From assembly GCA_951799445.1 (NCBI GenBank), contig OX637290.1:26840987-26904986 (forward strand): a DNA stretch of 64,000 bases. Direction: 5' to 3'. Below, piece by piece: positions 1-64,000 of the stretch. Positions within the stretch are counted from its first letter, which is position 1. Each line of letters starts with the position of its first letter. The notes below the pieces were generated by a model. It did not search any database. It was given only the letters and a program-made list of their open reading frames with translations, and was not told the DNA's origin. A program made the position numbers and the translations under genes. The DNA is from Pseudisothecium myosuroides (taxonomy: Eukaryota > Streptophyta > Bryopsida > Hypnales > Lembophyllaceae).

Positions 1-355
1 ATTAGACAATGGTCGAAACTATCAATCATATATAAGTGAGTAGATAGACATAGAGGTTGATAAGCAATTAGACTGAAATTGGTGGTCACGTATAAGTGAG
101 TAGATAAAGATGAAGGTTAGTGAGGAATTACATTGAAACTGAACGGTCACGTATAAGTGAGTAGAGAGAGATGGAATTTGGCAAACAATTAGGTTAAAAC
201 TAACGATCATATACAAGTGAGTAGATAAACATAGAGATAGGTGAGCAATTACTTTGAAATTGGACGGTTACGTACAAGTCAATAGATAGAAATGCAATGT
301 TGTGAGCAAGCTTAAGTGATGGAAGTGGGCCGTGGTAGAGATGAAAAGTTGTAAG
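1..355. repeat. Minisatellite, ~62-bp degenerate units
   Basis: About five diverged units repeat the core 'aagtgagtagata' followed by 'gatgaaggtt', 'gagcaatta' and 'ggtcacgta', spaced close to 62 bp. The same unit type reappears at 9489-9735, about 11480-11730 and about 12010-12200, so one old tandem array has been broken up by later transposon insertions. Short open frames here are only read-throughs of the repeat and are not genes. Confidence 0.8.
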
Positions 356-358
356 TAA

Positions 359-1141
359 GGGCCGTTTCACACTATGCCCGAAGGTCGAGAGTTCGTCGGT
401 TTCTACCAATTAGATTTCAAAAAACCAAGACTTTGGACTCTCGATCCTTCACACTACGCCCGAAGATCCAAAGTCCGTCGCCCTCAAAACTGCCTGTACA
501 TGGCAGCAAATGCCTATATGGCAATGCCCTCGCGACGGACTCTTGACCATAGTTTGGGTCGGCCAAAAATAGCGACCCAAATTATGGTCGAAAGTTCGTC
601 AAATTTTTTTCAGAAAAATGTCAGAAATGACAAGATTGCAGCCGTTAGATTAGATTGGATTTGCAGTTTTGGCAGTAGGTAGGTAATTAGTACATGTTAT
701 TTATTATTTGTTATTTTTTATTTATTATTTGTCGCCATTGGGATTTGAAACCTAGTCTCTACCATTACAATGGAGAGTCTTTGCATTCAATGAACCTACC
801 TTCCTTCACCTACTTCCCTTCAATGACCAATCCCATCCTTTTATTCCATTTATACCCTTCATATTCCTTGTTTGATGAGAAGAGCATGTGATGTGATTTT
901 TTCCAAGGCCATTTTGGACTCCTTTCTCATGTTTTTTTAATCTTTTACTTAAAAAAATTGACACATGGGTGAGGTTTGGACTTTGGGCTTGGCTTTGGAG
1001 GCTTCACACTATGGCTGGCCAAAGGCTCCAATTTCTAAATTTTAGGGCCTATTTATTGCCCATTTCTTTGGACTCTCACTAAAGTTTGGACTCTCACTTC
1101 CACGGACTCTCGACTTAGTCGGGCATAGTGTGAAGTGGCCC
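359..1141. mobile_element. TIR DNA transposon, Harbinger/Tourist-like, non-autonomous
   Basis: The two ends are inverted copies: GGGCCGTTTCACACTATGCC on the left and, reverse-complemented, GGGCCACTTCACACTATGCC on the right, with similarity running on through GTCGAGAGT. TAA precedes (356-358) and follows (1142-1144) the element, the TWA-type 3-bp duplication expected of PIF/Harbinger. If the ends are read as AGGGCC..GGCCCT, the flanks AAGTA/AAGTA also match as a 5-bp duplication, so the class is not fully settled. A smaller internal hairpin pairs 545-561 with 573-589. There is no transposase. It inserted into the minisatellite. Confidence 0.75.
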
Positions 1142-1169
1142 TAAGTACAAGATACTATGTAGTTGTGAG

Positions 1170-1314
1170 TGCTGAAGGAAGTGCGTAGTATGGCTTAGAT
1201 TGTTTGTAGGAGCTTATAGTTTGAGTTGATCTTAGTTAGGTGTTGTTTGTAGCCAAACTCATGGACATCTAGAGAGGGCAGCCTTCCAAGAGGTGACATA
1301 ACCCATATGGTTAG
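1170..1314 (+). repeat. Copia 5' LTR, left part
   Basis: This piece matches 9211-9355 of the 3' LTR with scattered substitutions, including the shared stretch 'aggaagtgcgtagtatggct'. It stops exactly at TTAG, where the nested element 1315-6649 was inserted, and the LTR resumes at 6650. Confidence 0.85.
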
Positions 1315-1733
1315 TGTGGGCGCTAGATTACTCACCCTTGGTAATAAAGCGAACACAACCAGGTTCTTAGCTTTTATCTACTTTTTAAATTAAGTGGATG
1401 TTGTAAGCGCGGTCCACTGTGCCTTCCAAGCAATGGATCTTTTGCTAATGTTTCCTAAGTATCGTGGATGGGCAAAAGAAATGCCTAGAGATGCATGTGG
1501 TGACTTCCAAGTTAAATGTCGATGATCAAGGGTTACAAAAATCTAACGATGAAATCCTACCGTACTAAATATCTATCCTATGTCTAGTGTAGACTGGGTG
1601 GTTGGTGCCATTTCTAACAACCCTAACCAATTGGAATGGGACCCCCTAGGTTCCTTCCATGAATCCCTAAGGTTATCCTTTATGTTTTTACGTCCCACTT
1701 GGGAACTCTACTTCTAAAGACTAACCCTAAACT

Positions 1734-2671
1734 TTAACCCCTAAAGGCCCAAGGCTTTTTTCTGCCAAAAAACCATCAAAACTGCCAATTCTATAACAAG
1801 GAGTTAAAAAAAATGAAAAATGTTTTTTTTCACATCCAACCATAGGATCTTACACCTAACTAGTATGAGAATGTGTGGAAAAAATTTCAGAATTTTTGAC
1901 CGCTCAGATTGCAAGATATCTGCGTTTAAAGTGGAAAAAACAAGTATTTCAGCACATTGCGGGACTAGATTTTTTGACTTTAAACATTTTTAACTTAAAA
2001 TTTTTGCACTACAGAGTTTTGTGCTTCAAATCTTTATAGTGGAGATTTGAGTTGAGAGTCTAGGGAAAAAAAATATTCAAAAAAACTTAATTATCATTCC
2101 TAAAAAATTTATTAAGTAGAAGTAGGTACGAGATAGAAGGAAAGTCTAAAACATTAATATATTTTAAATGGAATTAAAATACACTAATCCCAATGGTGAG
2201 ATTGTTCTAGCATGTAAACTAAACCATGAGAATTTTTTTTTTTAAATTGCAAAAATAGCATTCAGAAATGAATCCTACAAGTTATTTTTTTCAAGAAGAT
2301 GCTCTACCTGCCCGAAAAACAAGAATGTCCATAACTTTTTCGTAACAAATCCAAATGAAATGAATCAAAGCTTTCTAGATAGACAAAAATATAATCTACA
2401 AGAAAAAAAATACTTAAAAAAAAAAAAATCAAATTTTTGCCAAATTTTTCTTGCTGCCCGAACTGCCCAGTTACGAAAAAAAGTAACATATTTGGCCATA
2501 ACTTTTGACTCCTATTTCCAAATGTGCTGAAATTTAGTGCATATGAAAGATATTCTTTGCGCCCACCTTCTATTAAAATTTCAGCTTAAAATATGGAAAT
2601 CTCTAATCACACGGACCTGCCCAAAATTTCTATTCGGCCAAAAAATGCATGCTGGTCCTTTAGGGGTTAAC
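1734..2671 (+). mobile_element. TTAA-flanked TIR element, full-length copy
   Basis: It starts TTAACCCCTAAAGG and ends CCTTTAGGGGTTAA and is 938 bp long. It is near the reverse complement of the copy at 30172-31119 and related to copies at 12630, 16742, 23484, 32269 and 39594. No long open frame is present, so it is non-autonomous. TTAA as target with CCC-type ends is known for piggyBac and some Kolobok-like elements; which transposase moved this family is not visible here. Confidence 0.8.
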
Positions 2672-3400
2672 TTCTACTCTAAATTTTAACTTCTAAATGT
2701 AACTCTAGATTTTTACTCCTTTGAATTAACTCTAAATTTTAACCTCCAAGTTCAACTCTACGTTTTAACTTTTAACTCTAGGTTTTAACTTCTAAACTAC
2801 TCTAAATTTACCCTCTAGAGTTAACCCTATGTTTTGACTTTTAATTCTAAGTTTTTACTTCTAAATTACTCTCAAATTTTAACCTCTAGGTTTGACTCTA
2901 CGTTTTCATTTTGACTCTAGATTTTTTACTTCTAAAAACTAACTCTAAGATTTAACTTCTACCTCTAACTTTTTACTTCTACTTTTTGTTTTGGATTCTA
3001 CTATCTAATTTTTCCTCCAAGTTTTGACTTCCAAGTTTAATCCTAAGTTTCAACCTCTAATTTTAACTCTAACTTCCAATTTCTAACTTCAAAATTTAAC
3101 TCCTATTTCTACTCTAGGATTCTACTTCCGAAATTTACTCTAAATTCTTACTTTTAATTTCTACTTTCTACTCGGATTTTTGACCCCTAAATTAACTCTT
3201 AACTTTGGCTTTTAAACTACCCTAAGATTTGACTTGAGGATTTAACCCTTAAAGGTTGAACTTCTAAATTAACTCTAACTTTTTTGCTTCTCAATTTTAC
3301 TCTAATTTTCACCTTCTAAATCTAATCCTAAATTCTACTTTCCAATTTATGAACTGCTAAATCTAAACTTCTACCTTCCGCTAATCTAATTTTTGCTAAT
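2672..3400. repeat. Degenerate AT-rich tandem repeat (aactctaaattttaacttct)
   Basis: Dozens of imperfect repeats of a roughly 20-25 bp unit made of 'aactcta', 'aatttt' and 'aacttct' fill this stretch, interior to the TG..CA insertion. No coding potential is seen. Confidence 0.75.
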
Positions 3401-4550
3401 CATGGGCTAAGGTCCAATCAAGAAAAATCAAGGAGTAATTAGGAAAACCCCGCCAAAGATTAGTTTAATGGCTTACCTCATCGCTGCTGGTGTTGAAAAT
3501 AACTTCGTCCATGTTTTCGTACGCCTCCTTGTCCACGGTACCCCCTTGGTTATTTCTTTTCTTTTCAAAGCTCACCGCTTAATTTGTAGAAAATATTACA
3601 CAATTGCATCCTAACCTCCTTCTTTTCTTTCTTTCTTTTTCTTCTCCTCCCCTCTTCTACACTAGTACTATTCCACCAAATGCTTTTAAGGAGTCTTACA
3701 CTATGGTCTCAAAACTCCGAGAGAGAATTAATGGCGTTCATACCTTCTTACACACTCCCACCTTTGTATCATCCTGATCCTCCTCCTAATGGTCACAACG
3801 AATTCTTGTGGATTTCCTACCTAAGCCTACCTAGTCCTAGGTCTAAACAGTATTTATCGTCTCTCTCCTCCTTCCACCTATTTCACCTCTTTCTTCCCTA
3901 GTCTCCTTCCATTCTTGTCTTTGTGGTTTTGTAGGTGAGAGAGTTGAGAGTGCTTGTTTGCAGATGTGCGCGTGGAGGTGTTGTCTCTATTCTCCCCCTT
4001 CCTTTTTTTCTCCCTTTTCCTAATTTCTATTTTCCTACTCTAAACCCCTAGCTTATAGGACCCTAATCCCCCATTTTTAGGAAGGGAAGGAAAAATACCA
4101 AAAAAAACCCAAGACGGGGTCTAGTTCTAAGCCCCAACTGCCGGCTTGACCCCAGCTGCCGGGCTCAACCCCCTGGCTGGCCGGTCAACAAGGCTGGTTG
4201 GCTGAGGGGGTTGTATTTAAATTTTTTTCTTTTTGATTCTGAACTGTGGACTTCTGATGGCTGGTTTCGATGGGCTGGTCTCTGATGGTCTGGTTTCTAA
4301 TGGACTGGGTTTTGATGGCTGGGTTTAAAACTTGGAACTGGACTTGCAAAAATCTAAGAGAAAATTGGGTTGCGAAAACTTGGGGAAACTGGGTTTGCTA
4401 AGACTTGGGAAACTGGACTTGCAAAAACTAAGGAAATTGGGTTTGCTAAATACTAAGGTAAGGCTAGATTTGTAAAAGAACGGAATTTGCTAACAACCTA
4501 CATGTCTTGGAAGCTAAACTCTGGACATTTCCAAAAAGGTCTTGGAAACT
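3401..4550. other. Non-coding interior of TG..CA insertion
   Basis: No supported gene. 3600-3960 is pyrimidine-rich with short open frames lacking any recognisable motif. About 4190-4480 is simple repeated sequence built on 'gatggctgg' and 'gaaactgg'. Confidence 0.6.
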
Positions 4551-4990
4551 AGACTTTGGAGCTAAGGACCAGGGAGGTTCAGAGCTTTGCCGCTAAGTTG
4601 GATTTAACACCAACTTTAGGACTTTGTAGCACTCCGGGGGGTTCAAAGCTCCGCCGTCCAGGACCGTTTAACACACATTGTAGGACTTGGATCACGTCAC
4701 GGGTTCAAAGCTTTGCCGTCTCTAAGGGGAGTCCACGCACAAAGGGAGACTTTAGAAGAAGGTAGAACAAAACACTTAGAGAAAATACACAACAAAGTCA
4801 AAGTTTGCCGTCCCGGAGGGGGGTCCACTCAACAAGGGAAATGTTAGAAGAAGACTTAGAATAAACTTAGAGAAGACACGCAAAGGAGGTTCAAAGCTTC
4901 GCAGTTCCGAAGGGGGGTCCACTCAACAAGGAAAACGTTAGAAGAAGGTAAAAAAAACTTAAAGAGGATAAACAAGTTAGGATAACGTGG
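4551..4990. repeat. Tandem repeat, ~95-bp unit
   Basis: Four to five imperfect copies share 'ggttcaaagctttgccgtc', then 'aggggggtccactcaacaag' and 'gttagaagaag'. Best copies begin near 4693, 4798 and 4887. Unit function is unknown. Confidence 0.65.
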
Positions 4991-5399
4991 CAACACAAAA
5001 ACTCACACACTAAAGACCCCCCAAAGCGGCATCGCCAAGGTACGGTGGGGGGTGACTTTAGGATTAGCACAAGACACAAAAAAGACTCCTAAACCACTCA
5101 ATTTAACTCACGGGGATACACAAACAATAGAATAGGTCTCAAACTCACAATAAGAGTACACAAAAGTACACAAAGAATACACAAGGCAAGATAGAAGGAC
5201 CCCCAAGGACCTTCAAAGCTTGAAATACAACAACAATGTAGTCAATAGTGCTCCGAAAACACCGTAGACCTTCAAACGCCAAAATATCCAAAATAACTTG
5301 AACCCACGAACCCAAAACAAGAATTAGGGGTGTTCTAAAGAGAGAAATGGGGCCCTTATATAGGTTTCCAAGGGCCCACCCCTCTCTCTAAATTTCTAA

Positions 5400-6649
5400 G
5401 GTAACCTTATCAACTTGGATTTTCATCCTCATCCTCAAAGATTTTCATCCTAATCCCTAAAAAACTACTTCTACCATCTATGCTGGATCAACATCCTAAC
5501 TTTTGGAGATTAACTCCAATCGCCGAACGGATTGCGCCGTTGGCTCCAAATTGTTGTATGTTACACTAGATTTTTAAAACCCCGATATCAAGACCAAAAA
5601 TCCATCGTAGGCTAATTTAGTTTAAAAACCAAGTCGTGGTAAATTTCTAAATCTTGGGGGTCTTCTAATTTGAGAAAAGTAACTATCCTAGGGTCTCCGG
5701 TAGATGCGAGAGAGTGGGAAAGGACTCTTGGTTGACTTCATTTTGCCATCGTATGGTCCCGGAATGCCAGTCAATGTCGCGGGGACCCTGCCACATGATT
5801 AATTCCCGAGGAATCTCACTGGTTCAGATACTTGCCGCTATTAGAATGTCGTGAAACTTCACGGAGCGCATTATTAACATAAGACAAGCTATGCTAATTT
5901 TTAGTGAGATTTTATTGTAACCTGGGTAATTTCCACAAAATTCCCGTTGGAGGTTAGAACGGTTGACCGCCCGGAAAAGGTTCTTCTGCAAGTCGGAAGA
6001 TGCCGGGAATTTTTCTGAGACCTCTCAAGGAGTCGCATGAAAGACGTGTAGGTGCGTTTCCGTACTTGACACGATTGGTCAGTGGAGATTAAAACTGACC
6101 ATCTCCTTGAATTGGCGATGGTGTGGGAATCTTTTGCAGATGAAAGAATCTTGGCAAATCGATTTCGTCATTGAACTCCTGGCATGGGATTTATCCTAGA
6201 ACACCATCCTTGGGCTGTAGATTCTTCCACGGGCCCTCTCTTGCGTTAATGGCTCCTACATGCTAACAATTAGGATTTTGGGAATTCATCGGTCTAATGG
6301 GGAATTCTAAATTTAACTTTAGGTTCCAATCTAGTGGCCTTGCTATGGATCCCTCGGACCAACTTAGCCATGAATTGCCACATTCATGGTGGAATTTAGC
6401 CCTTTTAGGGCTATGTGACTCAAATCCTCCAAATCTAGCTATCTCGTTATTTCTACTTTTTTTTTAGGCGAGATTTGGGGGGATTCTAAGTATAAATACA
6501 ACTCTAGAACAAATATTATAATAGGTATGACAGAACCCTATTCTGGTTCTACACTCTTTTTATGACTTTTTGTATACTTTTATCAACTTTAAATTGCAAA
6601 TTCCAAAAAAAAAATCTACTAGTCCCAAGTGACAAATTGGGAGCTCACA
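5400..6649 (+). promoter_or_regulatory. Putative single LTR with TATA box
   Basis: This non-coding stretch closes the TG..CA insertion. A TATA-like box (agtataaatac) lies near 6488-6498, about 155 bp from the CA terminus, the spacing expected of a U3-R-U5 layout. I could not find a second copy, so LTR identity is an inference. Confidence 0.35.
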
Positions 6650-6782
6650 ATTAGTTATCGCACTCGTTGGTAGATTGGTATAAGAGGTCAGTCCTTAGCA
6701 TGGGCTTGATACCCTTTTCTCATGCTTGTTTGTGATTCCCTTTCATCGAAATATATTAGGCTTGGTGTTCTTTTCTTCAATA
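6650..6782 (+). repeat. Copia 5' LTR, right part
   Basis: Collinear with 9351-9483, sharing 'atcgcactcgttggtaga' and 'catgcttgtttgtgattcc' and the terminal CTTCAATA. It is the downstream piece of the 5' LTR after the nested insertion. Confidence 0.85.
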
Positions 6783-6899
6783 GGTTATGGGCCCATTCAT
6801 GTGAATTGATGTGAAGGTTAAATCTCTTTACAAGGTGGGTTGGAGAAGCACTAGTGGAGCTTAGAGCAAGTAAAGTTTGGGGTTGTTTTGGAGCACTTT

Positions 6900-7065
6900 G
6901 GATCAAGAGAGGGTGGAGAGGGCGGAAAGGGTCGAAAAGGCCAAGAGGACTGAAAAGGTCAAGAGGGCCGAAAGGCCGAGAGGACCAAAAGGGTTGAGAG
7001 GACTGAAAAGGTCGAGAAGGTCGAAAGGGGGAGGGAACCAAAAGGTCAAGAGGGTTGAGATATTC
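6900..7065 (+). repeat. Purine-rich minisatellite in copia leader
   Basis: Repeats of about 10 bp built on 'ggtcaagagg' and 'ggtcgaaaag' run through the untranslated leader between the 5' LTR and gag. Both strands give long open frames of biased composition, which I regard as spurious. Confidence 0.7.
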
Positions 7066-7245
7066 GAACCATTGGAGAGTTCTTTGGAGTGATGTAGACC
7101 ACTTAGGGTTTGATTTGAGAGATTTGGAGCATTTGAGTGTTCATTGGAGTGATTTGGACCACTTGACCTTATAGAGTTGGTGCAATCACAAGAGGGCTGA
7201 TTGGACGTGAAAGGGGCTTTCATTGGGGGTGGGAGTCAATGCACC

Positions 7246-9182
7246 ATGGCCACTAGTGAAGGAGACGGCATGAGGGTCATTGACAAGTTCAATGGAGACA
7301 ACTTCAGACTTTGGAAGTTCAAAATGGAGATGATTTTGGCCGAGAAGGATTTGTGGGAGATTGTGGAGGGTACCGAGAAGCCTCTTCTATCCGATGCCAA
7401 TGTAGCAGTCAAGAAGTTCTATGATAGGAGGGTCAAGAAGGCCTTCTCTATGATTGCTTGCAATCTTGTGGAGATGCAACTTGCACATGTTCAAGCATGC
7501 AAGGGACTGGCTGAAGTATGGCTTGTTCTTTGCAACATCCATGAGACAAAAAGCTTGTCCAACATGCTCTTCATACGGCACAAATTCTTCACGTGCAAAA
7601 ATGCAAGAAGACAAGGACATGCTTGACCACATCAATAAGGTGAAGGGGCTTGCGGACCAACTCGATCGCTTGTTTGGAAGTGCCCGTGACGGATGGAGAT
7701 ATTGTCATGACTCTCCTTGAGAGTTTTCCACCTTCATATGAATATCTCATCACCACTTTGGAGACAAGATCCATGGAAGAGCTCACTCTTGCTTTCATTA
7801 CGGCAAGATTGATGCATGAGGTGTCCAAGAAGAAGAAGAATGAGCCCCAAGATGGAGAGGCAGTCCTCCTCTCATGATATGGCCAAGGGGAGAGCTCACA
7901 ACAACGAAAGGAGGCACGCACGTGCTACAATTGTGGGAAGCCCGGTCACCTTGCAAGATATTGTAGGCAACTCAAGAAGGAGAGTGCAAACAAGGCCAAT
8001 GTCAAGGAGGTGAAAGATGATTTTGCATTTACGGCTTGTGATGGATATGATAACACCAACATATTCCATTGGATCATTGACTCAGGTGCTACTCAACACA
8101 TGACCCCGTATAGGTAAGCTTTCTTCACATATGAGCCCATTAGCAACCGAAAGGTGTATTTGGGTGACAATGGTGTGGTGGAGGCCATTGGCATGGATTG
8201 CATTGTGGTGGAGGTGGATGTGAAGGGCCAATTGAGACAAATTCGCATTCAAGATGCATTGCATGTGCTCAAGTTGCATGCCAACTTACTCTCTGTGAGC
8301 AAGTTAGTGTCACGAGATTTGAAGGTGCAATTCAACAACAAGGATTGTGTTTTGGACGCATCCAATGGAGAAATGATTGTCACCGCACTGAGAGAAGGCA
8401 ATTTGTACCAACTCAAGTTCAAAACGGTGAATGGTACCAATATGGCGTGTTTGACACAAGGATCTACTCACCAACACTTTTTGGAGCTATAGCATTACAA
8501 GAGATTGGGCTACCTCAATATGAAGAGCTCTAGCGACCTTAAGTGTAAGGCTTTCATTGAAGAAAAAAAAGGGGTTAGTGAGACTTTGGAGATGTATCCA
8601 AGTGGAAGCAATGAAAGACCAAAGCTTGAGGTGGACAAATCTCCAACCATCCAAGCTTTGCCAAAAGATGATGGAGACCAAGATGAGACACTACCAACAC
8701 CTAAGGAGAAGACAAGTCCATCTCCGAGTTTGGCATCCAGTGAAGATGAGGAAGGAGATGTTTCCAAAGAGCCAAGATATCCTACAAGGGAGCGCAAGCC
8801 ACCTGGAGAATGGTGGAAGAACCACATTTTGCCTCAAAAGCAAGTGGAGCATGCTAATGTGGCATATGCAAGAGATCCACACAATGTTGGGGAAGCCATG
8901 AAGAGCTCAAATGCAAACAAGTGGGAGCAAAGCATGCAAGAGGAGTATGCCTCACTTATGGCCAAAGGTACATGGGAACTCTCTCCGCTTCCTCTCGATC
9001 GTGCAAGTGTTGCATGCAAGTGGGTGTTTTGCACCAAGAGAGATGCATTGGGCAACATTGTACACTACAAGGCAAGATTGGTGTCAAAGGGGTATTCCCA
9101 AATTGAAGGGGTGGATTTCAATGAGACCTTTGCTCCCATAGCTAAATTTTATACTATTCGACATGAAAGGAGATGGGTTTGA
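7246..9182 (+). pseudogene. Copia gag-pol polyprotein, frameshifted and deleted
   Basis: The frame starts at ATG 7246 (MATSEGDGMR) with a UBN2-type gag. After frame changes near 7595 and 7675 it continues to a CCHC zinc knuckle (CYNCGKPGHLARYC, 7923-7964), an aspartic protease core (WIIDSGATQHMTP, about 8068-8108), a GAG-pre-integrase segment (LLSVSKL, GNLYQLK) and then jumps at about 8540 to the end of integrase. The basic linker (PTRERKPPGEWWKNH) and the start of reverse transcriptase (ACKWVFCTKRD, ARLVSKGYSQ) follow, ending at 9182. The integrase core, the catalytic YVDD part of RT and RNase H are absent. In-frame stops break the protease-to-integrase stretch. The element cannot move on its own; copia assignment is secure. 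Confidence 0.88.
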
Positions 9183-9210
9183 CATTGTTTGGCAACAAAC
9201 AAAGTAGGAG

Positions 9211-9483
9211 TATTGAAGGAAGTGCGTAGTATGGCTTAGATTGTTTTTAGAAGCTCATAGTATGAGTTGACCTTAGTTAGGTGTTGTTTGTAGCCAAACT
9301 AATGGACATCTAAAGAGGGCAGCCCTCTAAGAGGTGATATAACCCATATGGTTAGTCATCGCACTCGTTGGTAGAGTAGTATAAGAGGTTAGCCCTTAGC
9401 ATGGGCTTGATACCCCTTTCTCATGCTTGTTTGTGATTCCCCTTCATCGAAATACATTAGGTTTGGTGTTCTTTTCTTCAATA
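9211..9483 (+). repeat. Copia 3' LTR
   Basis: A 273-bp LTR, TATTGAAG at the start and CTTCAATA at the end, followed by GTGAG, the target duplication also found at 1165-1169. It matches the split 5' LTR along its length. Confidence 0.85.
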
Positions 9484-9488
9484 GTGAG

Positions 9489-9735
9489 CAAGTAGGTGAT
9501 GGTTGAAATAATAGTCACATACAAGTGAGTGGATAAAGATGAAGTATTGTAAGCAAGCTTGGGTGATGGTATATACCTTTGTAAGCAAGTGGGTGATGGT
9601 GAAAGATTATGAGCAAAGAGAAAATGCCATAAAAGATTGTAGGCAAATATGGATGATGAACCTACTTGATGACGGTGAAGGTTTGTGAGCAAGTGGATGG
9701 TAGCTTTCAACACTGCCATGTTTGTACACTCAAAT
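9489..9735. repeat. Minisatellite remnant
   Basis: Continuation of the 5' minisatellite, with 'gtgagcaagtaggtgatggt', 'gataaagatgaag' and 'gtaagcaagtgggtgatgg'. This is the right flank of the copia insertion. Confidence 0.7.
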
Positions 9736-9745
9736 GGGATGCACC

Positions 9746-10238
9746 TTAACTCCTAACAGAAAAATTGATTAACTTTGTGGGAATATCATTTTTATTTCAA
9801 TCGGTGCCCGTGAGCAAAAGTTATACCACAAAAAGTCTAAAACTGAACTCGGCGGGCAACAAAAAAAAATTGCAAAATGTCAAAATAAATTTTTAAAATT
9901 TTGTTTTCTAATTTTTTTAATTTTCTATTTGCATATGAAGCTTTGATTCATTCTATTTGGACTAGTGATGAGAAAGTTACGGACAATCTTTTTTTGGGGG
10001 CAATCTAAGCTTCTTCTTGAAAAAAACTATTTGTCCGACTTTGAATGCTACTATCTTCCAATTTGTACAGTCAAATTTGATGAAATTTTCACCACGTGAT
10101 CTCAGACAAGTGAAGCATACGATCCTACGGTTAGATTATTAGAAAAAATGCTTTATCTGCTTTCGGGGGTGAATCCAACACAAATGGCAGTTTTGAGTGT
10201 TTTTTAGCAGAAAATGGCCTTGGGACTTTAGGGATTAA
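9746..10238 (-). mobile_element. TTAA-flanked element, internal-deletion copy
   Basis: It starts TTAACTCCTAA and ends CTTTAGGGATTAA. The body from 'aaaaattgattaactttgtg' onward aligns with the 16742 copy, but the first ~100 bp after the left terminus are missing. At 493 bp it is about half length. Confidence 0.65.
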
Positions 10239-12629
10239 AAATAAATCTAAAAACTTAAATACTTCCACCCACCTACCCACCTACCCACCATATATGACCA
10301 ATTTTTAAATTTGAAACCACTCACAAACAAAGACATATTTAGTAGATAATAAGTCCTATAATAGTATTATGTCACCCAAAAATGTATCCAAATAAAGATT
10401 TATAAGTCCCGCTGTGAATTCTTGATGCTCTCTAATTTATAATATTGATCATGGTTGAATGTAGGTTCTTTATTTTCATCCACATTATTTTATGTTAAAA
10501 TTTTATTGTTTAATAAATAATATCTTTTTCAATGAGGACAATTTGGATAGCTCACAAATTTTATTTTGTTTGTAGGATTTCTCAAAAATTACTCCTCTAG
10601 ATCTATGTGTATATAAAAAGATTTGAATTTTTCTATTATGAGTTATTATATTGCTTTAAAAAAATTTACCAATATTTTCTAGTAAAATCGTTCTAATAGA
10701 TGGTCTATTTATTTCTTATAGAGGAGGGATTCTTTTAAATTTGCTTCTATTGATTATGTTTTGGCTTATAGTCACATTTTTTGGTTTGAATACACTGGTT
10801 TGAGATTCATCTTCAAAAATTAACAAAAAATTTATATTAAAAACTTAGCTCCTTCCAAACCACATGTTTATATATTGAACAATAGATGAATGCAATGATG
10901 TCCCAAGTATAAAGTGTTGGATTTTCCATCCATCTATTGTAAATGTTAGTAGATTCTTCTTGTTAATTATTTTGCATTTGTATAATATATATTCTCTTGC
11001 TTATTTTACAAATATTATATAATTCAAGGGGTGTAGGTAATTTTAACCCCAAAAAATGCTTTAATTCCAAGTACCAAGAATGGCCCATAAAAAACAACTT
11101 AAATAAATAAGTAAAATCGAAATCTTCAAAAATCACTATAATTATAATTTAACATTTTGAACTTAATTTCTTTTTTGTGTAAAAATAACACATATTCAAT
11201 CTATAATCAATGTTTGAAGAAATTTTCAAGTTTTGTTTTCAAGTTTTCTTGAAAAAGATTGGTTTGTATAGTAGTCAATCTATCTATATGGATATGAATA
11301 TATGATCTAGTGATCTACAAATCTTATTTTATAATTTATGTTAAAAAAACCATCAATAAATTAATCGCGTGAGTCGCATTTTACATACATTGATATAATT
11401 TTGGAAATCCAATTTTGGCTTAAGGGGTTAATGGTCAAGTGAAATGTCAAATTTAATGTCATATTTGACATGGTTCAAGGATTTTTGGATGGATAGATGG
11501 ATGGATTCATAGAGAATATCACCATTGCAACAAAGTAGATAAGAACAACTTGTTGATTGTTAAGGATTGAGATTGAATTGTGGTGGATATGAATAGTTGT
11601 AAGAAAGTATTAGATCACAAAGGTTGTGATAAATTAGGTGATGTTCGGGAATAATGGTCTTAAGTGAGTGGATACATACTGGAAGGAAGTCTAAGTAATG
11701 GTATATACCTTTTGGCGCCATAAAGTGGTGGTTGGGACCAAAGATTTTTCCATTCAATCATGACAATCCAAAAAGCAATCTTTGTTGGAGTAATGCAATT
11801 GTTTACATCTATATGAATAGATGAAAGATAAAAAAATGTTGATGAAAGTTAAATTATTCATCCAAAAAGTGTACATTTATCCAAATAAGAGCAATAAAGC
11901 CCTTAGAATATGTAGCAAATCAACGATTTCATCTTCAGAAATAGAAAAATATATCGCCTAATATTTTCTAAAAAACAATTGTATCAATTTTGAGCAAAAC
12001 ATTGCTAAAAATCCCTATTGGTTGGGACTAACAGTCATGTACATGGATTGGAAGGAAGGATTATAACCAAACCTGAGTTCTAGTATATATCCTTTTAAGC
12101 AAGTGGGTGTCGGTTGTGAGAGATGGAATATTGTAAGGGAAGTGTTATACAAGTGGATGATGGCTTATATAGCATAGCCAACCATATTGGCTTTCAATTG
12201 GGATGCACCTTAAAATAAATCCACCTTAAAATTTTAACTTCCCCATGCCCATCTACATACTATGCACAACAAATTATTAAATTTCAAACCACTCCTAAAC
12301 CTCTACATATGTAATAGTAGATGACTAATCTTATACTGGTACTAGCATTATTTTACACAGTAATTTATCTAAATGATGATCCATGAGTCGATCCCATTAT
12401 GAAGTCTCAATAAGAGTTGTCAATCTAGACATCTTTTGGCAAAAAAGATGATTAAAAGACGCCTATCTGAAGGACCATCTCGTGAAAATAATACATATTC
12501 AATATAAATTTTATTTTTAAAAGAATTTTCAATTTTTAGTTTCAAATTTCATTGAAAATTATTGGTAAATGTAGTAGGAAGTTAACAATATGGATACGGT
12601 CTACAGATCATATTGTACAACTTTTGTCT
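10239..12629. other. AT-rich intergenic DNA with minisatellite fragments
   Basis: No gene is supported. Minisatellite remnants containing 'gatggtatatacctttt' occur at about 11690 and 12080. The rest is strongly AT-rich with no motif I recognise. Confidence 0.6.
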
Positions 12630-13563
12630 TTAACCCCTAAAGGACCAACATGCCTTTTGGGGCAACATAGATATTTTGGGCAGGTACGTGTGACTGGAGA
12701 TTTGCATATTATTGGACTGAAATTTTTATAGAAGGTGGAGACGAGGAATATTTTTCATATGCACCAAATTTCATGACATTTGGAAATACGAGTCAAAAGT
12801 TATGGCCGAATATGTTGTTTGTTGGTCAACTCGGGCAGTTCGGGCAGATCAGAAAAAATCACTTTTTTCAAAAATAGAAATTTGAAATTGGTTTATTAGA
12901 TTTATATATACGTGGAAAGCTTTGAATCATTCCATTCTGATCAATGATTCAAACGTTATGAGGATTTTTAGTTTGCGGGCAGTTATGGATTGTCTACTCT
13001 AAAATAAACTTTGAAGTTGTTTATTTCACTCAATTTTCAATATTTTTCAAAAAAAATAAAATTGTAGGGTGTAAATTGTTTATTACAACATTGCAACCAT
13101 TGGGATTGGCATTTTTCAATTCCATAATTAAATTCTTAACAATTTAGTGTTTTGAACCATTCTCTACTTCTTTCTATTTACTATTTTTTTCCTATATGTT
13201 GTACAATTCCAAATAATCTGAAAATTTTCAAGCATGTAGCCAACTTGCCTTGAAGAATGAATCCAAAGAAGCACAACCATTTTGGAAATTTTTTCATAAT
13301 AATCTGACCTTGTGAAGTGCAGCTGCCCGGTTTTTCGCAGGGCCAAAAAAAGGACTTTTGCCACTTCAAATGCTAATATATTCCAATCTACACAATGAAA
13401 ATTTCTGAAATTTTTTCCACATATTCTCAAACCAGAATACTACAAGATCCTATGGTTACATGTGTGCAAAAATGATATTTTTCAAAACTTTGGTACTTGT
13501 ACTAGAAATGGCAGTTTTGGAGCATTTTTGGTGAGATCATAGTCAAGGAACTTTAGGGGTTAA
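12630..13563 (-). mobile_element. TTAA-flanked TIR element, diverged full-length copy
   Basis: Starts TTAACCCCTAAAGGACC and ends CTTTAGGGGTTAA, 934 bp. The right half is a distinct subfamily that also supplies the outer elements at 32077-37430 and at 39470-39593 with 63076-63515. It helped define the empty site for the element at 32269. An 88-codon open frame on the minus strand has no recognisable feature. Confidence 0.8.
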
Positions 13564-14167
13564 ACAATCATTAAATGAATCTTCTAAGCTTCATTTTATT
13601 ATACATCTTCATAATTTTGAAAATTTACAAGATGCACTATCAAAATTGTGGAGGTGTATTATAAAATGCAATTTGGAAGAATAATTTAATGATGGTTTTA
13701 AAATAAAATTGTAAATATGATCCATAAATCATATCCATATGATTAGATCTCCTACTACACTTTCTGAATAATTTTCAATATAATTTGAAACTACAAATTG
13801 AAAATTCCTTTTAAATCGGATGTAGACTGAATACTTGTAATCTTCACAAGAAATATTTATTTAACTTCAAAATGTTAGGTTCTAATGATGGTGATTTCTA
13901 AAGATTTTTATTTTACTCAATTTTAAAAATAGGTTTTGAGGGATATTTTGAACCAAAAAAATTACTTTTGAATTGACAAATATACTTATATCTTTTGAAC
14001 TATAGAATATTTACAATGAAACTTATGAAAATCTATACCGTACAATGTTAGAGAACTAATAAACAATTCTACAAACATTCAAGTGAACAGAAAAACCAAT
14101 GGGTGCCGTTGGGGCATGTTTGTGTTTATTTAGTTGTTCAAAATTAGAACACCTCTTCTGTAAGGGG
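13564..14167. other. AT-rich intergenic DNA
   Basis: No gene, hairpin or repeat that I can support. Confidence 0.5.
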
Positions 14168-14571
14168 TTAACCCTGTAAGGGGTTAACATTGCTACGGTC
14201 ATTAAATGTCCGATGGATGACAGAGAATCATTCTACGTAAGACAAAAGTGCAGATGTTCATCCTTGAAATCACTAGAAGAAATCTGCGTTGAACTCAACA
14301 AAAACTACTCCACGTGTTTGTTGTGTCTAGCGCAAAATCTGTGTTTTTTTGCGTTGAAAAACGTAGATTTTGCGCTGGACACAACAAACGCGTGGGGTAG
14401 TTTTTGTTGAGTTCAACGCAGATTTCTTCTAGTGAATTTTGAGTGTTAAGCACAGGTGTTGCAGAATATTTTGACCTCCACTGAGTCCTATTGGATTTTT
14501 TTAAGCAAATGATTCACACAGTCCGCCAAAGGATGATTTCTGCAGTGACCAGCTTGTCCTTCTAGGGTTAA
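14168..14571. mobile_element. Second TTAA-flanked MITE family, interrupted copy
   Basis: Ends are TTAACCCTGTAAGG and CTTCTAGGGTTAA. The interior matches 24918-25147 ('gatggatgacagagaatc', 'aagcaaatgattcacac', 'gatgatttc'). The copy is longer only because the 164-bp foldback at 14271-14434 sits inside it. Confidence 0.65.
14271..14434. mobile_element. CACTA-like foldback MITE
   Basis: Nearly the whole 164 bp is one inverted repeat: CACTAGAAGAAATCTGCGTT at the left is mirrored by AACGCAGATTTCTTCTAGTG at the right, with arms of about 80 bp and almost no loop. AAT flanks both sides (14268-14270, 14435-14437). CACTA termini plus a 3-bp duplication match the En/Spm superfamily. The sequence can form a very long hairpin, so transcripts would be good small-RNA precursors. 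The open frame over it is a by-product of the palindrome. Confidence 0.8.
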
Positions 14572-14838
14572 TGTTTTCATCTTGCAAACAATTAGAAAAA
14601 CAACAATGAAGTACAAAAGTTGATAAGACATTGGCATGGCTAATGTGAGAAATTCTAAGAAATATCAGCAGCATTGTGAGCATAAAGTATTCCTTGACTT
14701 TGCTCCTGGGATTATATGTATACCCTAAATAAATGAATACGGAGTATGTTACAAGATAAGGTGGAAATACCTTAAACTGTCAAAATAAGTAATTTAGCAT
14801 AGTTGGAGGCACCTTTTCCTAAAAGTAATATTTATGTA

Positions 14839-15406
14839 CTACCTCTGTCTCGAAATGATCTTTTTGTTGGACCAAATGTTCCAGATTAAGGCTAAAAATA
14901 ACATTTTAAAAACCAATTTTCCCTTATAAGTAGGGTTTGGTGCACTCTTAGCATTCTAGAAACTTTGAGTTCTAAGCCCTTTTCAAAGTATAGTTTGGGA
15001 ATATTGAAAAGTAGAATTTTTTGGGCATTTTCAAGGAGCACCATTGGTCAATTAATTGTTGAGTGTGTAGGCATCATTTTGTAGGCATTTAATATATGCC
15101 CAAGACCATATGTGGATCTTTTTTCCGCCTCCCAAAGCTTTATCTCCTTCAATCAGGCAATATTCAAAGATATGCAAAAAATAAAAATGAATACTGTTGA
15201 TTGACCCCTTTAATCATTTCATTTGTCTTTTGATTGATGATTGCATCGATGGAGGGGGAATTACTACTTGGAGTTGTTTTGTTGGTCCCAAACAACAATC
15301 AAAAATCAAATTTGACCAATTCGCAACATCACAAAATAAACACAAAGATCATTTTGGGACAAAAATTTAAGGCCAATAGGAAGATCCTTTTGGGACGGAG
15401 GGAGTG
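14839..15406. mobile_element. Stowaway/mariner-like MITE
   Basis: The right end GGGACGGAGGGAGTG is the classic plant Stowaway terminus (CTCCCTCCGTCCC when reversed). The left end CTACCTCTGTCTCGAAATG is its decayed partner. TA flanks both sides (14837-14838, 15407-15408), the expected target duplication. At 568 bp it is longer than usual, and it contains no transposase. Confidence 0.8.
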
Positions 15407-15408
15407 TA

Positions 15409-16741
15409 TCAACGGTGCTATTATGTGTGCCCAAGAATGCAAGCTTGTGAGCATTGAGCCTACAATATAGGTACCTAAAATATAGATACTACACACTATA
15501 GAAGGTGTATGTATCATAAACACCTATAATATGGATATTTGTAACACATATATCCTATAATCATAGACAGTTTCTATATTATATACACCTATAACATAAG
15601 TGTGAGAATTCTAGGTTCATGGGCTCACATAAAAGCAACCCTCGGAAGTGTATTTAGCAATTGAAAATCATGAATTTAAAAAAAAAAATAGAATTTTCGG
15701 ATATGGCATGTAATTTCTATATATTTCAAAATGGAAGCTCCCTAGACCACTAAAACCATCATTTAGTTGATCTAAAACTAAAATCTCTAAAGTTAGCAGT
15801 CAACCAATTACACTTATGGGGATGGTTTAATGACGCTTTTGAAGGACATTTCAATGGAAGTCTAGGGACACTTTAATTGAAGTCTAGGGTACATGAATGG
15901 GGATAGGGATGGTTTTGGATATTTTCACCTTATGATTTTTGATTCTTTGGGTGTGCATTCAAAAGCTCATCCTAATAAATTTAAATAATAAATAGACATT
16001 CATTGTAGAATATTAAACACTAAAATTTCAAGACCTCTTTTTCATCAAAGAACACTCAAAACTACCATTTTGATTGCAAAGAGCAAAAAAATTTAAAATT
16101 TTGTTTTTTTTGGAGGTCTAAATATAGGATCTTGCAATGAACTAGTATGAGTATATGTAGAGGAAATTTTAGAATTTTTGACCTTGTAGATTGATATTTG
16201 TATTTAAAATGAAGACAATAGTTTCTTTTAGAGCAAACTAGCTTAGGGCTTCTTCATCTTGTTATCAATTTGAGTGTCAATCATGCACCCCAAGGTTGCA
16301 ATTGGAAGAGTGTTTGGGCACCTATGCATATTTCATATGGATAGGGAAAAGTTGTTCTATGTGTATTTAGCAATTGTATATTGGATTCATTTTTTTGTAG
16401 TTTTGTAGACTTCTATTTCCCATGAAGAATTCGTTCACACAAATACATACATAAAGTGGCTACAAAGAAAGCTTTAAGGTAATTAGGCCCATTATAGACT
16501 ACAAACCAATTTTTACCCCTAGTTTGAAACCTATTTTTGCTCTCTTGCATCCTAATTTAGTAAAAATCGCACTTAAAAAGGAATTGAGGTTCAAATGGTT
16601 GGAATTGGGTTGATAATTAATCATCATTTCATGAATTCAATGAACATCACCATATAGCTTCTACACATGGCAAATAGTTCATTTCATTATTCCACAATTT
16701 CAAGGAACATTTTGGGATTGCCAATAGAACTTTCTAGGAAA
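15409..16741. other. AT-rich intergenic DNA
   Basis: No gene supported. About 15470-15605 repeats 'acacctataatat' and 'atagatac' units in both orientations. The remainder is unremarkable. Confidence 0.5.
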
Positions 16742-17643
16742 TTAACCCCTAAAAGCCCATTGTCCTTTTGGGGGACAAATGGGATTTTGGGCAGGTACCT
16801 ACGGGCTGAATTTTTGTCCTGATTTTTTTAAACCTTTTTTTGAAGATAGAAAAATTGATTAGCTTCGTGGGAATATAATTTTTTTCAATCGGTGCCTGGG
16901 AACAAATGTTATACCCAAATAAGCTTAAAACAAGGGAGAGGGGGCAACCAAAAATAAATAAAAATTTTGTATTAAATTAGTTTTTTCTCTCATAGATTAT
17001 ATTTTTTCTACTTGAAAAGCTTTGATTCATTCCATTTGGATTTGTTATGAGAAAGTTATGGACAATCTTGTTTTTTCGAGCAGTTAGAGCATCTTTTTGA
17101 GAAAATAACTTGTAGGATTGATTTTTGATGTAATTTTTACAATTTTCCAAAAAAAACTCCACATAAATTATACTACTTCCTTGAACAATCTCACCATTGG
17201 AATTAGTGCATTTTAATTCCATCTTAGAGATATTAATAATTTAGATTTTTCTTCTATCTTGTATCTACTTCTACTTAACAATTTTTTAAAGAATCAAAAT
17301 TAAGTATTTTTTTTTTTATATTTTTTTTTTAGACTCTCAACTCAATTTTCCACTGTAAAGATTTAAAGCTCAAAACTTTGTAATGCAAAAATTTTAAGTT
17401 AAAAATGTTCAAAGTCAAAAAATCTAGTCCCTCAATGTCCTGAAAAAACTTGTTTTTTTAACTTTAAACGTAGCTATATGTGCAATCAAAAATTCTAAAA
17501 TTTGTTCAACAAAATTTTATACTATTTAGATGTAAGATCCTATGATTAGATGTGCAAAAAAAACAATTTTCAATTTTTTACTCTTTGCTATAAAAATGGC
17601 AATTTTGAGGGGGGTTTGGCCCCCAAAAAGGCCTTTGAAAATA
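16742..17643 (-). mobile_element. TTAA-flanked element, decayed right end
   Basis: The left end is TTAACCCCTAAAAGCCC, and the body aligns with the 23484 copy in reverse. The right end, at about 17620-17643 ('ggcccccaaaaaggcctttg'), has lost the terminal TTAGGGGTTAA, where a small MITE has inserted. Confidence 0.7.
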
Positions 17644-17831
17644 TAGTAGAACTTCTCTAAAGTGAACTATTCTAAAGCAATGATTCTCTCTAAAGTGATG
17701 GAGCATTGATTGTCTGGTCCCACACTAGGCCCAATCTCATAATAACACATCACAAAACTTTTTTTGATATTCTTGAGCATGGGGGCTTGCGTTCAATCCC
17801 AAGGTTATCACTTTGGACAAGTTCTACTATA
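17644..17831. mobile_element. Small TIR MITE (TAGTAGAACTT ends)
   Basis: TAGTAGAACTTCTCTAAAGTG at the left is mirrored by CACTTTGGACAAGTTCTACTA at the right, about 188 bp, flanked by TA-rich bases. It lies at the decayed terminus of the preceding TTAA element. Confidence 0.6.
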
Positions 17832-19837
17832 TATGTGAAATATTCCTTGATTTGCCCCTTTTGGCCTTTGAAAAAATTGTGAATGCATTAAATGAAACTA
17901 TGTGAAGTGACCAAATGGTCCACATTGGGGTTCCTACCTTACCTTTGGGGTAGGCAAGGAAACTTCAATCTTATAACACGAAAGAAGAACTAAGGTGGTA
18001 AGATCCAATATAGTTTGGAAACCAATTTGGAGTTCTACCTTTGAATCCCAATCTAAAGTATTTTTTATTGTATTGAGTGTGAAATGGGGGTCAAAGTTTT
18101 GGAATTGGAGATGAAAGGGTTGAAATTGGGTTGAAAAGTCACCATTTAATGAATTCAATGAACACTCATTTACCTTCTACACATGGCATAAGCCCCCCCC
18201 AATTCCCAACCACTGACCCATTCCCAACCTATAGGTGTACGTATTTCCAACCACGCTTAGAATGCGGGTTTTTTTTCATTTTCAAGGTTGGAACTATATA
18301 ATAAATACATGACACATGTCCCAAGTTGTGAAAAAAAAAGTAGGAAATAATGATTAGGTAAAAAATTATTGAATGATCGGAATTGGAAGAGTCTATATAT
18401 TGGCCATGGGTCCGGCACACTTTTTGCCTTCCAAAATTCATAGTAATTTCAATTCAAGCGATAAAATTACCAATTTTTTTGCAATACATGTCATTTCTAT
18501 CGATGTACCTCTGAAAAATATTTGTTTTGCCTTCACTACTCCAGATCATGTCGGAATTCCTTATTTGGTCGGTTATGGGGGGGGGGTACCTTAGGGAAGT
18601 AAAAGCATCCTCAATATAAACAATCCCTTGGCACTATAACTCTAATAGGAAGGTAAGTCCAATTGGAGAGTTGAAAAACAAGATTCAATGTACCTTGTAT
18701 CACAATCTACAATTTGGAATCTACGTTAACTTTTTTGCCTAGCATGGCAAATTTTTCCATTTTATAGAGCGCATCATGTGACAAAACAATTTTTTGGTCA
18801 ATGAAATTATGACATGAACCATTGAGTAGTATGTGACATCATAGAGCCCTCATCATTGGTTGCCAATCCCAAGAGAGAGTTTGAATAGTGCATTTGGCTA
18901 TGCTTTGACTTGTCCTAACATGTGCATGCATCAAGAGTGTCAATCTGGAAAATGGCTCCCCCAAATCCAAGGCCAAAAGCTATGCCTCAGTATCATGCTT
19001 TTTTTTTTTTTTTTTCACAAACGGAACAGAATTCCATTGCAAGAGTAAAAGTACAAGCCAACCAGCCGAAAGTACCATGCTTTTTGAGTAGCCCAATGCG
19101 ACTTGTGCATTGAGGATGCTTTACGAGAGCTGCATTAGATTCCAATAGTCCTTCCCCTAAGTAAGGTCACAATGGAAAGCTATATGTTTCTGTTTTCGAC
19201 CATCTACAATGTATCATTTTTTCTTCTAAATTGAGTTGACTGAAATACATGTGAAATAAACCCTGATATTTGCTGTTCATTTCCCAAAAAAAATTTGTGA
19301 ATCCAAACGGTCCACAATGGCAGGGAACCTACCTTCTATCAATGAATTCTTTCTGATTCTTTAAACTGAGCTGCTTCTGTAACTACCGTATGTCATTTCC
19401 TGCAGGTCCGAAGTTATACCCTGACTGACTCTCTTGTGAATGCGACTCTGCGATCTGAGTTCCCTGACTCTGGCACAATGTTGGCATTTGTTATTACAGT
19501 ACAGTACAGTACAGTAGATATGCGGCCTACCTTACCGCAGTGAGGAAGAAAATTAGAATTTAGAAGCATCATTTCTGTCCATGAAATCAGAAGGTCAGTC
19601 ATGACTCATGAGTAACTTAGAATTGCTCAAATTGGAACTGGCTCAGTCGCCCTGTTCCTGCTCTGCTTTTGAACGGGCAAATGTGTCATAAGGTACCCAC
19701 CAAGCTTAACTGAACTGCAGTTCTGAAGAGAACACTCAGACAGACGGACTGTGGACAGACAGACCCTGAATGGAGATTGATGGGATGGATGGATGCGTCA
19801 AAGTCCAGTCCCATCTCAGCATGGCCGCCCACAAGCT
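17832..19837. other. Intergenic DNA with a dispersed repeat
   Basis: No gene supported. 18228-18460 is an inverted copy of 20875-21110: both hold 'gacacatgtccc'/'gggacatgtgtc', 'ccaaccttga' and 'ccaaaattcat' elements. A (CAGTA)n microsatellite lies near 19497-19515. The segment from about 19370 is less AT-rich, but I recognise no exon. Confidence 0.5.
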
Positions 19838-19840
19838 TAA

Positions 19841-20258
19841 GAGCATCTCCACTGTTGCACTGGGTAGCCCCTTGGCCGCTCAAATCCAGAGCCCAGGCTT
19901 GCTTTCGTTCCCCACTGCAACCGTCCAACTTGGCCGCAACAATCCGGCCATGCAAAAAAAGGTTGCTTCACCGCAATAGTCCCGAGCCCCTCACTTCTCC
20001 CGCAACTCAGTTGTTTTATCAGAGGATCCTTGTCTGACATGTTTGCACGCTTGATTTGGGTTGGTGCCAAGCGGTGAATAGTGCCTTACAGTGAACCCTT
20101 TTAGAAAAGTATTTGAAAACTTAGAATCACGGATGCTTGAAGGCGGGTATGGTTAGGGAAGTACTAGGCCGCAAGCCACTATTTCACTTTCACTTTCAGA
20201 CCCAACAAGAGGTCGTTGTTTCCCGTGTTGATTTTTCAAAGCAAGAGTGGCGATGCTC
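19841..20258. mobile_element. Tourist-like MITE (GAGCATCTCCACT ends)
   Basis: GAGCATCTCCACT at the left is mirrored by AGTGGCGATGCTC at the right, with TAA on both sides (19838-19840, 20259-20261). GAGCATCTCC termini and TAA duplications are typical of plant Harbinger-derived Tourist MITEs. Length is 418 bp and there is no transposase. Confidence 0.75.
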
Positions 20259-20264
20259 TAAGTT

Positions 20265-20366
20265 CAGTTAAGCTAAGGTAAACTATCCCATTTCGGACAA
20301 AATTGGAGCAAGCCCATTGTGGGCAAAATTGTAATGGTGGTGTACATTTCAGTAAGTTACTCCCAC
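20265..20366. mobile_element. Short repeat/MITE, copy 1
   Basis: 'taaggtaaactatcccattt' followed by 'gcaagccca-tgtgggcaaaatt' and 'gtgtacatt' matches the reverse complement of 24627-24736. This copy's right end is less clear. Confidence 0.5.
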
Positions 20367-23300
20367 TGAATGGGCTTTCAATTGTAAGATGGGCAGCTGG
20401 AGCAAAGTCGTGAGTAGTCGTGAGACTCCTGTCTGGCATGGACATCTGCGAAGCAGGTGGGAGTGCGGTGGGATGAGCTGAGCGCTCCTGACATGTGTGG
20501 AGGTGTAAGTGTAGATCTGTCCTCGGGATTTAACTTGGAGCCCGTTGGTTCCGTTGGTTCCGTTCTGGCAGCAGCTTGATCTGCAATTCTGCATCACATG
20601 TTTCCGTTGTTCCAATGTACGGAATCACGCGGATGAGTGATACATGGAAACCCAACAATGAATGACACTGACATGAACTTCAGGGAGAGAAGGAGGAGAC
20701 TAAGGTAGGAGGCTCTGGAAGCAAGCATCGAAGGTAAAAGCACCAGTAGTCAACCATTTAAGCAATTTTGGAGCAGATTGTGTGCAGTAAGAGGTGGTGG
20801 AAATTGTTCCCATGTAGGAAGATAGGAAATAGGGGGATTACAAAATTTTCAGAATTTTATTCCCAAAATTGGGTTTGCAGTGAATTTTGGGAACCAAAAA
20901 GTGCATTTCACTAGTAAGCACTCTCTAGAGTCTTCCAATTCCAATCATTTAAGAACTACTCTCCCGCTCATTACTTCTTACTTTCTTGCTCACTACTTCG
21001 GGACATGTGTCATAACCTTATTAGTTCCAACCTTGAAAAGGAACAAAAAAAACACATTTCCAGCTTCCCTTGAAATTTGTTCCAACATTGGGTCAGAAAT
21101 ATTGCACCCCTATAGGTTGTGTACTGAGCATGGTTGAGTATTGGTGCTTCTACCTTAAGGGTTGGTCCGCCTTTTTCATGTGGTTTCTTGGATGGGAATA
21201 TTTTTAGCTCATTTTTCAGACAAAGAAAAATAGATTTTGATTGTAACACAAGTTGTTTCGTATTTTTTGAAGCATTTTCGAATTACTTATTAATTTTCAA
21301 ACAAGATGAGTCATGGGGCCCTATTTATAACCCTAGGTCTTCTATAAACCATTCACATGCAACTTCTAGAGAGAAATGGGGAAAACAAAGAGAATGATTG
21401 GCTCTTGCAATAAAGATTTTTTTTATCGATCCATTTGATGACTATAGAAGGTTCATTTAAAGACTACCTCATGTTCATTTCAGGCGAGTCTATATGGGCG
21501 GTTCAAAATGCTTGCTCGCTTTCACAGCCTCCTACCTTAATAGGATAAAGAGACTTCATGGAATGAAGAATCTGGTGGAAATTTAGTTTTTTTTAAAGTA
21601 CACAAGTCTATTACCATCTTGAATTTGAATTTGAATATATAGGGGCCAATTCCAAGGGAGCACATATTTTTTAAAGAGGTGTGCACTTATTTCATGGAAC
21701 GAACCCCAAGTGGAATCATAGTTTTCTGATTGAAATTGTGATTTTTGTAAAATTTTGAAGTGGTCTACCGTGAAATTACAAAACCGCCCATAGAATGGAG
21801 TCATAAACGCCCCATTAACAACCTATAATTGCCTTTCCATGTATCTAATGGCACTTAAGTACTCACCAATCAAACTTTGACACGTTACCCCATTTTGGCA
21901 TTAATGTACTGATTTTGTCATAATCTTGAACAAATGTGGATATTTTCTGGAAAAATTTGGATGTTTGAACGAACAGAATTGGGGTAAAACATAGGATGAC
22001 GGAATTGGGCAGTAAACAGTGATGGGTTGGTTCACCTTAATGCAATGAGCCCACTAGGAATACAAAAGAGAACAAGTTCATTAAGGCAATGATTTCTACC
22101 AAGTTTCAAATGTACACAACCATAACAATTTAGTCCATAGATAGTAGGTGCTACCATGGATTGGGAGGTTAACAATGTTAAAGGAATGGGAGTACCATAA
22201 ACTAAGGTAGGGAGCCCACTATGGACCTCCAACCCAATTTAGTGCAAACTTACACTAGTCAAATATTTCAATGCTATGATCATTGTTCAAAGGGGATCTT
22301 CCAACCTCCCTATTCCACCTATTTGGAGACTAATATAAAAACTATTTACTATTGAGTGGTGGTTTATTTTGATTTTTTGGTGCCTCTCCTGGCTAATTCA
22401 AAGGCTTTGATTCCACCGACCGTAGTAAGTAATAGGTTCTAGCATTTTCACCTCCAAGCAACACTTATAAAACTACTTTCGAGAGATTCCATGGAATGGT
22501 GTTAAGCGGGTGGGTAATCCAAGACCGCTCTTATACAATTATATATATTATAGTGTATGACTGAGATATAGGATAGCTCTAGATTGAATGTATGAGAAAT
22601 ATGTGGCATATGCTTGCCTAAAACTTTCATTACAAATTTTTAGTGGATATCATTTTATATTGTAATACAATAATACATTGTTGAGCATAGTGCTAATTAG
22701 TATTGGATTCCCTACCTCTGTCATAGATATAAGTATATATATAATTAAAACTAAAGATAAACTGGTATTGTGCCTTGACCTTTAATTTGGATGTAGGAAA
22801 TCAATTTTTCTATATTACAAGATTTGGCTTTAAGTCTACAAATTATGTTCAAAAATATGGTGCAAACCATACAATATTGGATTAATAATGAAACGATCAA
22901 AACCTTTCATTTGGAAATCCACCATTTTCACATTTGAACTTCATTATGCTTTCATTCAACACCATATTTTGTGTGACCATATTATAGCTCCTCACACATA
23001 TTGAAGGTGCAACCATCGTCCAAATTTGAAGTGCTATGTGTCATTGAATCTAGCATTCCAACTCAGCACGAGGACAAACAAATTTCACCACTATTTACTT
23101 TAGTTCATGCACCTTGTATGTATAAGATGCAAAAACACCATATTGTAATGACAATTGGGCCTCCAAAACAATTAAACAGTTAAATATCACTTTCTAAAGA
23201 GACAATTATTTTGATAATGAAATCTATTCATCTTACAAAGGGGATAGTGCCTCTAAATTAGAAAAGACATTAATAGGTAAACTAATAGATCCTCTTTGAC

Positions 23301-23483
23301 CAATTCTCATACAAACTGTTGGATACATGGAATTCTAAATTCCCATAAATCTTCAAATTTTTAAAAAAAATAATTTTTTTCATCTTCTATGCTATTAACA
23401 ATCATTTTCTTATTTGTAAATTCTAGTAGAAATGTAGAGCACTTAGATCAAGGAAATCACCCAGGAGAAGACCCTATGACAAA
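20367..23483. other. Intergenic DNA with MITE fragments
   Basis: No gene supported. 20875-21110 is the dispersed repeat shared with 18228-18460. 'taaggtaggaggct' at about 20704, 'cttctaccttaag' at about 21151 and 'gcctcctaccttaat' at about 21530 are ends of the AGGTAGGAGG family, but I could not pair them confidently. 21600-23480 is plain AT-rich sequence. Confidence 0.45.
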
Positions 23484-24412
23484 TTAACCCCTAAAGGACC
23501 GAGGTCTTTTATCTGCCAAAAAACATTGAAAACTGCCATTTCTATAGCAAATAGTAAAGAAATTTGAAAAATGTTTCTTTTTCCACATCCAACCATAGGA
23601 TCTTACACCTAACTAGTATAAGAATGTGTGGAATTTTTTTTAGAATTTTTGACCACACAGATTGCAAGATATCTGCATTTAAAGTGAAAAAAACAAATTT
23701 TTCAGTACATTGCGGGACTAGATTTTTTGACTTTAAACATTTTTAACTTAAAATTTTTGCACTACAAAGTGTTGAGCTTTAAATTGTTATAGTGGAGAAT
23801 TGAATTGAGAGTCTAGAAAAAAAATTCAAAAAAAACTTAATTATCATTCTTAAGAAAATTGTTAAGTAGATGTAGGTACGAGATAGAAGGAAAATCTAAA
23901 ATATTCATATATTTTAGATGGAATTAAAATGCACTAATCCCAATGGTGAGATTGTTCTAGCAAATAAACTAGACCATGCAAAAAAAAAATTGAAAAATTT
24001 GAAAAATTGCATTCAGAAATGAATCCTAAAGTTATTTTTTTCAAGAAGATGCTTTAACTGCCCGAAAAACAAGAATGTCCATAACTTTCTCATAACATAT
24101 CCAAATGAAATGAATCAAAGTTATCCAGATAGCCAAAAATATAATCTGTGAGAAAAAAATATTAAAAAAAAATTCAAATTTTTGTCCATTTTTTTTGCTA
24201 CCCAAGCTGCCCCCCATCCCCATTTTGAGCTTATATGGTCATAACTTTTTTTCCCGGGCACCGATTGTGAAAAAAATTATATTCTATTGAAGCTAATCAG
24301 CTTTTCTACCTCCAAAAAAAGTTTCAAAAAATCAGGAGAAAATTTTAGCCCGTAGGTACCTGCCTGAAAACGCATTTGTCCCTCGTAGGGACAATGGTCC
24401 TTTAGGGATTAA
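23484..24412 (+). mobile_element. TTAA-flanked TIR element, full-length copy
   Basis: Starts TTAACCCCTAAAGGACC and ends GGTCCTTTAGGGATTAA, 929 bp. It is the closest visible relative of the copy at 39594-63075 that hosts the giant hAT, and it shows what that copy's right end looked like before insertion ('acgcatttgtccctcgtagg'). Confidence 0.8.
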
Positions 24413-24626
24413 AGCCATTGGACGGTGTGTCTTCTTGTAGTCATATCCTTAATCTACATGGCCCTTGTATCCAATAGTGAAAGCATTCTTCGAAAAAGGT
24501 GAAGTATTACCAAACAAAAAGAAAGTTACTTGTGAATGATGTCTTGCATTCAATTATGAATCATGAAAAATATTTTGGTATATGATAGTGATAATTTGTG
24601 TGAGTGAGAATAATTTACAATGGTAC

Positions 24627-24736
24627 TAAGGTAAACTGCTACCCCATTTCAAAACTTGAATGTACACGACTAATATAATTTTGCCCACAGTAGGCTTGCT
24701 TTCATTCAACCCGGAATGGGATAATTTACCTCTTAG
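24627..24736. mobile_element. Short MITE, copy 2
   Basis: CTAAGGTAAACT..CCCCATTTC at the left is mirrored by GGAATGGGATAATTTACCTCTTAG at the right, about 110 bp. It is the reverse-complement relative of 20265-20366. Confidence 0.55.
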
Positions 24737-24917
24737 TTGAAAACATGCCCACTAGTAGAAACTATATGCAACTTTAACCAAGTAAGGATACTGCAAACCA
24801 GAGTGCTCCAATGAATGAATTCATTGTTAACTACATAAAAAGAGAATGCACCTCCTGGTCTAATAATTGAAGAATTTTGGTGACTACCTCGGACATGGGG
24901 TTTGTGTCGTTATGGGA

Positions 24918-25147
24918 TTAATCCTTGAACGACGAGGAGGCTATTCTATGGCCGATGGATGACAAAGAATCAAATTGTATTAGACAAAAGTGCAGCTTTT
25001 CATCCTCATAATTTGTTGTGAAAAGGGGAGATCTTCTTCAGTAGCTTGACTTCCAATGAGTGCTTTTGCAATTTTTTAAGCCAATGATTCACATGCTAAT
25101 GCAAAAGGATGATTTTGAGGGTCACCCCTTCGTCCTTTAAGGGTTAA
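24918..25147. mobile_element. Second TTAA-flanked MITE family, intact short copy
   Basis: TTAATCCTTGAACGACGAGG at the left and CTTCGTCCTTTAAGGGTTAA at the right bound a 230-bp element matching 14168-14571 without its foldback insert. Confidence 0.65.
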
Positions 25148-26199
25148 GGCTCTCTCTCTCACACACTTGGTGTACCTCATTATATTATGACCAAGCTAGT
25201 GTGGATCTTCAGGCTTATTCTCCATGCATACAGTATGGGTTTTCTACAAGTGGGGATCCATGTTTTGCAGGTAACTTAGTTTGTCGGAAAATTGAGCTTG
25301 TGCTTGTGCATGTGCCTTTGGTGGCCCAATGTGTGTGGGAGTGCAATCAATCTGGTGAATCATTGGAACTAGTTGTCTGTTGTTTAGAGTTAGTTCCGTA
25401 GTGCAACTGCAACTGCAACTGCAACGGGGTGTGCGTACCTTACCTTCAATTGATGTTGAGACCTCACGATTGCTTGCGTAGCAGAGGTAAGGTCTACAAA
25501 TGCACAGCTGGATGGTCAAGGCGGATCAGTACGAATGACAAGTGAGTGGGGATTTCGGGGATAACTTAGCTGCCTGGCTTACAGGAAGGAATTAAGTGAG
25601 GTGCAAAATACGCAATCGTGCCACAAAAAAGAAGCAGAAACAAAGAGTAACCGCATAAATAACATCTCAGATCCCAGCCCCAAGGTGGCATTGCTGAAAA
25701 CTGACTTGTGCTCAATTGCACCCCTTATAATTGAACCCAATTTCTCTAAGTTCCATTCTAATGTCATCAAAATTGTACTTGAGTACTTGTAGAGATAGAG
25801 AGAGGGTAGGTGTGAAATAGGGTTGAAAAGGTTGGAACTTAATGTAGTTGGAAAATAGTGACAATTTCATGAATTTTATAGAAGTTTACACACATGGTAA
25901 AGGATTCACTCATATTCCCACAATCTTGAAGCTAGGACACTTTAGGATTGTCATTGCAAAGGTGTGGAGAATTTTGAGAGCTAGTGACAATAGCATCCCA
26001 AAGGAGAAGAGTAGTCCCTTCAATGGTCTCGAATGGGAATGGCTATTGTATGTGTTTTTGCTTTGGCCTCCTATAGTGTGTCCGCTTTTTTTTCTTAAAA
26101 GATAAGTTGACCAAAACACATATAAAAAATTCCCTAGTTTGCCATTCTTTTGCCAAAAATATTGTGAATATGGTAAGTCTACATATGTGCAACAACCAT
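25148..26199. other. Intergenic DNA
   Basis: No gene supported. (CAACTG)n microsatellite at about 25402-25425. The open frames here are short and featureless. Confidence 0.45.
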
Positions 26200-26201
26200 T
26201 A

Positions 26202-26470
26202 GAAGAGATTTGAGGGGTGTAGAAGACTGCGAGTTCCCAGGCCGTTCCCGGCCTGGGAACTTTGCCACACGCGCTGTCCGACGTGGTCGAGAGAGTGCCA
26301 TGTCATTTTTTCAATTTTTTTCCCCTTTCTTTTTAAATTTCAGAAGCAAATTTATTTATTTATTTATTTTGGTAATTAGGGCCTGACAGCAGCCTGACGT
26401 TCTTTTACTGCATTGTGAACAGACTGGGGAACAGACCCGAAACGGCCCTCCAATGCCCCCAAATCTCTTC
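26202..26470. mobile_element. TA-flanked MITE with GC hairpin
   Basis: GAAGAGATTTGAGGGG at the left is mirrored by CCCCCAAATCTCTTC at the right, with TA on both sides. Length is 269 bp. Near 26231-26258 it contains a tight GC-rich hairpin, gttcccaggccg paired with cggcctgggaac. Its centre is markedly more GC-rich than the surroundings. Confidence 0.7.
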
Positions 26471-26937
26471 TAATGCAAAAGGATAGCAATGGGCCATGCA
26501 TGACATTTTTGAACTAGATTCAAGTCTATTTTTTGGAAGCAATCATGTGTAGGTTAGTATGGAGTCATTAGAACAATGGAGATAATGGTAGACAATGCTG
26601 GACAAAATCTTTAATAAAATGAAATGGCCACCAATTGAAAAGGTGGCAACTCTCGTTTGGAAATAGACTCTAATTAGGCAAAAATTGAACAAACAGTTCC
26701 ATTTGTGTCCATCAAGTTTCTATAAATTACCGTTGAATAACATTTAGTACTAAAACAAATGTCATTATAACATTATTTCAAATTAATATCACTTGTTAAA
26801 ATTATATGAATATAATGTTGGTATACAAAAATAATTTAACTACAATAATATTGATTTAATACTCTTTGGGCCTTGGCACAATGACTTTCACTACATCCTC
26901 ATTAATCAATCAAAGGATCACCTCAATTGTCCATATG
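26471..26937. other. AT-rich intergenic DNA
   Basis: Nothing supported; plain AT-rich sequence. Confidence 0.4.
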
Positions 26938-26939
26938 TA

Positions 26940-27241
26940 AGGTAGGAGGTTGTAAAATGGAGCGGGCATTAAAAGCGAACATGACTCAGAGGTACATTTT
27001 TCTTTCTTCAATGTAACACCTATGCACATTTCAGGAGGTGGTCGCTTTTGATGACCACAAATGACCACTTTTTTCCAACTTCAAAATTTTGTAACTAATT
27101 CCACAAAGATCCAAAAAATATGAAACGACTTGAGTTAGATTTAAATTCCACTTGTCTTTCAAGAAAAATTTACTGAAAAATATTTCAAGACGTTTAACCT
27201 CCCCAAAATTCAGTTTCAGCGCTTAGATGGTCCTCCTACCT
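26940..27241. mobile_element. AGGTAGGAGG-family MITE, copy 1
   Basis: AGGTAGGAGG and CCTCCTACCT ends flanked by TA. The interior shares 'tttttggagctt'-type, 'ggaggtggtcgctttt' and 'aaaatatttcaag' stretches with 27560-27873 and 39058-39382, here in reverse orientation. Confidence 0.7.
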
Positions 27242-27557
27242 TAATCCGTGAGTAATATGATTTTGGGGATGCATGATTGGGGTCATCCCATCCTGGATGG
27301 CCTGCCCAATTTTACTGTTGAAGCTGCGTCAATGGATTAGGAGGATCCCAGTTAGGGGCCCCTGACAAGCTGGTACGGTCTGCTTCATTGGTGTCATTCT
27401 GGACCTACTGTTTGGTCCTTTGCACTGGCCATGGAATCTCAATAAGGTAGGCATGCTCCATTGCAGTCCTTTCCGCTGTTGCACACGTTGAGACTTATCG
27501 AATTTTTTAATTTTTTAATTGGGTAGAAGAAAGGTAAATTTGATAAATTTTCACATG
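27242..27557. other. Spacer between two AGGTAGGAGG copies
   Basis: No gene or repeat that I can support. Confidence 0.4.
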
Positions 27558-27559
27558 TA

Positions 27560-27873
27560 AGGTAGGAGGTCTATAAAGCGACCATCTAAGCGCTGAACCT
27601 GAATTTTGGGGGGTAAAACATCTTGAAATATTTTTCAGTAAATTTTCCTTGAAAGACAAGAAGAAATGTCATGTGGCACAAGTTGTTTCATATTTTTTGG
27701 AGCTTTGTGGAATTAGTTATGAAATTTTGAAGTCGAAAAGCCATAGGGCTCCAAAAGCGACCACCTCCTAGAATGTACATCATTTGTACATTTTGGTTAA
27801 TTGGAAAAAGCAAAATGTACCTCTGTGTCCTGTTCGGTTCAAAATGCCATGTCGGAGTTCGAGCCTCCTACCT
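27560..27873. mobile_element. AGGTAGGAGG-family MITE, copy 2
   Basis: Same termini and TA flanks, 314 bp, with the core 'ttgtttcatattttttggag' shared with copy 3. It contains a short inner palindrome around 'aatgtacatcatttgtacatt'. Confidence 0.7.
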
Positions 27874-27904
27874 TATTTTGATCAGCTCATCATAACATTC
27901 AGTA

Positions 27905-28210
27905 CACTAAAAAGGGTATTTAGTGTTGGATTACATTTAGTGTAATTACCACCCTACTTGACCCTACACTAAATGTCAATTTTAGGACGATTAGTGTAGT
28001 GCTAAACTTCAATGTGCCGCCTTCGCCTTCTCTTCCCTTCTACCTTCCTTTAATAAGTTCTAACACTAAATGTAAACATTTTCAGATTTCAGATTTACCA
28101 TAGAGTACATTTAATGTTAGAAATTATATTTAATGTTACTTACTTTAGTAGGCTTAATGATATTTAGTGTCATGGTTCGCAAATAGTGTTACTAAATACC
28201 CTTTTTAGTG
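27905..28210. mobile_element. TA-flanked MITE (CACTAAAAAGGG ends)
   Basis: CACTAAAAAGGGTATTTAGT at the left is mirrored by ACTAAATACCCTTTTTAGTG at the right. TA flanks both sides. The unit 'atttagtgt' recurs inside, subterminally. The CACTA letters are coincidental if the duplication is TA, as it appears; mariner-type movement fits better. Confidence 0.7.
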
Positions 28211-28252
28211 TAGTCTTCCTGACTACTGCCTCCTCTGGGACAAAATGGTGTC

Positions 28253-28407
28253 GAATATACTGCACCAATTCATCCAACCCGGATGAAATGGTGTGGTATA
28301 TTCGACACCAAATCAGTAACTAAAGACAGGAATATACTGCACCAATTCATTCAACCCGGATGAAATGGTGTGGTATATTCAACACCAAATCAGTAACTAA
28401 AGACAGG
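28253..28407. repeat. Tandem duplication of a ~78-bp palindromic unit
   Basis: Two near-identical copies begin 'aatatactgcaccaattcat' and end 'cagtaactaaagacagg'. Each is itself partly palindromic (actgcaccaattcat against atgaaatggtgtggt). Confidence 0.75.
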
Positions 28408-28621
28408 TGTCAATTCGCACGAGACTTGTCAATAGTATGCTCAGTTAACAAGTTCAACATTGTGGTATTTCCAATTTTATCAAAGTAAGTAATTAAGCTT
28501 CAAAGCTTTAAACTACAACTATGAAACATTGAGCAAAAAAATTCTTTGCAAACAATAAATTAGCTTCTACTTACAATACTTTGGAAGTTACTCATTTCTT
28601 GTGTTCAGTGAAGTGGAGACA

Positions 28622-29190
28622 AGCTCTTTATATACACATGGGGAGGTAGGAGGTGAAACAACCCATGTAAGATATCTAAATTAGAATTAGTAGGAGCTCA
28701 AATCAAAAGAAGGAATTGTGTTTAAAGTAGAATTTCAGACCTCGTTTAGGCATAGTAGAATAAATTTTTCCAAAAACTTTCAAACTAAGAAAAGTTGGTA
28801 AATTAAGTCAAGTTCCATCTCCAAAAATCCGTTTAGGATTTCAAATCTCCAATAAAAAGTTGTGGACAAATTTCAGAGAGGGTTTGGAATGGACATTTTT
28901 TTGACATTTTTAAATATCTTTTCTGAAATTTGTCCATAACTTTTGATTGGAGACTTGAAATCCTAAACGGATTTTTGGAGATGAAACTTGACTTAATTTA
29001 CAACTTTTCTTAGTTCAAAGGTTTTTGAAAAAAGTTATTCTACTATGCCTAACGGAGGTCTGAAATTCTACTTTAAAAATAATTCCTACTTTTGACTTAA
29101 CTATGAGTGGTTGAGAGACTACAAATTCTAATTTACTTATTCCACATGGCTTGTTCTACCTCCTACCACCCCATGAGTATATAAATAGCT
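28622..29190. mobile_element. Long-arm foldback element, copy 1
   Basis: Arms of about 270 bp: AGCTCTTTATATACACATGG at the left is mirrored by CCATGAGTATATAAATAGCT at the right. Inner arms pair 'tccgtttaggatttcaaatc' with 'gacttgaaatcctaaacgga'. Length is 569 bp and there is no coding frame. It is related to the 150-bp foldback at 36677-36826. Confidence 0.75.
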
Positions 29191-30171
29191 TCTTTGCAAA
29201 CATGAAAATTCTAAAGAAGATGTTGATGGCAATTGGATAGATTGCATTGGTACATAACTCAATGTATTATTTGGAGTTCGGGCAAACCATCTTTCACCTA
29301 TACAATTATTTGTTGATTTGCAAGTGTGGTTCTAGAATTAGCAAAAAAGAAATAAAGCACACTACAAGTGTGCTACCATTATCCCAGCATTGAAGCTCAC
29401 ATTAATGATGTTAGGATGAATTTCGTGGATGAGGACTTCAGAGAGGAAAAGGCAGCTTCTCTGAAGGCTACTGAATGTTATGATATTTGAAGGAAAAACA
29501 AATATTCTGGGTGGTCATACCTAAAATATATAGCTTTCCATTGTTGTCCCTAAGAAAGACTATTCTCACCCATTTGGATGCTAACGTGTCTCCATTACTT
29601 CTTTGACAATTGCCATGTTCATTCCCAAATCCTCCTTTGCAATTGTAAAATAATGAATGAATCTTTTGCTTTGTTTCTATTAACCGTTGATGATGGTAGT
29701 TATTTATCAAAGTCCTAAAACCATGACTTTTCAACCCTAATTTCATATTGAGTTGTCATGATTCAAACCCTTATACTATATTCATTACATTAGAACTAGT
29801 GTGCCCTGTGTTGTTGCCACAGTGAAAATAAAAGTAAAAATAATTTTCTAACTTTTCAATTCATGAAAACTTCAAACTTCAATATCTTTCACACCATAGG
29901 TTCAAATGCCACAAAACAAAGCTTGTGCACCCCTCCTTGAAGTGGGCTTTTGGACTATACCAAGAATGTTCAAACCTAAACTAGACTAGGGGTTGTGATT
30001 GGGTTCAGGAGTAGGGTGGGGCAGTTTGGGATTTGCCTCCCTTCTGCTGTAAGGTAACCGGCTTAGAAAGCGTGCATCTAAGCCCACCTACCTCATCTAT
30101 GACAGTAGTAGATTTTTCAAAGAATATGTCACCCTTTTCTAAGTAGGGGACACATTTAGAACCTGCACCAT
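29191..30171. other. Intergenic DNA
   Basis: No gene supported. A 92-codon minus-strand open frame (29468-29746) has no recognisable motif and no context. Confidence 0.45.
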
Positions 30172-31119
30172 TTAACCCCTAAAGGACCGGCATGCGTTTT
30201 TTGGCCGTATAGAAATTTTGGGCAGGTCCGTGTGACTAGAGATTTCCATACTTTAGGCTGAAATTTTAATAGAAGGTGGGCGCGAGGAATATCTTTCATA
30301 TGCACTAAATTTCAGGACGTTTGGAAATAGGAGTCAAAAGTTATGGCCAAATATGTTACTTTTTTTTGTAACTGGGCAGTCCGGGCAGCAAGAAAAATTT
30401 GGCAAAAATTTGATTTTTTTAAAAAAATATTTTCTTTCGTGTAGATTATATTTTTGTCTATCTGGAAAGCTTTGATTCATTTCATTTGGATTTGTTATGA
30501 AAAAGTTATGGACATTCTTGTTTTTCGGGCAATTAGAGTATCTTCTTGGAAAAAATAACTTGTAGGATCCATTTCTAAATGCTATTTTTGCAATTTAAAA
30601 TAAAAATAAATTCTCATGGTTTAGTTTACTTGCTAGAACAATCTCACCATTGGGATTAGTGTATTTTAATTCCATCTAAAATATATTATTGTTTTAGATT
30701 TTCCTTCTATCTCGTACCTACTTCTACTTAATAAATTTTTTAGGAATGATAATTAAGTTTTTTTGAATATTTTTTTTTTCCCTAGACTCTCAACTCAATT
30801 CTCCACTATAAGGATTTGAAGCACAAAACTTTGTAGTGCAAAAATTTTAAGTGCAAAATGTTTAAAGTCAAAAAATCTAGTCCCGCAATGTGCTGAAATA
30901 CTTGTTTTTTCCACTTTAAACGCAGATATCTTGCAATCTGAGCGGTCAAAAATTCTGAAATTTTTTCCACACATTCTCATACTAGTTACTAGTTAGGTGT
31001 AAGATCCTACGGTTAGATGTGGAAAAAAAACATTTTTCATTATTTTTACTCCTTGCTATAGAAATGGCAGTTTTGATGATTTTTTGGCAGAAAAAAAGCC
31101 TTGGGCCTTTAGGGGTTAA
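30172..31119 (-). mobile_element. TTAA-flanked TIR element, full-length copy
   Basis: Starts TTAACCCCTAAAGGACC and ends GGGCCTTTAGGGGTTAA, 948 bp, close to the reverse complement of 1734-2671. The two are similar enough to suggest recent movement of this subfamily. Confidence 0.82.
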
Positions 31120-32076
31120 GAACCTCTTACCTCATCCTCCTTCCTCCCTCCCTTGTGCAGAGCAGAACTGGAGGTTTCTGCTGAATCCCATGAGTCTCCA
31201 CTGGACCTCCTGCTCCCACTGAGGAGATGACATGGCCACATGGTAAGCCTCCCATGACCTAACCTACAATACAAAGTGTGGAAGTTCAGCAACGCCCCTA
31301 ACTGAAGATAATTGGCCGTTTGATCACTCCACCATCATGTGGTGGTGCTTCATTGCTGGTATGCCTACAGCTTTCCGCCATGGGCGCCTGGGCGGGGGAG
31401 GGGATGTGCTGCAACTGGCAAAGGGCTCCGGGACTCGCAGCAGTTTAAGTTAGGATGTTTTCATTCTCTTGGGGTGGAGCAGAAAGCAAGCACCAGTGAA
31501 GTGGGAAGCTATTAACATCACGGATGCAACATACAAGCAAAACGGGGATGCAACATATAAAATGTGGATGAAAACAAATACATTCATCTCAAAGTATGCA
31601 AATTCATCTATAATAGAGTTCTATTGTCTCTTGATTTTGTAGCAATTAAGCGATTTCATCCATTGGAAATAGGATAATCTATTGCCAAATGTCTCCTCAA
31701 AAAAAATCTATAGCATTAGAGCAATAAGTCGCCCAAAGTTACACTAGGGACTTCATCAATTCTTCTATTATTGCAATGCCTATGCTTGCTGAATTGTTCT
31801 AGTAATCAGAGTGGACTTGTCTTTGTAAAATATGGTCAAACTTGGTAGAAAAGACAAAAGAAATTTTAGAATTGTATGTTGATGTGTGCAACATTTGCTA
31901 TAGGAGAATTGGAATTGTTTGCTGACAAAATTTCAAGGAGATGCCTACGAAAAGTAGGGGAGGCAACTTTATGGTTCCAAAATACTATTTTATCCCTCTC
32001 AAGGACTATGGAGCTAAAGATTAAAAAAATTCACTAATAAAATAGTTCCTTAATGGAGGATAGAAAGTGGACAGGT
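31120..32076. other. Intergenic DNA
   Basis: No gene supported. 31130-31450 is less AT-rich, but I see no exon-like motif. Confidence 0.4.
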
Positions 32077-32641
32077 TTAACCCCTACAGTTCTTTGACTA
32101 TGTTTTCACCAAAAAGGCTCCAAAACTGTCATTTCTAGTACACGTACCAAATTTTAGAATTTTTTTTTTGTACATATATAACCATAAGATCTTTTAGTAA
32201 GCTATTTTGAAAAGATATGTAAATTTTTTTGGAAATTTTCACCGCGTGGATTGGAAGATATTAGCGTTTTAACCCCTAAATGTAAAAATTGCGTTTTTTT
32301 GGCAACATAGTGATTTTGGGCAGCTCACCACGAGTGGAGTTTTTATTTTTTTCTTTAAAAATTTCACGCAATATGTGCCCAAGGAGTAGCTTTAAGGCCC
32401 AACAATTTTCATAACTTTTGACTTCATGGTTAAAAAGTTATTGCATGATATGTGATTTTCATTGCTCGGCGGGCAGCCCGGGTAGCTCAAAAAACTTCTT
32501 TAAAAATCACTTTTAAAAAAAATAAAAATTTGAAATTGGTTCTTTAGATTTATATCCATGTGGGAAGCTTTGAATCATTCCATTTGGATTAACGAGTCAA
32601 AAGTTTTGAGGAGTTTTAGTTTGCGGGTAGGTTTGGAGTCA

Positions 32642-35600
32642 TTTTTTTTTTTTTTTTTGATAACAAATGGAAACCATTGTATTAAGTGAAAAAAGTAACC
32701 GCCAAGCCAGAGGCTGGACAAATGAAGAGAAAGCGAGCAAATGAAGAGAAGATGAGCAACAAAAAGAAATGAGAACTAAGAGAACAAACAAAGAGGAGGA
32801 CCCTCTTTGTTCCACCTAATAGAGTAACCGACCCTAGTAGCAAGAACTGGAGATTGTAACCAAATACTAGAGAACTTGGTCCAAATCCTATCGGAATGTT
32901 GAGGACTACGTTTAGAAGCAAGGTCTGTCTTAAGAGCAGCAGCCCGTCCTGAGTCAAGGAGAGCACTCCAAAGAGATGTGTAGAGAAGGACGGTAGGCCA
33001 ACGATCTTGGGCAAAAACCATATGATTGCGCATGATCCAGCATAGCCATAAGGCAGCACCACGAACAATAGACCATATCATGTGTACTCTATGGAACAAT
33101 CTAGGTGTAGGAGTCCCGAAAATACATTGGATGGCATCCAATCTCCGGTGAGGGCCTAAAACTAGAGACGCGCCACGGATATGATGCATCATCGATAGTG
33201 CATAGTCCCAAATTTCTTGGGATCTCGAGCACTCAAAGAACCTATGTATAGGTGTCTCTATGACAAGAGAGTTGCAACAAACACAATTCGCATCAATCCC
33301 TGGAGCAATTTGAGCCCGCCATGAGTTAACAGCAACGCCATTATGCCAAATTGACCAAATGAAGGCCGCGTCCTTTTGAGGGCGGGCTTTGATCCAAATA
33401 TCTCTCCAACATGGGACATAGGAATCCGGAAGGAGGGTAGGCCATTTCGCTGCTATGGGACGCTTTAGCTGGGTTGAGGTTGTAAGTAACTTACGACCAA
33501 GGGCAACCGTATACTCTATAAGTGGTTTGCCATTGGACCACTTCCTTCGCCCTGGATCATACTGAAGAGACTGAATAGGACCTGAGAACAAGAGCTTGGG
33601 TGGACGTCTTCTTCCTTTCTTCACTTGGACAACACGAATTCTCCGCACAACGCCTCTATGAACCGAGGCAACTGCTACATTCGGAAGGAGGGATAACTGT
33701 CTAGAGTGGATGCCTATGGTGGCACGAGTAGAATCACCTCTCAAAGAAATATCTTGAATTTGGGAACCGAATAGCATAGGATTGGATTCAGACACCAACC
33801 ATGTGATCTCTGGAAGTGCGTCATCAGGCAAGGAGTAGAGGCCGGCCCAATCCCCTACGGAGGCTAAACATGACTAGTCATTTAAAAATTGAAGCCAAAT
33901 ATGAGGGATCTGAGAGATCAAAAGGAACCAATGGTGGCGCTCTATAGTAGTAAGTGGGAATTCCTCTGAGATGGTCTCCCATGTCTTAAACTCACTGGCA
34001 TTAGCATCCCATAAATCTCCAATGGTCCGAAGTCCTGCCCTAGCAAAGACTCGTGCTCGATCAACAGAAAAATTAAAATTGGAACCTATAAAGCTTGTTA
34101 ACCACCAAATGCTAGTAGAGAGAACCTCAGAAGCATTAGTAGGTGGAACTAATTGAATGTGCTTCACAAGCTTCTTCCATGCTGAGGAGATGCGATTCCA
34201 TACTCTCGACCCTCTGGACACTGAAGGTCTTTGTACCATAAGCCACGCAGCAGAAGAGAACCAAAATCCAGACTTTGGGTGTGGTTTCATACGATGAATT
34301 CGGTATCGAAGAAGAGTCTTAAGTCCAGAAATACCAGGTTCTATGGCATACAAGATCCACTTAGCTAGTAAGGCATTGAGGGACACTTCTGGGTCAAGTA
34401 GTTGGAGGCCGCCAGCTGATTTCGACAAGCAACAATCTTCCCAACTGACCCTGGTCCGAGACAAGTGTTCAGAGCCACTCCACAAATAGTTGCGCATACT
34501 ACCCCTAGCTGTCCTAATGGCTTGAATAGAGCCACACCAAATTGCCATGAAGTAGTAAATAGACGAGAGGAGAATTGCATTTATCACAATTGCTCGCCCA
34601 GCCAAGGAAAGGCGTTGAGTTGTCCAATACTTCAACTTCTTGGTAATCTTCTGTTGTAAAAACGTGTCCACATCGGCAGTCTCCAATGAAACACCAAAAG
34701 GAGCTCCTAATAATTTAGACAGAGAATGAGGAGGGGCCCAAGTAATCCCAAAATCATTCAGCCAGTCAGGGGGAGGGATATGTGAGAACCAATATCCTAT
34801 ACTCTTGGTCCAGTTAATAACCAGACCTAATGTAGAGCCAAAACGGTGAATGAGATCCACCGTATTCTTCAAGAAGATTTCTTGGCCTAGAATAGAGACC
34901 CCATTGTCATCTGCATACTGAGAGAGGAGTTGACGGTCCTCTCTCTCGGGTAGTTGGATGCCTTGTATTTTACCTAAACGTTGATCTTCCTTGGCAGCCA
35001 TGTTGAAGGCTTCTCCAACCAATAGAAACAGGTAGGGAGCCAAAGGACACCCTTGGCGTACTCCACGCCAGATGTTGAACGAGCTTGAAATTTTACCATT
35101 AATTGAAACAGATGCTGAAGCATCCTGGAGTAACATTTTGACAATGTGGGTGAAAGCATCAGGGATGCCTATCTTCCTCATAACACCAAAAAGAAAATCC
35201 CATGAGACTGTATCATACGCCTTTGTAAAGTCAAGTTTTAGGAATATAAGATCTTGATGAGAGTCTTTGGCCCATTGGACAGTCTCATACTGTAATAATA
35301 CATTGTCCAATATGTATCTAAGCGGCAAAAAGGCAGACTGATCCGGACTTATGACTTCTTGAAGTAAGCTCTGTAATCTCAATTGAAGTGTTTTTGCCAA
35401 AATCTTATATGAGACATTGAGCAAGGTGATCGACCGCCAATTGGATAGATTGGCTCGGTCGCCTTCTTTATAAAGAAGGGCAATTACCCCAGATGTCATC
35501 CCTGCAGGAGGCCTTGAACTATTGATGCTTGAATCATACTAGCATAATCGTCACCTATTAAATCCCAAAATTTCATGAAGAATTCAAGAGTAACCCCATC

Positions 35601-35664
35601 AGGTCCTGGACTACGACCTGAGGCCATTTGTTTCATAGCCAGATAGAGTTCATCTTTTGAAAGC
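32642..35664 (-). mobile_element. L1-like LINE, 5'-truncated
   Basis: A minus-strand non-LTR retrotransposon with a 17-bp T run (poly-A tail in its own orientation) at 32642-32658. The 5' part, including the endonuclease, is absent: homology begins at the RT N-terminal region (SGRSPGPDGVTLEFF) about 35,610. No clear target duplication is seen at its junctions, perhaps because the boundary coincides with the inverted arms. Confidence 0.88.
32776..35499 (-). pseudogene. LINE reverse transcriptase with zf-RVT tail
   Basis: One frame runs from 35499 to 32776 with a single in-frame TAG at 33874-33876. The RT palm is plain: YKILAKTLQLRL, DQSAFLP, LDFTKAYDTVSWDF (catalytic Asp), GVRQGCPLAPYLF and SQYADDN (the YADD catalytic box). 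A C-terminal segment after the stop has the plant zf-RVT signature (IWHNGVAVNSWRA, CVCCN, ETPIHRFFEC). A further frameshift near 35520 separates the upstream PGPDG motif. The frame is nearly intact, so decay is modest. It copies RNA into DNA for LINE retrotransposition; it has no endonuclease here. Confidence 0.9.
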
Positions 35665-36676
35665 CATAACTACCCACAAACTAAAACCCCTCATAACTTT
35701 TGACTCGTTAATCCAAATGGAATGATTCAAAGCTTCCCACATGGATATAAATCTAAAGAACCAATTTCAAATTTTTATTTTTTTTAAAAGTGATTTTTAA
35801 AGAAGTTTTTTGAGCTGCCCGGGCTGCCCGCCAAGTAATGAAATCACATATCATGCAATAACTTTTTAACCATGAAGTCAAAAGTTATGAAAATTGTTGG
35901 GCCTTAAAGCTACTCCTCGGGCACATATTGTGTGAATATTTTTAAGAAAAAAATTAAAAACTCCACTCGTAGTGAGCTGCCCAAAATCGCTATGTTGCCA
36001 AAAAATTAGTGTTTGGACATTTAGGGGTTAATAGACAACAATCCTTTTTTTGTCCTTGCAAAATTCCAGGCAGCTGCACTTCACAAGGTCACAATTGTAT
36101 GAAAAAATGTCCAAAATGGTGGTGCTTCTTTGGATTCCCTCTTCACGCTAAGTTGGCAATATGTCTGAAAATTTTCAAATCATTTCGAATTGTACAACAT
36201 GTAGGAAAAAATTGCAATGTATTCACTAGGTAGACAAAAAAGCCTAACATGGGCAACTTTTTGGAATTTTATATCTTCATGGAAATTTTTCCAAGAAAAG
36301 TGAATGGTGGAAACCTTCATAAGCCTCTTTTCTACCACAAAATATTTTTGGACCACCAAAAATTTTGAATCTCAACATTTGAAAGGCTAGATTGAGGTTG
36401 GGCTGCATTGTAAGCCAAGGTAGTTGGTAAATTAGGGACTCCTCCTTCCGAAATCACTGTCCCAACTTGAAACCTGGCCAAATACCAATCCACCAAGCAC
36501 TTCAATAATGAAGAGCCTATACATGGTAAGTAGTGAGGCTCCTTCTTTGAGGGAGGTGGCTTGCATCTCTACTGACCAGGCTTTATATTATTAGCATTTA
36601 ATCTTCAATTCTTTGTAAACTATCTCAATTTGCTTGAAATGTACTGAAGTTGTTTTGAGCTTCACTGGAGAAAAGA

Positions 36677-36826
36677 AGCTCACTACATACAAATAGGGTG
36701 GTAGGACTTAGAACAACCCATGTGGGATATCTAAATTGGAATTAGTAGAAGTTTCTACTAATTCTAATTTAAATATCCTACATGGGTTGTTCCAACTCTT
36801 ACCACTCCAAGTATATGTAGTGAGCT
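36677..36826. mobile_element. Foldback MITE, short copy
   Basis: AGCTCACTACATACAAATAG at the left is mirrored by TATATGTAGTGAGCT at the right. The core 'acaacccatgt' and 'gaattagtagaa' is shared with 28622-29190. Arms are ~75 bp with no real loop. Confidence 0.7.
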
Positions 36827-37430
36827 ATGTGTTCCCAAGTGTATGTAACTTGGTAAGTTGATAACTATTTTTCATATTTAAAAACAAATTTTCATTGGAG
36901 TTCCTCCTCATTTAAGCTCCCACATGTCCCACATGGATTGGGACTCCTCCTACCACCCAAAATGTACATAAGGAGCTCCTCTTCTCACTTGGGAACAAAA
37001 ACCAAATTGAGAATATTTATTTAAATATTTTTGACTCAAGTAAAGGAGACTTTACTGTAAATGAAAATGTCTTTGAGCATTTACTTGGTCTGCAGTGTGT
37101 TAGCCCAAACCGAATTTTAGACCTAGCCATCTTATATTCCAGAACCCTGTTTTCTCCACTGCCCTTACAACTGTGGGCACTTTTTGAAAATTTTGAGTGT
37201 AGTATAAGTATCCCTGCCTGTCTTACCCCAATTGAGATTGAAACAACCTTTTTCGTCATAATTTTTTACTTGTATGCTCAAATTCAATGAAAATTAGTGG
37301 ACATGGAAGATATTCCTTGCCCACACCTTGTATTAAAATTTCAGCCTAAGATATGCAAATCTCCACTCACATGTACCTACCCAAAAAAGTTATGTTGTCA
37401 AAATCAACAGGCTAGTCCTTAAGGAGATAA

Positions 37431-39055
37431 CTACAATACAAAGGCATGTCCAAAGGTAACGTGATAATGCCTTCAGTTTTGAAAATAAATATCTCTTTAA
37501 TGACATTATTTTTTTGCAAAGAAATTGTACCATCACGCTCAAATCTACAAAATTAGTTATAGCAAGAAGGAAAAATGTGAAAATCTAATTACAATAAAGA
37601 GATGTTTATTTTCAAACTAGGGGCAAAATCACTCCAAAACGGAAATCTCTCTACAGGGAATTATGAATTTTTTTTAGAGATGCTTGTTGAAGGAAAGATG
37701 GTTGTATGGAGGTTTTCTAAATCCGCAATCAGATTTTAAAAATTCATCATGAATGTTTTTAAATGAATTTTCAAATAAAACCATGAAAATGAAATAAAAA
37801 AATTCACCAAAAATAAAATTTTAGTTTTCTAAAATGAAATTTGGTATGGTTGATTGAGATTGCATAAGATATCAATGTTGATTATGCAAAACAAAATATG
37901 TCAACTTTGATACATTATGCAAAGAAAATTGATTGTCCAAACTACCATCACATATCTTTTTAGTAGGCCACTATACAGTACTGTACATGGTCATGGACTC
38001 CATCCTTTAAAGATTAATAGCCAATCTCAATTGAAGTAAGTATATGCAGTAGGTCAAGTCTATAGTAGTTCAACGAGCCTCTTGTAGAGGCCTCCGTTTT
38101 ACCCTTAGGAAAAACACAAGAACTATTTATTTGGGAGGTATGGTAAAATTTGCAAATTTTGAGTTCAAATTTGCAATCAAAGGGCCTGAATTTGCTAGGG
38201 CAGCACTTGAGCATACCCTATACACGACACAAAATAGGGGTCTTTTTTTATATTCACCCTTGGCTTTATCTTCGCAAGAGGCTTGTTGCACTACAATAGA
38301 CTCGACCCACGCAGCAAGCCATTGTCAGAGATACGGTGTCTCTAGCATATTTATACCTATACAATACGGTTCTATCAAGGCAAGAATACACACTATTTAT
38401 TCCATTATTTCTACCACATACCATGATTGGTAGAATTAATCCGAAGTGTAAATTCGCCTGTAGGGCACTTCAATGGATATTACAGGCATTGAATTTAAAA
38501 GTTCATTCTCTACTATTGTTGAGTAACCTCAACATATGCACACCTAGAATCGTCACTAATTATAATTGAACATAGTTACTGTTACCTATTAAATATGAAT
38601 TATTTCATTGCCAATCAAACATAAATTATTTCATCAGATCTTATTGGCAATTGAAAGAGGATTTCAATATTCTTTAGCATGCATTATTTGGACTTTGTAT
38701 AAAAAAGTAATGAAGTTTCTTAGTATTGTCTCTAAGTGTCCAAAAAACACTAACTAGACTCTCACAAATTCTCATGACAAGGCGTTTACACACATTCACA
38801 AGTGAATCAAGTGACTTGGCCAACAAATATTTTTATTGTTTTGCATTTACACATACTCATAAATGAAGGCTCCACATTTTCCAAGTGTAGGCTCCACATT
38901 ACATAGTATGGCCATGTAGCATGTTGAGGCAACCTAGTAATAATATAGGTCATTGTAGAAATCAATAAATTCTATAAACTTTGTCTTTTGTTTTTTGGAA
39001 CTCTTGTGACTTTCAATTAAATTTTTCCAATCACCTTCATTACATTGACTGTATA
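37431..39055. other. AT-rich intergenic DNA with one inverted repeat
   Basis: No gene supported. 38057-38310 has inverted ends ('caagtctatagtagttcaac' against 'gcactacaatagactcgac'; 'gcctcttg' against 'caagaggc'), probably another MITE. Confidence 0.45.
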
Positions 39056-39057
39056 TA

Positions 39058-39382
39058 AGGTAGGGGGTCAGTAAAGCGCCCATTTGAGAGCTGAAAATTA
39101 ATTTGGGGAGGTTAGACTTCTTGAAATATTTTTCTATAAAATTTTCCTTCAAAGACAAGTGGAATCGGTTTTTAAACCAAGTTGTTTCATATTTTTTGGA
39201 GCTTCATGGAATTAGTTATGATTTTTTTGAGTTTGACATGTTGTGGTCACTAAAAGCGTCCACCCTCCTGATTTGTGCACTATTTGTACATTGATGAAGC
39301 ATCGAAAAAATTAAATGTACAAATAGTGTACATTTTAGGAGGTGGACACTTTAAAGCCCAAGCGCTTTATGGACCTCCTCCT
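39058..39382. mobile_element. AGGTAGGAGG-family MITE, copy 3
   Basis: AGGTAGGGGGTC at the left and GGACCTCCTCCT at the right, with TA flanks, 325 bp. It shares 'ttgtttcatattttttggag' and 'ggaattagttatga' with copy 2, and holds an inner palindrome around 'atgtacaaatagtgtacat'. Confidence 0.68.
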
Positions 39383-39469
39383 TAGTTTCACCTTGTCTAA
39401 GTGCCCTTCTAAATTCATTTATAGATGATACCTACTACATGTAATATTGAAATTATATTGTCTAAATAA

Positions 39470-39593
39470 TTAACCCCTAAAGTTCTTTCATGTTTAGAGA
39501 CCCAAAACTGCTTCAAAATATTAGTCTCCAAAGCAAGGCTAAAATCTTCATCTTTATTTACTTTTTAGCAAATCCAACCACAAGATCCTTTAG
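39470..39593 (-). mobile_element. Outermost TTAA element, left fragment
   Basis: Starts TTAACCCCTAAAG and matches the right end of the 12630-13563 subfamily in reverse. Its continuation is found more than 23 kb away at 63076-63515, so the whole 39594-63075 block is an insertion within it. Confidence 0.65.
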
Positions 39594-40497
39594 TTAATCC
39601 CTAAAGGACCAAGGCCTTTTTTCTGCCAAAAACACTAAAAATTGCAATTTCTATAGCAAAGAGTAAAAAAAAAATTTAATTGTTTTTTTTCCACATCTAA
39701 CCATAGGATCTTACACCTGACTAGTATTAAAAAGTGTGGAAAAAATTTCAGAATTTTTGACCGCACAAATTGCAAGATATTTGCGTTTAAAGTGAAAAAA
39801 AACAAGTTTTTCAGCACATTGCAGGACTAGATTTTTTGAATTTAAACATTTTAACTTAAAATTTTTGCACTACAGAGTTTTGAGTTTTGAATTTTTATAG
39901 TGGAGAATTGAGTTGAGAGTCTAGGGGAAAAAAATTTCAAAAAAACTTAATTTTCATTCTTAAGAAAATTGTTAAGTAGAAGTAGGTACGAGATAGAAGG
40001 AAATTCTAAAATATTCATATATTTTAGATGGAATTAAAATGCACTAATCCCAATGGTGAGATTGTTCTAGCAAGTAAACTAAACCATGAAAAAAAAATTT
40101 GAAAAATTTGAAAAATTGCATTCAGAATTGAATCCTACAAATTATTTTTTCAAAAAGATGCTCTAACTACTCGAAAAACAAGAATGTCCATAAATTTCTC
40201 ATAACAAATCCAAATGAAATGAATCAAATCTTTCTAAATAGACAAAAATATAATCTATGAGGAAAAATATACATAAAAAAAAATTCAAATTTTTGCAAAT
40301 TCATTTTTGCTGCCCAAGCAGCCCCCCGTCCCCTGTTTTGAGCTTATTTGGTCATAATTGTTGTTCCCAAGCACCAATTGTGAAAAAATTTACATTCTCA
40401 CAAAACTTGTCAGTTTTTCTATCTTTAAAAAAAAAAAAATCACGACAAAAATTCAGCTCATAGGTACCTACTCGAAATTGCATTTATCTCCTGAAGG

Positions 40498-40513
40498 CAG
40501 GGTTGTCACACCG
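40498..40513 (+). repeat. hAT left terminal inverted repeat
   Basis: CAGGGTTGTCACACCG, mirrored at 63029-63044 with two mismatches. Directly preceded by the target duplication CCTGAAGG. Confidence 0.85.
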
Positions 40514-40837
40514 CCCAGACCGCCCGCCTGCCCGCCCGATTCGCCCATTTGGTAGAGGTGTTGGCCGTCCGATGTAGTCAACGCCCGATTGACTTTTCGA
40601 CAAGGTAAAAACATGTAGACGTGGATTTACCTTGTCCACAGTGACAGACACTTGGCTGCCAGCGCGGTTCAGGGCGTGGACGTAAGCAGGTTGGGGGCAC
40701 AGACGTTATCTTGGGCGGCGATGTAAAATGGTGTGGACGCGGACGCATGCACGGGCGCGGACCTTAGTCGGGTTGGGGCGTGGACTCTCTGTCGGGCGTG
40801 AATGTTTGTCGGGTGGGGCGCGGACGCTGTGGCCGAA
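40514..40837 (-). promoter_or_regulatory. Left subterminal motif array of hAT
   Basis: GGGCGCGGAC-type boxes (gggcgtggacgt, gggcgcggacct, gggcgtggactc, gggcgcggacgc) recur every ~20 bp, especially at 40676-40830. They are the reverse complement of the boxes at the right end, giving the mirror symmetry typical of transposase-binding subterminal repeats. Confidence 0.7.
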
Positions 40838-41176
40838 TTGAACCCTGAAGGTCCAAGAAAAAAGTTCAAAAAATTGAAAAAAAAAATTCCCTCTCCTAAC
40901 CGTAGGATCCTTCACCTCACTAGTATGAGAATGTGTGGAAAAAATTCCAAAGTTTAGGATTCACAAATTGTAAGATATCTGTTTTTAAAGTGAAAAAAAC
41001 AAGTTTTTCAAGACAATGGAGGTTTAGATGTTTTGTTTTTGAACCTTGTTTAACTTAAGTAATTTTGCACTAGATGGTTTTGAGCTTCCAATCTTTATAG
41101 TGAAGAATTGAGTTGAGAGTCTACGGAAAAAAAATAATGAAATAATTAATTTTCATTCTTAAATTTTTTTATTAAG
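40838..41176 (+). mobile_element. TTAA-family fragment inside the hAT
   Basis: 'ttgaaccctgaaggtccaag' resembles the TTAACCCCTAAAGG left end, and the following ~330 bp match the left third of 39594-40497 and 1734-2671. The other end is absent. It lies just inside the subterminal array. Confidence 0.6.
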
Positions 41177-41435
41177 TTTGTTAGGGTTATGGTTGTATCA
41201 TTTTAGAATTTGGACATGTATAGATCACCTTCTTCTACTTGATGCCAGGGAAAACAAATAAAAGAATTGCATACAATAGTATTTTGAATATATCCATAGG
41301 TATATATATACAGGATGGCGTTCAGCTGATGCCAAATATACATGTTCCTCTATGAGGATTACAAGTGAACTATAATCCTTGCCTTCAACCTAACTATCAT
41401 ATGCTAAACTTTCAAGAATGAAAACAAGAAAATTA

Positions 41436-43019
41436 CTATCTTCGGTAACAACACTCAGGCATACTCCAACAGAATGGTGTCATCCTCAATTTATCAAGAA
41501 CCTCCGGGATGGACGCCCTTTCTTGTAGATCCTCTATTTGGAGGCTATGCAATTTCGATATTAGGTGTTTATATTGCCACAGCCGTTCTTTGTTGAAATA
41601 AATTGGATCCCAATCTTCTTTCCAAATCCGAGCTGCTATCCATCCTGCTGCATGTGCATCAGCAGCTTTGGAGTATAAGTGTTTTTTTTCCATGACCTCA
41701 AGCGAGTCTTCTGAGCCTTGGTCACCGTATACAAAGAACAATTCTGGAGCAGCAAACTGACGGACTTTTTTCGTATCCTGAACTTCTTTCTCAGTTCGAT
41801 AAACATATCTTGACGGCGCTTTTTCCACAACTCGACTTGAAAGTCCCCAATCACAAATCCCCAAATATACTGTATTCTTTTTCCATGGAGCAGAATGGAG
41901 CAAAATATTGGATGTCGATATGTCATTGTGTATGTAGTTAGCCTCGTGGCATTTCCCCACGATAATAAGTAATGACAGTGCTAAGTGAGTGCGATTTTTG
42001 CGGTGTGTAGCGACCCACTGCAGTTCCTCCAATGTCAACACTATATCATTCATGTTCAAAATTTCCTCCTCGCTCGCATTTGAGGGAACTGTGGAATCAA
42101 ACTTGCATAAAAAAGAAATTAAAGATCCTCCATTCCACCAAAGCGAATAGCCTTACACTGTTTTTGGATGCATGTATGTGAGTCTAATGATGCCTGGATG
42201 CTGTACCGGACATCCCGTAGCCTCCATCAACATATTGCAGCGTTTTTCCTTTTCGTTTAGTGTCTTCAAAATCTTCCCCGCAAAATCCATCCAGCTGGGA
42301 ATGTTTGAAAGTTTGGTAAGTCGCACCTTCCTGACGGTCCCGTATGCACCTTCCGTCTTTCGCCCCGGCATTTGTATCACTTTAACTGATGGTGCTAGCC
42401 AAAACATCGATCCGCTCACACATTCAGTCAAAATTTTGTCTTCCACTGTTTCCTTCCATGGTTGTTTTTGTTTCTGGCAACTTACACTAAACTGTCGACA
42501 CCATGTTTGAACCATGCGTAATTTTGAAGCAAACTCTCTATCTGCTTCATCCTAGTTGCTCTCGTCTTCCCTTTTTTTGGTACAATAGCGCCAATTTTCC
42601 ACAAGATTGGTAGTAAGTTGTACCACCGTGTTATCCAAGAACTCTGAGTGTAACGAGTAATCTGAGTAATTATTGAATTGCTCTGACTCAGCTAACTTAT
42701 TCTCCAGCTCTTTCCGCAAATGTTCTATCAGCGCATTGTAACCAATGATGTTCCTGTTCACATAGTTCCTCTCCATTGATTCAATGCTCCGCACTTTGTA
42801 CCACTCCACCAATATTAACCTACTTTCATGTAAGTAGGGTTGTGGAGGCCAATCTGGGCTCGGCGGCTTCTTCGCCCTCTTCTTCCCTGATGATGATGAA
42901 GGCCTCGATGAAACTCAGGCCATTAACGTGTCTGTTGGTGGAAAATCTTCTTCATCAGGCCTATCTAAATCCACATACATCGGACGCTTCCCCGATGAAG
43001 CAGTCCTTTTTGCTGCCAT
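41436..43019 (-). pseudogene. Protein-kinase-like cargo gene, three in-frame stops
   Basis: A single frame of 528 codons runs from ATG 43019 to 41436, broken only by TGA (42915-42917), TAG (42552-42554) and TAA (42153-42155). Kinase landmarks appear in order: a glycine loop GAYGTVRKV (about residue 224), the VAIK-type lysine in FAGKILK (about 249), catalytic loop IHNDISTSNILL (HND in place of HRD, Asp and Asn kept, about 364-371), DWG in place of DFG (about 390) and FAAPELFF as the APE motif (about 424). The first ~200 residues have a basic Ser-rich start and no domain I know. A TATA box lies ~170 bp upstream. If functional in another copy it would probably be an active Ser/Thr-type kinase; the group is not identified. 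Confidence 0.75.
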
Positions 43020-43185
43020 TTTCAAAAACAATACTTCGTATTCGTTGGAAAAAAAGGCAAAAGAACCGGGTATGCTGTTAGGTCCAAGCCCTAAACTCCA
43101 CCAATCTCCCTAATTAGGCCACAAAGTGATCTAACCTGGGAGGCATCCGGAGAGGGCTTGGCAAGGGAGAATGAAGGGGGAGGGG

Positions 43186-43193
43186 ATTATATA
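43186..43193 (-). promoter_or_regulatory. TATA box of kinase-like gene
   Basis: TATATAAT on the minus strand, about 170 bp before ATG 43019, with the GC motif array directly upstream (43194-43620). Confidence 0.55.
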
Positions 43194-43620
43194 GGCCCCC
43201 GCCCCGACAGCCGCATGCGCCCCTGGCTAAGTTCCCGCCCCTCCCATAGCGTTCCCGCCCCGATCCCAACAGCGCTCCATAGCCGCTCGATTACGTCTCC
43301 GCCCTTGCGCCACTACGTCCCCGCCCAACTCCACCAGTCCGCGCCCGTTCCCAATAAGTCCCCGCCCGACCAATTGCGTACCCGTAGAGCTCGACTGAGT
43401 CCCCGCCAACATCCGCATGCACCCGTTTATACGTTCCCGCCCCTCCTCACAGAGTTCCTGCCCCGACTGACAGAGTTCCCTTACGTCCCCGCCCGAGTTT
43501 GTGAGTCCGCGCCCGTCCATTTCCGTTCCCGCCCGGATTGATTGCGTCCCCGCTTAGACACTGCGTGCCTCCATTCTGTCCCCGACCGACCAATTGAGTC
43601 CCCGACTAACGGATGTCAAA
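43194..43620 (+). promoter_or_regulatory. GC motif array at kinase promoter
   Basis: Boxes such as gtccccgcccgac, gttcccgcccct and gtccgcgcccgt recur about every 20 bp, the same motif class as the hAT subterminal arrays. The long open frames through it are artefacts of the repeat. Confidence 0.65.
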
Positions 43621-46260
43621 TTTCACTCCATCACTTAAGCATTTGGTTGCACTCCTTCCCCATTTTTTAATCACAAGTAAATCCCCACTCAAACATCTAA
43701 AATTTGACTCCATCACTTAAGTATTTGGTTCCACTCCCTCCCCATTTTTTTAATCACAAGAAAATCCCCACTCAATGATATAAAATTTGACTCCATCACT
43801 TCAGTATTTGCTTCCACTCCCTCCCCATTTTTTTTTCCCAAGTAAATCCCTAGTCACATTCAAAATTTGACTCCATCACTTAAATCTTTGGTTTCACTCC
43901 CTCCCCATTTTTTTAATCACAAGTAAACCCCCCTCCCAATTTTATCAAACTTTTTCCCATCCATAGTGAACAAAGAATTGCGTCCCTTTCATATATCAAT
44001 TGCCATAACTATAAAGACAAGTAGGCATCGTCAAAACAATTACAAATGTAAGAAGCTCAAACAGCACGACAAAAATCGACAAAAATTCTTATGCCAAATA
44101 AAAGCATTGATCAACAGCTATAAACATCTTTAGTGCCTCGACTTGTCTTGGCAGTTAATTAAATTTACAGGTGTTGAGCAGTGCTAGGTACAACCATTCT
44201 TCAATTTCGAAAATGAAGAATGCACCACATTGTAAGATTCGAACCCATGACCTCTAGGAAAGAAAGAGGACTCCATGTAGCTACAACCCCGTAGCTGAAA
44301 TGGTTGGTTGGACCTTCATGCTTTAGAATTTGTTTCTTCAAATCTTATTGACCTCACTTGCAATTGCAATCGATTAAGTCCACGTCTGACCCGACTAGGT
44401 CCACGTCCATTTCGAATGAGTCCACGCCCATTTCGAATGAGTCCATGCCCATTTCGAATAAGTCCACGCCCGCATCCCATTCCACCACTTAAGGATTTGG
44501 TTCCACTCCCATTTTTTTTTCCACAAGTAAATCCCCATTCAAACATTTAAAATTTGACTCCATTACTTAAGCATTTGGTTCCACTCCCTTCCCATTTAAA
44601 AAAAAAAAGTGAATGCCAACCCCATGATTTAAAATTTGACTCCACCACTTAAGCATTTGGTTCCACTCCCTCCCCATTTTTTTTATCACAAGTAAGTCCC
44701 CACTCAATGATTTAAAATTTGACTCCACCACTTAGGCATTTGGTTCCACTCCCTCCCCATTTAAAAAAAATAAGTGAATGCCAACCCCATGATTTAAAAT
44801 TTGACTCCACCACTTAAGCATTTGGTTCCACTCCCTCCCCATTTTTTTTATCACAAGTAAATCCCCACTCAATGATTTAAAATTTGACTCCATCACTTAA
44901 GCATTTGGTTCCACTCCCTCCCCATTTTTTGGATCACAAGTAAATCCCCACTCAAACATCTAAAATTTGACTCCATCACTTCAGTATTTGCTTCCATTAA
45001 TCCATTCCCTCCCCATTTTTTTTATCACAAGTAAATCCCTAGTCAAACCTTTCAAATTTGACTCCATCACTTAAGCATTTGATTCCACTCCCTCCCTATT
45101 TTCTTAATCACAATTGAAATAGTAAATTCCCAATCAAACATTCAAAATTTGACTCCATTACTTAAGTCTTTGGTTTCACTCCCTCCTAAGTCTTTTTTTT
45201 CACAAGTAAATCCCCTCCCAATTTTATCAAACTTTTTCCCATCCATAGTGAACAAAGAATCGCAACAACTATAAAGACACAATATATCAATTGCCACAAC
45301 TATAAAGACAAGTAAGCATCGTCAAAACAATTACAAATGTAAGAAGCTCAAACGACATGATAAAAATCGACAAAAGTCCTTATGCCAAATAAAAGCTCTG
45401 ATTAACAGCTACAAACATCTTTAGTGCCTCGACTTGTCTTGGCAGTTAATTATATTTGTAGGTGCTAATCAAGGCCGGGTAAGATTCAAACCTATGACCT
45501 CTAGGGAAGAAAGAGGACTCCATGTCACTACAACTCCGTAGCTCAAATGGTTGGTTGGACCTTCATGCTTTGGGATTTGTTTCTTCAAATCTTATTGACC
45601 TCACTTGCAATTGCAGTCGATTAAGTCCACGCCCGGACCGATTAAGTCCACGCTCGAACACGAATAAGTCCATGCCCAGACAAGAATAAGTCCACGCGCG
45701 CATCCCATTCCACCACTTAAGCATTTGGTTCCACTCCCTCTCCATTTTTTTTTCCACAAGTAAATCCCCGCTCAAACATTTAAAATTTGACTCCATCACT
45801 TAAGCATTTGCTTCCACTCCCTTCCCATTTAAAAAAAAAAAAGTGAATGCCAACCCCATGATTTAAAATTTGACTCCATCACTTAGGCATTTGGTTCCAC
45901 TTCCTCCCCATTTTTTTATCACAAGTAAATCCCCACTCAATGATTTAAAAATTGACTCCACCACTTGGGCATTTGCTTCCATTCCCTCCCCATTTAAAAA
46001 AAAGAAGTGAATGCCAACCCCATGATTTAAAATTTGACTCCATCACTTAAGCATTTGGTTCCACTTCCTCCCTATTTTTTTTTATCACAAGTAAGTCCCC
46101 ACTCAATGATTTAAAATTTGACTCCACCACTTAGGCATTTGGTTCCACTCCCTCCCCATTTTTTTTATCATGAGTAAGTCCCCACTCAATGATTTAAAAT
46201 TTGACTCCACCACTTAGGCATTTGCTTCCACTCCGTCAGTCCCCTCCCCATTTTCTAACG
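43600..46260 (+). repeat. Tandem array A, ~80-bp units in 1.26-kb higher-order repeats
   Basis: Units consist of 'tttgactccatcacttaagc', 'atttggttccactccctccc' and 'atcacaagtaaatccccact'. Some alternate with 'gtgaatgccaaccccatgat'. A longer block with 'ccatccatagtgaacaaaga' and 'atggttggttggaccttcat' recurs at 43967/44290 and 45239/45538, giving a higher-order period near 1.26 kb, each block ending in a few gtccacgcccg boxes (44395-44480, 45620-45700). Non-coding. Confidence 0.85.
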
Positions 46261-46369
46261 TATGGTTAGAAAGTTATGGATTTCTGAATTATTTTTTTTT
46301 GGTTTTGAAAATGAATTTTACTTTTGTTTTGGGTGTGGCAACGGAGATTTTCTGGTAAATAAGAGATAA

Positions 46370-46580
46370 TGTCCACGCCCGGAACGGATTACGTCCACGC
46401 TTGGACCTGCACCCGTCCACGCCCGGCCGCGATTACGTCCGCGCGGTGGACCTTCCGTCCCCGCTTGGGACCTTGAGTCCCCGCCCTGTCGCGATTACGT
46501 CCCCGCGTCGGTCCTTCCATCCGTGCCCGGATGCGATTATGTCCACGCGCAGCGCTTGCACCCCCCAGCGGCTATATAAG
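46370..46580 (+). promoter_or_regulatory. GC motif array and TATA box of RING cargo gene
   Basis: About ten boxes (gtccacgcccgg, gtccgcgcggtg, gtccccgcttgg, gtccccgccctg) lead directly into TATATAAG at 46573-46580, 142 bp before the ATG at 46715. Confidence 0.65.
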
Positions 46581-46714
46581 TCCCTGCCCAGCCACTCATT
46601 ACTCGCCTCATAAATTCCCTCCTCCTCCAATTCTCTGTGAGCTGGTTGGTTGGGCATCATTGTAGGGTCCTCTTACATTACACCCACACCTTTTTTCTTC
46701 GTTTTCTACGAGCA

Positions 46715-48936
46715 ATGGAGACACCACAGAGGCTGACGAAGGCAGAGAAAGACAAAAATCGCTTACGGCCGGGACAGAAACACCGCAAGCGGCTACACGT
46801 ATTGAGAAATCCAAATAAACTTGCATTTAGGGGATGGAGGGAGGAGCCTGATCCATGGAGTGCTGAAATATGTGCTCAGTACATTGAGTGGTGCCATATT
46901 GACAAGGTCTTTCCAGAAGAACGACACAATTTTCATCGTCGTTTTCACAAAGCCAACTTGAAGCACTGCAACGACCCAGAATTCAAAAATCGTTGCATTG
47001 AGGTCTACCAATTTTTGTACAACCAGCCCCTCGTGAAACGAAACAAAGTGAATCTTTTCATTGCACGAGGTGTCCAAGCCGAAATCAAGCTTGAAAAGCG
47101 AGTAGATTGGTCGACCTTGAAAGATGTTGGCTCAAATGTTATAGTTCCAACTCCTGCCAACGGATTCATTCCAAAGGCAAAAAAGTTTCCAGAGGGTGGT
47201 TTGGGTAGTGTCCGGACGCAAATTGATTCAGTTGACAACTACCAAACCAATGATTCCGCTACAGATAGCGACTCAGATGGAACTCATACTCCACCATGTC
47301 CACTTGGCCTTAAAGAGCAGCAACGAGCCAAGAGAAGGAGGGCACTACAAACTGCTTTGGATGCAACACAAGGAAATGTAGCAACGGGCGAAGATGACGT
47401 GGCGCGGATAGCAGCTGCTACTGTTGCGGCGGATACTATCAACAATTTGAAGAATGAATTGGGCCAAAAAGATGACATCATTCGTGACTTGTCTGCTGCG
47501 TCCGCCCAATTTGTTACACAATTGAAGGAGAAGAACGACCTACTTGCAAAGCAAGAACGTGACATACAAGAGCTTTGGCAAGCTTTGGAAGCTGCTACGA
47601 TGAGAACTGAGGGTGCTGACCCAAGAGGGCATCGTGAAGGCATGCATGAGGAAGCAGATGGCATGGAAATACCTCAGATGCAAGAAAATATTGTGACTCA
47701 TGCTGTAGAAGCTGCTGCATCCATGACACCAACACAAGATTCACTGTCGTTTGACACTTTGAATGCCATTATGAGTGTCGCAGTTGTGGAAGGCGAGGGG
47801 GGGCAAACACTTCCAAATACTGAAGAACTCACAAAAGTACGTGCCCAAAATGTTGATCTTCAAAGTCGTTTGGATGCATTGGTAGAGCAATATTATCAGT
47901 GGAAGTTGGCATGCATCTTCACAGCGGATCAGAACAAACAAATGGCTGCGGAGTTCAAGAAGGTTGCCAACAATTACTTTCAACACAATCAAGAAAGGGT
48001 TTTCGGCTTAATGTCATGGGCCAACGTAGATGACCTTTTCAACCTCGCGGAGATGGCAACCCAAAAATTGTGGGCAATCAAACCATCATTGACTGGTCCC
48101 AACACAACTGGGATTTCAAAAATGCGATCTCTTCGCTTCCGGGCAAGCCAATGTTGTTGTGGCCAAAGCCTTCAACCTTCGTGTTTGACGGTACTTCGTG
48201 CCCCATTTGTATGAATCCATTTGGCCCCGAAGGTGCAATGCACTTAGGCACATGCGAGCACCTCTACCACCCAATTTGCTTGATCAGCTTGATGATAACT
48301 CGTAGACGGTGTGCAATATGCAAGGCTCCTTTCCACGAGCGCTTGTACGAGCTGTTTGGGTTGGTTTCATATATGCCTCCAAATTGGAATTCGATGTATA
48401 CAATGCCCCTCATGATTCCAAGGTATGGGGACAAGACCTTGTGTAAAGTTGGCGTTACAAGCACCACTCTTTGCAAAAACTGCATCTCTCTGATGAATGG
48501 GGTTGGGAGACAAATCCAGATGAAGTTATGCGAGTGTGCGAGAATTTGATCCCAATGAAGGACAAGTTCAATCTCGGAAAACGGAATTTCTTCTACCAGT
48601 GCTTCAATGGACATTGGGACGAAGATACTCAAAAATTCCGTATGGGACCTCACCCCAAATCATGGCTATGGAGCGTTGATGGAGTCCGTATCACTAATGA
48701 TGATGGAATTCGGATCATAGACGAATTCGGATATGAAATACCTTCCCAATCCGAGATGCTTGCCAGATCGGAATCCGAGTGGAGAGAGATTTTTAAGTCC
48801 GATGCAATAGATTTTTTGCTTGACGAACACAGTCCAAGGACTCGACAAGCTCTTCGACAAATGCAGAACTCACAGTTTATGAGGGCTGTATTGGAAGTGG
48901 ATGGACCAGCAAGACGAACCCGGTCTAGAGTTTGAC
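46715..48936 (+). pseudogene. YIEWCHIDK-domain/coiled-coil/RING-H2 protein, frameshifted
   Basis: From ATG 46715 (METPQRLTK) the protein has a basic start and a new domain at about residues 22-137 (KRLHVL, LAFRGW, YIEWCHIDK, DPEF, RVDWST). A linker with an Asp/Ser stretch and an Arg-rich tract follows, then a helical coiled-coil part (about 240-320 and 390-460). After a frameshift near 48060 comes a RING-H2 finger, C-x2-C-x14-C-x-H-x2-H-x2-C-x10-C-x2-C (48199-48321), then a C-terminal region in a third frame (shift near 48365, apparently an AT duplication) with a TAA at 48444-48446. The original product was about 740 aa. RING fingers usually recruit E2 enzymes for ubiquitin transfer; the target is unknown. 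It has an N-terminal paralog at 53255-54349. Confidence 0.75.
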
Positions 48937-50540
48937 GACTTCGTCTAGGCTCAGACGAAGACCACATTGTAGAAGCGGGGGGAAACGACAACGAAGCAGG
49001 CCCGAGTGGCACGGCAGGCAGCCCCATGAATATCGATTGACTGCACTCCCGTGTATTATGGTGAAGAAGAAGGCAAATCGGATAGAAGTATATAGCAGTA
49101 GACTTTAGACAGGCTTATAGAATATTTTTTTCAGTGTAAATTACTATATACGCTAATGTACGGCTACTTGTAGAATGTACAGTGATCACCTCATACATTT
49201 TTTTTCAATTTTGTATTGTATGATGGATATGAAATACATATATACTTCTCTTTTTATTATGTGCAAGTGTGCTATTTGGAATTGTTCATTTCATAGACAT
49301 TAGAAATAACTATGAAGCCACTACAATATCTTGTTACGTAACATTCCTTTTACAGGCATAAATGCCAAAGGGAACACCTTCCTTTGAGACTCAAATATGA
49401 AACCTAATTCATCCTTATATATTTTGTGAAGGAAACCTTTTTGTTTTAAAACTTGCTCCAAAATAAATAGTTTAAGTGCCTCCCTAGTAATATGTTATTT
49501 GCTATTTCTAAAACCAAAAGAATAATCCCTTGTGAGGAATGAATTCAACCTCTGAAGTATAAGAAGTGGTGACCACATGGATTTCCAGACATTTGCATTT
49601 GAAGTGCATAAACTTCATTTAGTTGCACCTTGTCCAAAAAGATTTGAAGTCTTCGAATTTGCCTACCTCAAATTGTTGGCAATAAAAAATGAAGGAGTGG
49701 CTTCAAAGTATTGGACAAATTTCAAGCAAAATAGAATTCATTTTCTTATTCTAAGTTTCTAACAATTATATTTTGAAAGCCTCCCTCTCTTTCCATTTTT
49801 TCTTTTTCTAACAATTATATTTCAAGCCTTCTACGTGGATTATCCCCTATGGAGTTCGATTTCAAAAAAATTAATATTTGAAGTGTCTCCCGAGTCCCCA
49901 TCAACCCCTTCTTTCTTGTTTCCAACAATTAAAATTACAAAGCCTTCCAAGGAGGTAATGTAGATACTCCACATTAAAAAATAATGTATGCTTAATGGAT
50001 TACACCCCAACCTTTTTTTTCTTCATCCAATCATTAAATGTTTAAAGCCTTATGAGAAAGAAACCTTTGAAGTCCAGATGACAAAAAAATTTAATAGTTC
50101 AAGTGCCCTCCTCTTAATCCCAACTTCTCTACTTGGTAATTTAAAGAATTAAAAGTATAAATGAAGCCTTGCTAGGAAAAACAATTTGCTCCAAAGGAAT
50201 TTTTTAATTGTTTCTAAGCTTTTCCTATTAAATCCTATTTCTTGAATATGAACACTTCAAAATCGAGGACATTATGAATAAAAAAATTAAAAACATTCTA
50301 CTTCAAAGAAGGAAAAATAAATAAAAGGGCCTTGGACCTCATCCTCTCTTTCCAAATTCGATAATGAAGTCAAGAAATGCTTGTCTAGAAATAACATTTT
50401 TAGGCAAAGGAAGTCCAATAAATCCCTCCGGAAGTTTACATGTCTAATTAAAGAATAGCATTTAATCTGAAACACAACGTAGTATTTTAGGCATTTGAGC
50501 TCAACTTGGGGCGTGAAATCATTTGAAAATTGTAGTAGTT
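48937..50540. other. 3' flank of RING gene, AT-rich
   Basis: Contains the presumed 3' UTR (AT-rich from 49100) and about 1.3 kb of AT-rich sequence with no supported gene. Confidence 0.5.
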
Positions 50541-52735
50541 GAACTCCTTCATTTGCATATTCAATGATCCAAACTTAGGAGCAAGAATGAGCTTCCCCGA
50601 ATTTAATGGAGACTACTTTGAATAGGGAGGGAGAATCCCATGCCGAGGTCAAAGTGGCTGGGACTGGGCGGTCTGCTGGATTCTTGAGTCCGCGCCCTTA
50701 CGTCCACGCCCGCTCCTACGTCCGCGCCCGCGATTGAGTCCCCGCCCTAAGTCCGCGCCCGCGATTAAGTCTGCGCCCCTACGTCCGCGCCCGAACAGTC
50801 CCGAAAACCAGGAGCATTCGGGAGTGAACCAAAACTCCTTTAAGACTGCGCCCATGAGTCCGCGCCCAGACAGCCCTGAACCCTAAACCCTAAAACCCTT
50901 CAAATACTTGGATTGGCATTCATTTATTTATTTTAAATGGGGAGGGAGTGGAACCAAACGCCTAAGTGGTGGAAACAAATTTTAAATCATTGAGTGGGGA
51001 CTTACTTGTGATAAATAAAATGGGGAGGAGTGGAACCAAATGCCTAAGTGATGGAAACAAATTTTATATCATTGAGATGGGGACTTACTTGTGATTAAAA
51101 AAATGGGGAGGGAGTGGAACCAAATGCCTAAGTGATAAAAACAAATTTTTAATCATTGAGATGGGGACTTACTTGTGATAAAAAAAATGGGGAGGGAGTG
51201 GAACCAAATGCCTAAGTGATAAAAACAAATTTTAAATCATTGAGATGGGGACTTACTTGTGATAAAAAAAAATGGGGAGGGAGTGGAACCAAATGCCTAA
51301 GTGATAAAAACAAATTTTAAATCATTGAGATGGGGACTTACTCGTGATAAAAAAATGAGGAGGGAGTGTAAGCAAATGCTTAAGTGATGGAGTCAAATTT
51401 TAAACCATGAGGTTGGCATTTACTTTATTTTTTTAAATGGGAGGGAATGGAAGCAAATGCCCAAGTGGTGGAGTCAAATTTTAAATCATTGAGTGGGGAC
51501 TTACTTGTGATAATGAAAATGGGGAGGGAGTGGAACCAAATGCTTAAGTGGTGGAGTCAAATTTTATATCATTGAGTTGGGATTGACTTTTTTTATTAAA
51601 ATTAAATGGAGAGGGTGGTGAAGGAACCCGGACCAATTGATGAGAAGGTACTTGAACTCCTTCATTTGCATATGCAATGATCCAAACATGGGAGCAAGAA
51701 TGAGCTTCTACGAACTTAATGGAGACTACTTTGAATGGGGAGGGAGAATCCCATGCCGAGGTCAAAGTGGCTGGGAATAGGCGGTCTGCTGGATTCTTGA
51801 GTCCGCGCCCGTACCTGCGTCCCCGCCCTGCGTCTGCGCCCTTACGTCCACGCCCGAACAGTCCCGAAACCCAGAGGCTTTCAGCAACTGCCTTAAGTCC
51901 GCGCCCTAAGTCCGCACCCGAACAGTCCCAAAAACCAGGAGCATTCGAGAGTGAACCAGAACTCTCCTAAGTCCGCGCCCTAAGTCCGCGCCCGAGCAGT
52001 CCCCAAAACCCAAAGTGAATGCTTCTAGATGTTTGAGTGGGGATTCAGTTTTGAAAAAAAAATAATTGGGGAGGGAGTGGAAGCAAATGCTTAAGTGGTG
52101 GAGTCAAATTTTAAATCATTGAGTGGGGACTTACTTGTGATAAATAAAATGGGGAGGGAGTGGAACCAAATGCCTAAGTGATAAAAACAAATTTTAAATC
52201 ATGGGATTGGCATTCACTTATTTTTTTTAAATGAGGAGGGAATGGATGCAAATGTCCAAGTGATGGAGTCAAATTTTAAATCATTGAGTGGGGACTTACT
52301 TGTGATAATGAAAATGGGGAGGAGTGGAACCAAATGCCTAAGTGATAAAAACAAATTTTAAATCATGGGGTTGGCATTCACTTATTTTTTTTAAATGGGG
52401 AGGGAATGGATGCAAATGCCCAAGTGATGGAGTCAAATTTTAAATCATTGAGTGGGGACTTACTTGTGATAAATAAAATGGGGAAGGAGTGGAACCAAAT
52501 GCCTAAGTGATGGAAACAGATTTTATATCATTAAGATGGGGACTTACTTGTGATAAAAAAAATGGGGAGGGAGTGGAAGCAAATGCTTAAGTGATGGAGT
52601 CAAATTTTAAACCATGAGGTTGGCATTTACTTTATTTTTTTTAAATGGGAGGGAATGGAAGCAAATGCCTAAGTGGTGGAGTCAAATTTTAAATCATTGG
52701 ATTGGCATTCACTTTATTTTTAGTCCCACGCGAAA
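50541..52735 (-). repeat. Tandem array B, reverse orientation of array A
   Basis: The same ~80-bp units as array A but reverse-complemented ('ggggagggagtggaaccaaa', 'tgcctaagtgat', 'ggggacttacttgtgat'). A higher-order copy starting 'gaactccttcatttgcatat' recurs at 50541 and 51654 (period ~1.11 kb), each leading into GC motif boxes (50685-50880 and 51795-52010). Together with array A it makes a large inverted repeat around the RING gene. Confidence 0.85.
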
Positions 52736-53254
52736 ATTTGGCAAGCCTTATGACGAAATGTCCTTTGTTCAAAATGAAAAAAATTTAACGATTGAAGTAG
52801 CCTCCGGCAATAGTTGGTGATGCTGACAATATATTCGAAAAATTCAAATGTTATTTAATTTGAACTTTCAAAGTAACATTCATAAAAGATCATGTGAACC
52901 TAAAACAATCTAACTTTCCTAAACCTTTGTACGGTGTGCTTTAGACATTTTTTGGCATTCAATTGGAAAAAGTGCATTCATAGACCATCACACACTAATT
53001 AAGCAACATGGGGTTGTGGGTACAATCATGACCTTTGACATGCACAAGGGAATTTAGCATTGAAGCTCAAAGTTAGCTTTATAAAACAAGCATTGTTCAC
53101 ACTTGAGGACATGGCCTTTTTTGGGGTCATTAATGTTCTTAAGTTTAATCGTATCTACCAAAATACGATGCCCCTATGTCCCCAGGTCTATCTAAATAAA
53201 TCCCTGACCGCATTGTTGGCGGTTTTAGTGTCAATCCAATGAGGTCATGCTTCC
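52736..53254. other. AT-rich spacer
   Basis: No supported gene; it separates array B from the 3' end of the minus-strand paralog. Confidence 0.45.
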
Positions 53255-54349
53255 TCAGAATGGTGGCATGCGTGCTCGAGCCTCGAGGTCAGCAATATTC
53301 TTCTTGTATGCTTCCTCCTTAATACAAAAATCTCTTTTCATGATTTCTATGTGCATATCGAGTTCATCCTTTTCTTGACGGAGTTGCAAGACTTCAATTT
53401 GCAGGTCTTCAATCATTTTGAGCAAGGATGCGTTGTCTCGGTTGGACATCCATGTTTCCTCTTCCACCGAATGTAATAACCCTTGTGCTACCATGGGAGG
53501 CTCTGACATGGTTCCTTCGGTAGAATCCCTTAGTGCCGCTTCGTCCCACATGTCAAGTTCGGCGAGGTGTTTGTCAAAATTCTCAACTGGATCGAATGGC
53601 GGCGTAGGTACTACACTGTCATTTTTTGTTTCTTTCTTTTCAACATGAACATCTTCAATGCCTCCGTCTTCTACTAGAGACTCCCAGTAACAACGTAGTT
53701 GAGTGTCTCGCAGACTTTTAAGTCTGTCATCCCTCTCTTCTTTCGTGCATCCTGATTTGAGGTCAACATCAGAGTCTTCGGACCACTCGACACACACATC
53801 TAGAATGTTTAGTATGTCTTTTTTTGCCTTACTGAGGCCCCCGTATTTTTTATACTTCCGTTCTTGTGGGATGTCAATGCCCTCTAGAGCTTTCACAATC
53901 TGCATCGAACCTGTCTTTATCGTACTCCAGTCTACTCTACGAAGGAGTTTCTTTTCCGCATACACCATACGCAAGATGGCAAGACTGCATTCGTTCCTAC
54001 CTACGTATGCGGTATTATAGACGTGTTGAGACACTTGGATGCATCTTTCAAGGAACTCCGGGTCTTTGCAGTAGTGAAGGTTGGCCACTTGGTTCTTGCA
54101 GTGTTTCTTGTGCTCACTATGTGGAAACAATTTATCTATGTGGCACCATTCAATGTATTTGTCATAGGTTTTGTGGGTCCAAGGTTGCGGTTCAGTTTTC
54201 CAACCAGCAAAAGCAAGGTTGTTCACATCGAGTAGGATATGCAACCGCTTTTTGGATGCCTTGCAATTGCGACTCCTCCCAACATCACGAGGCCTCATAG
54301 TACAAGGAACAAGTACTGTTACATTCGATGCTTCACTTTGTTCGGACAT
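53255..54349 (-). CDS. YIEWCHIDK-domain coiled-coil protein, intact
   Basis: Uninterrupted 364-aa frame from ATG 54349. Residues about 31-145 align with residues 22-137 of the 46715 gene: KRLHIL, LAFAGW, EPQPW, YIEWCHIDKLFP, NLHYCKDPEF, ERCIQVSQ, AEKKLLRRVDWST. The middle is acidic and charged. The last ~70 residues form a heptad-rich coiled coil (LLKMIEDLQIEVLQLRQEKDEL). No RING finger follows; the frame stops after MPPF. No known family is recognised. The basic start of the domain could bind nucleic acid, but that is only inference. It is divergently arranged with the transposase, sharing the motif array 54530-54840. Being open while its neighbours are broken, it may still be expressed or has been recently selected. 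Confidence 0.7.
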   Translation of the reverse strand: MSEQSEASNVTVLVPCTMRPRDVGRSRNCKASKKRLHILLDVNNLAFAGWKTEPQPWTHKTYDKYIEWCHIDKLFPHSEHKKHCKNQVANLHYCKDPEFLERCIQVSQHVYNTAYVGRNECSLAILRMVYAEKKLLRRVDWSTIKTGSMQIVKALEGIDIPQERKYKKYGGLSKAKKDILNILDVCVEWSEDSDVDLKSGCTKEERDDRLKSLRDTQLRCYWESLVEDGGIEDVHVEKKETKNDSVVPTPPFDPVENFDKHLAELDMWDEAALRDSTEGTMSEPPMVAQGLLHSVEEETWMSNRDNASLLKMIEDLQIEVLQLRQEKDELDMHIEIMKRDFCIKEEAYKKNIADLEARARMPPF

Positions 54350-54529
54350 ACTTCACAAAGATGTTAGCAAAGGCTAAGTACAAGCCAGGGTCAGTGGGTC
54401 ACAAGTAGCGAAATGGACGAGTAGAGTGATGCCACATGTGTCCGGGCTGCCGAGGTCCAAAGCCCCAACTTAGAGCTCAAAGGCGAATTCCAAGATTTTG
54501 GGGCTGACTAAGGCAGCATTGGAGATTGT

Positions 54530-54853
54530 GCCTGGCCGGGCGGGTACTTATGGTACCTAGCGCGCGCGTTCTGCCGGGTGCGCATTCAGTCCGCGCCCCG
54601 ACCCCGCGTCTGGGCGCGGACGTTACTGAGCGGTGACTTACAGCCTGGCGCGGATGTATGCGATTAAGTTTCCGCCCGTGCCTTCCCGTCCCCGCCCCTC
54701 CCTCTGCGACGCAATTACGTCTACGCCTGAACTGCAGTGTCCGCGCCCTGGCCCACTGCGTCCGCGCGTATTCCTCCAGCGTCCGCGCCAGTACATTAAG
54801 TTCACGCCCATACGAAGTAGGTCCCCGCCCCTACAAGAAAACAGTATATAAAC
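54530..54853. promoter_or_regulatory. Divergent promoter with GC motif array and TATA box
   Basis: Boxes gtccgcgccccg, gtccccgcccct, gtccgcgccctg, gtccgcgcgtat and gtccgcgccagt repeat every ~20 bp between the two divergent genes. GTATATAAAC at 54844-54853 is a TATA box for the transposase, 264 bp before its ATG. I find no clear TATA for the minus-strand gene. Confidence 0.6.
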
Positions 54854-55107
54854 GGCAGGCAGCAGGAGAGGGCCTTACGTTTTTCACTCGTGCCTCTGTT
54901 CTAGGACTCCATTTTGGGCTCCTAGGTTGATAGAGATAGTGGGTGAAAGACAGTCTTGGTTTGATGCTGAGGTGATGTCAAAATCACTTCTAGTGGACAA
55001 CCAGCGCTAACAGTTGTTACTAGCACTATTTTGTTGTTACTAGCCTTAATTTAACGTTGAAGTTTTGGCCTATACCAGGAGAACATTTACATCCATCGTG
55101 AATCGTG

Positions 55108-56185
55108 ATGGCAAGTTCGCGGAAGCAAACAAAACAGTGGGAACCGTGGTACGAGTTCTCAGATTGTGGGACTAAAGTGATTTGCAATTTCTGCAATGCG
55201 ACATTCAGCTACAAACGTGAGCGTGCTTTTGTGCATTTCGGATACAGGTCAAAGTCAGAGAGGTCGTTGTGTCGTAATATACCTCGGGCTGTGCGACAAA
55301 AATTTTCCAAATGTGGAAACTTTGATCCACAACGGATGAGTGCAGAGGACATGCAGGATGCTCTGTCAGCTCCCAGCGGGCCATCCCAAGTACCTCCAAC
55401 AGGTACTTCGAGCCAATCCACTCAAAATGGAGCAACGGAAGGGACGACTAGAGATGGGGGGAACACGAATGAATCAACGCAACCTCCTCACAGATCCTCA
55501 AGTCTAGCTGCATCAAATTCCACAAGATCTGGCCCATTACAACAGCAACGCATGAGCGATGCCCTCAATATTGCAAAGAGGAAGGAGTTGGATGAAAAGT
55601 GGGCGAGCTTTTTCTATGAAGCGAATGTGCCATTTAATGTGGCGAAGAATCCAGCGTTCATCGAGGCGGTGAAGGCAACGTCATTGGCACGATTTAAATA
55701 CTCTCCACCATCCTACCATAAGTTGAGGACTCAATCAATTGAACCGAAGAAGTTACAGATTGAGAAGGAGATTCAAGTGAAAACGGCTTTTGCGGTGAAA
55801 AATTATGGGGTGTCAATATGCACTGATGGTTGGGATGATGTCAATCGACGTCCCCTCATGAATGTAATGATGTCATGCCCCACTGGTGACGTGTTCCTTG
55901 GATCCATAGACACTTCCGGGCATACGAAAAGTATGATCTATATAGCAGATCAATTGAAAGTATTCATCGAGAAGGTGGGTGCCAAAAACGTAACTCAAAT
56001 TTGTACGGACAACGCAGCAAACATGCTTGGGGCAGTGGATGATCTTATCATCACATACAAGCACATTTTAAGTAGGGTGTTTGGCGCACGCATTGGATCT
56101 ACTGTTGGAAGACTGGGCCAAGGTCGATCAATTTAAAGATTTAATTCTCAGGGCAAAAAGGGTGTGTCAATACATTAGGGGCCAT
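55108..56185 (+). pseudogene. hAT transposase, N-terminal part (BED, DUF659)
   Basis: From ATG 55108 (MASSRKQTKQ) a BED zinc finger occupies about residues 10-60 (WYEFSDCGTKVICNFCNATF, with later His and Cys). A Ser/Thr/Gln-rich linker and the DUF659 catalytic region follow (VSICTDGWDDVNRRPLMNVM and QICTDNAANM, the acidic residues expected of the DDE core). One extra base in a GGG run at about 56075 shifts the frame just before the CLAHALDLLLEDW motif. The frame then reaches IRGH at 56185, where the nested element begins. It cuts and rejoins hAT ends in active copies; this copy is dead. Confidence 0.88.
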
Positions 56186-57387
56186 TGTCGCAGCACAGAG
56201 TAAGTGAATTCCCTATTATACTCCCAAAAACCACTCTAAAGCATAACAAAATGACTCTAAAGATCGAACCCACGAGATTCTGTGAAGTGTCTAGCTCTAT
56301 TCTCAACTTAAGCTCAGCCAGTATCCAATTTCTACTTTCCGGTCCTAGATCTAAAACCGGAAACAACAACACACCGAAAACAACGACCAGACCTTTCTCT
56401 ATTTCTTCCGGCCTGTCAAGCTATTCGGTCCTGTAAAACTTCCACAACCCAGGATCCTAACACTTCTGATCCTGAAACTCCTCTGGACCGATCCGATCCG
56501 GTCCTTTCACACGTACTCTCACTCCACTCCGGTTTAATTTTGCCTCTGTTTCACCATCAGAGGGTTCGCCGCTTGCTTTTGAGAGTGGCAGGCCCGCCAC
56601 TCCTTCCGTGACTTATAGTGGCTGAAGACCCACTTCTCTAATCCACTACTTTCTACACTAGCGCGGATCCGGTTTGATCTCTCACAACCACCCGGACAGC
56701 GATCCGGTTGGCAGGTCACACAAAGACCCCCCCGTACGATCCTCTCATACTACAACGACCTTGATGCCAAGTTCCCTCCGTGCAAAGTTAGGTGGTTACA
56801 AGTGAACTCGTCCGTTCCAACATCAACTAAAGCTCTTCCGTTTACCAACTAGGGCAGCGAGACCTCACGGGAGATCGGGCACTCAACCGGATTTCCTATC
56901 CAGGAGTTCTAGCGCGACTAAGGACTCCTTCCCTATCCGCCTAGCCTAACAACGGCTTTCTCGCCCAGAATCGTGAACTGAAGAGGTGCTGAGGAACTGA
57001 AATCCGCTCCCAACACTTAGAATACCCACTCACATGCACATAAGAGCAAAACAAACACACTAAGGGGAGAAATCTCTCTAGAATCTGCACACATTTTCCT
57101 AACTCCTCACCAAAACAGCCCTGCCACGCGCGGGAGAGACGTACAACAAGAAGTCAATAGAAAATGCACAAAAACTCAAGGGAAAAGACTCCCAGTCTCC
57201 TTTGCAGAGACTGACTATATACATTTTAAAACTCAAAAAGTCAACACAAAGCGGCCCGGAAAGTCCGCGCGGAACTTTCGGTCCCCGCCGAGCCGGCTAG
57301 ACCGGAAAACATCCGATCCAGACCAGACACATCCGGATCAAATCCGGTCCGGTCCTAACTAACAAATATTTACAACTAAAATCCTAA

Positions 57388-59157
57388 CTATCCTACCATA
57401 ACCGGATCTACTCCTTGATCCGTTCCTTCGTCCATGACTTCGTCTTCGCCTTGGTGCACGCTCTGATCTTGATCCTCACCCTGATCTGGGGTCAGATCCA
57501 TACTTTGATCTTTCCCCGGGTTTAGTGTGGGACTTCTGGGCGGGTCCGTTCCAAGCTGCTCGAAAACGTCCGTCAGGTTCCGGTTCCGCTCCCCTGTTTC
57601 ACATTCTGGGAGATCCGGTGACGAATCCAAGTTGATGGTGTGCGCGAGCTTCCTCCCACTCTTCTTTGACTGGGGAGTCCGATCCTTTCCTTCCGTCGGA
57701 ATGCCCACGTTCGGAAAAGACCCGGGCATCGAAAGGTCGGACAGATGGAACGACCGTGACAACGTCACTCCGTTCAGCTTCCTGCTGCTCTCCTCCATCC
57801 GGTTTGCAGCCTCTCGCGCTTCCATCATGACTAACTCCACCTTCTCGGAGTAGTCCGTCAAAATCCGGACCAACCTGGTCCCGGATATTTTATTCTCCTT
57901 GAGGACTCCCTCGTCAAACAGTTTGGACTTGGTGACGGCCTCTCCGGATGCTCCGAATGTGGCCTTCACGTCCTCTGCTACTTTCCGGGTAGCCTCTGCC
58001 ATCTCCCGGGTGGTAGCCATGTCCTCCTTGAGGAGCAACATTTCCGTTTTCAACGACTCGTTCTCCTCTTGGAGTCGTCGTATCTCCGCTTCTTGCTTCC
58101 GGATCTCATCCGGGCTGGAGATGAAATCTGCAACCACTCCCGCCAGGTTGCTGTCTGCTGGTGCTCCCACCAGCTCGCTGATCTGGTTCAGAATCAGCTT
58201 CTTTATCGTCCAGTCTGCTCGTACATCGCTCAGGATGTTGATCAGCTGGTGGAACGGATCCGTCGGATCCGATCCGGAAGGGCCCGGTTCTCCAGAAACC
58301 GGTTTCTTCCCTGGGTTGGAGGTCTCAGCCGGAGGGGTTGGGGTTCCTCTCCGGTGAGGAGGAGGCGTCTTCTGCTGCTTGTGCTGCGGCCGGAGTTGCT
58401 CCTCCTCTTCTTCTTCTTCCTCCTCGGAACCGGATACTTCTTCCTGTTCTTCTTGTTCCGATTCCGATTCCCCATACTTCAAGAGCGACTCCTGCATCTT
58501 CCACTCCTTCTCCTCCGTATCCGTGAGGAGTTGATTGTGCTTGTACAGATGGACGAGGTAGGGACTCAACGGAGTCGGTCTACTTCCTCCGATCTTCGGA
58601 ATCAGACGGTTGACCAGATCGAATAAAATCCTGGCCCAGTCTACTTTCCATTCCCCGCTCAGGGCTCCGAAAATGAGGTTCCCGATGGCGATGGTCACCC
58701 TCGTCGGCTTATCCGGGTGGATGATCGGAACCAGGAACTGTAGGAGGTTCCGATGCCGGTCGTCCAGGCAATCCGCGACCGCATGCCCATCCTTGGAGTC
58801 CACGTTGCACCGGAATTTTCCCCGAGTGTATCCTTCCTTCGATGAGGCCATCCCTCGACCTCCGGACCGGAATTCGTACACGGCCTTCCACATCTCCTCC
58901 GTCCAACTTCCCGGACTTCCGCGGATGGTCTTGTCGAACTGATTCGAGAGTCTTCCCAACAACTCTTGAATCATCTGTTCCTCCCTAAACCCCCAGGGTT
59001 TATCGATCAGTCCTCCGCAGCCCATCTTGGCGAGATCCTCTATCAGGTTGTCCTTTTCCTTCTCGTCTGTTGGGATGATCGGACACACCTTCTGGAGTTT
59101 TATTTCTACTGCGGAGGAACTGGACGGCCTTGCTCTACTCTTGCGGAGCTGAGGCAT
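57388..59157 (-). CDS. Unknown 589-aa protein of the nested element, intact
   Basis: The open frame starts at ATG 59157 (MPQLRKSRARP); the upstream GTG is not used as a start. The first ~230 residues are a globular part with repeated charged/aromatic motifs (GGLIDKPWGFREE, VPIIHPDKPTRVTIAIGNLIFG, LSPYLVHLYKHNQLL). A Glu-rich tract (about 240-265), a Pro-rich linker, a second folded part, a coiled coil (IRRLQEENESLKTEMLLLKED, about 365-400) and a C-terminal Asp/Gln/Gly repeat tail (TPDQGEDQDQ, HQGEDEVMDEG) follow. No transposase catalytic motif is evident. It may be a gag-like structural protein or captured gene. A TATA box at 59435-59444 lies ~280 bp upstream on the same strand. Confidence 0.65.
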   Translation of the reverse strand: MPQLRKSRARPSSSSAVEIKLQKVCPIIPTDEKEKDNLIEDLAKMGCGGLIDKPWGFREEQMIQELLGRLSNQFDKTIRGSPGSWTEEMWKAVYEFRSGGRGMASSKEGYTRGKFRCNVDSKDGHAVADCLDDRHRNLLQFLVPIIHPDKPTRVTIAIGNLIFGALSGEWKVDWARILFDLVNRLIPKIGGSRPTPLSPYLVHLYKHNQLLTDTEEKEWKMQESLLKYGESESEQEEQEEVSGSEEEEEEEEEQLRPQHKQQKTPPPHRRGTPTPPAETSNPGKKPVSGEPGPSGSDPTDPFHQLINILSDVRADWTIKKLILNQISELVGAPADSNLAGVVADFISSPDEIRKQEAEIRRLQEENESLKTEMLLLKEDMATTREMAEATRKVAEDVKATFGASGEAVTKSKLFDEGVLKENKISGTRLVRILTDYSEKVELVMMEAREAANRMEESSRKLNGVTLSRSFHLSDLSMPGSFPNVGIPTEGKDRTPQSKKSGRKLAHTINLDSSPDLPECETGERNRNLTDVFEQLGTDPPRSPTLNPGKDQSMDLTPDQGEDQDQSVHQGEDEVMDEGTDQGVDPVMVG

Positions 59158-59434
59158 GGACACGAGCTGTTCTAAACCGGATTCTCACTGAGGCTACCTT
59201 TCCCTCTCCTAGCCGCACGTCCCGTTTCTCACCTTCGCTCTTCCGATCTCAACCGGAATACCTCTAAACCTGCAACACAAATTAAAGCGCTGCGCGCCCT
59301 AACACACTAACACGCACCCACAAACACAAACACAAAACAAGAAAGCAGAGCGCTGGGAAGAGAAGCTAAGTACAAGCTGGAGCGAGATTTCCGCAAACGA
59401 AGATTGAAAAAGAGTGGCCACTGGATTGGTCAGC

Positions 59435-59444
59435 CTATATATAG
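59435..59444 (-). promoter_or_regulatory. TATA box of nested-element gene
   Basis: CTATATATAG, symmetric, about 280 bp before ATG 59157 and beside the CCGGAT-rich end of the nested element. Confidence 0.55.
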
Positions 59445-59661
59445 TCATGACCAAATCCGTTCCTGACCCAATCCGATCCAACTCAGATCCGCTCCAACTC
59501 TAATCCGGTTTAGATTCAGATCGAATCCGGATTGTCACCTATTCCGTTCCGTTACTAACTTCCGGTTTCCTGTTACCTCTTGCTTGAATCCGGAGACCAG
59601 ATCACGGTTTCCATTCAAAGATTTAGATAACTTACAAAAACCAAAAATTCGCACTGCGACA

Positions 59662-62084
59662 GCCATCATGCGACAATGTCCACTTTTCGCGAGTTGAGCC
59701 CGAACAAACAACTGTTAGTACCCGCGGAAACTTGATTTGCTTGCAATTTCCTCATGCTGCAACGTTTGGTCTTACTAAGACCACAACTAGAGGCCTTGGT
59801 TCAACAACCACGTGTTCACAATTATGTTGCGGGGCTACGAAATAGACAAAATGGGGAGCAGCCACGTACCTTGGCAGATGTTGTGGTCGACACCATCAAT
59901 AATCTTGGCTTCTGGCAACGGTGCGTTAACTATGTATACATAGTGGAAGATGTATTGAAGGCCTTGCGAGTGTTTGATGGTCGCGAAGCTGCCATGGGCA
60001 AGGCATGGCTCACAATGCACAACTTGCGAGGACATGTGTTCTCATTGAGAGAGCGTCCCTTCTCTCTGCCGCCTCAAGTGGCTGACGCTCTGGAGGCGTC
60101 CTTCGACGAAAGATGGGCAATGGCATATTCTTGATCTTCACTATGCAGGTGCACTATTAAACCCATACATCAGAGATCACCCGCATCTTAAGACTGATGG
60201 AGTTGCCCTTCGAGCGTTGTATCGGGTCATTCGTAAACTAGAGGGTATAGTGGGTGTACGATTTGATGATGTCTTGGCGGAATTAACACAATATGAAGAG
60301 GGCGTTGGACCGTATAGCCCTGAAGAATCCCCCAACATCCGTGAGGCCGGCATGCTCCCCCACCAATAGTGGCATAGGATTGGAGACCGCACCTAGTCAA
60401 AGATTGTTGTCCGTGTTCTATCCCTCACGTGTTCGGCATCGTATTGTGAACGGAATTGGAATATGTATTCTTTTGTCCACAATAGAAGCCGAAAACCAAT
60501 AGCCGTGTCCTTCGTCAGAAACCTAGGGCTGATCCAGTTCGTTGGTATGACGCAAATGTTTACTCGGAGGATTCCGATCCGGATGCCCTTGGCCCCGTTC
60601 CAGTTGGTGAACCTAATCGCGTATTTAATGCAATGCATGCAGAGGATGAGGCTCAAGACAACATAGAAGTGAACAGAGCCCCTCCGGCATACCAAGTGAA
60701 CCGTGATCTTTGGAGGGAGGGTGCCGATCACTTTGAAGAAGCAAGGAACTACTACGGGGACGGATATGATGCGGAGGACAATATTCTCCATGATTGTTGG
60801 GGTCCCATGCCCCATCGCAGTCTTTCACCTCCTCCCCATGAAAATGAAGGTGTTGCTGGGGTGAACAATTTATCTTCTTCTTCAGAGCGCGATGAACCGA
60901 ATGCAACAAATCTTGACAATCCTGATAACCCCGACGACGATGACAACAATGACGACAACCATCCCCCTAGAAATAATGGCGGAAATAGAGATGACCGCAA
61001 CGATGGCAATGGAGGGAATTTGGGTAACCGTACAACTCCAAACAATCAAGGGTCTGTCCACGATGGCGAGAGTAGTCAAGGACGTGGTGCGGCGGGTGGC
61101 CGACGTGGTGGGGCGGGTGGTCGATGTGGTGGATCAAGCAGCCAACATGGTGGCAATACATTTGTATCAGGGTGCTATAGACCAAACATTGGGAGTACAT
61201 CAACAACTGAACCTACTGCCACAAATCCTCCCAACATTGGTGGTGGGAGGCCTTTACACCGCGAGCATGTACAAGACAATAGTTGACGAACACACAATCC
61301 TTCGAACGTGCCAGCTTGTGCCTCAATTCCTGTTGTTGGTCAAAGATCAGGACCGTCGGCACAACGTTCCACCCTTCCTATCCAAGCTACTGACCCCATG
61401 GACATTTTCAACTTCAATGAAGGAATAAGCCCTGTGGAGAATGCTGAGGTGACCGTGAATAATGTTTCAGATGCTACTAGGGGTGGTAGACCCCCTCAAC
61501 CTCCTTGTCTTGGTCCTCACCCAGTGGGCCAGTATAGGTTGTCACGTCCCGTTTCCCGTGGAGGAAGGGCCACAGGTGCTCCGTCATCATTAAGGGCGCC
61601 AAAACGTCCTCTACGGGGAATTGGAGTACGACGTCCTGATGAGGTGATAGCGCCGTTCCTAGAGACGTACACTCCGGGCCCCACCTTATCAACCCCAGAG
61701 TTTATTGTTCCTAGAGTTCAAAGGGGCCCAGCTATAAACTCTGATGCAGAGGATCCTGCTGCAAAGCGACACAAGAAAATAGTGAGTACGAGGAATAAAA
61801 AAGGTGGAACCACTAAGCTCCGAAATGAAAATTCAGAAGTTGAGGGTCCTCGAACATCGATTCATGGTGATGAAGAAGGGACACTCGGTAGTGCAGAAGA
61901 TGAAGACGAAGAAGAGGACGAATACGAGTTTGACACCGACTGTGATGAAGCACCAGCAGATGAGGATGTGCGCATTCCAGATGCTTGTTTGGTAGGACCT
62001 GCTACCCAAAAACGCCGTAGATCAAATCGTTTGAATAATGCAAGGGAAGCAACAGTAGGTGTTGAAGGAAATTCAAGCACTTGA
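59662..62084 (+). pseudogene. hAT transposase, C-terminal part and long tail
   Basis: Resumes with HATMSTFREL and the PAET-stop-FACNF motif (TGA at 59733-59735 in the normally conserved TRFA). The helical insertion region and LHYAGALLNPYI follow after a frameshift near 60118. The hAT_C dimerisation region has stops at 60367-60369 and 60394-60396 around HRIGDRT, then SASYCERNWNMYSFVHNRSR. A deletion then removes about 15 residues before TNSRVLRQKPRADPVRWYD. Unusually, a tail of roughly 500 residues follows: Asn/Asp/Gly-rich, an Arg-Gly-rich patch (GRGAAGGRRGGAGG), TGA at 61284-61286, an acidic run and a basic cluster near the end (QKRRRSNR), a possible nuclear signal. Confidence 0.85.
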
Positions 62085-62409
62085 AAGGAAGATCCAGTAG
62101 GAAGAGCAAGAGTGCTTTAGATAACCAATCTGTATTTTATGGAAGTATGTGTTCATTGTATTGTGTGGTTTGCAATGCACAAAATCTATAAACATTTTTG
62201 GTTTTCATGAAGAATTGTGCATTTGTAATTTTGTACTCGTGTTGAATTTGTGATGTATTTTCAATCCGTTGGTCAATTGTAACTGGCAGCATATGCTTAA
62301 CATTTCTTAAAGGATAAGATTAATTGAAAGTGCCACAAACTTTTATTATCAACTAATTTCATCCTAATTCCATGAAAAAAAAAACCTTAAATCCTTAAAA
62401 CATAAAGCT
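62085..62409. other. Transposase 3' UTR region
   Basis: AT-rich 3' flank of the transposase gene before the right subterminal array. No gene. Confidence 0.5.
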
Positions 62410-63028
62410 ATTTCAAAGTCCGCGCACCAGCCCAGCAGGGTCCACGCCCGAGCCCAGTAGAGTCCACGCCTAGACATACTAAGTCCACGCCCAGACGCTG
62501 CACGTTTCAGCCTGTCAAAGTCCGCGCCCGGACAACAACGTTTCCGCCCGAACCATTAAATCCCCGCCCCGACATTTGACGTTGCCGCCGCTCAGAGTCC
62601 GCGCCCATGATTATGCGTTTCCGCCCAACCAAACACGTCCGCGCCCAGGCACTATACGTCCGCGCTCGTCTAAGTCCACGCCCATATAGCAGAGTTCCCG
62701 CCCGCACTTTAGCGTCTGCGTCCAGCAACTTACCGTCCGCGCCCGTCTGAGTCCACGCCCGTACAACAGAGTTCCCGCCTGCGCCCTGGCCTGTTCAGTA
62801 TCCGCCCACATGAATTCACGCCAAGACAAGGACGTTTCCGCCCCCCCTTGCGTCCGCGCCCGATTCCAACATGGAATTCCACGTCTTCAGACACCACGCC
62901 ACGTCATGCCGTAAAGGTAAATTAGGGTAATTTTTTTTACTTGCCAAAAAAATTTAGCCCGCTGAAATTTGAAGTCGTCCAGACCGTCCAGTTGTCCCGT
63001 CCGGGCCGTCCAGTGACCCTGCCTCGTC
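62410..63028 (+). promoter_or_regulatory. Right subterminal motif array of hAT
   Basis: I count about 20 boxes of gtccgcgcccg, gtccacgcccg, gtttccgccc and ttcccgcccg types, spaced 20-24 bp, at 62415-62870. A TIR-proximal segment with cgtccag/ccgtcc repeats (62970-63025) follows. Orientation is opposite to the left array. Confidence 0.75.
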
Positions 63029-63044
63029 CGATGTGACAACCTTG
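63029..63044 (-). repeat. hAT right terminal inverted repeat
   Basis: CGATGTGACAACCTTG, the reverse of the left terminus with two mismatches, followed directly by CCTGAAGG, the target duplication. Confidence 0.85.
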
Positions 63045-63075
63045 CCTGAAGGGACAACAGTCCTTTAGGGATTAA

Positions 63076-63515
63076 CTTGTTAGAGTTACCCTTCTAAAAT
63101 TTCAAAATAAAAAAACCTTACCAATTGCAAGATTATGATGCTTGGATTTCAAAAAGATGATGTTTTCAACACTTCCTAAGTGGTTAGATTTCATCTTTCA
63201 AACATTTTATCCAAAAATATATAGATCCTACAATTTGCAACTCTCCATAATATGTTGAAGAAATAAATTGGGAATACATATAAAAGAATTCAATTTTTTT
63301 CCATACATACATGAAAAAAGAGTAAGTAGAAAAAAGAAGAGAATGATTTAAAATACTAGATTGTTTAGAATTTAGTTATGGAATTGAAAAATGCCAATCC
63401 CAATGGTTGTAATGTTATACTTCACAATCTACATCCTATGATTTTATTTTTTTTCAAAAATATTGAAAATTGAGTTAAATAAATGACTTCAAAGTTTATT
63501 TTGGAATAGAGATTC
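63076..63515 (-). mobile_element. Outermost TTAA element, right fragment
   Basis: Continues the fragment at 39470-39593. It matches the central part of 12630-13563 in reverse ('gaattgaaaaatgccaatcc', 'tatgattttattttttttc'), then breaks off near 63515. Confidence 0.6.
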
Positions 63516-64000
63516 CAAAAGACTAGGCCTCGTAGCTTCTGATTTGTCGTCCAATAGGTTATGAAGGCTTCAAACAACAAACATTGTTTTAGGCAACATT
63601 TGAGTCAGTATTTTTATACAACAAACACCTAGAAGAATGCAGTATAGTTTTGCAATCACAAGGGGATTCTAAGGAATTTGAGAATGAAGATGGGTGATAG
63701 GCCCCAAATTTACAAAGTTTGCACTATACCAAACTGGAGAAGCTAGAGGAAAAATGTTACAAATGTTTGATATGATGCATCTGCCTGGTTGGTTGGTCAT
63801 TACAATTAAAAGCTTGAAGCATCAGTAGCCATTGTCACTAGATTTGTTTTTTTGCTAAAAAGCTAATATATGTGCGCTTCAATGATGATGTTCCAAAAAT
63901 TGCTTCCAATAGCCTAGAGCCTTCATAGCCTATTAGAGATAGAGTTGGAGGCTATGAAGGTTACATGCCAAGTACATTTATCCATTAAATTAAAACCTTC
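63516..64000. other. Intergenic DNA to window end
   Basis: No gene supported. 'ccaataggttatgaaggc' (about 63551) and 'gccttcatagcctatt' (about 63919) form an inverted pair, possibly another small element. Confidence 0.4.

Follow-up and report, generated by a model that had tools for sequence, protein, structure and literature searches.

The window, a 64,000-nucleotide stretch of Pseudisothecium myosuroides DNA (contig OX637290.1), harbors at positions 40498–63044 (plus strand) a block of 22,547 bp that is inserted in a TTAA MITE. By its ends, its flanking duplication and its other copies in the genome, the block is a giant hAT element, which we place in subfamily A. The duplication is the 8-bp one of the hAT superfamily; CCTGAAGG stands at 40490–40497 and at 63045–63052 (both plus strand), perfect in 8 of 8 bases. 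The 8-mer alone is weak evidence, with 3 matches in the window versus 2.04 expected by chance. The terminal repeats, CAGGGTTGTCACA at 40498–40510 (plus) and CAAGGTTGTCACA at 63032–63044 (minus), are short, inverted and of the hAT type, with a CA start and a TG end. Searching the window with up to 2 mismatches allowed, we located CARGGTTGTCACA exactly at both ends of the element, and the one other match, at 17800, has 2 mismatches. When the element is removed and the flanks are joined, the TTAA MITE becomes whole again and aligns collinearly with four further copies found in the window. The duplication, the matching ends and the pre-insertion TTAA host claimed by the first-pass annotation were thus all recovered.

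Two other pieces of mobile DNA lie within the element. Alignment places a degraded fragment of the host-type TTAA MITE at about 40841–41177 (plus). A third CCTGAAGG, at 40844, was considered as the end of a short element of 346 bp and was rejected, since it aligns with the terminal repeat of this inner MITE piece. A nested insert of 3,476 bp with the ends TGTCGCAG and CTGCGACA occupies 56186–59661; it is flanked by GCCAT duplications at 56181–56185 and 59662–59666, and contains an open reading frame at 57388–59184 on the minus strand. Subtracting this insert leaves about 19.1 kb, in agreement with the earlier estimate of about 19 kb. An Rfam scan at the gathering threshold and a tRNA scan gave no match.

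The kinase-like gene is found at 41436–43019 on the minus strand, with a start codon near 43019 that was read by eye. It encodes a predicted kinase, matching Pkinase PF00069 with an E value of 4.2e-8 and 33.4 bits against a cut-off of 31.7. The frame is broken by in-frame stops at 42552–42554 and 42153–42155 and by a frame change upstream of 42914. Among 13 aligned relatives the catalytic motifs HN(D)..N and DWG are kept; residues K247, H362, N363, N369, D388, W389 and G390 are invariant, and D364 is present in at least 90%. The next gene, at 46715–49037 (plus), encodes a RING-finger protein of a family about 750–850 residues long. It matches zf-RING_2 (E 3.7e-6, 27.5 bits against a cut-off of 27.3) and, compared with P0001, is frame-shifted twice and interrupted by two stops. 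The predicted structure of the family is poor (AlphaFold mean pLDDT 54.6, pTM 0.28). In a structure search with this model no hit reached E 0.001; RING-H2 chains were among the results, weakly matched in a few cases (E 0.67, probability 0.93). The RING protein is a probable ubiquitin ligase.

A short paralogue of the RING protein, corresponding to its N-terminal part without the RING, lies at 53255–54352 on the minus strand and is an open frame of 365 codons with its ATG at 54349. The two members of an unknown family proposed earlier can now be named as a RING-finger protein and its shorter, RING-less paralogue. The hAT transposase gene spans 55108–62084 (plus) and matches DUF659 (PF04937, E 4.6e-27), a core domain that is also found in the database relatives. 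Many of these relatives are further annotated with the hAT dimerisation domain PF05699, and the broken piece of the window gene matches P0030. The transposase frame shifts in places, meets a TGA at 59733 and is split by the nested 3.5-kb insert. Of the four genes only the short paralogue is thus open; the frames of the other three are broken, a point absent from the first-pass annotation. The window copy is dead; it has no intact transposase frame and would need the help of another copy in order to move.

A 10-base box, GTCCRCGCCC, occurs 34 times in the window versus 0.02 expected in shuffled sequence, and all 34 lie inside the element. Boxes at the left end (40672–40825, 4 exact) are on the minus strand and those at the right end (62440–62861) on the plus strand, which agrees with the mirror-image subterminal arrays noted at first reading. 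Further plus-strand arrays precede the genes. One, accompanied by a TATA-like sequence, is upstream of the kinase gene (43231–43534); another is upstream of the RING gene (46371–46486), with a TATA-like sequence near 46570; a third separates the divergently oriented genes for the short paralogue and the transposase (54589–54830), with a TATA-like sequence near 54847. Two more clusters within 50688–51993 (plus) have no assigned gene, and these gene-less clusters at 50.7–52.0 kb were counted against the giant-hAT explanation. The element also holds arrays of an 83-bp satellite, a left set of three blocks at 43618–46234 (plus) and a right set in mirror orientation at 50935–52721 (minus).

To find other copies, both 203-bp ends were compared with the 388-Mb assembly; at least 40 matches were scored for each end, out of 60 candidates for one and 62 for the other. 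The matches were paired by strand and distance, and 14 pairs, the window included, were examined. Much shorter end pairs of about 0.4–0.5 kb are present too; two short pairs (L040 and L041) were left out of the 14. The 8-bp duplication is perfect in 11 of the 14 pairs and matches in 7 of 8 bases in two (E7 and E8), while at E13 no left end could be recognised where one was expected. A terminal-repeat base is changed in E2, E3, E4 and E8, and the paired ends lie about 7 to 37 kb apart. The prediction that the block moves as a unit is supported by these copies, which carry duplications of their own in 13 of 14 pairs. An assembly error joining unrelated stretches would leave unexplained why separate copies elsewhere in the genome have the same ends but 8-bp duplications of other sequence; no point in its favor was found, and its probability is negligible.

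Nine A copies, the window and E1–E8, were read whole. The kinase is present in seven of them, and the order kinase (minus), RING (plus), short paralogue (minus), transposase (plus) is preserved in six (the window and E2–E6). E1 contains the kinase and the transposase with no RING match, and still sits between 8-bp duplications, so the RING gene is dispensable in cis. E7 and E8 are non-coding and match none of the element genes; since their largest frames come in inverted pairs, they look like long inverted repeats. E5 measures 21,435 bp, E4 23,669 bp, and E2, E3 and E6 26–37 kb; the size of subfamily A is 21–22 kb where it is not swollen by inserts. In E3 the RING gene (775 residues) and the short gene are open, and the kinase and transposase frames are interrupted. 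Pairwise dN/dS among the A copies is 0.47–0.80 for RING, 0.37–1.06 for the kinase, 0.33–0.92 for the short gene, 0.20–0.78 for the N part of the transposase and 0.64–1.91 for its C part, acidic tail included. Constraint on the A genes thus appears mild at best, and the weak signal is as expected if copies decay once inserted.

Two distant subfamilies, B and C, were each read at one locus, and both have the transposase, kinase and RING genes in orders other than that of A. The best local protein identities between subfamilies are about 27–46%. The B locus starts at C10:426823 with a CAGGGTTGTC end that was identified by eye, and no right end was found up to C10:467500. Its gene order is RING (plus, open over 852 codons), short paralogue (minus), kinase (minus), second short paralogue (plus) and transposase (plus). 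Identities are 33 and 46% to P0001 for RING, 41–42% for the short paralogues, 27 and 35% to the window kinase, and 42% to P0030 for the transposase. The C copy read whole, C2:10766343–10784392 (18,050 bp), consists of a transposase (plus, open over 1076 codons, 45% identity to P0030), a kinase (minus, with one in-frame stop, 27% to the window kinase) and a RING gene (plus, open over 790 codons, 29 and 34% to P0001). No target site duplication was recognisable at this copy.

The gene content of C was read from that one copy, and the other six C copies were compared by their ends. Perfect 8-bp duplications flank five of the seven copies checked (C2:43.10M, C7, C4, C10 and C3, the last read by eye from printed sequence); at the C6 copy three left-flank bases were compared, and they match. 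The left ends (300 bp) are 96.0–99.7% identical, with C6 at 88.7–90.3%, and the right ends are 92.4–95.3% identical, with C6 at 85.5–90.4%. The lengths of the five copies measured bear on the idea that two separate hATs jointly form the ends of a longer block, as in a macrotransposon. The mirror-orientation arrays inside the element would suit such a composite. All five measured copies, however, fall at 18,128–18,275 bp, the same gene order with both ends recurs at six sites in subfamily A, and the window element contains no further CARGGTTGTCACA match with 1 mismatch or fewer. A composite origin is accordingly very improbable, and the copies are better read as single elements. In the assembly they form units bounded by CARGGTTGTC-type ends, and their 8-bp duplications are found at a variety of sites.

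Linkage of the genes was also assessed across the genome. A RING locus lies within 35 kb upstream on the same strand at no fewer than 15 of 42 transposase loci, versus a mean of 0.21 and a maximum of 3 in 1000 random placements on the same chromosomes, a test in which the length of chromosome C8 was a guessed value. The loci derive from 93 RING matches merged to 55 and 49 transposase matches merged to 42. Because only part of the RING candidates was scored (59 of 725, and 42 of 428 for the transposase), the other 27 transposase loci may have RING neighbors as well. In a collection of 5.8 billion proteins, fragments included, there are at least 29 relatives of RING, 60 of the transposase and 19 of the kinase, and many of the relatives of each gene from other public samples are full-length. 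Viral contigs, searched with the RING and transposase alignments, yielded no relatives. The RING family was also met in L001, deposited in a cyanobacterial MAG, in which a RING gene, open over about 800 residues, stands behind 11 boxes, about 0.5 kb before a GACAACCCTG hAT end.

Across the three subfamilies, the predicted kinase and RING genes are found alongside a DUF659-type hAT transposase, and A and B have short RING-like genes as well. An ordinary hAT that had picked up host genes as passive cargo, in the manner of Pack-type capture, would fit the decay of the frames after insertion, the dN/dS values within A, which are not low, and the fact that E1, E7 and E8 are flanked by duplications although they lack genes of the set, in part or entirely. 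It does not readily explain why the same gene kinds stay with the transposase in subfamilies of only about 27–46% protein identity, or why RING loci keep to the same strand as the transposase loci to which they are linked, and we consider it improbable. Since these gene kinds recur in three divergent subfamilies, the kinase and RING genes seem to form a conserved set of accessory genes, part of the element's own machinery and not random cargo. The first-pass annotation had described a transposon that moves accessory genes; movement as a unit with extra genes stands, and the notion of a loose load gives way to a recurring set, for which the word cargo is probably too weak. The block in the window thus very probably belongs, as a decayed copy, to a clade of giant hAT elements that are self-contained and have a recurring kinase and RING set.

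Each subfamily also has a distinct box motif, placed close to the ends and ahead of genes. The motif is GTCCRCGCCC in A, variants of GAGGTCGCC and GCGGTCGCC in B, and CTGGACGG and GACGGNCAGGCCGTC in C; the layout, near an end and upstream of genes, is common to all three although the motif differs, and boxes occur at both ends in A and C. A circular-shift test of box positions at ends and promoters gave p values of 0.0115 for the window, 0.0075 for E3, 0.0130 for E5, 0.0030 for C10 and 0.0195 for C2, all of them optimistic because motifs and gene starts had been picked by eye beforehand. With promoters alone the same test gave 0.0545, 0.0255, 0.148, 0.003 and 0.042, respectively; its weakness in the window and E5 was counted against the giant-hAT explanation, as were the dN/dS values within A, the loss of RING from E1, the failure to find a right end for the B copy, and the missing duplication and the kinase stop of the C copy that was read whole. 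The 83-bp satellite of A and a 78-bp satellite of B are clearly related sequences, and the satellite core has no match in the whole-read C copy, E7, E8 or L001.

The ends and duplications point to cut-and-paste movement by the hAT transposase. A mechanism can be proposed for the boxes, in which they would be bound by an element-encoded DNA-binding protein, either the transposase or the N-terminal domain common to the RING and short proteins. The same factor might recognise the ends for cutting and drive or de-silence the promoters, and the RING protein and kinase might regulate the transposase or host silencing factors. We infer this coupling of end recognition with gene expression, and the action of kinase and RING on transposase or silencing, only tentatively. 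The giant hATs of a plant lineage could on this basis be mobile regulons, in which the factor and its box co-diverge and a private kinase and ubiquitin ligase control transposition or undo silencing, a proposal to which we give somewhat less than even chances.

If the main reading is right, plants have a clade of giant DNA transposons with recurring accessory genes, present in many copies in one genome and with recent-looking members of 18.1 kb that have perfect 8-bp duplications and near-identical left ends. The roles of the kinase and RING proteins in transposition or in escape from silencing would become testable, and the boxes at ends and promoters would allow the possible joint divergence of a DNA-binding protein and its target sites to be studied.

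Elements of the hAT (Ac/Tam3/hobo) superfamily typically span a few kb and have one gene. The present elements share with them the 8-bp duplications, the CA-G terminal repeats, DUF659 and, in database relatives, the dimerisation domain, but reach 18–22 kb and carry kinase and RING-type genes. Plant transposons with a second protein beside the transposase include MuDR and En/Spm of maize, which belong to other superfamilies, are smaller and are not known to have a kinase or RING gene; VANDALs are transposons of the MULE group. The Starships of fungi are likewise giant eukaryotic elements with genes beyond the mobility gene. They are tyrosine recombinase elements and not DDE-type hATs, whereas the transposase in the window is of the DUF659/hAT kind. 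Among the best matches in open-licence PMC papers, judged by title and the start of the abstract, no description of such an element was found.

Precedents for the present elements are ToxhAT in fungi and VANDAL/VANC in Arabidopsis. ToxhAT is reported as an element of some 14 kb bounded by terminal repeats, in which a hAT-like transposase is accompanied by other genes; its authors saw no target site duplications, and the known copies derive from one shared element (PMC6737239). As a cargo-bearing hAT-like element it is the best structural precedent; here, by comparison, there are many copies, duplications and a recurring gene set. In VANDAL elements, a transposon-encoded accessory protein, VANC, binds noncoding motifs that are often tandem repeats and diverge between related elements (PMC5735166, PMC10398659). 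Although VANC belongs to another transposon group and is neither a RING protein nor a kinase, it provides the best functional analogy for the box arrays, whose binding and anti-silencing roles in the present elements are putative.

The nested insert, a 3,476-bp element at window 56186–59661 within the hAT transposase gene, contains an ORF of 598 codons on the minus strand (window 57388–59184). Relatives of this ORF are found within two other end-paired copies of subfamily A in the same genome, with 83% identity in E6 and 31% identity in E2. Relatives also adjoin the subfamily B element of chromosome C10 on its left (G000:C10 ~420411–426824), and one of them is interrupted by the left end of that element.

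Two further subfamily A copies, E7 (L028, ~8.6 kb) and E8 (L029, ~9.4 kb), are derivatives without coding content. Their frames occur as inverted pairs, which suggests that both copies are long inverted repeats bounded by the same ends.

An 83-bp satellite of subfamily A is present as two sets in mirror orientation, at window 43618–46234 and 50935–52721. It is related to the 78-bp satellite of subfamily B, located inside the C10 element (C10 443356–445890). Outside the giant hAT element, the window also contains disrupted reading frames of retroelements, at 7201–9182 and 32776–35538, which on visual inspection resemble Copia and LINE elements.

Some relatives are filed under bacteria. The RING-bearing contig L001 (CADCWO010000051.1), with a eukaryotic-looking gene of this transposon, was deposited as part of a cyanobacterial MAG, where its presence is a probable contamination. 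P0079 and P0090, relatives of the transposase and kinase, were deposited under a Bacilli bacterium MAG and are probably contaminants too.

The genome-wide RING search scored only 59 of its 725 candidates. Of the 55 loci that remained after merging, 26 fell on chromosome C11 (16.9 Mb), which makes up ~4% of the G000 assembly. Given this accumulation on a small chromosome, C11 might be a sex chromosome or an otherwise low-recombining one.
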